Shown piece by piece: positions 1 through 64,000 of a stretch of 64,000 nt of DNA (position 1 is its first letter; every line of letters starts with the position of its first letter). The position numbers and the translations under genes are program-made. Origin of the DNA: Ulota crispa. Taxonomy: Eukaryota > Streptophyta > Bryopsida > Orthotrichales > Orthotrichaceae. Below the pieces are notes generated by a model that was not told the origin of the DNA, did no database searches, and saw nothing but the letters and a program-made list of their open reading frames with translations. Where the stretch lies: contig OY987242.1 in the NCBI GenBank assembly GCA_963920765.1, positions 35,984,002 through 36,048,001 of the forward strand, given 5' to 3'.

Positions 1-301
1 TGTTCGTAGTTCCCCTCAATAAGTTGAAACGCTTCGTTACTATTAGCAGGAAGGTATTAGCAGGAAGGTTTTAGGATGAAAGTTACAAATAATTATTGGA
101 GTCAATGTTTGCCAATTATTTCTATCAGCATCCAAAGTTTGACTATCTTGGTCAAAAAATTGTTAGTTTATGGTGTCTTGCGCTATAGTACCAAAGAAGA
201 TGTGTCATTATATCCTGGTCAATCTTGTTTCTTACATTTGTAGTATAAATGTTTAGGTAATTCTAATAAGTAAATTTGATTCCATCTATCACAGCTACAA
301 A
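1..301. other. AT-rich flank, nothing recognised
   Basis: No open frame, RNA gene or paired repeat end was seen. A short direct repeat of the word TTAGCAGGAAGG occurs near positions 40-75. Confidence 0.5.
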
Positions 302-560
302 TAACGTGTTATTTGTTAAATTGGGAAAAAGAGTACATTTTGGGACTTTTGAAGAATTAAGGAGGCCATCTTAATTCAAGCTCTAGCATTTTTTTTGTGC
401 ATGTGTCCTCACCTAAGAGGAGGAATTTGCGAGGGAAAAAATCTTAGTGGCTCAGACTGAATTGGATACCTTCAAATCTGATTTAAGGTGACTTTTTGAG
501 TTTTAAGATGGAATACAAATTGGTACCTCCGTTTTTCCCAATTTAACGAATAACGAGTTA
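302..560. mobile_element. D1: miniature inverted-repeat element, family D
   Basis: The two ends are inverted copies of about 29 bp that share the core TTAAATTGGGAAAAA. No coding capacity is visible. The left end holds a single TTAA (GTTAAATT). In the related copy D2 this TTAA is occupied by element P12, so D1 serves as the empty-site reference. Confidence 0.7.
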
Positions 561-838
561 ATTCTGCAAAGCCACATCACTCCCCGAGCGATCCCAAACC
601 CGTTTGTCATAATTAGCTCAAGTAGCTAAAAAAGCACTACCGAACAAGTTGCTAAATCCAAATTCAACCGCTACAGACATAGAGTTCATATTTTTTTACA
701 TTATACTTTTACAAACAATCTGGGTAGAAAATTTGCTAAAACTTAGCCACGATTGTGAACAGCCTCAGCCATATGTCATAATCAATGAGACCAACACTAA
801 CCATCTTCACAACATCCAACACCTGTCGAGAAACGATA

Positions 839-1757
839 TTAAACCTTAAAGGACCAAGCAAAGTTTTCACCAAAAACTCTTCAAAACTGCCATTTTTAGA
901 GCATTACCCAAATTTAAAAACGAAAATATTTTTATGCTTATGTGACCATAGGATCTTGTAGAAGAATAGTCTTAGAAGATGTAGAAAAAATTTCAAAGTT
1001 TTCCACCACGTGGATTGGAAGTTAGAATGGTTTGAATATTCAAAAACGTCTTGTGAAAAATTGGGCAGTTACCCTTCAAAAGGTGAAATTCTTAAGTAAA
1101 AAAGGCCATGTGGGTGGTGCTTCTCTAAATTCCTTATCCCACCTAAGTGAAGTATATGTCAAAAAAATTTCAAATCATTTGGAGTTGTGTAATATATGGA
1201 AAAAATTAGTATGTAAAAAGAAGTAGAGAATGATCCAAAACACTAAATTGTTAAGAATATAATAATGGAAATGAAAAATGCCAATCCCAATGGTCATAAT
1301 GTTGTCATAAACAGTCTTCATCTTTTTGTTTTGTTTTTTTCCCAAAATGTTGAAAATTGAGTAAAATAAAGGACTTCAAAGTTTAATTTGGAGTAGAGAA
1401 TCCATAACTGCCTGCAAACAAAAAATCCTCATAACTTTCATCTCGTTGATCCAAATGGAATGGTTCAAGGCTCCCTACATTCACATAAATCTCCTAAAAC
1501 CATTTAAAAACTTTGTTTTCAAAAAAAGTAATTATTAAAAATTTGCCCAGGCTGCCCGATGAACGTAAAAACAACATATTAGGCCATAACTTTTTACTCA
1601 TAACTCCAAATGCCATGAAATTTAGTGCGTATGAAAGATAAACTCGTCCCCACATTTTGTTAAAATTTCAGCCTAAAATATGAAAAGCTCCAATCACAGG
1701 TACCTGCCCAAAATCACTATGTTTCTAAAAAAGGGAGTCTGGTCCTTTAGGGGTTAA
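839..1757 (-). mobile_element. P1: TTAA-flanked inverted-repeat element, subtype a
   Basis: TTAA stands at both borders (839-842 and 1754-1757). The ends read inward ACCTTAAAGGACCA (left, slightly decayed) and CCCCTAAAGGACCA (right). Its interior matches P2 and P14 in the opposite orientation to P2. A 64-codon open frame at 1032-1226 is a by-product of the repeat; similar frames lie in P2 and P14 but none resembles a transposase. Confidence 0.75.
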
Positions 1758-2846
1758 CTAGAGACTCTTCAATATATGAACTAAGTTAGAAACAAAAGAA
1801 GAAACCTGCCATCTTCTTCCACTGTAGCCATAATTGTCACATTGGAGCGTCCGTCAGTCCACTTGCCCATATGCCCAAAGTGCCCAATTGAGCTCATGGT
1901 CAGTGAGCTGCATTTAATTTCTTGGCAAAATTTCACCTAAATCTTACCTTAAATGTCATCTAGCAACCAGTATACTAAGAAATTCCAGTAAAATTTTGGA
2001 TGAAATTGCCAAATCTGTACTTGAACAAAACCTAGTTTGCTAGATTTTGGATGAAAGCAACTTATGCTTATATTAGTAGTTTTTTGGATGAACTTTTGTT
2101 GATCATTCATTTTTCCAATTTTAGCTAAATTTTCCTTACCTACCCTGCATTCTGAGGTGTAGGTCGCTCTACCTTGGCAAAAACAAAAATTAAACCTTGT
2201 TTGTCAGCTATAATCAATTCATAGTTAACTTCAAAAAATGATAAAAAATGACAAATAAAACACTTACTTTGTAGTTTGTACATGTTGGTGACACTCATTG
2301 TTGCTAGCATGAAATCAAAACATGGATTTAAAGCCATACTAAGTACTAAAAATGAAATATAGTAATTTGATTCTTCCTATTTTAGGTCAAAAGCCCTAAA
2401 AAAGCCCTAAAAACATGAGGTGATGAACACGTGTGTAGGTGACGTCCGTTTCATGCCTCTGCCTGTGCTATCCAGAGCCAAATCTTGCCCAAAGTAACAA
2501 CCTTGATTTTAGCTCAGACATCGATCAGCCATCGATCTGATCAGGACCTCGTCAATATAACTTCTCAGCTCCCTCGACCAAGCAACACCAAGAAACAACA
2601 AAGACTTAAGTTTCTCGTCGACAACAATAAGCCAAGCCTACAAACTACATCGTAAGGAAAGATTGTCCTGAGGGACAGAAAACTTAAGATGCAAACAGTA
2701 AGGGAGATGCATGCATGCACACAAGAGTGCCAGAGCAGGAGATGCTCAGAAAGGCATTTTCTGTTTGTGTTTATTTGACGTAACACTAGGATATGCCTGG
2801 AATCATGGATTCTGTAGACATTCGAAGTTTCTTTATGAGTTTCTCG
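1758..2846. other. AT-rich intergenic sequence
   Basis: No gene or complete repeat was recognised. The part after about 2400 is less AT-rich and low-copy in this window. Its open frame on the minus strand (2565-2852) resembles no known family. Confidence 0.4.
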
Positions 2847-3331
2847 GTTCAACTTACTAGTGACAAGCCAAAGCTTGGAATGAGCTACTGAATGAGAAAT
2901 AGAACAGCTGGAATCTAGTTGATTTAGATGTCACCTAATTCATTAAATTGGGAAAATCAGATTTCCAAGTTGTATCCTAATGCTCGATTTAAATTGGTCA
3001 CCTTAAACCCAAAATGTTACAAAATTCCCAATTTAATAAATATGACGTTGTAGATAGTAGATGAAAGAATTGCTTCTTGTTTACAGTGGTGGTGGTGGCG
3101 GCAACATCCATTTGGGTGTGGCAGATTTCTGCAGATCTCTTGTGTCCCTGTTCGACTTACTAGTGACAAGCCAAAGCTTGGAATGAACTACCGAATGAGA
3201 AACGGAACAGCTGGAACTTTAGTTGATTGCGGTGGACAGTAGATGAGAGAATTGTTTCCTGTCTACAGCGGTGGTGGTGGCGGTAACATCCGTTTGGGGT
3301 GGCAAATTTATGCAGATCTCTTGTGGCCACG
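2847..3331. repeat. Tandem duplication of about 185 bp, first copy interrupted by D3
   Basis: Copy 1 runs 2847-3149 and copy 2 runs 3150-3331. Both begin with the word ACTTACTAGTGACAAGCC and end near TGCAGATCTCTTGTG. Copy 1 is longer by about 115 bp because it contains miniature element D3 at 2934-3048. A GGTGGTGGTGGCGG tract lies in each copy. Confidence 0.75.
2934..3048. mobile_element. D3: short family D element
   Basis: About 115 bp with inverted ends sharing TTAAATTGGGAA. It closely matches D4 in intron 3 of the trihelix gene, including the inner word CCAAAATGTTACAAAATT. The uninterrupted duplicate at 3150-3331 shows the site before insertion. Confidence 0.7.
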
Positions 3332-3472
3332 GCGAATTGCAGGATGGACGGGAGGTCGGTGGCCATGGCCATGGCGGGGGGAGGGGGCGTGGTAGCGGCA
3401 GTGGGGGCAGGCTGGGGGTGGCAACTCCCAGAGTTGTAGAAGCGCAGGAAATTCCTCCATGTTTTCTATACT

Positions 3473-3640
3473 AAATATTGCATTTAGGGTGCCTCACACT
3501 AATTTCCTGATATTTTAGACTACATAAATACTACTACAATGATTTTCATCAATAAATATTGCTATTAGGTTGCCTCATACTAATTTCCTGATATTTTACA
3601 CTATATAAATACTATTATTAATAAATATTGCAATAAGGGC
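3473..3640. repeat. B1: two tandem left-end copies of family B
   Basis: The phrase AAATATTGC followed by TTAGG(T/G)TGCCTCA and CTAATTTCCTGATATTTTA occurs twice in a row. It matches the left ends of B3 and B4; no right end was found. Confidence 0.55.
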
Positions 3641-4210
3641 TTGGTAACATGGTTGTTACTTTGGGCAAGATTTGGTGTCGGATGACTCATGCAAATGCAC
3701 AAAATGGACAGCACGGATAGACATATTTGTTCATTCTCACTTTCTTCATTGGTTTTTTAGAATTTTTGACCTAAAATGGAAGAAGAATTAAACAAGTAAA
3801 TTCATTTTTATTACGTGACACGGCTTTAAATCCACGTATTGATTACATGTTGACGACAATGAGCATCACTAGTATGTATGAAGTAAGTTTTTTTCTATCA
3901 TGTTTATCATTTTTTATCACTTGAGTATGACATGAATATATTGGACTGACCATGAGTTTAATTAGGCACTTTGGACACTTTGGAGTTTGGGCATAATTAT
4001 GGGTATACAAGCAAGCAGATCAAGCGGATGGACGGGCAGTCTAAGGTGACAACTATGAATACAACATTAAAATGCATCAAACACAAAATTGTGATAGTGA
4101 GTGTACATGAAAACATCGTGTATCATGTGGAATCATCATAAGCCTCACAAAGGATATTCACAATTTGCTACACAGAAATTGAAAGTTTGTTATGATGTGT
4201 TTATAAAATA
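3641..4210. other. AT-rich intergenic sequence
   Basis: No gene or paired element end was recognised in this stretch. Confidence 0.4.
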
Positions 4211-4523
4211 GAGAAAATCTCATGAATAACCCTGAAGATTGCAATATTTTCATGGATACAGTTGCTTTTTCAGAAATTTCACAAACACTCTTAGACCAAA
4301 AAAAATTAGGAGTTTGTTTTGTGGTGCATGTCACTTCCTTCTTCTTTATGTGCACACTATTTTTTTCTTGTTATGTGTGTGCACAAATGAAGAAGGGAAG
4401 TGGCATGCACAACAAAACAAATACCTATAATTTTTGGTCCAAGGGTATTTGTGAAATTTCTGGAAAACCAAGGGATATCTATGAAAATATGGCAAACTTC
4501 AAGGGTATCCATGAAATTTTCCC
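4211..4523. mobile_element. S1: 313-bp palindromic element flanked by TA
   Basis: The element is one long imperfect hairpin with arms of about 150 bp; the outermost part reads GAGAAAATCTCATG on the left and, inverted, GGGAAAATTTCATG on the right, each next to TA. The hairpin explains why similar open frames appear on both strands here (4222-4593 plus, 4158-4355 and 4357-4581 minus); none is credible as a gene. Confidence 0.7.
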
Positions 4524-4682
4524 TATAAAATATATATGTTTTGAAATCATCAACTCCAAGTTTTCTATACAAACAACTCAACGACCAAATTGATCATACT
4601 CGTGGTATGTTGAAATCTTCTAACCTCTTAAAATTTTCTGTTTTCATGAATAAAAATAATAATAATGTTTTAGAAAATATCA

Positions 4683-5626
4683 TTAACCCCTAAAGGCTCG
4701 TTGTCCCTTCAGGGACCGTTTGGGATTTGGTCATGTACCTATGGCTAAACTACTTTATGTAATTTTCTGAAACTTTTATGGGAGATGGGGAATTCAAAGA
4801 TCTACGTGGGCATCCAATTTTTTCTTCATTCCGACATTTATTGAAGAAGTTATGCATGTTTTTCTGAAATTTTGGAGAAGGCTGCCCATCTGGGCAGCCC
4901 AAATACTTCTTTAAAAATTATATAATTTTAAACTAAAATTTTGAAACTGGTTCTTTAGATTTTTTCATACATGAGAAGCTTTGAATCATTCAATTTCAAT
5001 CAATGACAAGAAAGTTATAAGGAGTTTTTGTTTGCGGGTAGCTATGGATTTTGTACTCTAAAATAAACTTTGAAGTCCTTTATTTTACTCAATTTCATTA
5101 TTTTGGAAAAAAAACTAAACCCGAGGAAGTAGATTGTTTAATACAACATAATCACCGTTGGGATTTGCATTTTTCATTTCAATAATTAGATTCTTAACAA
5201 ATTAATGTTTTGACCCATTCTCTACTTCTTTTTACTTATTGATTTTTCCCATGTGCTGTATAGTTCCAACTGATTTGAAAATTCTCCCACACATACTTGA
5301 CTTGGTCTTCTACATGAAAAAAAAAACCTCAACTTTGTGTAGAGCAATTTTTTTGATATAGAAGTGGTCAACAGTTTCTGAAATTTTTGGGCAATACAAA
5401 AAAAAACTTTTTCCTTCGCTTCACATGTAAATATCTCACTCCTTTTCATTTGGAATAAGCTCAATTTTTATTCCCAAGTACCTCATACTATCTAGAGCAA
5501 GATCTTACAGTTGGATTTCAAAAAAAAAACAAAAAAAAAACAAAAAAAAACAATTCCTTTCATCCCCAAAAGTGGCAATTTTCATTGTTTTTCACAGAAA
5601 AAATGGCCTGGGCCTTTAGGGGTTAA
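4683..5626 (+). mobile_element. P2: TTAA-flanked inverted-repeat element, subtype a
   Basis: TTAA occurs at 4683-4686 and 5623-5626. Ends read inward CCCCTAAAGGCTCGTTG and CCCCTAAAGGCCCAGG. Just inside the left end is a small palindrome (GTCCCTTCAGGGAC). The interior matches P14 and, inverted, P1. There is no transposase frame. Confidence 0.8.
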
Positions 5627-6361
5627 CCACACTTACTGGAGCAGTGGAGTTACTACAAATAGAATGAGTCAATTGTACAGTTTTACTATTGCTCGTTTGT
5701 GGACGAAATGGCGACACAAGCACATGCCCCCCCGGGAGGAACCATCCCTGGAGGGGCAGGCTGGTGGCATGCGGCTGCAGCAGCAATGCAGCAAAGCCAC
5801 CCTTGCCACATAAAAGCTGCATTTCCATGATTCATGTGGTGCACTGGTGGTGGCGCTGGTGGGGGCGTGCGTGCACCCTTGCACCCTTGACATGCATCCA
5901 TTGACTCGGCCAAAAGCCTACTCCGGCTATTGTCAAATGGCTTGTAAATCTCGCTCTCCCTCGGCAATGCTACATAATCCAAAATATTGAAGTTTCACCT
6001 CACATACGGAACTCTATATATATGTATGTACATATGAGCCTGAGCACTGTACGTGCCGACACTGATCTCAGATTGGCATTATTCAGTACTGCCTAACTAC
6101 TACAGAATCCAGCTCTCATCAAGGACTTCTGAAATCTCAGCTTTATGTACAAAGTCCACCAGAGTTATACTTTGTCACATCTTCCCCTAGCCTGGACCAT
6201 AGAATTCTGTCAACCTGCTCGATATCTCAGGAAGGTCTTTAGCTTTTTTTTGGGTGCAAGTTAAGTACCAAAACCAGGGTCTTAAAAACCTTCGGTGCAC
6301 CAATCCTGTTTGGTATCCTGGCTAGGAGCTTCATTTTTGATCGATCTAAGCAACAGATCCC
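5627..6361 (+). promoter_or_regulatory. Upstream region of the trihelix gene
   Basis: This non-repetitive stretch separates element P2 from the trihelix start codon. A TATA-like run lies at 6015-6022, which would put transcription start near 6045 and give a 5' leader of about 310 nt. The promoter call is inference from position and base composition. Several overlapping open frames here, on both strands at 5616-5982, look random. Confidence 0.35.
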
Positions 6362-9300
6362 ATGTCTGATCCACATCAGCAAACCTCGACGTCGTTAAGC
6401 TTCCTACTGGAGTCGTTACTTGACGACGTGGACGTCGACGAACGATGTTACGATTCTTCGTCGGCGTTCCAAAATCTGAGCTCCGAGTCTACAGGACTTG
6501 ATACGACATGGACGGAGAACTGCTTGGACGACGTCGACGTCGTCGTCGAGTCCGACGTATCTGAGCTGCTGTCCGTCCAAAAGAAGAGGAAACATTCGTC
6601 GTTGTCGTCGTCTTCGTCTGAGGAGGAGTTCGAAGCATCACCATCGCCATCGCCATCACCATCGCCAGGGGATGTTCGGTCGATGTCGATGAAAGAGCAG
6701 AAGCCGAGGCAACGAGGGAAGAATTGGGAGAAGGTGGAGGAAGATATGCTGGTGGAGTGCAAAAGCCTGCTGATGGATTGGAAGGCCGTGTCGGAGCGGT
6801 TGCAGGAGCATGGGTTTGTGCGGAATCACAAGCACTGTGCTGACAAGTGGTATGCGCTTCGGAAACACTATCTAGAGGTAATAGGCAATTAATCTCTTAA
6901 TATCTCTCTTTGCATCAGGCTTGAAAATGTTATTCTAGACTTCGAGTTCCTAAAAGTGGTTATGATTGTTTGAACTGCACTGAGATCATGATCAGAGAGG
7001 TCTGGACTTTGACAGGAATTTTATGAGTTGAGTACTGCTCAAGTTCGACGTGTGCCTCTGAACATGCTTACAGTCATGGCGGGCAGGTTTCTTTTCATCA
7101 GAAATCTCATGATGTACGTACGCGAGAGACGTGCATGTATAGCAGTATAGATACATTCAATGTCTTAGATGTACATCTTATGTACACCAAATTGTGCATT
7201 TAGGTTGCCTTGCCTTGACAAAGTTACCTCATGACTCACCCATGGTCACTTGGAGGGGCACCAAGTGATGCAACGCTCTTTATGCTAAAATAATTTAATC
7301 ATTCCTATTTTTAGATAAAGTCTAGCTTCCTTGTTTCTTAGCTATGACTTTTATTGTTGCGCCCAATCTTTGCTTGCTTCCTCCATGGGTTATAATAGTA
7401 ATTGTTGACAAAAGTTAATGTAATCTTGATAAATATTTAAATAGTGTGAAATGTCAAGAAATGAGTATGGGGTAACCGAAATGCACTATTTGGTATTTTG
7501 GTCTACATCATGAGAATCCGTCTAATATGACAATATGACAAGAGAGCTAGTTGCTACAAGTGGTTGTGATTATTTAAGCTGAACTGAGATCGGAGAGGTC
7601 TGGAGTCTGGACTTTGACAGGAATTTTTTTAGTTGAGTGTTGCTCAGGACGTTTGTGTGCCTCAGAACATGGTTACAGTCATGTTCGGCAGGTTTCTTTT
7701 CATCAGAAGTCTCATGATGTATGTACACGAGAGACGTGCATAAATACATACGTCATTCAAATTTAATGTCTTAGATGTACGTCTCGTATACATCATGTAA
7801 AGTTTGATGAATAGAAATCCGTCCAATATGTCAACGGGTGAGCCAAGACTCTACCATGTCAAGTGTTTAGTGCTAGTTAGATGCCTTTGTAAGAGCTTTT
7901 ATCATTTGCTTACAACCTTTTCTGCATACATTAGTATATTCACTGAGTCCTACCAGAGCATTCGAGACTGGGATGATTACGTCAAGCACAATATAAGCGT
8001 GGGTCGATCTGGCAAATCAGATAGACAGTATGCATGCAGATGAGTGCGTGGGAAGATAAAAGAAAACAGCCAAAAATCAGCCAAACGAAATAATATAAAA
8101 AATAACGATTGAAATTTGAATTAACCGAGTACAAACCCGTTAGATTTTTTGGGAACCAAGTGAATAGACAATATCCGATACATGCACTAAATAAACCTGT
8201 TGAAAATGAGAAGTGTAGGACTTTTACCGAGGAAACTCAAAATCTCCCCGGACAGTGGTCTAAGATGTCTTCACCATTCAAGACTCTTTTGTATTTACGA
8301 AGAGTGAAAACATTTACAAAAGAACCATTACTAACAGTATAATTTGCTCAGTCAAATGCCTACAGAAACTCTAATGCATTAAATTTAACAAATGCTTAGA
8401 GAAAACTTTTTAGAGAAAAAGGCAGCTTCTAACCACAACTCTGTCTCAGTGGATACTTAGCAATTTATTGGAAAGTTTTGCAGGTTCACCAGTGGATGGC
8501 GGACCATCCAGGTGTGCAATACTGGGATCGAAGTAACTGCAATGCTGAGAGAATCAGATCGGTGCCGTCTTCCTTTTGCCAAAAATGGTACCAAGTTTTT
8601 GACTTAGCAGAGCACCGGGAGGGCAGAAAGTTGACAAAGCTGCAGGTCAGTGAAGTTTGTTATAGAACTTTTTGAAAGTAGCCCAAACAAACGAACTTAA
8701 TCTCTCTAGCCCGAGAGATTGATTTAAAATTTCATTTCAATCTATCACAAGTCAGTGTTTTACAGCCTTGCTTCATAGAGGAATCCCTTGTTGGAGTCAA
8801 GTTTTGTAACGGCAAATTAATTCAATTAACCCCATTGATACGATTTTGCTAGCTCAAATGCAAGTCAGGCCCAACATACCTAGTTGTTCCTATATATCCA
8901 TATTCATGCTTGTGTAAAGAAGCAGAGAGAGACATTTGGGTGCATGTCTAGAGAAACATAGAGAGACGTTCGGGCAAATGTACACACCATAACTGTACAC
9001 ACCATAACTAGATGGGTTGTAATTTGTAAAAGATATCATTGAGTTTTCTGTATTATGTAATGTATCTTGCTTTTATGGTTAGGTAACAAGTTTACACTCT
9101 TGTAAATGTTGCTTGAATTAAGTCCTTTGCGTTTTCAGTTGTCCTTATACTTGTGAACATAACAACAAAAATTGTGTAATGATGTCACATTGCAAAAAGT
9201 CACTCTTACTAGTAGAAAGAACACGTGACAATATTTTCTTGAAACAATGTTTACACAAGTTAGGACCTCACGCATGGGCAGTCTCACGTTTGCACCAGTA

Positions 9301-10877
9301 GTTACTTAGGCTTTTTACTTAGGCTTTTGCCCTTTTTCCCAATGGCTTCCATATGAGAATGCCCTTGCGTGATGCCCTTACCCTACACTTGTTTATATGT
9401 ATTCTGCACTCTTGAATGACAAATGTACATCAGGGGCCCATGGTTCCGAATAACTGAAGGGACCGTGTATTCAATTTTTAAAATTTCACATAATGGATTC
9501 AATATGAGCTTTTGGATGTGATAACGCTTGAATAGCTTTGGGGCTTGGGCCTTTGGCCTTTGATATTCATGTGTTATGTAGAGAACGCTTGAATGATCCT
9601 GGAGTCAATTTACTAAAATAACCTCATATTCATTAAAATGGGGGTTTTTCATTGAATGAGAAGTAATGTAAAAAAAATTTGACGAAAGGTTTGATGTCAA
9701 TTCAACTCAATTTGAGCTGAATTGACATAAAACCTATAAAATTTGACCTAAAATTAGAAAATTTAAATGTAAAATTAGAAAATTTTAACTTTATTGCAAT
9801 TTAACTTGATTTGAACTAAATTGCAATAAAACTTTTCAAAACTGACTTAAAATTGAAAGATTTTATGTCTCATTTGGTTATTTTGGGAGGTGCCCAATCT
9901 CCCATTTGAATGAATATGGTGTTTAATACACTATAATACGTACACTATAATACGTGACAATGATTCCTAGAGAGTCTTTGTTGTGACTATTACAATTTCA
10001 GCCTTTCTGATTCCGAGGTAGTAAGTAGTAACTAGTAAGTGCTTACTAATATATAGCATCGCTGCTGCTGCTGCAGGTGGCCGTGAACCAGCACCGAAAT
10101 CCGGAGAATGGCGGAGCAGTCATGGATTCTCAAAGAGACTTAATACTTCCTCCAGCCAAGCCACCCCTGTTGTACAAAGCAAAGCAGGCTACGCTGGGCC
10201 GGGTAGAATCCAGTAGATTGAACGTGATGGAAGAGCTTGTGAAGGAGATCCAAAATCTACGTCAGGCTCTCACGTGGAGATTTGTTGGTACTTTTCCCAC
10301 TTAAGCTGCTGAACTTATGGCAAAAAACTGTTTGAAACTTCAATTTTGTTAAAATTGTGGCATTCTAATGCCATTTTTATACAAGAATTAAAAAAGAAAA
10401 ACATCATATTCATTAAATTGAGAAAATCAGATTCCCAAGTTGTACAGTAATGGTCGGTTTAAGTTGATCAACTGAATCCCAAAATGTTACAAAATTTTCA
10501 ATTTAATGAACATGGTGTTAAAACGAGAAGAGAAGAGAGTCCAATGATGGTTTGACGTGCAAGATATGTAGGTAGTATTTGTAAACATACATTTTAGTTA
10601 CAGTTCCACTCTAGCATTCCTTTTTTCCTCACAAAATCTTAGCTCTTTATTGTATGCGCATTTCAACAAAATAAAATAAAAATTTGATGTTTTGTTTAGT
10701 ATCTAGAGGTTTCAAATATTGCAAAAAGCTCAATACCAGTTTATTAAAAGCTGTGTTGTTTTGTATGTAGCCGAGGAGAAAGAGCGGTCCCACAATTTGG
10801 CCATCCAAGAGAAGAAGCTGGAACTAAAAAGGCAACGGTTTGATTACCAGCTCCAACGGGATAGGTTTATATTCTAG
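6362..10877 (+). CDS. Trihelix (Myb/SANT-like) transcription factor, 4 exons
   Basis: Exons 6362-6877, 8484-8645, 10077-10287 and 10771-10877 join with GT-AG introns and consistent phase (0, 0, 1) into 331 codons plus TAG. Residues 1-110 are acidic and serine-rich, with a basic run KKRKH at 74-78 (possible nuclear signal) and an SP repeat at 93-102 encoded by a simple repeat. A trihelix-type DNA-binding domain begins near 118: tryptophans W122, W140 and W163 are spaced as in GT/trihelix factors, and the domain runs on into exon 2. Residues from about 270 to the end are charged and heptad-like (KEIQNLRQAL, then EKERSHNLAIQEKKLELK), fitting the C-terminal coiled coil of many trihelix proteins. 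Expected role: sequence-specific nuclear transcription factor; targets unknown. The start is the first ATG of the frame. An unrelated Myb/SANT-like protein is the main alternative. Confidence 0.8.
6951..7850. repeat. Intronic tandem duplication interrupted by B2
   Basis: Copy 1 is 6951-7184 plus 7496-7550; copy 2 is about 7555-7850. They share many blocks, for example GAGAGGTCTGGA, GGCAGGTTTCTTTTCATCAG and GAGACGTGCAT. Copy 1 is split by miniature element B2. The divergence between copies suggests an old duplication and a later insertion. Confidence 0.7.
7185..7493. mobile_element. B2: family B miniature element in trihelix intron 1
   Basis: The inverted ends share CCAAAT(T/A)GTGCATTT and GGTT(G/A)CC, with TA next to each end (7183-7184 and 7494-7495). 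The undivided duplicate at about 7555-7850 shows the site without it. Confidence 0.65.
8646..10076 (+). other. Trihelix intron 2 (1431 bp)
   Basis: Donor GTCAGT follows the exon 2 end (TKLQ). The acceptor is preceded by a GCT triplet run ending in CTGCAG, so length changes there could affect splicing. The intron contains family D element D6 (9617-9926). Confidence 0.75.
9617..9926. mobile_element. D6: family D element in trihelix intron 2
   Basis: Left end reads CTCATATTCATTAAAATGGG and the right end, inverted, ACCATATTCATTCAAATGGG. The interior carries an internal inverted pair around AATTTGACCTAAAATT. It has no coding capacity. Confidence 0.6.
10399..10521. mobile_element. D4: short family D element in trihelix intron 3
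   Basis: Ends read inward CATCATATTCATTAAATTG and, inverted, CACCATGTTCATTAAATTG. At about 120 bp it is nearly the same as D3, so the same short derivative has moved at least twice. Intron 3 itself is 10288-10770. Confidence 0.7.
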
Positions 10878-12504
10878 AAACGAGTGGTGTGAATAGGTTT
10901 GTTTGGTCATTTAGTTTGAGCATGGATCTAGTTGGGGTGTCCAAAAGGACTGACCCATTGTTATTCAGCCTCCCTTGTGATACTTCTTTTCTTTATTAAC
11001 CCTTTGGAGATCACCGAACCATATTTTGGTTCAAGAGAGTGGTTTTTGGCGTATGGAGTAAAATCACTCAACAATTTGGAAATTGGTCTCGAAGAACGCT
11101 TGTGATCACAAGATTTTTGCATCCAATCAAAAAAACAACAATGAAATCTAGTATGTGAGGTGACAAATACTAGCATTCATACATCATGGCCTCAAAAAAC
11201 GTATCCATTTTTTGTCAAAAATGGATCCAAGCAACAACGCAATACATCAAACATTTAAGAAGAATGCTACATTTCAATTGTGGGGTCCTAAAACTTTTCA
11301 AATTGCTTAAGAAATATGCTTGTATTGTTTCTCTATATAGTATTAGTATAATTGTAGTATTTGAAAATCTATTGAGATGGTGCTACCATTCATCTTTAAA
11401 GTCTATTATCCTACATTTAAGGCCAGTTCTTGAGTGCTTTCACCAATTGGATTTTCAGTAGATTTTATCAAATTTCTTGTAGAACCATTTTAGGGTAGCA
11501 AAGAAAGTGGGATTTTTGACCCTTTATGTCCACTTATCTACACCTTGTGAATGCTATTTTTATCCATTTTGAGTGAAATCAGGTTTATTGGAAAGGTTGA
11601 AAAGCCTGCTTTCTAGAAATATAAGGCTCTTCTCAAACAAAGCTTGTATGAAGCAATAAGATCCAAAACAACACAAGCATGCAAAACTAGAGAATTTTGA
11701 CCTATAGCTCACACAATCATTATAACATTTCACCTCCAACGGTAGATTTAATTAAAATCTTGATGCTTTATAGTAAAGAAGGTGTTCATCCCATGTGTAT
11801 GGTTGGATTATTAAAATTGGGTCCATATTTGACTCAATTGCACACCTAAGTTTATTGCCTTGGTTTCTAGTGGATTTTGTGAAGATGCATGTGGTCTTTA
11901 AAGGGCAAACCCCTCATTTCCTCAAGTCCAAAGAGCCATCACAATGCAACGTGGTGCACTCAAATTGACCCAATGAACTTTGAATGGCTTTCACAACTAA
12001 ATATGTTTTAAATTGATTTGAAAATTTTATCATAGAAACTAGACTAGTATGCGCAACTTTACCAACAGATTTTATTGACTTTGGACAATAAACACAAAAG
12101 TTACAGCACTTCAAACTAGAGTGATGGATTGGTAGCTGTAGCAAAAACAAAATCTCAACTTTGGAATCCAAATCCCACCACCAAAAAAAATTGTGCAAAA
12201 TATTTGAACATTTTTCTAATGCTTCTTGTATCATTCACTATGTAACATAACTAAGGCTTGGCATTGAACTAGGGTTTATAGAATTGGCACAAGGGATATT
12301 ATATGAATGTTCCTTTTATTACATGAAGCCATTCTTACATCCATTTTTAGAGCATCCATTCTTTTACATGCAAAGGGTTTGACACTAGCTGTACTTAGAT
12401 GCTAAGCACTCCAAGCCCTTCAAGATGTTCTTGCAACATTCAATCCTAGTGTGCCAAGCAATGACCCTTGAAATCACTATTTATGTTAAGTTTAGTGAAC
12501 TTTA
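10878..12504. other. 3' flank of the trihelix gene and AT-rich intergenic DNA
   Basis: The 3' untranslated region should lie at the start of this stretch; no clear polyadenylation site could be fixed. A lone TTAACCCTTTGG at 10998 resembles one end of a P element but has no partner. Nothing else was recognised. Confidence 0.4.
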
Positions 12505-12872
12505 GGGAATTGATATATGTACCAACCCTTTTTTACTATTCTACCACACCTACTATATATGACCAATATTTACAATATTAAAGTAGGTGTGGACGGGCAA
12601 GACATCACTAATTTGAATATACAACTTGATATAGAAGTTGCAACTTTACTTTTTTTTTGAATTATGGATTTCACTCATATTATCAATTAAAAAATCTAAA
12701 TTATGCTTAGATTAATTTAGATTTTCTTAAATTGATACTATAATGGAGGTCAAGAGCTAATAAAAAAAACTAAAGTTGCAACTTCTATAACAAGCTGTAT
12801 TTTCAAATTAGCAATGTTTTGTTTCTGGTCCACACCTACTTTAATATTGCAAATATTGGCCATATATAGTAG

Positions 12873-13615
12873 AATAGTATGTAGGCACATGCTTTGTGCG
12901 ATTTGGACATGCATGGGTAATGTAAATTTCAACTTTACAAAAAAACATCTTTTACAAATCAATTGATCTATACTCTAATTCTAATGTGCTTTACAAAAAA
13001 ATTGTATCCCACAACTAGTCATCTAACCCTAATGCACCACCATTTTGGTATTTTTTTGAGACCAAAAGTACCAATTGCCTTTATCACAATGCTACTCTTT
13101 AATACTTTGTCAAGGGGCGCTTGGCATTTTGTGATTTTCTAGCACATAGTTGGAGGGCATTTGGTGTTTTATGTTTGGGGACATGGCTTGAGGTCATGGC
13201 TTATTGTTTCAACTTCCACCAAAATTTATAATCTCTTTTGGAAAAGATGTGGTTGCACTAGAAGAAAAACAAGGATAAACAATTGCAAAAAACCACAACG
13301 ACTAGGTCACTAGAATTGCCTTGCAACTACAAAACAACTGCACCACAACAATTGCACAACAATTACATGACTAGATTGTAGTCATGCACTAGTCATGCAG
13401 CTGTTGAACAGTTGTTTTGTAGTTACAAGGCAGTTCCGGTGATCTAGTTGTTGTGGTTTTTGGCAATTATTTATCCTTGTTTTTCTTCTAAATTGGAAGG
13501 CACTTGGTGTTTTATATCTTGGGTGCCCTTTGTTGCTTCAACTTACGACAAAAAGGTCTCAGAAAGTTCTAGAAAAGGACCCTCTAAGGAAAATTCTCCC
13601 ATTTAGTAGTATAGA
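12873..13615 (-). mobile_element. F1: Helitron-like element, degenerate 3' end, inside E1
   Basis: On the minus strand the 5' tip is TCTATACTACTAAATGGGAG after an A at 13616. The body matches F2 at 42100-42592 (phrases TTGGAGGGCATTTGGTGTTT and TTTCAACTTCCACCAAAA). The 3' end near 12873 has a GCAC/GTGC stem, but the final CTAG is changed. C1 interrupts it at 13256-13491. Confidence 0.6.
13256..13491. mobile_element. C1: CACTA-type hairpin element
   Basis: Left tip is CACTAGAAGAAAAACAAGG. The right tip inverted is TAGAAGAAAAACAAGG, with its outermost bases changed. The two halves are inverted copies (AGTTGTTTTGTAGTT pairs with AACTACAAAACAACT), giving one long hairpin. The tip matches the CACTA superfamily of plant elements; the hairpin lacks any transposase. 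Confidence 0.7.
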
Positions 13616-13665
13616 TAGATGAGGTAGAGTAGTTTAAAAGGGGTGGTACACATATCAATTCCCTA

Positions 13666-14050
13666 CACTTTATCATGTATTCCACTTGATGATGGATCAA
13701 TTGACTATTTAAGGAACACATTTGAAGAGATTGGGAGACAACAATTTTGAAGGTTCTTAAAATAAATGTAAACTACATCTTGCAGATGTTATTAGCTCTA
13801 TTTAGCACAAATGAATAGTACTTTTGGTACTTGTTGTTCACAATACTTGCAAAGTTAAAGCCACAAGCATTAGTTAATCCATCATCCTCACCAATTTTAC
13901 ACAATACTATGGTTAGTACTATCAAATCTTTGTTTTTCTTGATTTTGGGTTTTTAAATTTTTAGCAAAGAGTTATTTATGTGGTCATAGTTTACGACAAT
14001 TTCTACTTATTAAAATCAACTCTATTTACTACCACCAACATTATCAACTA
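13666..14050. other. AT-rich spacer
   Basis: No gene or paired element end was seen between E1 and B3. Confidence 0.4.
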
Positions 14051-14353
14051 TACTAAATATTGTGTTTAGGTTGCCCCACACTAATTTCTTGAAATTTCAC
14101 ACTATATAAATATATGTTGCTACTACAATAGTTTTCATGAGAAATTTCTACAACAAACAATTTTTAAAAGGCCAGCTAGCAACAATGAAGCTCCAAAAAA
14201 AACAAACAAGCTACTCCTAAGCCATAAATCATGTGAAATCTAAATATTTAGAGATTTGCATGTGCCTTTGAGTGATCAAGTGATGAGTCATGAGGTAATT
14301 TACCAGGGTAAGACAACCTAATTGTCAAGGCAACCTAAATGCAATATTTAGTG
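14051..14353. mobile_element. B3: family B miniature element, both ends intact
   Basis: Ends read inward TACTAAATATTGTGTTTAGG and CACTAAATATTGCATTTAGG, with TA outside each. The next bases (TTGCC) also match. At 303 bp this is the best-preserved family B copy. Confidence 0.75.
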
Positions 14354-14851
14354 TAAGTTTGATTATAATTACCAACTCAAGGAAGAATGCCAATTAAAAT
14401 TGACCACCTTGTAACTTACTCAGCTAACACTGCTCATAAAAGCAAGTGGAAACAAACCTTTTGCCAGTCAAATTGGACATGTAAAAGTGTGGATGCTCTT
14501 AGGACCATATGAGGTGAAGTTTTTGGTTCAAGTGGCCCCACGTTTTTTATGGGCTGAAGCACGTAACTTAACCGTTGATGGTGCACACTGCACAGGCGTG
14601 GCAGGAGGAAATGGGCCCCCAATACCGCCTGTCACTGCTGCGGCCTGCATTAATTAGCCAGTCTTTACTCCTCACCACAAATTCTTCAGGGCAGTAATGA
14701 GCCCTGTCTTACAGTTTTTGATCTGTACCCACACATGCGGTCCCTTGGAATGAGGCAGGCCACGATTCACACAACCCACAACTCCATAAGCAGCCACTTG
14801 AACTTTCATAAAATTAAAAATTCCACAAAAAGTGGAGGCAACAAATTTCGG
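14354..14851. other. Less AT-rich, low-copy intergenic block
   Basis: The stretch 14440-14760 has higher GC content and no relative in this window. Open frames at 14434-14622 (minus) and 14735-14995 (plus) match nothing I know. It could be a gene remnant, but there is no positive evidence. Confidence 0.35.
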
Positions 14852-15208
14852 TTAACTCCTAAACGTCCAGAAGGACGTTTTTTGTCCTTTGCCTCTGAAA
14901 AAACATTCTGTATAGTAGAAGAAAGCAGATTTTCATCTGATTTTTTCCCAGAAGTGATCATAAACACATGCTCCATCATGGAAGGTAAAAAATAACTTCA
15001 TCAAATACACTCATGTTTTTAAACAATTCAAATTGTGAGAAGATCCTACTGCCCTTTCTACATTTTTTGTGAGGTCAATTAGGACTATTCACTTTTGTAG
15101 TTAGTTGGGCACTTGTTACACCAATCATAGTTTTGGAATCCTTGAAAAACAATGTAGATGTCATTGTAGCGGGTTGGCCACGGGAATGAGCCCGAAGTTT
15201 AAGGGTTA
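14852..15208. mobile_element. P3: short TTAA-flanked element
   Basis: TTAA flanks the ends CTCCTAAACGTCCAG and, inverted, CCCTTAAACTTCGGG. Two further TTAACCCC words follow at 15212 and 15290 but could not be paired. Confidence 0.5.
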
Positions 15209-15402
15209 AGCTTAACCCCTCCACACCTAAGTGGACAAAATTCATCCCAATTCCAGTGTATTTTGAGAATTGTTGGCAATGAGCGGTTAACCCCTGAACA
15301 TATGAGCGTGCCACTTCGACTGGTACAATACAAGGTCTTTTTTTGTATTTGGAACAGATTCACACCTTTAATACATTTGAGATCAACAAAGGAGTTGGAG
15401 AT

Positions 15403-15721
15403 TAAGGAATGTACACCCATAAGCGTCAAACTAAGGGTTTTGAACATGATGAGTATCAATATCTAGCTAGCAAATTATAAGATCTTATTAGGAACAGAAA
15501 AATAATGAGTTTGCACTTTTGAATGTATTATTTGGATACTGTGAGAATAAATTGTGAATTTTTAAAGAGCAAACTGCCATTGCACCCATAACCACTTTCA
15601 AGATTTCATGTTCACATGTTGTACATCCTTGTCATTATATCTATCCACTTCCATAAATTTTCCAAGATTTTCAAAGGTGGCGGTTATGGGGACACCAACG
15701 CTTATGGGTGTATATATCTTA
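15403..15721. mobile_element. L1: 319-bp element with AAGG ends
   Basis: The inverted ends share ACACCCATAAGCGT and begin TAAGG. It aligns over its full length with L2 (49850-50168), which has exactly the same length; shared blocks include AGGGTTTTGAACATGATGA and TTTTTAAAGAGCAAACT. Confidence 0.75.
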
Positions 15722-15824
15722 GATCAAAGTTGTTCGAGTGAGCTACTTAAATCCCAAATTAAAACTTCTTATTGGTAACAAATGTTAATTATACGGCAAC
15801 ATATATACCATGCCCTATAGTCAT

Positions 15825-16213
15825 TTAACCCTTAAATGACTGGATGATCACCATGACCAAAAGTGGATGGTTGTAAACAATGGGTTTTTGTAAACACGGA
15901 AACTACTTGTGGCAAAGTGCCCACATAATTTACTATTGTTGCCAAAAGTTGCACAAGGTAACATTGAAAGCTACCCTCATGGAAATTGCAAGAAAGACAG
16001 CATAATGCCTAACATTGTTTTTATGAATCTTCTTACAATTTGGGGTACCTAAAAATATGACTTGCATTCAACAAGGCTAATTTTTGCCTTGCATGTTGTA
16101 CCACATCTCTACAATAAATTTTTTAATGGATGAAAGTTGAATTTTGTACATCCAATAGATTTTTTTTTTGTCATTTATTGGACAAAAAAATTGCATTGAA
16201 ATTTAAGGGTTAA
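15825..16213. mobile_element. P4: probable TTAA-flanked element
   Basis: TTAA borders ends reading CCCTTAAATGACTGG and, inverted, CCCTTAAATTTCAATG. Similarity beyond the first nine bases is weak, so the pairing is tentative. Confidence 0.4.
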
Positions 16214-16711
16214 AATAAAACAAAATACAACCCCTTTACTGCAAGCATTGTGTTCTCACTTTAGATGATTTCTGAGGAAGAGATACCTGCAATATTTACA
16301 AAACAGGTACTAGAATTTTCCCAAAAAAAAAGACAAAAAAAAAAAAACAAAACAAAATCGAATCAGTAAGGTTTGATGGGAGAAATGAGGGGACTCAATT
16401 TCCAATGTGATGTTAGGAACGGGTCCCACCATGTCTCATGTTTCCCCTAGTTCCATTGAATTAATGAAATGGATTTGGTTGAGGGGTGGAAAATTGGGAA
16501 AGGTTGGGCTTTCAAGCTTAATACTATGTGCAAATTTTCACTAATTTCTGGAAATTAAATTGATTGGGAGGTTCATAGTCGAGTGTAATTGACTTTGAAG
16601 CAAACATGACCCATGCATCCTCTCCCCTTGCCCTAAAGTACTTTGGAGAGTTATTTTACCACTTGGATTGGTTAAGTAAATACAGCATTAGTTGAAGGGT
16701 CCAAGTGAAGT
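16214..16711. other. AT-rich spacer
   Basis: Contains an A-rich run near 16320-16350; nothing else recognised. Confidence 0.4.
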
Positions 16712-16943
16712 TTAACCCCGGAACAGCCCGGAAGCCCTTTGCAGTCGTATGTATGGCTATATGTACAAACATATTTGAGCTATTCTTAGGGCTTTCTAAA
16801 TTTTTTTATGCACCCACCATCGTACAACCCTTCAATATGTATGATTGTAACACTTAATTTCTATATGATTCAAACTTATGAATATTGGTTGCAACCATAT
16901 TTGATTCCATAGCTCCATAGCCCAAAGGCCCTCTAGGGGTTAA
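16712..16943. mobile_element. P5: short TTAA-flanked element
   Basis: Ends read inward CCCCGGAACAGCCCGG and CCCCTAGAGGGCCTTTGG, each next to TTAA. The inner phrase around GTCGTATGT resembles the one in P10. Confidence 0.5.
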
Positions 16944-17512
16944 GATTTAGATTTTTTAGATTGGAGTCCTAAATTATATTTTACACGAAGTCATAATGAA
17001 GTTGAATTGCTAAATCCTCTTTGAGGAAAAATGAATGAAGATTCCCGCCTATCCGGCATTCAATTCTTGTGTTTTTGTTTTCTTATCAGGATGGTTCCAA
17101 AAAGTTAATTGAGGCTATCCTAGTGGATTCAATTTTCACTTATCTTTTATTTGGTTATTTGACAAGTACAACACAACTTCGGTGATGTACAACAAAAATT
17201 TATAAATAATTGCAACAAATTTGGTTACATTTCGTTTTTTGTATAGAAAAAGAATGGGTGTCTTGGAATTCGCTCAAATAATATTTTGTTCTTTATGATT
17301 CCTCATGAATGGCTATTCACAAAAAGAGGATGTCAATCTTCGTTACGATTATGTGAAAGCGATTATTGGGGGAGAAACGGTAACTAATGTATTGTAAGGT
17401 AATGAAAAAGTATTAAAAAAAAAGAAAAAAGAAAAAAAGAAACTTTGGAACCAACTAGAGTTACTATTTTGCCATCATCTTACAATGCCGTCGAATCCTA
17501 TTTAATATAAAG
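16944..17512. other. Intergenic block of unknown origin
   Basis: The part 17220-17400 differs in composition from its surroundings, but I could not assign it to any gene or organelle sequence. Confidence 0.3.
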
Positions 17513-17514
17513 TA

Positions 17515-17922
17515 AAGGAATTGATATGAGCACACGCGGGTTTGATATGCACGCGCGGGGTATATTTTAGTATTTTACCATCAATTTTGAATTCAGATTT
17601 GGGTTTAGAGACCTTGATTTTGTCTAGAACTACAAATTAGGTTACAATTGAACAACGTCCAATGGAAAAACTTAATGTGTTCACAAACAAGGGTAAAAGT
17701 AATAATTTCATCCCCTAGCTAGGTTATCTCACTAAGCATTGTCCAATTGTAACCTCATTTGTAGTTCTATTCTAAATTAAGGTCTCTAAATCCAAATCTA
17801 AATTTGAAATTTCCAAATTCCACTTGTTGATGGTAAAAAACTAAAATTTACCCCCTGGGTGTGCATTCATCCAACTTTGAGTGTGCATATATCAAACCTC
17901 GGGTGTGCACATATCAATTCCC
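17515..17922. mobile_element. E2: palindromic family E element
   Basis: The right end inverted is GGGAATTGATATGTGCACAC with TA outside; the left end is slightly decayed. The two halves form a long hairpin: GGTTTAGAGACCTTGATTTT on the left is matched inverted by AAATTAAGGTCTCTAAATCC on the right. Confidence 0.7.
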
Positions 17923-18207
17923 TAAAGTTACTGAATATTATATAACTTGATAATTGCCCATAGACGGCAAATTAGTCATCCACTTTTAAAGAATCTAAAC
18001 TCTTACCTTTGGATTGTATCATGTCTTGTTTATCAAGAATTGTAACATTTTTCATAAACTTCATAACCAATCCTAATGTAACTTAAAGGCCACAAATATA
18101 ATTTTAGAAATTGAAGCATGATGGGCAAAGAATCTAGACCCACTTGGGGGCTCCAAAATGGGCTTGAATTGTAGTATAAAAGCATCATTAATTTAGCAAT
18201 CCAAACA

Positions 18208-18646
18208 ACTCACTAATTATTATATAATTATAATTTTTCATGTGTAAATTTAGAGCTTGCAGTTACTATCATTGGAAGCATTTAAAGAAAATCTTCACAT
18301 AAAACCAAAATATATGAATTTGGAAATTGGACAACTAAGATAGAGCTCATGGAAAGTATGCTAAATGATAAAAGAAACAACAAATTATGTTGAAGAAAAA
18401 AAATTATGATAAGAACACACCTAGGTTTCAAACTTTGTTGTGCTATTATCATGTAGTTTCTTTTTTAAACACAATTTGTTGTTTCTATTATTGTTTAGCA
18501 TGCTTTTCATAAGCTTTATGTTAGTTGTCCAATTTCCATATTCATTTATAATTTTTTTTATGAAGATTTTTTAAAATGCTTCCAAATGTTAATATTCACA
18601 AGCTCTAGTTTTACATGATGCAAAAGACAATAATATAATTCCATAA
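18208..18646. mobile_element. T1: long palindromic element
   Basis: Arms of about 160-200 bp pair across a centre near 18430. Matching words include TTTAGAGCTTGCAG with, inverted, ACTAGAGCTTGTGA, and GGAAATTGGACAACTAA with its inverse TTAGTTGTCCAATTTCC. No coding capacity; family unknown. Confidence 0.6.
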
Positions 18647-18944
18647 AATATTGTATTTTTTTGTTTCAACAATTAAATTGCCCTATTATGGAAAATTACC
18701 TTGTGACTCACCACTTTATCAATTGGAGGTGCATGCAACTTTCTAGAAACTAGGTTTTGACATGGTTTATGGCTTGGATGCTACTAAATTGTTTTTCTGT
18801 AACATTGTTATAATTGTAGGGTCCTTTAAAAATAGTTTCTTGCAATTATTTGTTAACCAAAATGGTTGTAGTACTAGCAAGTATTCACAAAGTTTAGAAT
18901 GTTGGGAAACTAATGGGGGGCAACCCAATTACATAGTTTAGTGT
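18647..18944. mobile_element. B5: degraded family B element
   Basis: It shares the family B inner phrases (ACCTTGTGACTCACCA; a right end with CTAATGGGGGGCAACCC) but the tips are worn. Confidence 0.45.
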
Positions 18945-19214
18945 CGTGAGTCGTTTAGAGTGCTAGGCTGAAGATGCTCTGTGGGGTTGAAAATCAAATT
19001 AGACCAATTCATAATAAATATGCTTAGCAGTCTAGGGATGTGCCCTCTTTTTTCCCATAAGGGGATTTTTCATATATAAATATGCCTATTATTCAAAACT
19101 AGAATAGGCACCCAACAATTTGACGGGATGCAAAATGATTTCAAGCCTAGTTACGCAAAACATTTCTCTTACAAAAAAATAACTCTTACTGTTTATATGT
19201 GCACTCCAATTTCA

Positions 19215-19570
19215 AATTTACCCATGTGGTAATACGTTTGTTTTTGTTTACAAAACATTCCTTTCAATAAAGAGTTTTTTGTTCTATACCCATAGAGTTT
19301 TTTAGCCACGTAGTAAAAGGAACGTCATTGTTTTCTCACGCAAAAAAATAACTATCATTTTTTACTTACACAAAAATTTACCCACATAGTGATTTTTTAC
19401 CCATTTTTTATATACTTTTATTTTTTACCACAATTTTTTTTAATTGCACTTCTTACCCACACATATTTATCAAAAGTAGATTTCCACCCATGCAATTTTT
19501 TACCCACACAAGTTTTTACCCATGCAGTAGACGATTTGCGGTAAAAGGATCGCCACTCGGTAAAACGTAT
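19215..19570. repeat. Irregular array of a TTTTTACCCAC-like word
   Basis: About ten copies of TTTACCCA(C/T) with small changes occur at 19218, 19288, 19303, 19378, 19408, 19427, 19452, 19486, 19499 and 19516, often followed by (C/T)AGT. The array ends about 0.9 kb before the CRK start codon. Confidence 0.5.
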
Positions 19571-19739
19571 TCTGTTATATTGCTGTATTTAAAATTTTCA
19601 AACGTTTCAAAGAATCCAAACAAAGTGAAGAGGAAAAAGGAAAAAATAGCTGGTAGGCGCCAAAATTCCAAAACCATATTCCACCCAAGAGGAGCGTACG
19701 TCACTAGACCTCACTACGGACACCCAACACCGTGGTAGT

Positions 19740-20508
19740 GTTAATCAATACGAATAATTACTCTGCACAGTCTGAACTGAAGGAGCGAAACCTGGACTCA
19801 CTGTCAGAAGAGTCACCCCCGCCCGGCGAAATTTAAACCTCCTCTCTGCTACTGCCGGATTCTGGATGACCAGAAAAAACTGAACGGATGTGCGAAAGCT
19901 CTCAACAGAAACTCTTCACGCCAATGAAAAGGACAGGATTGGATGAGTTTCAAAGCAAATGGATGAATGATCATGAATAGCGATGAATTGTGATGAATGG
20001 CGATGGATGGTGATGAATAATATTCAAACGATGATGAACGAGGAGGGATGAGGAACCGGATGATCGGTGATGAACGGTGATGGATTGTGATGAATGGTGA
20101 TGGGAAGAGATGAATGGTGATGGGTCGGGATGAATGATGATCAATGATGATGAATGATGAGGGATGAGGAAGCGCATGAAGTAGCACGGGGGTAAGTATT
20201 CAAAAGCCAAGGTGCCCGGCGCTCCGTTGTCGACGCATTTTGCAAATGCCGCCATCGCCATCGCCATAGCTCGGTGCTACAACGGCAACGGCAACAGCAA
20301 CAGCAGCAAGCTCGAGTTCTTAACCTTTCAAGCAAGCGTGAGGCGGTAGGGAATGGGAGAGGACGCAGGATGAAGAAAAGGTGTCGGAGAGAGGCGTTAA
20401 ATGGAAGTGGAACGGCAGGTTTTGGTGCAAGAATGAGTGCGTGTGGGGATGTGTTGTTGTAGTAGTAGGTTATAGAGGAATTGACGCCTTTCTTCTTGTC
20501 CCGATGCA
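19740..20508 (+). promoter_or_regulatory. CRK 5' region with GATG-rich tract
   Basis: A TTTAAA word followed by a CT-rich leader at 19829-19850 could be the core promoter (inference). A degenerate GATGAATG-type simple repeat fills 19965-20170, and a CAACGG/CAGCAA run lies at 20279-20310. The 5' leader would be about 600 nt, perhaps with an intron. Long minus-strand frames here (19849-20187, 19971-20267) only translate the simple repeat. Confidence 0.4.
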
Positions 20509-23500
20509 ATGGGCCAGTGCTACGGAAAGTATGACGCACACGACGGCGAGGTTTCTTTCACGGAGCATTCGGTGCCGAAGTCGCAAAGCTCGAAGCACGG
20601 ATCGTATCGGAGCAATGGCAATGGCAGCAACCGGGGCAGCTTTGGAGGCGCATCGCCGATGCGGTATAAGTCGAACTTCGGGAGTAGTCATCCGTCGCCG
20701 CGGCATCCGTCCGCTAGTCCGCTGCCTTACTACGCGAGCTCGCCTGCCCCGTCGACTCCGCGGCGTTTGTTTAAGCGGCCTTTCCCCCCGCCCTCGCCTG
20801 CGAAGCACATCCAATCGTCGCTCGTGAAGCGCCACGGCGCGAAGCCGAAGGAGGAAGGATCAATTCCTGATGCTGTTGATAATGAGAAGCCGCTGGACAA
20901 GCATTTCGGGTATCAGAAGAACTTCACGAGTAAGTATGAGCTCGGGCACGAGGTCGGGCGCGGCCATTTCGGGCATACTTGTTATGCGAAAATGCGCCGG
21001 GGCGAGCACAAAGGGATGGCCGTGGCGGTGAAGATTATCTCGAAAGCGAAGGTATTGAGTGCGTTTTTAGTGTGTGGACATTCATATGGTTTTTGTTGTT
21101 GTCACGAGTTGAGAAGGGAGTTGCGTGTTCGGGGATGGAGTGCGTTTAGCGTTTAAGCAATAGCTGGTTGATGCGTGTATGCTGATTGGGAAAAGGTGGA
21201 AGAGATTTAGAGAGGTTCAATCGTGATTGACAGCGAACGACCTGTGGTCGTGAGAAGAAGCCAACAGTGTAGGGTTGTAGATTATTTATTAGACGTAGGC
21301 AAAGAAGAAGACGATGTTGGAGCATCAACAGCAGCAGCACCGGAGAATAGGTTGTGGTTGAGCAATTGAGACGGTGAAGCTACGAGTGGTAGAGGCGAGG
21401 AAGAGTAGCGTTGAGGCATGTTGGACCTAGTGGAAAGCAGAGGCTCAAAATTTGTGGATAGCCAGGGAGGATGAGGAGCTGCAGGAGAATGTATGTGCTT
21501 GAGGAACGTATGCAGTGATTGCGAGCTAGGAAGTTGGATTGCTAAGATGAAGTTGGAATATGCGTGTTACAGATGACGACAGCCATCGCCATTGAGGACG
21601 TTCGACGAGAGGTGAAGATTTTGAAAGCTCTGACGGGGCATCACAATTTGGTCCGGTTCTTCGACGCCTGCGAAGACCATCTGAATGTGTACATTGTGAT
21701 GGAGTAAGCGACGATGCTCCCGGTGGATGGCATTGTAAATGTGGTGACAGTACTGGTGGTATGTGCGTGGATAGGTGAAAATGGCGGTTGGATCTAAAAA
21801 AATGCGTTGGGATTGAAGGGTTGGTGGGAATGGCAGTGGAATTGACAAGCATTGACCTTTTTGTGCCAGGTTATGTGAAGGAGGCGAACTGCTAGATCGC
21901 ATCCTGTCGAGGTAAGGATGATACTATTTCGGAAATGTTTTGCATGTTATTGGTCCTGTTTCTGGCTGCGCTGTAAGTTGCGGTTTTTGTTTACGTTACA
22001 TTTTTGCTCCTGCCTTGTGAATACTGATTTCTGTAGACCAGCGTTTATTGAGATGTTTGCATGCTTGAATCTTAGCTTGATTCCCCGAGGGAGGGGTGTG
22101 ATTCTAGCAATCTTCTCTGTGATCGCCATGTTCTGCAATTAGCAAACTTTGATGTAATTTATGTGGTGGTAGATCTTGAGATTGATTGCAATGTTGGATT
22201 TGATTGTCAATGGTATTTCACCGTTGGCTTATCTCTCGATGCTGTCTGTTTGAGTAGGGGAGGGAGGTATTCGGAAGAGGATGCCAAGATTGTTGTGCTG
22301 CAGATTTTGAGTATTGTTGCATTCTGTCATCTACAAGGTGTTGTGCACCGAGATCTTAAGCCCGAGGTACGTATATATCCAGTACTATCACAGTCATGAG
22401 GCCGACCTGCTTTGGTTTTTTATGAAGGGGCTGGTTAAAGTGTTTCAGAACGTTCAGTCTGTTTTTCTTTGCAATTATGTTCTCTGCAAGAACCTGATTT
22501 AAAAGTACCAAAGTTATGAAGCAACTTCTACGAATTTTATCTGTTCTTCCTTTGTTCTCGATAGTGTCATCTATCTGACATTGGTCTTGAACGTTTTATC
22601 TGCAGAATTTTCTTTTCACCACCAAGGATGAACATGCTCAGCTGAAAGCCATTGATTTTGGTTTATCGGATTTTATCAAGCCTGGTAAATCCTCGTTCTA
22701 TGGACTATATTCTCTCCCGTGTACTACCTGTTAGCCAAGAAGGCGATGCAACTGGTGACTAACGTTGACACCTTTAATTAATGGAGTACCAGATTATTTC
22801 TCCTTTTCAAAGGCTTCTATTTTCAGGTGTAAACTGGATATAGATTAAATTTGATGAGCACCTGCTAGCGTCCAGTTTTGAAAGGGAGCCTCGTACCTCG
22901 GGTGCTTAATCTTAGGTTCTGGGGAATGTCTGTGGTCCGTAGGGTACTACGTTTGGAGACATAGGCCTGTGAGCAGCAGCTGGTCAGATGGACTTGAGGG
23001 TTCCTTATCTGCTGCTGAACGTAATGGTTCCCTTTATGTTGGATTGCAGATGAAAGATTGAATGATATTGTAGGCAGTGCATACTATGTGGCACCGGAGG
23101 TCTTGCACAGGTCATATTCCATGGAAGCTGATGTGTGGAGTATTGGAGTGATTACATACATTCTTTTATGTGGTAGCCGACCGTTCTGGGCGCGGACAGA
23201 GTCAGGTATCTTTCGGGCAGTGTTGAGGGCTGACCCCAGCTTTGAAGAAGCCCCGTGGCCTTCGGTATCAGTCGAGGCCAAGGACTTCGTGAAGCGACTG
23301 CTGAACAAGGATAGTCGAAAACGCATGACTGCTGCACAAGCGCTAAGTATGTTTTCTCTCCCAAGAATAACTGAACTGTTCACTCTTAACTTTCTACATC
23401 ACTTTGAGCTCCAGAACATGCCTGTAAATAATACTAGGTAATCCTGAATTCTCACTGACATTGTTTTGAGGGGCTGCAGCTCATCCTTGGATTCGAAGCC

Positions 23501-25168
23501 AGAGCATGAAGATACCTCTGGATATTATTGTGTACAGACTTGTGAGATCTTATCTTTCTGCCACATCCATGAGACGGGCGGCCTTGAAGGTTAACCACGG
23601 AATTTTTATCTTTCTCGTTTTTTTGTTATTTGAAATGGCTGTAGAAGGAAAAAGATGCGTTTGGGTTTGTCTCTATGGCAATCATTACATCCAGGAAGAA
23701 ATGCAGTGTGCACTAACCAATTTCAAATATTTCCGGTCATTGTTCTGTTCCTGATTTGCTAGAAGAATTTTTTATCAGCTTATGTTTCTCTATATTTGGT
23801 TATCAGGCATTGTCAAAAACCTTGACGGACGACGAGCTTTATTTCCTGCGTAAACAATTTTCTATGCTGGAGCCCAACAGAGGTGGACGCATTTCTTTCG
23901 AAAATTTTAGACAGGTGGGTGTGGGTATATTGGTCTTAGTAGGTGCTTTTCTTAGTACGACATAGCTGTTTTTTCATGATTTTGTTTTCTTGCTTTGTCC
24001 ACGTAAACTGGTCTTGATGATAATATTGTCATAATCATTTTAGCTACTGAGATGTGAACAGTTCACGTTCTTTTTCTCTGATCATTACTATCTGAGTTGT
24101 GTGATATGGTTGTTTATGCTTTAGGCATTGTTGAGGAATTCAACCGATGCAATGAAGGAAGCTCGGGTGTTTGAGATACTGACCTCTGTAAGTTGTTTGA
24201 AGTTTTAGTTGATGCTTACTGTTGTGTGTGTCCTGAACTGTAGTAGTTGAGACGGATGCTTTTAAAAGTTTCTAGTCTCAAAGAATGGGCAAAAGAATCT
24301 TCATAGATTGTGTTTCATGAATACTCTGGAGTTCGCTCTTCGTAATAGTTGAAGTATGTTTTCGTCGCTTCTGAGTGTTGCTTTGCTTGAGAACCGACTA
24401 AATCTTGCTTCTTCGCTTACTATTCATGTCCATAGGATGATTCATGTGGGTGACTTTTGTGCATCTGGATGGGATTTCTGATCACAGATGATTTCTGTGC
24501 AGATGGATACACTTTCCTTCAAAAAACTGGACTTCGCCGAATTTTGTGCCGCGGCTATCAGTGTGCATCAGTTGGAAGGAACAGATCGATGGGAGCAACA
24601 TGCTCGTGCTGCATATGACATATTTGAATCAGAAGGAAACCGTGTTATCTCAGTAGAGGAACTCGCTCGAGTAAGAATCATTTTCCTCGTTAGTTCAAAG
24701 GTTTTAATTGCATTTGTTTGTTTTGACTGGATGCTGCTCTATCTCTGAAGTAGAGTTTTTCTCCTACTTCAGATTCGTTACACTTGCGAGTTGGTTGTGT
24801 TAGCTGACTGTTCCGATAATCCAATTCGTGTTGATTCTACACCGTATCGATCTCAGCAGTAATTTAGGGGTGGTTTCGTACTTGATTAGTAATCTAAAGT
24901 GTCCTAGAACCATCAGGCAGGAAGAACCCGTCTCTACTCTTGTTCTTGCAATCAGTTGGATGGATTACCTGTTGAACGTCTGTTCTCTTTGTTACAAAGA
25001 TATATTAACTTCGTTGGTGGATGTCAACAGGAGGTAGGGCTAGCGCCGACCGTTCCTGCTCAAGTCTTTCATGAATGGCTGAGACATTCAGATGGCAAGC
25101 TAAGTTATATTGGATTTACCAAGCTGCTGCATGGTGTTACTACCCGCACCAACAGGAATCATCATTAG
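20509..25168 (+). CDS. CDPK-related protein kinase (CRK), 11 exons
   Basis: Exons 20509-21051, 21573-21703, 21870-21911, 22258-22366, 22606-22684, 23050-23346, 23480-23589, 23807-23914, 24125-24187, 24503-24670 and 25031-25168 join in phase to 595 codons plus TAG, the usual CRK length. The N-terminus MGQCYGK has Gly2 and Cys4 for myristoylation and palmitoylation, so plasma-membrane attachment is expected. Residues 30-130 are Ser/Pro-rich. The Ser/Thr kinase domain spans about 143-405: glycine loop GRGHFG 150-155, Lys175, Glu194, HRDLKPEN 269-276 with Asp271, DFG 292-294, APE 316-318. All catalytic residues are present. The C-terminal third (about 415-585) matches the CRK regulatory region with degenerate EF-hands, including [18 protein letters not shown] and [16 protein letters not shown]. 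CRKs phosphorylate protein Ser/Thr without depending on Ca2+ through EF-hands. The subgroup within CRKs cannot be told by eye. Confidence 0.95.
24481..24502 (+). other. Possible alternative 3' splice site before CRK exon 10
   Basis: Two AG acceptors lie 15 bp apart (after ATCACAG at 24487 and after TGTGCAG at 24502), both in phase 0. Using the upstream one would add MISVQ. The downstream one is chosen because the resulting spacing matches other CRKs as I recall them. Confidence 0.5.
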
Positions 25169-26455
25169 TGATTTTATCTTCTGATTTTCACAACGGTATT
25201 GGAGAATCCTGTCCCTCAGTCAAAGGTGGTGAATCGAGCTCTTGATTTCATCTTTCACACTCTGCGTGTGCCTTAAATGAAAAAGTTACTGTTTGCACGT
25301 GGTCGCGCAGGAGGGCATTTATAATGGCTAACGATCAACTTGGAAGATGATTCCACACCCTTCGTTGGAAGCGATCTGGCAGCTACTTGTCAGAGTTTTT
25401 TTTGTCAACTTTGTTCTAGGTCGCTATCAAAGCAGCGGTGTGATTTCTCTGCAGGCTCGTACGACCTGTACTATCCCGCGTTATGGGGTAGAATCATTGA
25501 TTCTAGGCAGTATTCAGCACACATTGAGTGCTTTGTAGAATTTTCATAAAATGTGGAAAATGGTTTTTTATTGAGACCCCACGAGGCAGAGAGTGGTGTA
25601 ATGCACAGGTTAGAATATGTCTGACTGGCAAGGAGGTATTGGAGCAACGTCATCATCTCTGCAGAAACTAACTTACACGCAGGACGTCGTCAACGTGGCC
25701 AACATTTGCTACGCGTGTTCAAGGTTTTATTTTGAAAACCCTGGCCCATGTACTTTTATTCAGCTAGTATTCCAGCACGGGGGTTCTATTGTTGCTACCC
25801 TCCGGATTCAGAGACCCTCTCGAGTCTCCCTTATTGTATCAATTGGTTCAATTATTTTGAATCTCTGAAGTGAACAAAAACAAAGCTGTTGTATTCGAAA
25901 GAGCATATTGAGAGGCTTTCTCCGTCATATTTGTGTTTGAGTATTTTGCCAAACATGAAATGGAAAATGAACAGGAATTGGATACTCACATGCTGTATCT
26001 TTGAGCGCACCGTTCTTATTTGGGGTTTTATGTCGTGGTCCATTTTGTAGTTAAATCTTAAATAAATTGATTCCTCCCAGGCGGTTTCAAAGCTTGTTCT
26101 TTGTCTTATTTTCTCATTTTCTCACACAAGGTGGCCCATGCTTGTTTTCTCGTATAAGAGAGCTCGAAGCTCATACTGACTTGTGCACCTTGTTGAACGC
26201 AATTTTCTGTTGTTTTCTCATAAGAAAGTTTAATTTTGCATGAGAAATCCCTTATTTTTGCATGAAAGTGCTTGAGGGAAACTCTACCTCCCTTGAGGTT
26301 TGAAACCTTGTTTTCTTTTCATAGTCCCTTATGAGCATGTATTGTGTGTTCCTACTAAATGTTTAGTAAAAGGTGTGGTGAGTTCTGTATTTTGCATTTT
26401 TACATTTTACATTTGTACATTTGTGCACATACATATGCACGTAAGTATATATACA
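25169..26455. other. CRK 3' flank
   Basis: The 3' untranslated region should begin here. An AATAAA at 26061-26066 is a candidate polyadenylation signal but far from the stop codon; the true site is unclear. Open frames at 25340-25549 and 25617-25868 show no domain. Confidence 0.4.
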
Positions 26456-26938
26456 TCTATACTACTAAGTGGGAGGGTTTCAACTATGTGCCTTTTCCAA
26501 AACTTTTTAGAACTATTTGGTGTAAGCTTAAGTACAAGCAATAAAGAAAGCCCGAGATGTAGAACATCAAGTGCCCTTTAATCATATTATTTTCCAAAAT
26601 CTTTTAGAATTTTTTGGTGGAAGGTGAAACAATGAAGATGTCCTAAATGTAGAACACCAAATGTCCTCCAATCATATGTTAAAATACCAACAAAACAAGT
26701 GCCCCTAGCAAAATATTAAATAATAGTATTGTGATGAAGGCAATTATTATTTTTGATTTCAAAAATGACCAAAATGATAGTACATCATGGTTAGATTATG
26801 AACAAGTTGTGAGATATTGATTTTTTGTGAAGTACATCAAGATTAGATTCTAGAACAATTGATTTGATTATGTAAATTTGAATGTTGCATTACCCATGTA
26901 TGTCCAACTCACTCAAAGTGTATGCCCATGTATGTATA
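26456..26938 (+). mobile_element. F3: Helitron-like element, 3' end worn
   Basis: The 5' tip TCTATACTACTAAGTGGG follows an A at 26455. The body is the reverse of F2 (phrases AGAACATCAAGTGCCC and GATGAAGGCAATT). A weak CAC/GTG stem lies near the 3' end at about 26910, but no CTAG follows; element G1 starts 12 bp later. Confidence 0.55.
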
Positions 26939-26950
26939 TATATATATATA

Positions 26951-27351
26951 GGGAATTACTATAGTGACACCCTAAATTGCTAACGGGACACCCGCTCTGA
27001 GCATGAAATTTGATAATTTAGTGCTATTTTTTGTTTATTAAGTGGTCCATCATTCATTCAATCATGAAATTATCACCTCTTTAAAAGAAAACATGGCAAA
27101 TACAAAAAAAATATGAAATATTATTGCACCAATACTATTTTTTGATATATTTTTACTTTATGTAACTCAAAAGTCTTATATTTTTAGTTTGAAGCTTAAG
27201 CACGCTTATTTTTTTTAGTATAGCCTTAGAATGATAAAGGTGAAACAAATCTTTTGATCTAAATAGAAAAATCAGCAAAATTAAAAATCACATTTTCATG
27301 CTGAGAGGGGGTGTTTTGTTAACAATTTAGGGTGTTGCTATAGTAATTCCC
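26951..27351. mobile_element. G1: TA-flanked element with GGGAATTAC ends
   Basis: Inverted ends of about 40 bp begin GGGAATTACTATAG and share ACACCCTAAATTG. TATATA tracts flank both sides, consistent with a TA target. The second copy is G2 (39395-39833). Confidence 0.75.
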
Positions 27352-27392
27352 TATATATATATATATATACATACATACATACATATATACAT

Positions 27393-27777
27393 ATGCTAAA
27401 GCGGCACTATCATGTTCTTAACATAACATCCCAAGGTATAAATTTTGTTGTTGGTTGTCTAAGTAGCATGAAGTCCGAAGGCAAAGTCTTACTAACAAAG
27501 AAGGTGCCCCAACCATGATGGCTATGAGCTCACTTTTAAAAGTAGGTGCCAAACAAGCTGTATTGTATTTGCATGTTTAGTTTTTGTCAAATTTTAATTT
27601 GGTGCATTTTGTCTATATGACCCATTTCCAATCTTTTACCAGATGTCCAACTTTTGTGCTCCTTTAGCTAAAATGATGAATATTGATGTGCAAGCTGTGG
27701 TGCTAACATTCATAGAAGTCAAATGTCTACCTCAAGCTGTTGCCCTAACAACATGAGGTGTTGCTTTAGCAATTCCC
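27393..27777. mobile_element. G3: related element with GCTAAAGC ends
   Basis: Left end GCTAAAGCGGCACTATCATG and right end, inverted, GCTAAAGCAACACCTCATG; the right side is preceded by GGGAATT as in G1. The ends differ from G1 further in, so it is a relative or a separate family. Confidence 0.5.
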
Positions 27778-28518
27778 TTTGTTTATATGATCTTCTGTAT
27801 AGAGTGGGATGACTCATTGACACCTCTAACTAGGTTTTCTTAATGCAGAACATCTATTATGGAAAAGTTTCCTATCTAACTAGAAAAGCACATATTCCTT
27901 GTTAGAGTAATGCAAAGATTTATCCTTGCAAACCTATATTCACAAACTTAACCTCTATAATGCTCTCAAGATCTAGAAGTACCAATTTTTTTCTTCAAAA
28001 AACAACATACAACAATGTTTATCCTTAAAAGTAGCCCCTCTAAAGCAATCAAAATCCAAGATAAACACAAAACCCTTGTCCAAATCCAATCCCCCTTACA
28101 GTAGATTTCCAAAAGGTAATCCATTTTATAATTAAAAACAAGGTACAACTATTGCTTTAGCACATTCATTAAATTCACAATATCAAAATTTCTAATCCCT
28201 TAATTCTTATATGTTTGTCAAAAAAATTAAAAAAACATCACAAAAAAGAAAATCACATGTAGACCTCACCGTAAGTAACTTACTAAATTAGAACAAACTA
28301 TTAACGGATTGTCCATATATAAGAGTAAAAATAGAGTCTATTAAAATCCAAAACAACTACCATCCGTATGATATAAAACCTAATCCAACCTACCCTCACA
28401 ACAAATAACACTCAAAATTGGAACTAACTAGAATTCAAAAGTATACCCAACTTTTAACTGATATACAATTCACATCATGATATTAATTTGAAACATGATA
28501 AGTTTGATAACCTATTTT
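27778..28518. other. AT-rich intergenic sequence
   Basis: No gene or paired repeat end recognised. Confidence 0.4.
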
Positions 28519-28918
28519 TTAACCTCTAAAGGCCCATGGGGTGCTTTCACCATAAACTGCCAAAATTTGTGTTTTCGAATATGTTGATGTGAATTTTAAT
28601 TTGAAAAATATTTTTGAAATTTCAACCGTACAAAATTGTAGTAAAATATTTTAGAAATGAGTGCAAAAAATTTCAGCCCATTTAACGACACAAATTGAAA
28701 GATTATAGCATTTGAAATTTATATATATATAAATAATTGTCCTTGCCCAAATGGATTAGTAGAATTTGAGTCTCTTTGGAGTCAAATTTCTGGTCGGCAT
28801 GAATTAAAATTTTTTTCCCACTAATATCAAAATCTTGTTGGGTACACTCATGAAAAGTTTCAAGAGCAAATTATGAATTTAGCTTACTCTACATTGCCCT
28901 GCAGTATAAGGAGGTTAA
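28519..28918. mobile_element. P6: probable TTAA-flanked element
   Basis: TTAA borders ends reading CCTCTAAAGGCCCATG and, inverted, CCTCCTTATACTGC. The right end matches poorly, so the pairing is tentative. A TATATATATA run is inside. Confidence 0.4.
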
Positions 28919-29110
28919 GTGAATTGGCAATACATTAGTCATTCTTTCATGATTTCTTGTGCATTGAGAACATCTTTTATTTGAAATTTGAAGGGTGGAG
29001 AGTTAGAGACAAACATTTGGAAAGTTTTAAAAAGAACTTAAAGAGCTTTGGATTTATATATTGAAAGATAATAGGCCCTGAAGTTAGAGGAAAACATTTT
29101 TTCTTGAAAC

Positions 29111-29170
29111 TACTTGAACATAGTTAACAAAGTTTAACTCTACTTGAACATAGTTAACAAAGTTTAACTC
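29111..29170. repeat. Perfect 2 x 30-bp tandem repeat
   Basis: The unit beginning TACTTGAACATAGTTAAC occurs twice in a row with no difference. Confidence 0.9.
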
Positions 29171-29384
29171 CCTTTAGAATGTGATGTGAGACCTCAATTT
29201 GTTTATTTATTTTAAATTGTACACCGTGTCTTTTTAGTTACATACTTGCCAAATTTCAAAAGTTGATGAGAATTTTAGCATAAGATTTTCCAAAGATGCC
29301 CAAACTGCCCGCGCTACCCAAATTCTTTTGGGTAGCATAACTTTTGAACTGAGCATCTGATTGGGGAAGACATTATACTTCTAC

Positions 29385-29541
29385 TTGCAAGTGAAAGAAA
29401 TCTTGTCCTAAACGACTGGTTCACAATGACTAAAAATGTCCTAAATGACTCAATTTTACTATAATGGAGTCATTGTATAGTCATTTAGGACATTTGCAAT
29501 TGTCATGAACTAGTCGTTTAGAACATGTTTTTCTTCTAGTG
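29385..29541. mobile_element. C2: CACTA-type hairpin element
   Basis: The right tip inverted is CACTAGAAGAAAAACATG; the left tip GTGAAAGAAATCTTG is worn. The halves are inverted copies sharing CTAAACGACT and AATGTCCTAAATGACT. The tip is nearly the same as C1. Confidence 0.6.
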
Positions 29542-31080
29542 TTGGGGGATACATATTTACATTATACACCTTGTGTAACAATTTTGAGAATATCCAATAT
29601 AAATTAACTCCATATGACCCTAATTGAGCTCTCAAGTGGTTGTTGAACGGACACTTGGGCTTTTAGGGATTAATTTATGGTCTAAAGTTGCAAAAAGTTC
29701 CTTTGGCTTTCTTCCTAATTACCTTAAGCTATCTTCTTTGCTGACATCCCATTTTAGAACTTTGTTAAAACATTTAAGCAAATATCTAAAATACACCAAA
29801 ATGGATCTTGTAAAAATTTCCAAGTTTTTTTGTTGCAACTAACTGCTATAGTATCTATTTATCACTAAAAGAAGCACAATTATTTTTCATGAAGCACTTT
29901 GATTAATATTGATATCATGTACAAAAGGTAAAGTGTTGTTTTGATAACAATTTAAAGATAGACTCTTGGGCTTAGATTACTGCTGCCTAGAAAATCTATT
30001 AGGTACATTAGTGACAATACAAGCTCTTAAGATATATATAATGACATTTGTTTATTTACAATAGTAGTGTAATGCTTAACAATGTAGACTATTCATTTCA
30101 TTATGGACTATGCAATATACCAAAAGATCTCCTAATATTTAAGCAAATCATGAAGAGATCTCTAAATGTTTAGGCAGTTCATCAAGAGGTCTCTTTGTGT
30201 TTTGCATATATCTACAATTTTTTTTTTTTTTTGTTGAATTATTAATCTTGGACTCCAAGTAATAAAAAATTGGTTAAAAACGCCATATTGATTACATTCA
30301 CGATTTTTTCATTCTCTTTTAGATATATTTATAAATACCTAAATTCCTACATACAAGAATCTACATACAATATTCAACATACAAATATATGCTTAAAAAT
30401 CCAAAATTGAAATACAAACACTTACAAAAGAAGGTTCAAAAAATGAATAACTAAACCTTTGGTGGCTCTTCTCACCTTGTATGTGCATCGAGCACCAAAC
30501 AATCATACATACAATGTTAGAACTGTGACTTTTCCCAATGACCATTTTATTCTAATTTGATTTCTAAAATTTGATTAACTTTCGTTTAGTAATATAGTGA
30601 TTTTGTTAACTACTAGACTCAAGAGTTTATTAGCTTTAGATTTCAAAACTAACACGTAAATGCAAATTCTACTAACCAAACTATAATAGTTGCAGAACAA
30701 ATACGTTTTTATGTCAATTTTTTTAAAAGAAAAATACCTAATTTTACACTTAAAAAGGGCAATTTACATTTACATTGTGATTGTATTTTGTATTAAACCG
30801 ATTTTGGCAAAAAAAATTGAAAATTTTAGTCTCTTTTGTGTTTCTTGCATTCAGAAAAAAAGAAAAACGTGTGCAACATCAAACGCAAGTTTATGTAAGC
30901 TTTTAAAATTAACCTCAAATAGGTCGTGGAAGTATACTCCCTAACTTCAAACCACCCTATATTATTAATTATTAAGGCAACGAAACAAAAAAAAACATAC
31001 ATATCTGCTTTGTGGATCATCAAAATAAGAGAGGCAAGCCCTCTCTCTTCTACTTTTGGAGGTTTATTTATCAAAAGAGT
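29542..31080. other. AT-rich intergenic sequence
   Basis: Contains a T run near 30218-30233. No gene or paired repeat was recognised. Open frames at 29624-29842 and 30690-30944 look random. Confidence 0.4.
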
Positions 31081-32013
31081 TTAACCCCTAAAGGACCAAG
31101 CCCCTTTTTTTGATGAAAGTCACAAAAAACTACCACTTTTTGGGAATGAATAAAATGTTGGGAAAAAATAAAATTTTCAAAAATCCAACCATAAAATCTT
31201 GCCCTAGACTATGGGAGGTACTTGGGGAAAAAATATCAGCTCATTCTAGATGTAGAGGAGTGAGATATTGACATCTGAAGTGAAAAATAAATTTTTTTTC
31301 ACTACTGCCCAAAAATTTCAGAAGCCTTTGACCACCTTTACAGCAAAAATATTGCTCTACACAAAGTTGAGGTTTAATTGTTCCATGTGGAAGATCAAGT
31401 TAGGTATGCATAGGAGAATTCTCAAATGAAACAGAGGTGTACAACATGCTTCAAAAAATCTTTGAATGTCCAAAAGTCATGAAATTTGCAAATACACTAG
31501 GCAAAATTGGAGGCTTTATATAAAAATAAAAAATCCAAATCACGTTAATAAAAATAGTGAAACCCAAGGATTCTTAGCCTACTACAACTTGGAGAAAAAA
31601 AGAGTCAAAAAACAAATACACAAACCGCACAAAAAATGAAAGTACCAAATTTTACAAAGGGTAGAAGGAATGGAGGGTGGAGAGTTTTCCAAGCCAAGGG
31701 CCCCTTCCACTCCACTCCCCTTTGCCCAAGTGCCCACACCTTCAGCCTATAAGGGCTTATCCTCTTTGGAGACAACAACCACTTACAAAGGCAAAGCCTT
31801 GCCCAAATTGCCCCTTTTTTTCCTAGTTTTGAAATTTTTTTGATAATTTCTTTATTGAATGTTGGAATGAAGAAAATTTGGATATTCACTTAGATCTTGG
31901 AATTCCCCACCTGCAACAAAAGTTTCAAAAAATCCCAAAAACTACTTTAGTTGTAGGTACATGCCCAAAATCCAATTGTCCCCCAAAGGGGCAGTTGGTC
32001 CCTTAGGTGTTAA
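31081..32013 (-). mobile_element. P7: TTAA-flanked element, subtype b
   Basis: Ends read inward CCCCTAAAGGACCAAGCC and (inverted right) CACCTAAGGGACCAACTG, with TTAA outside each. The part nearest the left border matches P14; the middle matches P15 and P9 instead of P1 and P2. Confidence 0.75.
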
Positions 32014-32520
32014 GAGACTTGCTCTTGCTGAAGAGTTGTGGATTTACTTGCAGTGTTGTATTTTTTTGGAGTCAAATGGATGTAGTCCAAGGAGGAATCC
32101 ATTGGCTCTTTTTGTAAATAAGGGTTAGATGTTTTTGAGAATAGCTAAGAGGGTACTTGCTTTAGCCAATGCCAAAGAAAGGGTAGAATGAAGGCACTTT
32201 GAAGCTCTCAATATCTATTTGTGAGAATAAACATTGAAAGTACAACCCAAAAAATAAAAATAAAGGACTAATCTGTATTCTATATGAACAAGCAATTTTG
32301 GATGAGCAAGAGCAATATTACCAATAAGCGCAATACAAATGGGGGAACACAAACACTATATACATGAAAAAAAAGCCAAAAGTTTTGCAAAAGGAAGTTC
32401 CACCATTTATTTGGATTCTATGGTATGAGCTTCTAGACAATATTTATGCTTATGCCACTTCAATCCTTATACTGTTGATGAAGAGGTCCATTTGTCGCAC
32501 AATGTGGTAAATTTGTTGAG

Positions 32521-32925
32521 TACTGTATGTTCATAGCAGATTCGGCTCAAATCTGCCGAATCATTTATTTTCTCACAAAAATCTAATTCGGCATCTACTT
32601 CTACAATTAAATTAAGATTAGGTATTTTCAAAAAAAACTATTATTATTTGATAGTCAATCAATTTTTTTAAAGTAGAATCAAGTATTTTGCAAAGAATCT
32701 TTAACTTTCCAAAATTTACCCTTGGTATAAAATTTGCAATAGATTGAGTATTCTTGGAATTAGCTTAAAACTTCCAAAAATAGCTAAACTTAATGACTTT
32801 TATGATGTCACACTTCAGATTTTAGATTTATTTAACATTGGACATTTTTGGAGAATAATTTATAGAATAATTAGGCAAAATTTTGGGGAATTATTTTATA
32901 CCGAATCTGCTAACAACCTACAGTA
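32521..32925. mobile_element. R1: family R element, 405 bp
   Basis: Ends TACTGTATGTTCATAGCAG and, inverted, TACTGTAGGTTGTTAGCAG. It aligns over its length with R2 (43867-44276), sharing TGGTATAAAATTTGCAATAG and GAATAATTAGGCAAAATTTT. Confidence 0.7.
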
Positions 32926-33800
32926 ATGATGACAACGTTGTTTCCAAACACTCCCTCTTTCCTGTTGCAAATGCAAATTACATATTTTCTCATATGCCAT
33001 GCACCAAGGCGGAAACTCAAGCATGATACAAATTTCCATTTTAATTATAATGCTAATAAATGAAGAGAAAATCAGTTGCAAGTAATGGGCCATTGCTTCA
33101 ACCCTCACTAATTTATCTCAAAAAGTTATGGAGATATAAAAGTCAAATTGCTTGTTATTATAATATTGATATAAAATGAGCGAGAAAGTCAACAACTGTT
33201 ACTACAAGGGCAATTGCAAATAGCATCTTTGTTTGCAAAGGCTCCCTTTGGAGCTAATAGGCTCTTCTTTTTGTTCTTCAAAATAGGGCAGTATTGCTCT
33301 CAATGACTTCTATCTTTAGTTTTTAAAGTTTTATTTGCATAGGAGTATTTTGTAGGAGATTTCGTGTGATTTATATTTGATTTTAGTTGATTGAAAATAT
33401 TTCTCCTACATCCAATAAATGTTGACAGTTCCTTAAGAATTATTTTGCTTATGTACCACATTATTATACGCAATGCAATGACAAACGATAAATCCCAAAA
33501 TGTCAAAGAAAGATGCAAGTCTATAAATCAATTAAGTTTTGCAAACTCATTTGTTATTCAATCTTTCTCTCATTTGATCACCTTCTTTTTTGTGTCTTCT
33601 ATTTTCATGAAGCTTTCCATTTCCGAATCCAAGAAGTGAATTTCCATACAAACTTACATTTGATGGTTTAGGCTCTCTTCATGACTTACAATCAAGGTCC
33701 GGGAAGAACTGGTGGCTAATTAAAGCTAGCCAGTTGAAATGAGAAAATACCATTTGCAATCTATAGACATCAAACTAGTTCAAAATCTAGTTTTATTTAT
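32926..33800. other. AT-rich intergenic sequence
   Basis: No gene or paired repeat recognised. Confidence 0.4.
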
Positions 33801-34213
33801 GAGAATTGATATGTATACCATACCTTTTCAATTACTGTACCACACCCAAGAGTAAAATTTAGATTTCTACCATCAAAAAGCTGAATTTGAGAATTTGGAA
33901 TTCACATTTGGACTTAGAGACCATGATTTAGTCTATAACCATGAAAAACAGTTGCGATTCAACAACACCCAATGAAAAAGTTTAGCTAGGGAGAATAGTG
34001 TTACTTTTATTTTTGTTTGTAAAAAAGATAAGCTTTTTCATTGGGTGTTGTTAAATAGCAACTTTTTTTGTGGTTATAGACTAAATCATGGTCTCTAAGT
34101 CCAAATTTGAATTCCAAATTCTCAACTTCAGCTTTTTTGATGGTAGAAATCTAAATTCTACTCTTGAGGTGTGGTATAGTAATTGAAAGGGTGTGGTACA
34201 CATATCAATTCCC
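33801..34213. mobile_element. E3: palindromic family E element
   Basis: The right end inverted is GGGAATTGATATGTGTACCA; the left is GAGAATTGATATGTATACCA. The two halves form a hairpin around 34005, sharing AGAGACCATGATTTAGTCTA in inverse. It is homologous to E2. Confidence 0.75.
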
Positions 34214-34390
34214 TTTATTTATTTGTAGTATGAAATAGAGAAAATAATTGAAATAATTTTGTGATAAACCGGTTCAATATTGGAATTTAAGGAAATCAAC
34301 TGAAAAAACTCAAATATTTCCCTACGCTTATAATACTTATGCAACCAATAAAAAGTAGTTGTAACCCTAGCAATGCAGTAAACACAAGGA

Positions 34391-35119
34391 TTAACCCTTG
34401 AGCGCCCTAGCGCCTCAAACATTGCCCTCCATGATTTCAAAGTTTTGTTTGAGGGTCTGGATCTAACTTTTTGGTCTTACTATAAATTACAATTATGAAG
34501 GCATTCATGTTATCCATGTCAATGGAGTAATGGCAAGGAAAGCCAAATATTGTACAAGTGCTACAAGAGACTTGATTGGGTGAAACACCATACTAGGCGT
34601 GGTGGCAAGCAGCATTTTAGAGTCTACAACTTCCTTGTGTAAACTTTGTGGTAGTGGAAAAATTGTTGGCAAGGGTTCAAGCATGTTCTAGACACTTATT
34701 ATGGCAACCATCACCAACTCTGCTAGTCATTGATTTTTGTGCAATAGCAATTTAAAGCCCTAAAATTTAACATAAAAAGAAGCGCAATCTTCAATAATTT
34801 AGAAGTGTGTGCATTCACATCTAATCTTGCTGCTCACAAAATTTAAGGGGCTAATAGGATTTTGTAAAAATCATCAAATAGCAACTACCTACCAAAAAAT
34901 GAGATTTTGTCATCACATGTTGTTTGATCAAATGTTATAATCTCCCATCTCCCACATTTTGTTGTTCCCAAAATTTGCAAGCCATTTTCTAAGTAGGTGT
35001 TCCACTATTTTCAATGGTCACTTTTTGTGGATCATCTAATTGACTAAGATACAATGCATCAAAGTTGTTGATCTCCAAGCACAATTTTGGTGAAAATGGC
35101 ATGGGCATTTAGGGGTTAA
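34391..35119. mobile_element. P8: TTAA-flanked element, AAATG-type right end
   Basis: Ends read inward CCCTTGAGCGCCCTAG and CCCCTAAATGCCCATGCC, with TTAA outside each. The interior differs from subtypes a and b. Confidence 0.55.
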
Positions 35120-35928
35120 AGTGCCTCAATATCCTCCGTTTATTTTTGAGATACCATTAACATTTTCTATCACTACTTTACCAAGATTCATAGCAATATC
35201 AAAAAAAATTCTACAAATCATTTGGAGTCTTCTAGTTCTTCAATAAATAAGTGCTACACTAGTGCTTGGCTATCTTCAACATTTGTAAGAGCAACAATTG
35301 GATAAGGTCACACTCCCATTCCCCTTTTGCCCAAAGCATGTATTATGAGCTTGGTTAAGGTCAAGTGCTTGCATATGGTCAACGTTTTCTTTTCATCATT
35401 GCCCGTTTTTACTCATTAGTTAGAAAGATGTTTGGTTAGTGTACCAAGAACATGGGTGGCAAATACCTCCAAAATTGCAACCACTAGAACTAGGGAAAGT
35501 AACTCAAATAGAACATTGGGTAAGATCAACACTTTTTTCCAACCCAAAGTGTTGAACTTATCCAAGCACTATTGTATTAAGATATGCAGAATTGGCTATC
35601 AAATAAAGAATGCAATGCCTTCTTCCAAGTTCCACCACTAGATCTTGCAATATAACCATGTCTCTCAATCCTTTGTACAAATTGCTATTTTTAATGATGT
35701 AAAAATCACTAGTTGTTGAAGTGACTTTTTAATTGAGAGATTTTACAATCAAGATGTGGGTCCCATCAATGGCTCTGCACATGTTTGGTAATCTTATCAA
35801 GTCCTCAAAGCCTCATTTATACTTTGCAAAGAATCTCCAGTATAAATTGAAATGCAGTGACTAAATAGTTTGTTTGCATTAGTGTTTTTTAACTATTAAA
35901 ACTCTTACCAATTGATCCACAATAAGTC
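35120..35928. other. AT-rich intergenic sequence
   Basis: No gene or paired repeat recognised; the open frame 35432-35641 looks random. Confidence 0.4.
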
Positions 35929-36850
35929 TTAACCCTTATAGGACCAACTGTCCTCGAGGATAAATGGACCTTGGGCATGTACCTATGACTAAACTAGTTT
36001 TTATTAATTTTTGAAAATTTTGAGGCTAGTGGGGAATTCAAAGATGTATGTGCATATCTAATTTTTTCTTCATTCTGACCATTATTGAAGAAGTTATGCA
36101 TGAGTTTCTGAAAAACAAGGGGAGGTGATCCAAGGAGCCCAAGAAACTTTTTTAAAAATTGCATTTAAAAATAAAATAAAATAAAATTGATTCTTTAAAT
36201 TTTTATACATGAGGAGAGCTTTGAATCATTCCATCCCAACAGATGAGTGAGAAGTTTTAGTTTGTAAGCACATATGGAACTCCCAAACCTCTATTCCTTT
36301 TGCCCCTTGTTAAATTTGGTGCTTTAGTTTTTTTTTTTAGTTTTTTTTTCCAAGTTGTAGTAGACTAAGATTCCTTAGTTTTTACCATTTGGATCAAAGT
36401 AACTCATATTTCTCAATTTTACGTAAATCCTCCAATCTTGCCTAGTGTATGCGCAAATTTCATGGCCTTACAACATTACAATATTTTACAAAATATGATC
36501 CACACCTCCACTTCATTTCAAAATTCTTCCACACATACTTAACTTGGTTTTCAACATGGAAAAAATAAACCTCAACTTTGAGAGCAACTTTTTTGATATT
36601 GGAGCAACCAAAGGCTTTTGAAATTTTTGGGCAATAGGAGAAAAAAAAATTGCACTTTGGATGTCAATATCTCTCTCATCTACATCTAGAATGAGCTGAT
36701 TTGTTTTCTAGAAGTACCTCCCATAGTCTAGGGCAAGATCCTATGGATGAATTTTCAAAAAAACTCTTTTTCCTACCTTTGTGCTAATTCTCCCAAAAGT
36801 GGCAGTTTTCAGTGATTTTCACATAAAAATGGGCGCCCTTTAGAGGTTAA
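35929..36850 (+). mobile_element. P9: TTAA-flanked element, subtype b
   Basis: Ends read inward CCCTTATAGGACCAACTG and CCTCTAAAGGGCGCCC. The left end carries the inner palindrome GTCCTCGAGGAT, followed by GGGCATGTACCTATGACT as in P2 and P15. Confidence 0.7.
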
Positions 36851-37659
36851 ACCATGTACATGAGCAAATATGTAATCACACAAGACATGACTTTTTAGAC
36901 TTTTGATTGAAACCTCAGTGGTTGACAGACACTCACTTCTCAAAAAAAGTGTCAATCTTCAATAAATTATTGAAAGCAGAAATACTCATCCTATAAGAGC
37001 CGATTTCCATTGGGGGTTGAAGGGGTGCACTCCTGAACCTCCAGCTTTGCAAAAGTTGACTAACATTAATGGACCTTCTGGACCCTAAACCGGAGCTTGC
37101 TTTCAAAAATGTACGTCTTGTGAAGACTTCAAAGTTTTTTGTTTTCTCTCCCCCTTGTCAACCTAGATGCTAGATGGGCCTCCAGTTCCGGTTACGAGAG
37201 GAAACTGACCCTAAAGTTGTTTGAATTGATATGGTGCATGTCTTCACTTGCTTTCTTTACTACTCTTTCTATTCAAAATTCAACGTGTTGATTATCTAAG
37301 CTCCATCCACAAATTGGGTGAAACCATTATTCATCCTTGTTACAAACATCAACAATATAAATGAATAAAATAAAGTAATGTTGAAAGGCTACTATTTAGA
37401 CCCAAAGTATTGCAAGCACAAGATTGGAAACTAAAAGAATTGCTTGTGAAAAATAAAATAGAGCATCATTTACACTAACACAACCTCTTTCAGAAATATT
37501 ATTTCATTTTCAACCTTCATATATTTGTAAAAAAGAAGTGAAGGTAACTTGTTTTTCTCAAATTGCTCAAAGTGTAGAAAATGTCAAAAAGTGCATGAAA
37601 TATGCCAAATGGTAGCACCCAAAGCTTTACTTACAACCTCCTCCACACAATTTATGTCT

Positions 37660-37819
37660 TTAACCCTTAAATGTCCCAAACGCCCTCTGTGGCCGTATGT
37701 CCACTGTATACCAATTGGGCAAAACGCGTTGTTCAGCATTGTTCAGCAGTTCAATTGTGAGGGTATTTTCAAAAAATACAGTCCCGTAGCTCATCTCCCA
37801 AGGGCCGTTTAGGGGTTAA
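37660..37819. mobile_element. P10: 160-bp TTAA-flanked element
   Basis: Ends read inward CCCTTAAATGTCCC and CCCCTAAACGGCCC. It is the smallest member, with a GTATGTCCACTG phrase similar to P5. Confidence 0.55.
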
Positions 37820-38960
37820 TACACCAAAATTTCACCCATGCAAATCCCTTCGTGCACAAGCACTAAAATCCATACCCTTCTTGACAATATCCTAAACACC
37901 TCCTGGTTTTTAGACTTTGTTTGTTTGCTAGAGATGAAAGAAGACAAAACTTATTTATAAAATAGGTCAAATTTTGTAAATAACTAAAAAGCAGTTTTCA
38001 AAAATTGCTATTTGTGAATACCAAGCGAAGTAAGGTAAGTTTCATCAATCAAACTCTTGCAATAATAAAAAGTTTCCTAATTATTTAAAGTTATATGAAA
38101 ATGTATTTTTTTTGTGTGTTTAAATATTGTTTTTAAATAGTGATACAAATGTTACATAGACCGATTTTTATCTAAAGAACATCTTTGACAAACCTTTACT
38201 TGACAATACTTTGATATATTACTTTAAAAAGAAGTACATTCACTTTGGACCAAATTCCTATTGTGACTTTATTTGTGTTTTGTTAGTTTTAGCAAATTTT
38301 GGATTGAAGATGTCAATTTAACTTGTATAAAACAATTGCAAATAAACCAATAGAAAAGCATATTTGTCTAATCCTTTATATAGTTGAAGATTCGATACAT
38401 GTAAAAATTTACATAAAGACAAATACACATGAAGCAAATACTTAATTGGCTTGCAAGAATTGCACTTATGGATGTGATGCATTTAGAAATTAATTAGTCG
38501 GATTTTAATCGTTGTTCTTAACGACTTATGATAAATTTATTTGTTGCTATTTATTTCTATAGTCTATTTTCTTTTTTTTAGGAGCTGCTTAGAAATAAAT
38601 CTTAAGTGGATTTTGTTTAGAAGACTTTGTGCATTTTTAATTCAATAGACAAAACATCAAACAATTTTGGGTTTAAGATATTCATGAGATTAAAAACATC
38701 AAAAGGGACATGAACCTTGACCTTGCCATGCTACATAATTTTGCTTTTTGGCAAAAGAACCTAGTTGTAATGAGTATATTATTTGTGTTAAATCCTTTGT
38801 AGTTGCAGTTTAGATAATATTACTTAGGTCAACTTTGAAATTGAAACTGAAACAAAGCATAGTATTTTTAAAACACGTTCCCAAATTAGTATGTTATTTT
38901 TGTTTCATGAAACTTTCATTTCAAATCACCTATTACATGCAAAAGGGTGACATACACACA
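37820..38960. other. AT-rich intergenic sequence
   Basis: No gene or paired repeat recognised. Confidence 0.4.
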
Positions 38961-38962
38961 TT

Positions 38963-38987
38963 TATAATATAATATAATATAATATAA
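38963..38987. repeat. AATAT microsatellite, left part
   Basis: A pure AATAT run; a matching run resumes at 39836-39865 beyond H2 and G2. The two elements probably split one microsatellite. Confidence 0.7.
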
Positions 38988-39390
38988 CTAGTGGACCCTT
39001 GTACCCACAGTTCTGGCGGAGGGCCATCACAGGAGGGGGTCCTTGCAAAAAATTAACATGAACTTCCTCATAATCATTTTCTTCAAGCTTCTTCTCTTTT
39101 CCATTCCAATGAGCTTACATGTACTATGCCTACTTACACATTTTGTCTCCTCTTGCAAGCAACCACCCCCTATTCCCGTGTATACCCCATCCCCAAGGAC
39201 GACCATAACCACCACATAACCATAGAAATAAGAATAACCTCCACATAACCATAGAAAAAAGAGTAACCGCCACATAACCGCCACTTAATCTTCTTGGAGC
39301 AACGCCCAACTACCCAACTAACAGAGATTTTATTCTATTATAGACACCCAACTACCCAACTAATGGAACCAAGCCTATTATTAGTATAGA
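38988..39390 (-). mobile_element. H2: Helitron-like element
   Basis: On the minus strand it starts TCTATACTAATAATAGG after an A (39391) and ends CTAG (38988-38991) before a T. A stem (GTGG/CCAC) lies at the 3' end but overlaps the CTAG, which is closer than usual. Inside, the CCACATAACC word is repeated at 39205-39280, and CCCAACTACCCAACTAA is repeated near the 5' end. Confidence 0.5.
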
Positions 39391-39394
39391 TATA

Positions 39395-39833
39395 GGGAAT
39401 TACTACAGCAACATCCTAAATGTTCACCTAAATTGCTAACAAGACACCCCTCTGAGCATGAAATTTGATAATTTAGTACTATTTTTGATTTATTAAGTGG
39501 TTCATCATTCATTCAATCACAACATTATCACCTCCTTGAAAAAAAACATGACAAGTACAAATGTTTGTTGAAATATTATTGCTCCAATTCTATAATTTGA
39601 TGTATTTTTTCTTTAGGTAACTCAAAAGTCCTATATTTTTAATTTGGAATTTAAGATTTTTTATTTTTTATTTTTATTTTTTTATTTTTATTTTTATAAC
39701 CTTAGAATAATAAAGGTGAAACAAATCTTTTGATCCAAATTAAAAAATGAGAAAAAATAGAATTAAAAATCACATTTTCATGTTCAAAGGGGGTGTCCCG
39801 TTAACAATTTAGGGTGTTGTTGTAGTAATTCCC
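39395..39833. mobile_element. G2: TA-flanked element with GGGAATTAC ends
   Basis: Ends read inward GGGAATTACTACAGCAACA and GGGAATTACTACAACAACAC. The body matches G1, including GAGCATGAAATTTGATAATT. TATA lies on both sides. Confidence 0.75.
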
Positions 39834-40065
39834 TATAATATAATATAATATAATATATAATATAAACTTGATTTTGAAAATGCAATTCAAAGTGACTATA
39901 CTATGACCTTTTTTTTAAATGATATTTTGGATGGAGCTTTTGTTTCTGTTCTTGTGACAGCAACACGAGCGAAACACGGAAACTCAGATACTATATAAAT
40001 GATACGGACTTAATCTTGCATTAAAATTTAGTCATATTGACTATAGTAGCATGAAAGGGTGGTGA

Positions 40066-40380
40066 CTCTACGGCAGCGTTCTTTTTAGTGGCGAATGAAT
40101 GCGCCCTTGTCACCTCGCCATTTGTGGATATCTGGAGGGAAAGATGAGCATAGGGACAAATTGTTCGCAACTGGCGAATTTTAGCCACTAAAATGAACCT
40201 TGCTCTACGTGGATATCTGGAGGGAAAGATGAGCATAGGGACAAATTGTTCGCAATTGGCGAATTTTAGCCACTAAAATGAACCTTGCTCTACGTGGATA
40301 TCTGGAGGGAAAGATGAGCATAGGGACAAATTGTTCGCAACTGGCGAATTTTAGCCACTAAAATGAACCTTGCTCTACGG
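40066..40380. mobile_element. N: hAT-type element with 8-bp target duplication
   Basis: CTCTACGG stands directly outside both ends (40066-40073 and 40373-40380), a perfect 8-bp duplication. The element proper is 40074-40372. Ends read inward CAGCGTTCTTTTTAGTGGC and CAAGGTTCATTTTAGTGGC (16 of 19 the same). An 8-bp duplication with CA-starting ends fits the hAT superfamily. It has no transposase. Confidence 0.85.
40124..40378. repeat. Three tandem 85-bp units inside and across the end of N
   Basis: Units start at 40124, 40209 and 40294. Only one base differs (C/T in GCAA(C/T)TGGCG). Each unit ends with the right tip of N plus CTCTAC, the first six bases of the target duplication, so amplification took place after insertion. 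Confidence 0.95.
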
Positions 40381-42099
40381 AATGTAATACGTACAAGGAA
40401 ACTGAGGTTTAAACTGTTATTTGAGGTGATTGGTTAATTATTATGTAAAACACATTGTAAGAGGTCATAGGTGCACTAAACTGTTTTAGATTTGTTATGT
40501 CACTTTTGTTTGCATATGTTCGTTGTTCAAACTTCAAGTTTGTCATTAAAAAACTGTTGCTTCAATATGTGCTATCTCAGTTAATTTCTAACAAAACAAT
40601 TGAAAATTAGTGAGATGGGCAACAACATTAGAGAGAATCTGGGGCCTTGACAAAAGCTTGATTTCCCATGAAGTATGAAGTTTATATGGCTTGCTGAACA
40701 AGAGTTCAACCAAGTATGATAACTACAATAAGGCTAAAATTGTGAACATCAATTGAAAGAGTAACTTATCATCAATTCTAATCATATCAAAACTAAAAAG
40801 CTCTTGAATGCAATTCTCATGGTGAAAAACACGATATTTGAAATCCGCACTATCAAATTGTTTGTCATCCAAATACTATGAAGAAAACACAATATAAGCA
40901 ACAATAAACATTGAGAACAAAGGAAACATACAGTAAGAAATGAATATAAAAGGGACTCTGTCCTTTTCTTCTTTCAAGAATTCAAATTCTATCAAGTGCA
41001 TGGTAACATTCAATCATGAAGAAAGGGGCTAGGTCTTGGGAAAAGGGGGATATACCTATATGATTGGCCATTAAAGATGCAAGGACCTAAGGACAGACAG
41101 TGTGGATTTCATCCAATGGAGCTAATTGGTCTCAAATTCAATACTTTAGTTAGCAAAAAAAACATTTTCCAATGTGTTTTAAGAAAAGCCCCAAGTTCGA
41201 AACTTCGGTATTCATGAAATTGATGTGGCTACAAAAACAATTTGGGTCGAAGTTTGGCTAAACTTAGCCACATGGGTGGGGTCAATAAGTGAAGTATTGA
41301 GTAAAGAACTCATGTTGTGAGTTTCCCAATGAAGGGGATGGGGCCTTTCTCAAGGACCAGTATCCACTGCCCTCTTCTAGCGGTCATTAGCCCCTGAGCA
41401 TCAGGAGTTGTTTTAGGGTTTAGGAAAAAATCGGGGTTTGATAGCCACTAGAGCTTGGAAAATTACATTCAGAAAAAGTGACTATAGGATTTGAAAAAGG
41501 ACTATCTTCTTTGCTAATGGGGACCAGTCACAACTATTTTCACCGTACAAATTAAGAGAAAAAATGAGATCAAGTTGTGGACCCCAATGATAGAATCTTG
41601 TTGCTGGGACGCTTGAAGGTTAACATTATCTCACCTAGATTATGGAATACCCACATTGTACCTTGAAATTGGTAATTTTAAGAGAAAAATAGAGTGGATA
41701 AGTGGAAGACGTGATACCTATTTGTATATAATCATAATGGAAATCTATGAAAGTTTAAATTTCTTAAGGAGAAACTTTACTAATTGAATCATATTTTGAG
41801 TGGATGTTAATTGCAAATTAGAATGCTTAGGCACCAAATCTTTTACTAATTATCTAAGGATTTGCAAGATTTTTGATTAGATAGGTGGATGTCATAGTTG
41901 TCACATTGGACCAAATGTTTGTCTATTGGCCCTTTCATTTGATTTGCCCAATTGAGCTTTTGCATGTTCAATGTAGTCAACTTATAGTTGGTTTTAGAAA
42001 AAAAAAAAAAAAAAAAAAAAAAGGTGAACATGGACTTACCTTGTACATGCTAATTACACACATGGTTACCAACATGGTGACTTTAAGTCCATGTCCTAA
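40381..42099. other. Intergenic sequence
   Basis: No gene or paired repeat recognised. A run of about 24 A lies at 41999-42022. Confidence 0.4.
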
Positions 42100-42592
42100 C
42101 TAGTATATAGGTACACGCTTTGCATGAGTAGGACATATATAAGTAATGCAACATTCAACTTTACAAAAATTTGATATTTCACAAATCAATTGGACTAGAA
42201 TCTCATTTTGATGTACAATACAAAAAATCAATGCCTCAAAGTTGGTTTATAATCTAATCCATGTGCACCATCATTTTGGTCCTTTTTTGAGATTAACCAT
42301 ACCAATTGCTTTCATCACAATGCTACTCTTTTATATTTGCGAGGAGGCAATTGGTGTTTTATTAGTTTTTAGCACATGGTTGGAGGGTGTTTGGTGTTTT
42401 ATATGTGGGGCATCTTTTATTGTTTCAACTTCCACCAAAAAGTTTTACAAAATTTTGGAAATGGACATGATTGAAGGGCACTTGGTGTTCTATATCTTGG
42501 GCATCCTTTGTTGCTTCAATTTATAACAAGAAATTCTAGAAGGTTTGAGAAAAGGGTGCACTTAGGAACATCCTCCCACTTAGTAGTATAGA
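42100..42592 (-). mobile_element. F2: Helitron-like element, both ends intact
   Basis: On the minus strand the 5' tip is TCTATACTACTAAGTGGGAG after an A (42593), and the 3' tip is CTAG (42100-42103) before a T. A stem CATGC-AAA-GCGTG (42114-42126) ends 10 nt before CTAG. These are the hallmarks of Helitrons (5' TC, 3' hairpin, CTRR, insertion between A and T, no target duplication). No Rep/helicase gene is present. Confidence 0.75.
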
Positions 42593-43542
42593 TATTTGCA
42601 CCTTAATTCTAGCATGGACAACCACGTTGCTAAATCAAAATCATGTCACACAATGAAAGGATAACACAATAGTTTCTCTTACTTTTTAATGTCAAAAACC
42701 CCAAAATGCAACATTGAATGGGAGTGCAAGTTTGTGCCAACTAGACTGCCAGCTTGCTTATCCTATCCAATGGCCAAAACTCACCTAAAGTAACAACCTT
42801 GGTGGACATCAAACTAGTACGGCTTGAGTCTATTGCAATAGTTGGATACCAATCCTACAAAGGCATATGTTAAACTTTGTTACAATGATCATTTTTGCTA
42901 TATTAAGCAAGCTAAATTTCATGTATTTAACTTTTTTGGGGTGTAACTTTGTGAAATGTATGGCAAATTGAAAACAAATTTCATACTAAATTTTTTTTAA
43001 ACAATAACACTTTTTTTTGGTTAAACAATTTTTTTGGTTAGTTAACTTGTAAATAATAAAAAGAGAAAGTCAAGCGCGCCAAAGATGAAAATAATGAAAT
43101 AACTTGGGTTCTTGGCATACGAGGTTCCGTCCTACCAAGTTTGAGTTATGGTCAATTGGCTTTTGTGAAGGGGATTTTGGACAAGAGTTTTTTTTTTTTT
43201 TTTTTTTTTTTTGTTACTTGCAACCTTTTGCTCAAAAATGATACTATTTTATTTTGAGAGAACATTTGGCAATAAGTTTTTGATTTGTTAACGGATGAAA
43301 CTACTCTATTGCTCCATGATCATGAGATGATCCTGCTCTCTTTGGATCAATGTGGATTATTTTTGACAGAAAATGGGTTGCCATCCATGTCCATGGATGT
43401 GAATAGCTTTGTGACTTCAGCAAAGATTTTTTCGCACTGCCCAAATTAGATGAAAAACAAAACCGCCCGACTCCAACTTGGTTGAGTCCAAATTTCTAGG
43501 AAACCCTGGTTTTGGGGCTAGATGGGACTTGAAATTCTCGTA
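42593..43542. other. AT-rich intergenic sequence
   Basis: Includes a T run of about 24 at 43190-43212. No gene or paired repeat recognised. Confidence 0.4.
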
Positions 43543-43781
43543 CAGTGAATATTGCATTTAGGTTGCCCCTACACTAATGGTTAACTATGCTTGGATTTCA
43601 CATGGTTTACAACTTGGACCTTGCTATTTTTTTTTGCAGCACCTTTGTAGTGGTTGCAAGGTCCTTTAAAACTGATTTTTTTGCACTAATTACAGTAATT
43701 AGTAATGAAAATCATTTTTATAATAGTAAAAGTGTAAGATATGAGAATTAGTGTGGGGCAACTTAAACACAATATTCAATG
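43543..43781. mobile_element. B4: family B miniature element
   Basis: Ends read inward CAGTGAATATTGCATTTAGG and CATTGAATATTGTGTTTAAG with TA outside each (43541-43542, 43782-43783). Confidence 0.7.
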
Positions 43782-43866
43782 TAGGTTCTGCAGTCTACGG
43801 TTGTAATCCCAAACATGATCTTCATAGTTACCTCAAGAGGCTTAAAAAAATTCATACTCAACACAC

Positions 43867-44276
43867 TACTGTAGGTTGAGATTTGAGAGCAGATTTGGCA
43901 GGTCCCTCCCAAATTGATTATTTTTTGAGAAGAACCCAATTTGGCATCAAATTTTGTAATTAAACAAAATTAAGCACTTTCAAAAAAGTTGTTATTATTT
44001 GGCATTCAATCAAAAAAATTAGTAGAATCAAGTCTTCTTCTAAGCATCTTCCACTTTCTAAAATTAGCTCTTGGTATAAAATTTGCAATAGATTGAGCCC
44101 TCTTAGAATCAATCTTGACCTTCCATTGTTAGTTAAGCTTAATGACTTTTATAATATTTGGCATTTTGATTTTTGATTTGTTTGACATTGGACATTTTTG
44201 AAAATTAATTTGTAGAATAATTAGGCAAAATTTTAGGGAATTAGTTTATGCCAAATCTGCTCTCAACCTACAAGTA
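43867..44276. mobile_element. R2: family R element, 410 bp
   Basis: Ends TACTGTAGGTTGAGA and, inverted, TACTTGTAGGTTGAGA, followed by GCAGATTTGGCA. The second copy of R1. Confidence 0.7.
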
Positions 44277-45693
44277 GTATTTACAAGTTAGTTTGTTTCA
44301 AAAACAAGCAGCTATGCTACTAGAGGCTAACTTATAATATTATAACAACACCATAACTTCAAACAAGGTACATACCTACACAAACGTTGTCAAGGTAGAT
44401 TTTCTTAATGCAAAACCTCCTCCTTGGCTAGGATTATAAAGCATGCCGCTCTATAAAGATAAAGTGAGAAATCTCACCATTTTTTTCCGAAACCAATGTA
44501 GAAATAATAATGGGTAAAAGTAATAATTTGCCTCCTATGTTGGAGTTGGTCAGTTTTGTCTTCCTTCGTGGTTCTCAATCTAATTGGGGTCTCTGAACTC
44601 AAATGGGAATTTCAAAATTCCTAATATAATCTCCTAATGGTAAATATCTAAACTCTTATACTTTTTGGCAAATAAAAGATCGGAGATTATTCACAATTGC
44701 TCCATAAAGCAGCATGCCCTCTAACCCCAACCCTTCCCTTCTGCAATCTAGAATCAATGAAAGAAGCAACTATGTTACAAAAAACTTTGTCCATGTAGTA
44801 TTAATCTTTTCTAATTAAAACACCTACTCAAACTTTCTCCAGGTAGCTTCTCTCAGTACAAAACCTCCTCCCTGCGTCAGCAAATTGGGGTGGATTAGTT
44901 CATTTTTTCCTTTTTTTTCGCTTGGTTTTTCTTCTTCTTTTTTTTTTTGGCATATTTGAGAACACAAGAGCAACACCTTGAGCAAATAGTAGTAACTACA
45001 GTAAGTGCCCATGAATCCCCCTATAATTTGAAGAAAATAAGACTAGTTCATATCATGCCCTTCAAAGGAGAAGAACATGTCAAAAAGGACATGGTTGGGA
45101 AAGTGTCAACCAAGGCTTTTGTACGGGGACAATCTCTTGCCAAATTAAAGCCCCATATGAAGGGTGGGTATTGACATCCAAAGGGACAACAAATCGCTTA
45201 GGGAATATGGTCTCGGGGCTCGCTCTTGCATCCCATCCCCTCATGACTCATACTAAAGCTACATAATCCATCCAAGATCCCCATATTGACCAGTAGTCTC
45301 ATAGCCCCCATTGGGCCACCCAAGTAGAGAAGGTCCAAGTTGAATCCAAACTCCGAAAAATAAAAAATAAAAATCTCCTTTTGTTTTTTTGTTTCTTTTT
45401 GCACCTTTTTATTTGTTTATGTCTTTTTTTGGGGCCCCTCACCCCTTCATCTGAGGGAACAATTGATTCCATTGCATTGCAAAACTCCAAATACATCAAT
45501 TGCATCATCTGCATCATTTTTGGATTTGCCAAGGGTGGAGACTGGTTCCAGGCCTTCAGACCTGCTGAATATGACTTTGTAGTAGGACCACTGACCACAG
45601 TCTAAGTTGGAGGCACCTATGTTTGATCATTTAAGCAATTCAGCAACAAATTTGTAATAATTTTTCCCATGTAGGAACTAGAAAGATAAAAAA
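44277..45693. other. Intergenic sequence with a family E remnant
   Basis: 44515-44660 resembles the inner arm of E2/E3 (GTCTCTGAACTCAAATGGG). The rest, including the frames at 44947-45605, is unassigned. Confidence 0.35.
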
Positions 45694-45695
45694 TA

Positions 45696-46097
45696 GGGGA
45701 AATTACAAATAGGGGCATGAAAACATAAAATATTACAAATAGATGTGCGATTTCAAAATAATTACAAATAGGGGCATGATTTAAAAAAATTGTATTTTCT
45801 TGTAAGTTTTTTTTGGTTTGGATATTGGTTGAGTTAGATATATCACATTGAACATTGGCTAATTTCCAAAAAAAATTAAAAGTTTCCAAAAGTAGCCATC
45901 CCCTTTACTAAAATTTCTTTATTTGAGCTTGATTTGGAGAGACCTTTAAGTTTTTTAGAAATTAGCTAACATTTAATGGGACGTGTCTAAATCAACCAAT
46001 GTCCAAACCAAAAAAATTACAAAAATTACAAATTTTTAAAAATTGTGCCCCTATTTGTGATATTTCACTTTTTCATGCCCATGTTTGTAATTTCCCC
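45696..46097. mobile_element. Q: TA-flanked element with GGGGAAATTAC ends
   Basis: Ends read inward GGGGAAATTACAAATAGGGG and GGGGAAATTACAAACATGGG, with TA at 45694-45695 and 46098-46099. The inverted similarity continues for over 100 bp per side, including GGTTTGGA(T/C)ATTGGTTGA. Confidence 0.75.
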
Positions 46098-46099
46098 TA

Positions 46100-49000
46100 A
46101 AAAAATATTAGGAATGCAAAATTTTCACAATTTTGTTTGTAAATCTGAAATCACTATGAGTTTTGGGAGTCAAAAAGTGTTACAAACCTACGGTCAATGT
46201 CTAAACGCATGCATCTTCAATCAACAAGCAGAACACTTCCTACTCATTGTGGTAGTAAGCAGGGTTTTTTTTTGTGGCGTTTAAGCGCCAGATTTGCAAT
46301 AGTAAGATTCCATATTAGCCAATGCAAGTATGTCCCTCTCAAAATCCACCTCCCTTGACATGGCACGTATTTGATTTACTGTTGAGCTACATGACCAAAA
46401 AAAATACCCTGGTAGTAAAGTAGGCGCACTCATCCCTGTCATGTCCCCATGGGCCTTACCTAACATTGTCAAGAATTAACAAATATAAATCAAACAATTA
46501 TAGGTAATTAAGTGATAGTTAAAGGTGATAAAGAGATGGTTGTGGGTGACTTGCATGATGGTTTTGAGTACCCATCCCACTATTTAAGAACCAACAAGCC
46601 TTGTTTTTAGCATCTCTTACACATGGTTCCTACAATTTTAGTGATTTTGGACTTTGAAAAATCTTTGTGAACTAATGCTTGCAATTGGAACCTTGAAATT
46701 GATGCCAATATTTTTGGTTTCCACTCCCAAACTTACAATGTTTTTTTCAAAGTTAGTCAATTTTTTTACCTACTCGTTACTCCAAAACCCTTATTTCCAC
46801 GCTTATGGGTGGGCCTACCTTAGAAGCAAAGGATATGTATTATGACTTTATTGTGGACACAATACTAAAGTAACTGAAATTAATTGATGTCCCACACAAG
46901 TCATCAAAGTTATTTCCTCAAAAAAATTTAACCAATCATAGAACAAAACATAAATAATATTTCTTAAACTTAGTCACTAACCAATAATTGCTCATTACAA
47001 AACTCTAAGCCTTCCCACCTTGCACCTAATTCCAACCAACATGTGTAGCTAAATCAATCCTTGCCAATACCTAGAACTTCTCTCTATTGATTAACTTAGG
47101 TATGGGGTGTTGTTAGCAATGGGTGCATCTCACCTTAGTGGTGCTACTCCTTACCCGTACCATGCATTGCTTGGGGAAAATTGGCAACCTTAGTTTCATG
47201 CACATACATCAATGTGAGGCCAAGGTGGAAAAGCTTTGATTTTTCATTGGTCAAAAAATGTAAGTGTGTAGGTATTTGCTATTAGGAGATTGAATTTAGG
47301 AATTTTGAATTCACAATTGGATTCAAAGACCTTGCTTCAACCTAGATTTACAAAGGAAGATACAACTGAATGACAACAAAATAGGGGGAAAATAAGAAAG
47401 AAAGAAGATCTCCTTGGTATATATATAGGTTAGATTTGAACCAATTTTCTTTCCATAAAATAGGATTTCAATTAGTTGAAAGGTATTAGGGTTTGACAAA
47501 TACTTATGAATTGGTGTAGAGTTGAATGGATATGGAAGGGTGGATATGGATTTAGGGATACATCAACATTCTCCAAGCCTCCAAGCCTCTTTTACAATTG
47601 CTTGCTTCTTCCACCTTTTGCTTTATATCTTAAGCCACTTGTGATGTGACATTTGTAACAACTTCTAAAAGTATGGTGTAGGCAATTATTGAATCACTAC
47701 TTAAAAACTTTGAGTTTGTTTTAATGGATGCCATTGTTTGTTTGGAATAATGTTACAAGTTTGCGTCCATTGTTTACAACTACTCATGAAAATCTTGCAA
47801 GCACAACAAATGCATGGCTCAAAGAAGGTGAATATCCTAAATCATAGAACTTACACTACTTTATACTTTTTATTAGAAACTTTGGTGATCAATCTCAACT
47901 TAATTGTGGATAACTAGAAGTTAGAAGGGCCCTTCCCCATCATATGGTAAAAAACTATGTTAATTTTAATTTTTTTCAAGGACGCAACAAAAGAAAAAAT
48001 TGTAGACTTCAAAGTCCAAACTTACAACATGACAACATCAAGAGATTCTAATCATAACAAATTAATTTGAAGATAATTGGTCAATGCAAAAACAACGTTT
48101 TTTGGAACAATAACCAAAACAACTTTGGAGGTAGAAGGATGGATATGGTGAGTGTTGGGAAATAAATTTAAAAAATTGGTATAACCTAAAGAATTGCACG
48201 AAAATTTCATAAATTTTGCAAAACCAAAAATAAAAATAGCTTAATTTGAAAGTTCAAAGTTACTACTTGGTATAACACACATTTGTGTTTGTGGGACCAT
48301 GGTGAAATATCTTGTTAATCTTTATAAACAAAAGTAGAAGTAAGAGTTATACCATTACTTTGTAGTTGGTCAAGTGGTCAAGTTTAACTCCTTTCAAAGG
48401 GGATTCTAGACTAATTAACAGTCTCTAGGGCGTTTGTTGTCTAGTCTAGATGAGAGTACAATAAGGGTACAATGGAGGTGGATTTGAGCATAATGGAAGA
48501 AAATTGTCTCTAATCAATTTGCAAAATAAAATGGGAAGTTCACAACCTTGGCTCAAAGAGCAATATTGGCTAGCACTTAGAGGAAACTTGCAGAACTTTG
48601 AAGAGCTAGTTGCTATCAATTTGGTTGGTAAGTGTCACGGATTGCCTAACAAATCTTTTTCCAATTCTTTCATCCTTCATGCAATTAGTATCCCCACCCA
48701 CATACATCCACTTGGCTGCTCCAAAGCCACATGCACATTGAGGCTATAAACCCATCTTGGAAGTTGCTCTAAATATCACACACATGATAGGCCCTTCTTT
48801 GCCATTTTTGATACTCTTACCTATTTCTCAATTAAGGATACCCTAAATTCAATTACAAATTCAGAATTTCCATGTATGGTTTCCTGATGGTAAATTCCTA
48901 TTTTCAAGTATTCTCTTAAGGGGAAATATGATTTGAGCTTTTCCACAATGGTCGCACAAACACTTAACCATGTGCAATGTGTGCAAAGCTCAAGTTTTAC

Positions 49001-49849
49001 AGCCAAGGTGAATTGAGCCCCTCATTGCCCCTAGTCTAGATGAATGGGACTTGGAGCTCAATTAACTACTTTATAAATGTGTGGGGCCAAGGTGCAAAAG
49101 TTTTAAATTTCTACATTTCAAAAATGATGAAAATTTTGAAATTTACCATTAGGAGATTGAATTTGAAAATTTTGACTTTACATTTAAACTCAAAAGCTCT
49201 AACTTGATTTAAATTTGTGAAAGATGATACCATCAGACAACACCAAAATAAGGTGTAAATTTTTGCTTTTAGCCTTGTCTGTAAAATTACGGAGCTCTTT
49301 CACCTTCAGTCAGAGTCCCGGGGCCATTCATCCAGGCGGGGGGCATTGAGGGGATCATTTCACCCTGGCCAAGTTTTACCACCAAAGCGTAATTTCAGGT
49401 TCCCATGCTCAGCCAGAAAATTGGACCAATCACAATATATGTGGGGATGGGGGCATTGTTGGGCCTTTGTAATGGACTGTTGCTGCTTTTCAGGCCTGAT
49501 CATGCACATGCAGCCATAGTGGTCTCCAGGTGCAGATTCCCTACAGCAAATTATTCCCCATGAAGCATGTTGAATTGTTGATGTTTCCAATGCTCATCCC
49601 AATAATAAAAAAATTGTATGGGAAAGAGTGGAATTGCCAATTTTCTATTCAATTGAAGCCTCTTTATTTTAAAGCATCAATCGAAATTCTTTAATAACAT
49701 CAGATTTTTTTTTTTTTATAGAGAACCGGGAAGGAGAGGAAAAGGTAGGGAAAAAGAGGGTGAAATGTGGGGTGGAACAAATTGGGTAAGGAAAATAATA
49801 TAAAGAGAGAAAAAAATCAAGCAAGACAATGCAAAGCTCGTGTAAGGCA
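46100..49849. other. Long intergenic stretch with repeat remnants
   Basis: A lone L-type right end lies at 46797-46823 (ACGCTTATGGGTGGGCCTAC). Family E-like arms occur at 47268-47400 and 49139-49265 (both with ATTAGGAGATTGAATTT). The block 49290-49600 is GC-richer and low-copy. No gene was recognised. Confidence 0.35.
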
Positions 49850-50168
49850 TAAGGTAGGAGCACCCATATACATCAAATTAAGGGTTTTGAACATGATGAC
49901 TATTAATAAACAACTAGCTAATTATAGGATCCTCTTAGGAACGGAAAAAAAAATGAGTTTGCACTTTCAAATGTATTATTTGGACACTATGAGAATAAGT
50001 TATGGATTTTTAAAGAGCAAACTACCATTGCACCCATAACCACTTTCAAGAATTCATGTTCACATGTTGTACATTCTTGTCATTACATCTATTCACTTCC
50101 ACAAATTTTTCAAGATTTCAGAAGTGACGGTTATGGGGACACTAACGCTTATGGGTGCTCCTACCTTA
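49850..50168. mobile_element. L2: 319-bp element with AAGGTAGGAG ends
   Basis: Left end TAAGGTAGGAGCACCCATA; the right end inverted is TAAGGTAGGAGCACCCATAA. It aligns with L1 along the full 319 bp, so the boundaries are well supported. Confidence 0.8.
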
Positions 50169-50905
50169 TTGATTATAAGCACACACAAAAAACCTCTCAA
50201 AAGTTTTGATAAAAGAAAAAGGCTGTTGTTTTTAGGGAAAATATCAAAAGACCCCTCAATTATTTTGAAATATCAAATATTCCTCTAGTGTCTGTAAGGA
50301 TATTAATTACATGCATGATTATCTTTGAGAATACCTTAAATATCTCTATTTTTCTTGTGCCTCTTAGCTGCAAATTTTTGTAAATACTAGATTTTCAATG
50401 CAGAGGGAGTAAAAAACTGCAACTTTTCCGTTTTTACAATTCTCACATGCTGGTATTTGGTTTAACTTGGCTAATTGTTTAGATGGATTGACGATTTGGT
50501 GGTAGCCTGGTAGGTCTTACATATGTGATTAGTTGAATCCTTAACCCTTTGTCACTTTGTGGTCCAAGCATCTACATACAGTAGAAGAGATTTTTTTTTC
50601 TTCTTCTTTCGAACCCTTGTTCTCACTTTGAATATCTTTTTGCTTTTAAGTTTGCTCTAAAAAAACCATGAAACTTACATCTTAAGTTCACCTTTCAAAA
50701 ATCTTTGAATTTTCAAGGATTGTGTATTTTAAAGTATATGCAAGTTCTAAAGATCAAGGCCTAAACAGACATTGTTGAACATGTGCACCTCTCAAATCCC
50801 AAAATCTAACTTTGAGTTTTGTATGAAAATCGAATCATTGTATTGGGTGCCTCCTTCCATTAAAAAAGAGTTGTAGAATGCTATTGTAGAGAACGTCATG
50901 AGAGG
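50169..50905. other. AT-rich intergenic sequence
   Basis: No gene or paired repeat recognised. Confidence 0.4.
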
Positions 50906-51818
50906 TTAACCCTTGCGTGCCCGGTTGACCACTTTTGGGTTGATTTGGTACTTCCTGGTTCTTGTCATCTTTGTTCTATTTAAATTGTTAAAACACAAAA
51001 CACAACGGGGTTGGGGGTTTAGTTTGTGCTTTTATTGGAATAAATTTCAAAACAAGGCATAAAGAAACATGGTAGCTATGCATGATTTACATATGAAACT
51101 GGGGATCTCATACGGGTGTAACAAATGAAATACTAATTCAATGCAATTGTGACGTGGCCCCAAAGCCCACATATTGCGCCCAAAGTATCTGGTGCTAACT
51201 CTCTAGTAGTTGTGCAAAAGATGCATGGTTTATTTAGAAGTTATAGTTGTGGCGTATTTCAACTACAACATTGCGTATTCCATGAAATCTTAAGCTCCAA
51301 AGGTTTGCAATGCTAAATGTGGGACCTTGTACCTCAAATGACACCTAATGTAGATGATATTGACCAATCAGATTTTGTGGAAACATGTTTCATGCATGTT
51401 GTATTCAACCGTATATGTGTGGCCACATTTGTATTCTTCCAAAGCTCAATTTCACAAATCATGCCATGAAATGCACAGATTGACTCAAATTTTGTAATTT
51501 TTTTTAGAAGTGCAGTATCCTAAAATGGGGCAATAGCCTCTACAAATTCCACCACTATCAAAATTTTCAATTGCAAGATTGACACTAATTAGTTAGAGTT
51601 TCTCATGTTTTTGCACAACAAGTTTTTTTGGATCATCAAGCTTCTCACAATCCTCACTTGGAATTGTTTTGATAGATCATTTTTTTTTTAATATTCATGT
51701 TGCCAAAGTTTATAGCTTTGATATGTTTGGTCTGATTTGATTTTAGAAACATAGATTTTGTCCTTGAATGTGGTTTACATACCATATAGTGAAAATTTGA
51801 CGGGCACTAAAGGGTTAA
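50906..51818. mobile_element. P11: TTAA-flanked element, separate subtype
   Basis: Ends read inward CCCTTGCGTGCCCGG and CCCTTTAGTGCCCGTC, with TTAA outside. The length (913 bp) equals that of subtypes a and b, but the interior does not match them. The right border touches D2. Confidence 0.6.
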
Positions 51819-52999
51819 ACACGTTATTTGTTAACCCCTAAAGGACCATTGTCCCTATGAGGGGCAAATGGGATTTCAAGCACGTACCTACGGCCTCAAT
51901 TTTTGTCTTGTGTTTTGAACCTTTTTTTGAAGATAGGAAAATACATTAGCTTTTGAGGAATCTAAATTTTCTTCCAATCAATGCCATGGAGCAAAAATTA
52001 TGCCCAAATAAGCACAAATTTGGGGAGTCCGGGCAGCAATTTTTTTACAAAAACTTGGAATATATTTTAAAACTTTTTTCTCAAAGATTACGTTTTTGTG
52101 TACATCTAAAGCTTTGATTCATTCCATTTGGACTAGTTATGATAAACCATGGACAATCTTATTTTTTGGGCAACTCATGCATTTTCTTGAAAAAATAACT
52201 TATAAACTTCATTTTTGAATGCAAACTTAACATTTTTTCAAAAGAAATTGTTGGAGAAGGTGAACTTTTCTTTCTAGAACAACCTCACTAGTGAAAATAT
52301 TGAGTTTCAATTCCATTGTAAGGTTATTAGCAATTTAAGTTTATGTTCAATCTCATACCTTCTTCTACCTAATGTTTTTTTAAAGAATGAAAACTAAGTA
52401 TTTTTTGTTCTATTGTTTTTCCCAAGATTCCCAACTCAACTTCCCATCACAAAAAATAAAGTTCCAAATGCTGTGGTGCAAAAAATTTAGGTTAAAAGAG
52501 TTCAAAGTCAAATAAACTAGTCATGCAAGGTGCAAAAAAACTTGTTTTTTTGCACTTTAAATGCAATATCTTCCAATCTATTTGTTCAAAGTTCTTGAGT
52601 TTGTTATGACACATTTTTATACTAGTCTAGTAGAAGATCCTATGGTTAGAGATGCAAAAAGACCAATTTTTCAAACTTTTTACTCTCTGCCATAGAAGTG
52701 ACAGCTTTGAGTGTCTTTTGACAAAATAAAGGCCATGGTCCTTTAGGGGTTAAATTGGGAAAAAACTTACACATTGAGACTTTTGAATTTTTCATTTTTA
52801 AGAATTTTTAGGTGATATACAGTGAACATTATGATGATTCTTGAAGACCTTACATCAATGTCCAATGATGAAATATCTTACAAGAATGATCAAAAAACTC
52901 ACTTCAAATCACCAAAGTATTATCACAAATGCAAAATTCAATATTCCCAAAATACGTTTTGCAAAAGTGCTTTTTCCCAATTTAATGAACAATGCGTTA
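51819..52999. mobile_element. D2: family D element split by P12
   Basis: The left end ACACGTTATTTGTTAA and the continuation TTAAATTGGGAAAAAAC flank P12. The right end lies at about 52972-52999 (inverted CATTAAATTGGGAAAAAG). Removing P12 with one TTAA restores the sequence seen in D1. Confidence 0.75.
51831..52753 (+). mobile_element. P12: TTAA-flanked element inserted in D2
   Basis: Both ends read inward CCCCTAAAGGACCAT with no difference, each next to TTAA (51831-51834, 52750-52753). The left end has the inner palindrome-like GTCCCTATGAGGGGC. The host junctions GTTATTTG and ATTGGGAAAA are contiguous around one TTAA in D1. Confidence 0.85.
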
Positions 53000-53532
53000 G
53001 TTTGTATGTACCACTATGTAGGTGGTTTGGAAACCATATTCTATAAGAACCCAAAAAGCATTCATAAAAGGAAGTCATGGCATTTTCAAGTAATATTCAA
53101 TTCAAAGCCCCTAAATTAAAACCATGAAATAAAACAAAGTAAAATTGGAAAATCACTACTATTTGGCTCCTATTACTTGCATGGAGGAATTGTAAAGGAG
53201 GCCCCTCAATACAAGGCCAATTCATGATTCTGTTGTTTAGTTTAGAGAATGTGGATGATACTAGACCATTTCTCCTAATACCATGGCCTTGCACAACACA
53301 ACTACGTACGTTCACAATAACTATAAATGAATCATTATAGACAGTTTTTAGTGATTGTGGAGTGTGGATATGTTGTTCCACTAGTGATTTGGGTTCTCGT
53401 ATATGCATGCACAAATTGCTAAGCACATTAGTTAAATAATGCAATTAGTTTGCCTAAACAATTAGAATGTCATACCTTAGAAAGTTATCTCATAACTGAT
53501 TGCTTGGCCACTTGGAGGTACATGTAATTTTT
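53000..53532. other. Intergenic sequence with a family B-like end
   Basis: A worn family B end lies near 53440-53525 (TTTGCCTAAACAATTAG; CACTTGGAGGTACATG). No gene recognised. Confidence 0.35.
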
Positions 53533-53536
53533 TATA

Positions 53537-54342
53537 TAACACAATATTCATTAATTGGAAATAAATGTAATTTTAGAACTTTTGGGTTTTATGTTCTTGA
53601 AAGAGTATTTATTAACCCCCAAATGCGCAAGGCACCCAATTTGGTATTTACAAAACTTTGAAGATGAATAAAATCTTATTAAATAACTATGTTTAACAAA
53701 AGAAATCAATACTAATTTGTTTTTAAGTCCATTCTAAAATTAGAAATCAAATTTTGAAAATGAATGTTGATGATCAATCTACTCGCCCCATAGCAACAAA
53801 AGCACCTTGCATGGCGCTTGGTTTAACAGCCCAAGCAACCAAACTTAACATAAATGTAATTACGGGAGCCATTAGAAAAATAAATGAATTATACTCAAGA
53901 TTTTGTACAAGGGTGTCCACTGCAATCTTGAGTTTTCTAGTGTTGGAAAATCTAGAGAATGAGGCTCAAATACACTAGAATTTGGAGATAATCCCATATT
54001 AAAAATTCATTTGACATGTGAAATGAGGATTGAAAAACTTCAAGTCACTTTTGGAGTTTTCACACCCTCATGTTCAAACATTATAATCTTTCAAACTATA
54101 AGTAATATTGGTGTGTTTTCTTTTTCCGTGTAATTTCTAACATGTTTAGTTTGAATTTGTAAGGTTACAATTAAAAAAAACTTGATAAAGTCTATGAAAT
54201 GGTTGGTTAATTGTTGAGTTTCATGGAAATTCCAAGAAGCTCAAAAATGCCTTGGGCATTTAGAGGTTAAACATTCTTTCAAGAACGTAAAAACTAAAAG
54301 TCTAAAAATTGCGTTTTTTCCCAAATTAGTGAATATTGTGTT
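53537..54342. mobile_element. D7: palindromic family D element split by P13
   Basis: Ends AACACAATATTCATTAATTGG and, inverted, AACACAATATTCACTAATTTGG, with TATA outside. The arms pair with each other up to the P13 insertion (TTCTTGAAAGA on the left, TCTTTCAAGAA on the right). Confidence 0.65.
53612..54270. mobile_element. P13: TTAA-flanked element, AAATG subtype
   Basis: Ends read inward CCCCCAAATGCGCAAGGCA and CCTCTAAATGCCCAAGGCA. It sits at the centre of hairpin element D7. Confidence 0.65.
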
Positions 54343-54533
54343 ATATACTAAGATTTCACATACATGTCATATGGCGTGAACGCAGCTAATTTGTTTTTCA
54401 AAAGCATTGTTGTTGCTGCTAGGCCTTTATTGTTGTTAGTAGGTGTTTATTGCAAAAGATAAATTCGTTATAGTGTTAATAAGTATTTATTGAGTATAAA
54501 ATGTCAAGAACACAATATTTGTAATTTGGGAAA

Positions 54534-55346
54534 AGGGTAGTTGCAAGAAAGACTAGCCAGTTTTATTGCAAATAGCCATACGATAGGTAGTAAATGTGAT
54601 TTTTGAATTTTTTTAATAAATTAATAAAATATGGAAAATTTGTAAAGCTTTTAAAGTAGCATACCTGTGAAAATTTAGACCTAGAAAAAAAATCTAAAAG
54701 TTATGCACAAAAATAGAGGGACAAAAATTACCAAGAAAAAGGTAATTTTCTTTTTGCTTTTTAGAAAATAGTAAAAAAATTCAAAAAAATAAAACTAAAA
54801 AAAGACATTTTTGCTCTATTTGAGACACTTGAACTAATGAAATTGCTTTTTTGGGAAAGTTAGTTCTCTTTCTCCAATGCTTGACCAAAGGATGCCCACT
54901 TTGAGAGCATGTGGAAGGCAGAGAATTCACAATTTCCTAGAACCCTTCTGCAAATCCATGTAATGCTTTATGATGAACAACTTCCCTAATTTGTGGCATG
55001 AGATTTGCTATTTTGGACCCAAAATAGTACTAAAAACCCCCAGATAGGCCAAGGTAGACACCTATTTGGGGGCTACTTAAAAATATTAAAATAATTTTAA
55101 AAAAACCACAAAATTACTGAAGGTCAATAACTATGACATGTACCTTCCTCTGAAATTTCAACTCAAAAAAACTTGCGAAGGAAAAGTTATAAGCCAAAAA
55201 GCACCCCCAACATAGCAAGGAGACATCAAATAGCATTAGTGTTTCTTGCAATCCCCCAAAAATACTTACCCAAAAAGGATTTTGGAGATATTGAATTTTG
55301 CCTTTGTGAGTGATTTTTTTATAATTCCTTCAAAACTATTTCATCA
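54534..55346. other. AT-rich intergenic sequence
   Basis: No gene or paired repeat recognised; a B/D-like lone end lies just before it at about 54505-54530. Confidence 0.35.
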
Positions 55347-56296
55347 TTAACCCCTAAAGGGCCAAGCCCTTTTTTCTATGAAAGTCACCAAAAATTGCCA
55401 CTTTGGGGGGAATGAGTAGAAAAGTAGAAAATAAAGTTTTTTTTTATAGATCCAACCATAGGATCCTATTCTAGACTATGGAAGGTACTTGTGGAAAAAA
55501 AATCAGCTCATTCTAGATGTAGAGGAGTGAGAGATTCACATCTCATGTGAAAAAAAAAAAAAAAAAAAATCCTTGTTGCCCAAAAAATTCAAAAGCCTTT
55601 GACCACTCTTACATGAAAAAAATTGCTTTACACAAAGTTGAGGTTTATTTTTTCCGTGTAGAAGACCAAGTTAGGTAAGTGTAGGAGAAATTTCAAATCA
55701 ATTGGAACTATACAACACATGGGAAAAATAGTAAGTAAAAAGAAGTAGAGAATGAGTCAAAACACTATATTGTTAAGAATTTAATTATTGTAATGAAAAA
55801 TGAAAATCCCAACAGTCATAATGTTGTAATAAACAATCTACTTCTTTAGATGTAGTTTTTTTTTTTTTTTTTTTTTCCAAAATATTGAAAATTATGGAAA
55901 ATAAAGGACTTCAAAGTTTATTTTAGAGTAGAGGATCCATAACTGCCCACAAACTAAAACATCTCATAACTTTCATCTCATTGATTGAAATTACGATTCA
56001 AAGCTCCCTAGGTATAAAAAGTTCTAAAGAACCAATTTCAGATTTTTATTTTAAAAAAATACAATTTTTAAAAAAGTTTTTGGGCTATCCAGATTACCCT
56101 CCCTCCCTCAGGCATCAGAAATTCTTACATAACTTCTTTGTTAAATGTTAGAATAAAGAAAAAATTAGATACTCGCATAGGTCTTGAAATTCCCCACTTT
56201 CAATAAAAGTATCAAAAATCACAAAAACTATATTAGCTATAGGTAAATGCCCAAAATCCATTTCTCCCCAGGGATAGTTGGGCCTTTAGGGGTTAA
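55347..56296 (-). mobile_element. P14: TTAA-flanked element, subtype a
   Basis: Ends read inward CCCCTAAAGGGCCAAGCCC and CCCCTAAAGGCCCAAC. At 950 bp it matches P1 along its length and P2 in inverse. It contains an A run at 55551-55569 and a T run at 55856-55876. Confidence 0.8.
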
Positions 56297-56379
56297 TAAA
56301 AGATCTTGAGAAAATTATCTTATAATTAACCATAAATCACCTAAAATCTTTTAAAAATGAGAAATTCAGAAGCCCCAAT

Positions 56380-56456
56380 TAGGTTTTATTTCCCAAATTA
56401 CCGAATTTTGAGTTCAAGAGATTAGTGTGGGGCAGTTTAATTGCACTATCTAGTGT
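56380..56456. repeat. Lone family B right end
   Basis: GATTAGTGTGGGGCAG followed by CACTATCTAGTGTA matches the right ends of B3 and B4; no clear partner. Confidence 0.4.
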
Positions 56457-56599
56457 AGTGACAGGATGGGAGCTACTTCCGAGGTGAACCCATCTCGGGC
56501 ATAGGTTATGTGCAGAGTTCCAGGAGACAATAGAGGTTCGAGCAATTCTCAAGAACACACTTCATTCCCCCGGAAATTAGTTTCAATCTTCTTCTAACA

Positions 56600-57010
56600 G
56601 CAAACTAACAGAGGGCCAGTTACACGTTCTCTGAGAAAGAAACTCTTATGAAGAATTAGAAGCTGTAGAGAGGAAATAGGAGCCAGCCAATGAGAGCTCT
56701 TCTCCATTAAGAAGGTGTGGCTCTCTTTTGTGGAAAATGGAGAATAGAGGATGAGTTTACTTAAAAAATGGTGACGCAATAAGAAACTAAGTTATATTCA
56801 CACACTCAATCAAGGTCTCCAATTACAAGAAGGGTGAAAGCAAGAAGAGCAAGATAAAAGAGACACACAATTGGGGTAGTCACACCATCTCCAAGATTGA
56901 AACTTTTTTGAAGATTGATAATTGTTTGATTGAAAATAGGGGCCAATTGGTGAACTCCTCCATGAAGTAGGTGTGACACTCCTTTTGTGGTGGAGAATGG
57001 AGAATGGTTT
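56600..57010. repeat. Diverged direct duplication, spacing about 260 bp
   Basis: Blocks 56630-56750 and 56893-57007 share GAAACT(C/T)TT, ATGAAG and a run ending in AATGGAGAAT. The minus-strand frames at 56594-56779 and 56806-57021 therefore look alike. No protein family is recognised. Confidence 0.55.
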
Positions 57011-57432
57011 ACCGAGTGCAAGGAATGACTCTAGGAGCAACCCATAAGGTCAATTACTAACAAGGAGCAGTGAAAACAAGACAACAAGAAGTGAAAACTT
57101 TGCAATCAAAGAAGTTCTTTGCCCCATTCTTTGCCGACAAGAGAGAAGAAATACATTTCTCCAAATTCACAAAAATCAGCTCCCATCAAACGCGCTTGTG
57201 TTGCCACGTCAAAATTCTCCATAGGTTGACAATTGCCTGGAGCTTGTGACTACACCTAATGATAAAAATTTCACATACAAAACTTCTTCTTGCCCCTCTT
57301 CTCTTTTAGAGGTAAAGAAAAATACTTCTTAATTTTTTTCAAAGAACAAAACTTCCGTAAATCAAGGAGAAAGTGCCACATCCCCATTTTTTGAAAATTG
57401 AAGATGAGGGTAAAAAAAGTGTGGCTACCCGC

Positions 57433-57543
57433 TAAGGTAGACACACCCAATCTGGAGCATGGTCCTAATGTGGTGCATATATACTCCTTGTATACATATG
57501 CACCACATTAGGACCATGCTCCAGATTGGGTGTGTCTACCTTA
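57433..57543. mobile_element. K1: perfect 48-bp-arm hairpin element
   Basis: Arms 57433-57480 and 57496-57543 are exact inverted copies, with a 15-nt loop. Ends begin TAAGGTAGACACACCC. It lies about 400 bp before a promoter-like block. Confidence 0.85.
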
Positions 57544-57944
57544 GTAATTATTCCGGTACCGCTCTTCCTCTGTCGCTCTCCCCTTGTCGCTCTTCTTTGG
57601 ATTGGAGCGTGACAGAGCAAAAGCGTAGGTCTGCTCTCAACTGATAAGCCAATCGTGCAGGAAAACCAAACAAGCCTTTTCTCCACACAAATCTTCTCCC
57701 TCTCACCTGCATGCAAACCTCTGTGCAACACTCGTAGTCACAGGCTCACAGCTCTAGTAAAAAACCCCAAAGCCAAAAAAAATCAAATCCCTCCCAAAAA
57801 AAGAACAATAAGAACCAAAAAGAAAGAATGCAAGAAAACAATGAGAATCATATCTCCAACCAGCCTCCTGAGAAAGGGCCGGAATGAAAGCAAGCCGGCC
57901 TGCAAGACCAAGTCTGTTGTCCCCTCACAACTCTTGAACCCCCC

Positions 57945-58020
57945 TTTATATAACCCACGCTTGTCACCATCTCCTCCTCAGCTCTCTCGCACTCTCTCTC
58001 TCGCTCTCGTCACTCATGTC
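57945..58020 (+). promoter_or_regulatory. Promoter-like block: TATA box and pyrimidine-rich leader
   Basis: TTTATATAA at 57945-57953 is followed 30-60 bp later by a run of CTCTCT motifs (57977-58012), the usual layout of plant core promoters and 5' leaders. The gene it would serve is not identified. An open frame crossing this block (57655-58290) is not credible as coding. Confidence 0.45.
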
Positions 58021-58158
58021 ACCATCGCCATCACCTCAGCCTGCCTTCTTTCCAGAACCTCTGCCTCAGCTGAGCATTCATTGTTCACAACACTCCAAGC
58101 ACGGAGTTCTTCAGTCCCAGTCAAATTCTTGGGTTCCAGCAAAGAACCGGTACAGATA

Positions 58159-58294
58159 TCGATACAAGGGGAACAGTGTCAATTTGGTCAATTTTTGTCA
58201 ATTTCATGGCAATTAGGACATTTTTTTTTCCAATTAGGATACACATTTAGTCAATTAGTACATGTCAGTTTGGACATTGTTTTCTTGTAGTGAT
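58159..58294. mobile_element. C3: CACTA-type miniature element
   Basis: The right tip inverted is CACTACAAGAAAACAATG, a typical plant CACTA end. The left tip (ATACAAGGGGAACAGTG) is a worn copy. The inside is a weak hairpin (CAATTAGGACA, CCAATTAGGATAC). Confidence 0.6.
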
Positions 58295-58490
58295 ATAACT
58301 GTGTTTGAGAACCAGTGATTCGGCATAGATAGTTCTGTTTGTTTGGTATCAAGTGACTGGTTGTATGAGCGGCAGTAGGTATGAGTGAACTAGAGTATGA
58401 GAAACTTTTTAGGCCTTTTTTGTAGCTTAATTTTGCTGGGAGAAAGCTGTAATTAAGTGGCTAGTGGCTTGATTAGGAGATGGAGATAAT

Positions 58491-58809
58491 ATGGGTTTCT
58501 TAATCAGTGATAGAGACGGTGAAGTGAAGGAAGAACTGCAGAAGAGAAGAGAAGAGAAGAGAAGAGAAGGGGTGTGCAACGTACGAAGTGTTGCATCCTC
58601 TGCTGATCCCACATGGGCTGCGTTGGGCTCTCGACCTACGGTCCACGTGGGACAGCATAGAATGCGAGTCCTCGTATGTTGAAGATGAGTTACGCCCCCG
58701 GGAGAATTATGGTGAACAAACTGTAAAACTAATGAGATTGGTGGTTCAAACTTCTGGACATCATCATGTCCAAGAACTGGTTTTCGACTTGCTTACTTGG
58801 AATGTTTAG
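58491..58809 (+). other. Possible exon of unidentified gene
   Basis: This GC-richer, low-copy stretch downstream of the promoter-like block has two overlapping open frames (58491-58682 and 58588-58809). The second ends ...QELVFDLLTWNV. Neither matches a family I know. An AGAAG microsatellite lies at 58541-58570. A further exon-like piece with AG and GT borders lies at 59071-59122. Coding status is unproven. Confidence 0.25.
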
Positions 58810-59608
58810 TGATATATTCTTCACTAAATATCCACCTTCTTCGTAACAACCATGTATCTTACTCATTTCATAGTTGTGTTATTCTTTGGAGTTACATCTT
58901 AAGTTGAAAGGTTAATTGGAGAATACTATATAATGATAGTGGTTATTAACTGGTTTGGTTTGGTGCTTTACTTATTGAGGTAATAGCTTTAGTTTGCTGC
59001 TGTGTGTTGTTGAAGTATGAGTTTGAAATATCAACTATTCAAGGTTAACCACGTTTTTGTTTGATTCCAGAATTGCAGTTTATGCTTGGAGAAGAGCAAT
59101 TAGCTTCACAAGTATGCACAAGGTAACATACTTGGGATGGCATTCGACCTTGCATACGTCAAGTATATAAGCCCCAAATAGCTCTATAGTGCCTTAAAAA
59201 CTCTTGAATTCATTGTGTTATCTTCAACTTTGTAGAGAGCTAATTGCCTCTACTCGCTTGGCATGTCGAACACGTTAGTACCTCAAAAAACCATTGTGGA
59301 CTCAGTTGGTTAGTTTGTTCCCAAGTTTGCTTTGAAAGAATGAAGTCTAGAGTGAGTTAGTTTGTAGAAAATACCTGGAGCACCAGTTTTCTTAAGGATA
59401 ATTACGGTGCATGACACTTATAATCAACACTTTTAAAATTTGAGTTACCAATTTATTGCTCTATTGACATTAGCTATTAAAAAGCTAAAACCGCAATGAT
59501 GAAACCCAAGTTTTGTTCTTCCTGTTAATGAAGTTGCTTTTGAACCAATGGATATAACTTGTGTGTTGTGTTTTTGTGTTTCTTATTATGGCAATAGTTG
59601 TTGATTAT
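58810..59608. other. Intergenic or intronic sequence
   Basis: Could belong to the unidentified transcription unit; nothing definite. Confidence 0.3.
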
Positions 59609-59747
59609 TAAGGTAGACACACAGTACTCCGACCCTGCCTCAATTCTGACCCCTCTGTGTTGGGCATGTTCATTTCAAAATGAATGAAGATCCCAGGTAC
59701 ATAGGATCAAAATTCTTAAAGTGTTTGAATAAGGTATGTCTACCTTA
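59609..59747. mobile_element. K2: element with AAGGTAGACA ends
   Basis: Ends TAAGGTAGACACACAG and, inverted, TAAGGTAGACATACC. The ends match K1, the interior does not. Confidence 0.6.
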
Positions 59748-59888
59748 GTGGCATGCAATATACGGAATACTACTTTGGCAATAAAAGACACCCAATAACT
59801 ATTTATAATGTGCTAAGAAGTTATTGTTTATGGTAAGTGGGGGCGCCTGGTAGGAATTTCATGACAGTTAGCTGCAGCCACTACTTAT

Positions 59889-60102
59889 TGAGGTAAGAGG
59901 TTCTAATTTTGATAAGGCTCTAATTTCAATTAGCTTTAGGAACATCTGACATTTGACAAGAAATATCTATTACTATCATTGATGAGTTAGGTAGGCTTAG
60001 CAATATGCTAAGCCTACCTAACTCATTAATGATAGTAATAGATATTTCTTGTCAAATGTCTGATGTTCCTAGAGCTGATCAAAATTAGAACCTCTTACCT
60101 TA
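59889..60102. mobile_element. M: long hairpin element
   Basis: Arms of about 90-105 bp pair around a centre near 60006 (TAGGCTTAGCA / TGCTAAGCCTA). Outer ends are AGGTAAGAGGTTCTAATTTT on the left and, inverted, AAGGTAAGAGGTTCTAAT. The left arm has about 17 extra bases. Confidence 0.75.
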
Positions 60103-61532
60103 ATTGGTGCAAGTTGAGATAAAAATAAGCCATCCGGTGTCCTCAAATACCACTGAACATTTCCACCTCAGCTCTACGACTCTGTACCATCGAAGGGACA
60201 TGTGGCAAGTACGAAATCTCTTGAAGTAGGGCTTCTGTGTCTGAACTCTGAAGTTTATGATTGGGAGAATGTCAGAAAGCATTGCTTTAGCTTTCCTCTT
60301 GTTCGCCGGTGTTCAGAAAGGATAGGGCAGCCTTTAAAATTGGTTTTTTCGTTGGTCGCGCAACAGGCACCCACTAGGTAAGGCAAATATGGATAGAAAT
60401 GGATAGATTCAACAAAGTGTGAACGTTCACCCATAAATCCTTCTATTATTAGTATCTTTTGTCCAAATTCTAGCAAACCTGGTATAAGCCTGAGGAGAGA
60501 TTTGGCAATTTCATTCATTTTTTCACCCAATTTTGGTAGCCAGTCACTAATTGAGGTATCCATCAAAAAAATGAGTGTAGATTACAACAACTCGATTTTA
60601 TGAAATATCGACATGCTTTTTTGGACTGTCCTAAAGTTCAAAATTTTTAATCCAAATAAAGACTTTGGAGATAAATGCAAAATATTGGAAGATTTATGTC
60701 GCCCAACTTTTGGAGACCTCTTGATATTTTGCAAACATAATGAATTGCATGAACAATCCAAGTTTAGCCAAGTATGGCATGCGTTGAGATCATTGTATTT
60801 CATGTTCATTTTAACAAAAGTAACTAGAGAATCATCAATGTTTTTATTGTAGTACATTTTTGATAGAATTTTGAATTTTTATATTCAAGTTTTCTATTAA
60901 AGTTTCCATGATTTTTTTGGTAAATGTAATCAATTAGTTCCAATCTAAAATTAAAACTTTGCAATTCATATTCATACATCAACTCTAAAATATTCCTCCA
61001 TGTCATTCTTTGTAAAGTATTTTTACAAACCTTCAACCCTGTGAACACCATATTAGATAAATTGGGAAAAAGAGTACATTCTAGGACTTTCACTATTTCT
61101 GTCATAATGTAAAATTTAGCATATTACAAAAAAAAAGCATGCAATTTCTTTTGCTATTTTGTGAGCGTAAAATGTTGAGTCATGAGTATTGAGCAGCAAG
61201 TCAAGATTCAACTTGTGAACAAGGATTGATTTTGAACTCAAAATTGATGACAAAACTAAAAAATACTGTAGATTTTTTGAGAGATAAAATTTTAAAATGC
61301 ACAAGTATAGGGCTCTATGTACACGGTTATAGGTGAAATTTAGTATTTTGACAAAAAATCTAAACTCATGGTTCACTACTCACAAATCCTAGCTCATGGT
61401 ACAACATTCTCCCATCAATACATGTTGCTTGCTATAAGTCCTATGCGTTTGCATTATCTACTTCACAATTCAAGATTGGGATTCAATCCCAAAATGAAAA
61501 CTTGTTACATATTATTTCAAAATCAAAATTGT
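60103..61532. other. AT-rich intergenic sequence
   Basis: A lone family D end lies near 61045-61085 (ATAAATTGGGAAAAAGAGTA). No gene recognised. Confidence 0.35.
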
Positions 61533-63273
61533 TTAACCCCTAAAGACCCAAATATCCCTTCAAGGGATAAAAGGATTTTGGGCATGTACCTACAACTAAG
61601 CTGGTTTATGTGATTTTTTGAAAATTTTGTTGAAGGTGGAGATTTCAAAGACCTATGAGGCATCTAATTTTTTCTTTATTCCAACATTTGATGGAGAGAT
61701 TATGCAAAAATTTCCAAAACTAGGCAAGAAGGGGTGGTTTGGGCAAGGCCTCCTCTTTGTAAGTGGATGTTGACTCCAAAGAGGGTTAGGCCTTATGGGC
61801 ACAAGGTGAGGACACTTGGGTAAGGGGGGGTGGAGTGGAAGGAGCTTGTCTTGGGGGATTCCCAAGTCCCAACCCTCCATTCCTTTTGCCCCTAGTAAAA
61901 TTTGGTACTTAAACCTTTTGAGCAGTTGAGTATTTTTTTTAACTTTTAAAATTTTCCAAGTTGTAATGCGCTAAGATTCCTTGGTTTTCACTATTTGGAT
62001 TAGTGTAATTCAAATTTTTGAATTTTACATAAATCCTCCAATTTTGCCTAGTGTATATGCAAATTTCATGACCTTCTAACATTCAAAGATTTTTTGAAGT
62101 ATATTGCACATTGCCAATTTGAAAATTTCCCCACACATACCTAACTTGGTCTCTATATGGAGCACTTAAACATCAACTTTGTGTAGAGCAATTGTTTTTG
62201 TTATAAGAGTGGTTAAAGGCTTTTGAAATTGTTGAGCAAGAAGGCGAATAACTTTTTTCTTTGCATCAGATTTCAATACCTCACTCTCTCCATCTAAAAT
62301 GAGTTGATATTTTTTCACAAGTACCTCCTATAGTCTAAGGCAAAATCTTGTGGTTGGATTTTAAAAAAAAACTTATTTTCTTACCTTTCCACTTGGGCAA
62401 TGGCACAATCAGGGTACTCAAAAAGGACTCCTTAACTTCAATTTGGCTATACCCATGATACTTTTGCTATTTATTAAGTCTTACTAGATAGTGCTTTGCT
62501 ATTAATTTTTTGGCAAGAAGTTGCTTATACTTGTAGATTAGAAGAAAAAAAATACAATTTTTCAAATGATGAATGGTATCATGTCTAAATGAGTGATTAT
62601 GTGAGAAGTTCTAAAACTATCTCATTTCATAAAAATGAAGCAAAGGACTCATCTGGACAACAAATTTGGTTAGTAGGAATTAGGTTAATACATTTATAGT
62701 TGTGCAAGCTTCTATGGTCCATGAATTTGAAGTGTATTAGTCCATACATTATTAAAACTAGTTGTTATGAATTCTTTTAGGGACACTTTCATGAGAGTTT
62801 TTCCACGTCCAATAAAGAACATTAAAAAATTGTAATTTTTTAAAAAAGTGGCAAAAGCATGCACATATACTTGTTTCTAGGTGCACATATGGTCAAAATT
62901 ATTAAAATGTTAATAATTCATTTTAGGGAGCCATTACAAATTACAAGTCAACAAAAGTCTGGATCAAGACATTTGGGTTCTAATCACTTTTATGGTGTGA
63001 AAAAAGATCAAGAAAGTCCTTTTGATGGAAGGAACACTTTCTAAATGAATGTCTTAATGTAAGGAAAGCTTAAGAAAAATGTTTCATCACTTGCAAGTTC
63101 AAACTTTTATCTAAACAAAAATAATCCAGACTCCTTAGGAAAGAGTCCTTTCCGAAGGTCTAGCAGGCCCTTTCGAGGATACCTTGATCGTACCATCACC
63201 CACTCATTTCCCTAAAAATGGGCAATTCTGAGTGACTTTTGTAGAAAAAAGGGCTTGGATATTTAAAGGTTAA
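61533..63273 (+). mobile_element. P15: TTAA-flanked element, subtype b, interrupted
   Basis: Ends read inward CCCCTAAAGACCCAAATATC and CCTTTAAATATCCAAGCCC, with TTAA outside. Inner palindrome TATCCCTTCAAGGGATA at the left end. Without the inner insertion (62395-63201) it is about 935 bp, the family length. Confidence 0.75.
62395..63201. mobile_element. V: 807-bp inverted-repeat insertion inside P15
   Basis: Ends read inward GGGCAATGGCACAATCAGGG and GGGTGATGGTACGATCAAGG, differing only by transitions. ACT stands next to each end, a possible target duplication. Comparison with P9 places the insertion between TTACCTTT and the CACTT/CCC region. No family is assigned. Confidence 0.6.
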
Positions 63274-64000
63274 GATAATTGAAATGATAGCTAGAAATTT
63301 TGAAAATAAATAGACTAATACAGATTGAAAAGATGGTGTCTTTCATCACTATCTACCCAATACATATCCTACAAAGTCGCTAAAGAGGAATAGGAGTTTT
63401 TGATTACTTAGCCTCGTTTATGTCAAGAAATTGGCACTTTTCATGTTCATTCTCAAAAACCATCAAAATCACTAGAATTTTTTTTACATTAGCCTTCCTT
63501 GACATTCTTGCATAACTTTGTATATAAATTATGTTTGTGACAATATTTTCGTACATTGTGTGATAAATCCAAACGTTGTAATTTCAGATGTTGTAGTTTC
63601 CTACCTTGCTTCTTTGCATAGAATAGGTTACTGTATTCCCAGTTTAGTAAAGTACAACCATCATTAATTTTGTCCTCATGTTTAGTAAACTTCAAATGAA
63701 AAAACCCCTCACAAGGTTTATCCCACATATTCTAGGTTAGTCAGTAAATTGTGAAATGAAAAAGAATAAAAAAGTACTCTAAAACCTTAGCATTAAGCCC
63801 ATCACAAATTACATGGTGTAATGTACATGGAAAATAAAAAACTTCATTATTAGAATAAACGTTGGATTTCACTCTTATATTGATCCTTATTTGCATGTTA
63901 GGTAAATTGGAATTCAGTCAAACAAACCATATAGGAAAAAACAGACAATGCCATCTGCTGGCCCCTCTGAAGAAAGGTTTAAGGTCACAAAACAATCGCC
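63274..64000. other. AT-rich right flank
   Basis: No gene or paired repeat recognised; the frame 63489-63728 (minus) looks random. Confidence 0.4.

Follow-up and report, generated by a model that had tools for sequence, protein, structure and literature searches.

A TTAA-flanked, CCC-ended miniature transposon family and piggyBac-like transposase genes in a land-plant genome

Miniature elements of the window

The stretch of DNA analysed here (the window, 64,000 nucleotides) holds seven related elements of ~0.92-0.95 kb, whose ends start CCCCTAAAGG or a near variant. All fourteen of their borders are TTAA, as the first-pass annotation had reported, and pairwise identity among the seven is 48-78%. 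These elements and the less certain candidates are:

839..1757, minus strand: P1, long piggyBac-type miniature element, 919 bp including TTAA, TTAA at both ends
4683..5626, plus strand: P2, long element, 944 bp including TTAA, query for genomic copies
4703..4716, plus strand: palindrome GTCCCTTCAGGGAC at bp 17-30 of P2, within its left (A) end
14852..15209, no strand: weak candidate pair, 358 bp, matching at 13 of 18 terminal letters
15825..16213, no strand: weak candidate pair, 389 bp, CCCTTAAAT at both ends, 14 of 18 terminal letters
28519..29673, no strand: possible divergent member, 1155 bp, TTAACCTCTAAAGG / TTAATCCCTAAAAG, 15 of 18 terminal letters
31081..32013, minus strand: P31, long element, 933 bp, from alignment and borders
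35929..36850, plus strand: P35, long element, 922 bp, from alignment and borders
37660..37819, no strand: short element, 160 bp, TTAA plus CCCTTAAATG / CCCCTAAACG ends, 15 of 18 terminal letters
51831..52753, plus strand: P51, long element, 923 bp, from alignment and borders
53612..54270, no strand: may belong to another family, 659 bp, CCCCCAAATGC / CCTCTAAATGC, 15 of 18 terminal letters
55347..56296, minus strand: P55, long element, 950 bp, from alignment and borders
61533..63273, plus strand: P61, long element, ~933 bp plus ~808 bp insertion, from alignment to P31 and P55

Over ~390 bp, P1 shares 78% identity with both P2 and P55, and P35 is composite in its likeness, the left part resembling P2 and the right part P31. 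The insertion in P61 lies at about 62394-63201, with P31 and P55 aligning on both sides of it. Elsewhere in the genome, locus L043 carries a full-length copy of P51 (84% identity) that has no link to a transposase.

The ends are far more frequent than composition predicts. TTAACCCCTAAAGG occurs eight times exactly and 6, 9 and 10 times at one, two and three mismatches, against means of 0, 0, 0.6 and 6.6 in 20 sequences simulated from the order-2 composition of the window, and TTAACCYYTAAA with at most one mismatch marks 30 ends where 2.4 are expected. TTAA, which the search did not require, lies directly 5' of all eight exact copies of CCCCTAAAGG and of six of the seven one-mismatch copies, the seventh being inside an element; at two mismatches it precedes 9 of 44, the remainder being mostly chance.

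Fifteen TTAA-flanked elements had been proposed at first pass. We find twelve pairs, the seven long elements and five others, while the ends at 15287, 16943 and 35119 have weak partners only (11, 12 and 13 of 18 letters). Among random TTAA sites, 15 of 18 letters are reached by 4 of 200 (the control for 28519..29673), 14 by 6 of 200 and 13 by 22 of 200, so that one random site in ten does as well as the pair at 14852-15209. The ends of 53612..54270 resemble CCCCTAAATGCC, the ends of coding element T4, and part of this candidate is a dispersed repeat that matches a flank of locus L011. The observation of a TTAA-flanked, CCC-ended miniature family is nevertheless confirmed as real, its CCC-starting ends being borne out by the window counts and by the genomic copies.

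No transposase was found among possible coding remains of nine of these elements, whose 85 stop-free stretches of at least 38 aa gave seven weak Pfam matches, nor in 105 of the window's 133 frames of at least 70 aa (the other 28 lie over a kinase gene at 19974-26578). The frame scan did return a Myb/SANT-like domain, a SCAMP match (1.7e-4) and fourteen weaker matches. Neither an Rfam family at gathering scores nor a tRNA was matched within the window.

Genomic copies and the length of the duplication

Across the genome (275 Mb) there are 8980 exact CCCCTAAAGGRCCA ends, of which 7636 (85%) have TTAA directly before them, against 0 in the reversed control; diverse flanks, which the first-pass annotation had named as contrary evidence, are not what these borders show. 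A search with P2 gave 8433 first-look candidates and 40 scored places, near-full-length at 86-100% identity (P2 itself among them), with one partial place at 78%. When the 4 bp at each border of the 30 best places (P2 included) were tabulated, as had been suggested, 55 of 60 were TTAA by position with a query that lacked TTAA, and one of the five misses is an indel shift with TTAA still before CCCC. Apart from point variants, the ends of these 30 places are CCCC..GGGG.

It had been argued that duplication of TA alone would let the neighbouring T and A vary. That argument fails by itself, because TA and TTAA duplications at a TTAA target give the same sequence and a constant T and A on either side of TA are compatible with both; it is the copies with matched TTAT/TTAT that decide. 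The first base is T in 7636 of 7943 NTAA ends (96%), and locus L017 has TTAT on both sides. Forty TTAT ends were examined and the far end was found for 28: five read ATAA, that is, TTAT duplicated, compared with 1.4% of all ends, and fifteen read TTAA, so most deviating borders are simple mutations. When the 100 TTAT ends were set beside ATAA ends (the first 100 of 123), ten TTAT/ATAA pairs faced each other at spacings of 596-1200 bp, against 0 TTAT/TTAT and 1 ATAA/ATAA pairs as controls. Since rare TTAT targets were copied on both sides, the duplication is 4 bp and not TA.

Empty sites with a single TTAA exist as paralogues of L011, L022 and L034, evidence of insertion and not of excision; TTAA is seen in only 7 of 17 junction-spanning alignments, and the three paralogues of the L036 site carry TTAG. 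The family thus combines a TTAA target duplicated over 4 bp with inverted repeats starting CC[C/T], as in piggyBac, the fourth base being C (CCCCT) where T is usual (CC[C/T]T; PMC2872659). CCCTAAA is also the plant telomere unit, and a telomeric likeness of the ends was set aside because the TTAA borders and the transposon body account for them.

Coding elements that share the ends

The genome gives 120 scored matches to DDE_Tnp_1_7, the piggyBac domain (best E 1.3e-73), and none of 14 control genomes was matched. That this plant has, or had, a piggyBac-like transposase is therefore supported, and a genome-wide search for such a gene between the same ends located it in two elements. In the C5 element (24506226-24515054 on C5, 8.8 kb) the domain lies between both ends of the miniature family (profile E 4.9e-29 left, 1e-23 right), as it does in the C7 element (11814404-11822436 on C7, 8.0 kb; 1.2e-10 left, over a profile match of ~54 bp, and 2e-17 right). 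The two elements are diverged yet collinear through left end, DDE domain, 3' part and right end, and their similarity ends at the TTAA borders. The domain carries three and two stop codons in these copies, which counts against either being a working source.

The miniature elements match the C5 element over ~180 bp on the left and ~360-540 bp on the right, and then the match stops; P2 is 85% identical to the left end over bp 1-176 and 77% to the right end over bp 583-944. A match limited to the outer parts is as expected of deletion derivatives, and the C5 and C7 elements do not account for the middle parts of the miniature elements.

Only 2 of the 15 coding loci read have both miniature-family ends. 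T3b and T3c have the right end in decayed form, with TTAT as the border of T3b, and T3 and T3b, 70% alike, have their right end in common up to the border. Seven other loci carry different candidate TTAA ends, each pair being the best-scoring choice under a bonus for CC starts. Two pairs are clear (T4, 15 of 16 letters; L041, 14 of 16), while those of T1, T2 and T6 (12 of 16), T5 (11) and T8 (10) carry less weight, given that a pair lacking CC also scored 12; no end pair was found for T7, L039, L040 and L042. From left end to DDE domain the distance is 2.1-3.3 kb in the seven other elements and ~6.0 and ~4.9 kb, partly nested repeats, in the two linked ones. Coding elements with their own ends measure 5.0-6.0 kb and those with miniature-family ends 8.0-8.8 kb, nested insertions included. 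Ten further transposase places (L070-L079) were read over a 1.3-kb downstream stretch, in which L077 has the right end CCCCTAAAGG and the others have other starts or none.

All three catalytic D motifs are present in 6 of the 15 coding loci, among them the two linked elements. In an alignment with 6x67, T3 retains each D of the triad (D268, D346 and D447 of T. ni, numbers counted from the alignment), and L040 has N at the third position. Similarity extends to the solved piggyBat (9c0f) and insect piggyBac (6x67) structures, and a C-terminal cysteine-rich pattern, judged by pattern only, occurs in 9 of the 15 loci, T3 having it and T17 lacking it. The palindrome in the left end of P2 coincides with a dyad at bp ~24. 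Along the elements, 4 of 816 positions attain the summed score of this dyad (37), two of them its own and the others at A-end bp 237 and B-end bp 30; none of 2000 shuffles of the site reached it, and P1 is without it. In T. ni piggyBac a CRD dimer binds left-end bp 17-33 (PMC7351741, in excerpt), and the palindrome here, at bp ~15-33, occupies the matching place with a different sequence. Palindromes of seven other coding families, for which there is no shuffle control, vary: T6 shows little, and in several the left end is no better than the family's own right end.

A piggyBac lineage in a land plant

TA-duplicating MITEs are common in plants, and a Tc1/mariner (Stowaway-like) family with ACCCC...GGGGT ends and a preference for TTAA would mimic a TTAA duplication, which neither invariant TTAA nor the empty sites can separate from it. 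We consider such a family very improbable, because the fourth base is copied in the matched TTAT/TTAT copies, T comes first in 96% of NTAA ends and the same ends enclose a piggyBac domain. The 3-bp TWA duplication of PIF/Harbinger (Tourist) elements is likewise excluded by the symmetric 4-bp TTAA and the matched TTAT. Sola3 makes TTAA duplications, as does Kolobok, which is listed in green and red algae in the part of PMC9587614 seen. It is scarcely credible that either is the source, as the enclosed domain is DDE_Tnp_1_7 and Kolobok, in the descriptions excerpted, differs by RR..YY termini and another transposase, whereas the ends here are CCCC..GGGG.

A separate possibility is that the miniature elements are of piggyBac type and that their link to the C5 and C7 elements is accidental, unrelated copies happening to flank old transposase genes. 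With seven elements in 64 kb, stray ends are expected near some transposase loci, and the far-off left ends make a chance neighbour conceivable. We nonetheless regard this as improbable, for a separate copy would match over ~930 bp where the C5 match stops after ~180 and ~360-540 bp, the C5 and C7 elements stay collinear over their whole length between the two ends, and T3 and T3b share their right end up to the border.

Very probably, then, the elements belong to the piggyBac superfamily as non-autonomous, MITE-like members, deletion-derived and amplified in trans by a piggyBac DDD transposase. What the analysis demonstrates is a duplicated 4-bp TTAA, ends in CCC, empty sites at paralogues, coding elements that share both ends, and the catalytic motifs. 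We propose a model where longer piggyBac elements of the same genome gave rise to the family mainly by internal deletion, and a transposase acting in trans may have amplified it to thousands of copies. The enzyme would cut at the CCCC end, excision would take the flanking TTAA, presumably through a hairpin mechanism, and joining into TTAA would duplicate the target. The left-end palindrome is a putative binding site of the cysteine-rich domain.

The piggyBac transposase is a cut-and-paste enzyme best known from animals, and piggyBac, a workhorse of gene delivery, has been described mostly from animals, fungi and protists. The family is a true piggyBac member, amplified on a massive scale in a host that is unusual for it, and not a new kind of system. 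Like insect piggyBac (Trichoplusia ni) and piggyBat, it has TTAA duplication, CCC-starting ends and a DDE_Tnp_1_7 domain with DDD motifs and a C-terminal cysteine-rich pattern; unlike them, it lives in a land plant and has CCCCTAAAGG ends. Its coding elements, 5.0-6.0 or 8.0-8.8 kb, exceed the ~2.5 kb that an excerpt of PMC10813416 gives as typical. Coral CMITEs, which duplicate TTAA and whose ends read CC[C/T]T, have been attributed to piggyBac and are ~100 bp long with a conserved middle and variable ends (PMC2872659, in excerpt), whereas the elements here are ~930 bp with conserved ends, a variable middle and a longer coding element that has both ends. Among plants, a repeat table of the fern Ceratopteris has a PiggyBac entry (PMC6890710) and a statement on angiosperm MITE superfamilies includes piggyBac (PMC10004981); in the parts seen these are a class label and a superfamily list, with no plant transposase, ends or target sites. 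Among the matches listed, none described a family of piggyBac transposases from mosses or any other land plants, an absence that is not proof.

More than 100 scored transposase places and thousands of matching miniature-element ends show that piggyBac elements have flourished in a land plant. Such a genome offers natural pairs of end and transposase for studying end recognition, and it would be a lead towards native piggyBac tools in seedless plants. It is tempting to speculate, though we hold this at somewhat less than even, that a complete piggyBac system has diversified in a seedless land plant into several coding lineages, each having TTAA-CCC ends of its own and, at the place of the insect CRD dimer, a left-end palindrome specific to the family, that it drives one of the most abundant MITE swarms and that some copies may be mobile. 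If so, the paired ends and tails would make coevolution of transposase and palindrome readable.

The first-pass annotation had hinted at a flowering-plant host. Flowering plants are, to our knowledge, without dynein heavy chains, and dynein heavy-chain domains are present in this genome, so this hint is probably wrong.

Miniature elements in the window and their genomic copies

The seven long elements of the window (P1, P2, P31, P35, P51, P55 and P61; about 0.92-0.95 kb) have their left (A) and right (B) ends in common, and their bodies can be aligned. The first-pass annotation had proposed a piggyBac-type swarm from the TTAA borders and CCC ends, and TTAA indeed stands at all 14 borders, with 0 of 56 border bases altered. 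The 14-mer TTAACCCCTAAAGG occurs in the window in 8, 6, 9 and 10 copies at 0, 1, 2 and 3 mismatches, against 0, 0, 0.6 and 6.6 by chance. Identity among the seven is 82-86% over the ten terminal bases and 48-78% over whole elements. Since the borders are unchanged while the bodies differ this much, the insertions appear to postdate the divergence of their bodies, which would mean that several miniature-element lineages were once mobile in parallel. Mixed bodies also occur, the left part of P35 resembling P2 and its right part P31. None of the seven has a long reading frame (maximum 105 aa) or a Pfam transposase match. The seventh, P61, is interrupted by an insertion of about 0.8 kb (about 808 bp, window 62394-63201). 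Elsewhere in the window, an inverted repeat of about 100 bp (53533-53634 / 54248-54347) overshoots the TTAA borders of an element at 53612-54270 by about 79 bp; this element may have inserted into the middle of a palindromic MITE.

The genome surveyed comprises 275 Mb, in which the window occupies C1:35984002-36048001. With P2 as query there were 8433 first-look candidates, 40 of them scored; the scored places were 40 near-full-length copies at 86-100% (P2 itself among them) and one partial copy at 78%. The 30 best (P2 included) differ from their majority sequence by a mean of 5.0% (range 3.2-6.7%), a figure that is no family age because they were picked by likeness to P2. The exact 18-mer CCCCTAAAGGRCCA occurs 8980 times, compared to 0 in a reversed control, and TTAA directly precedes 7636 of these ends. 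In the window, five of the 14 ends of long elements match this 18-mer exactly. These end counts, together with seven long elements per 64 kb of window, lead to an estimate of roughly 10,000-30,000 long copies in the genome.

Size of the target duplication

The invariant T and A beside the TA had been taken to argue against a duplication of TA only. The borders are constant, but a TA duplication at a TTAA target looks identical at canonical sites, and we therefore turned to deviating borders. One copy, L017, has TTAT on both flanks. We collected 100 TTAT ends and checked 40 of them for their partner end. For 12 no far end lay within the small stretch fetched, and at the far end the other 28 had TTAA (15), ATAA, which is TTAT on the opposite flank (5), or another sequence (8). 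ATAA makes up 123 of the 8980 exact ends, so that 5/28 amounts to some thirteen times the expected share; of the five, L085 has a poor end. When 100 TTAT ends were set against 100 of the 123 ATAA ends, ten facing pairs lay 596-1200 bp apart (contig C2 two, C4 one, C5 two, C6 one, C7 four), versus 0 TTAT/TTAT and 1 ATAA/ATAA control pairs; two of the ten belong to the 12 ends lacking a far end in the fetched stretch. The matched copies and facing pairs establish that the fourth target base is duplicated together with the other three.

Empty sites were sought by aligning the joined flanks of 37 insertions (P2 counted twice) against the window plus a set of retrieved genomic loci, yielding 17 junction-spanning alignments. 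Paralogues carry a single TTAA in 3/4 at L011 (TGAA in the fourth), 3/6 at L022 (the rest gapped or TTCA) and 1/3 at L034, and TTAG in 3/3 at L036; P55 gave one gapped, uninformative alignment. An empty paralogue with one TTAA thus exists at 3/4 informative sites.

Transposase genes and elements sharing the ends

A profile search with PF13843 (DDE_Tnp_1_7) gave at least 120 matches on C1-C11 (best E 1.3e-73), all those listed exceeding the cut-off (528 first-look candidates, 116 scored); none of 14 control genomes matched. We read 15 coding loci (T1-T8, T17, T3b, T3c, L039-L042). Against solved transposases, T3 matches insect piggyBac (6x67) at E 1.8e-17 and piggyBat (9c0f) at E 1.2e-11, and L042 at E 7.6e-20 and E 2.6e-24, respectively. 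T3 has D at the positions of D268, D346 and D447 of 6x67; all three D motifs were recognised in T3, T4, T17, L039, L041 and L042. Nine of the 15 loci, T17 not included, show a cysteine-rich tail pattern. The DDE domain holds three stops in T17 and two in T3.

End profiles made from the seven window elements were run against the coding loci. A DDE_Tnp_1_7 domain lies between these same ends at two of them, the arrangement that the first-pass annotation had proposed to look for.

Coding elements with the ends of the miniature elements (end profiles)
C5 locus (T17): left end 24506226, E 4.9e-29; right end 24515054, E 1e-23; DDE domain 24512207-24513349
C7 locus (T3): left end 11814404, E 1.2e-10; right end 11822436, E 2e-17; DDE domain 11819342-11820496

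TTAA stands at 4/4 borders of these elements. Likeness of the MITEs to the C5 element is limited to its outermost left ~180 bp and right ~360-540 bp, and with only its outer parts matched they have the look of internal-deletion derivatives. Collinearity of the two coding elements extends from the left end (84% over 55 bp) through the DDE region (64%) and two pieces further 3' to the right end (82% over 55 bp), and the likeness stops at TTAA. About 6.0 kb (C5) and 4.9 kb (C7) separate the left end from the domain, a longer distance than at the seven loci described below. Part of it is due to nested repeats, among them a complete miniature element within the C7 locus. The right end is decayed in T3b (E 1.8e-8, TTAT border) and T3c (E 0.0006). 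T3 and T3b are 70% alike, their 3' part common up to the border, and an outer-flank repeat in T3, T3b and T4 lies outside the element. Just downstream of the T3 transposase gene (L003 / L058, ~5030-5630) is a long tandem array of a short unit translating as THTYI..., and T3b and T3c hold short, similar arrays.

At seven loci (T1, T2, T4, T5, T6, T8, L041) the gene is enclosed by a candidate end pair with TTAA and CCC-like starts, spanning 5.0-6.0 kb. Clear pairs are those of T4, whose ends both read CCCCTAAATGCCTAA, and L041, whose ends both read CCCCTTGAGG; those of T5 and T8 are weak, and at T2 and T8 one end begins CTCCT or CCTTG. No end pair was detected at T7, L039, L040 or L042. The piggyBac-like gene of L039 (C1:1178000-1184600, gene ~2650-4341) consists of two open pieces with a probable intron between, and its DDE domain is stop-free; it is possibly a domesticated plant piggyBac gene. 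Downstream of another piggyBac transposase place, L077 (C9:12440010-12441310), lies the right end TTAACCCCTAAAGGATTGAGGG, making this a possible further coding relative of the MITEs.

Left-end palindrome and host

In insect piggyBac, the dimer's cysteine-rich domains bind a palindrome at left-end bp 17-33, according to an excerpt of PMC7351741. A palindrome is also present in the elements of this genome, at bp 15-33 of the A end, the one that lies upstream of the gene. It was equalled by 7/2000 shuffles in the C5 element (TTGTCCCCTCGGGGGACAA) and 13/2000 in the C7 element (TTGTCCCTTTGGGGACAA). Among the window elements its sequence varies with the symmetry mostly kept, P1 being without it (summed score 37 versus 19.7 +/- 2.7; 0/2000 shuffles as high). 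Other coding families, viewed without shuffle control, have differing palindromes near the same place of the left end (L041 strong, T1 and T8 modest) or somewhat further in (T4 and T2), and T5 and T6 show little. By analogy, the A-end palindrome is a putative binding site of the cysteine-rich domain.

Excerpts of PMC10813416, PMC10140906 and PMC10004981 hold general statements of piggyBac in plants, and the repeat table excerpted from PMC6890710 gives 1230 PiggyBac copies for the fern Ceratopteris; in the portions of the literature searched, no plant piggyBac transposase is described together with its ends. piggyBac elements as a kind are already known; unusual here are their host and their extent.

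The dynein heavy-chain N2 domain has 41 genome matches (34 above cut-off, about nine loci) and none in 14 control genomes. To our knowledge dynein heavy chains are absent from flowering plants, which makes a plant with swimming sperm the likelier host; a moss would suit the size. The window also holds a protein kinase gene split by short introns into multiple exons (20509-25160), which we take to be a CDPK-related kinase of land plants, and an open reading frame (6350-6892) encoding a Myb/SANT-like DNA-binding domain (PF13837, E 4e-06). Near-palindromic fold-back repeats of ~180-420 bp, some mutually related, lie at 12550-12872, 13259-13490, 17521-17895, 18219-18639, 33803-34211 and 59915-60093.
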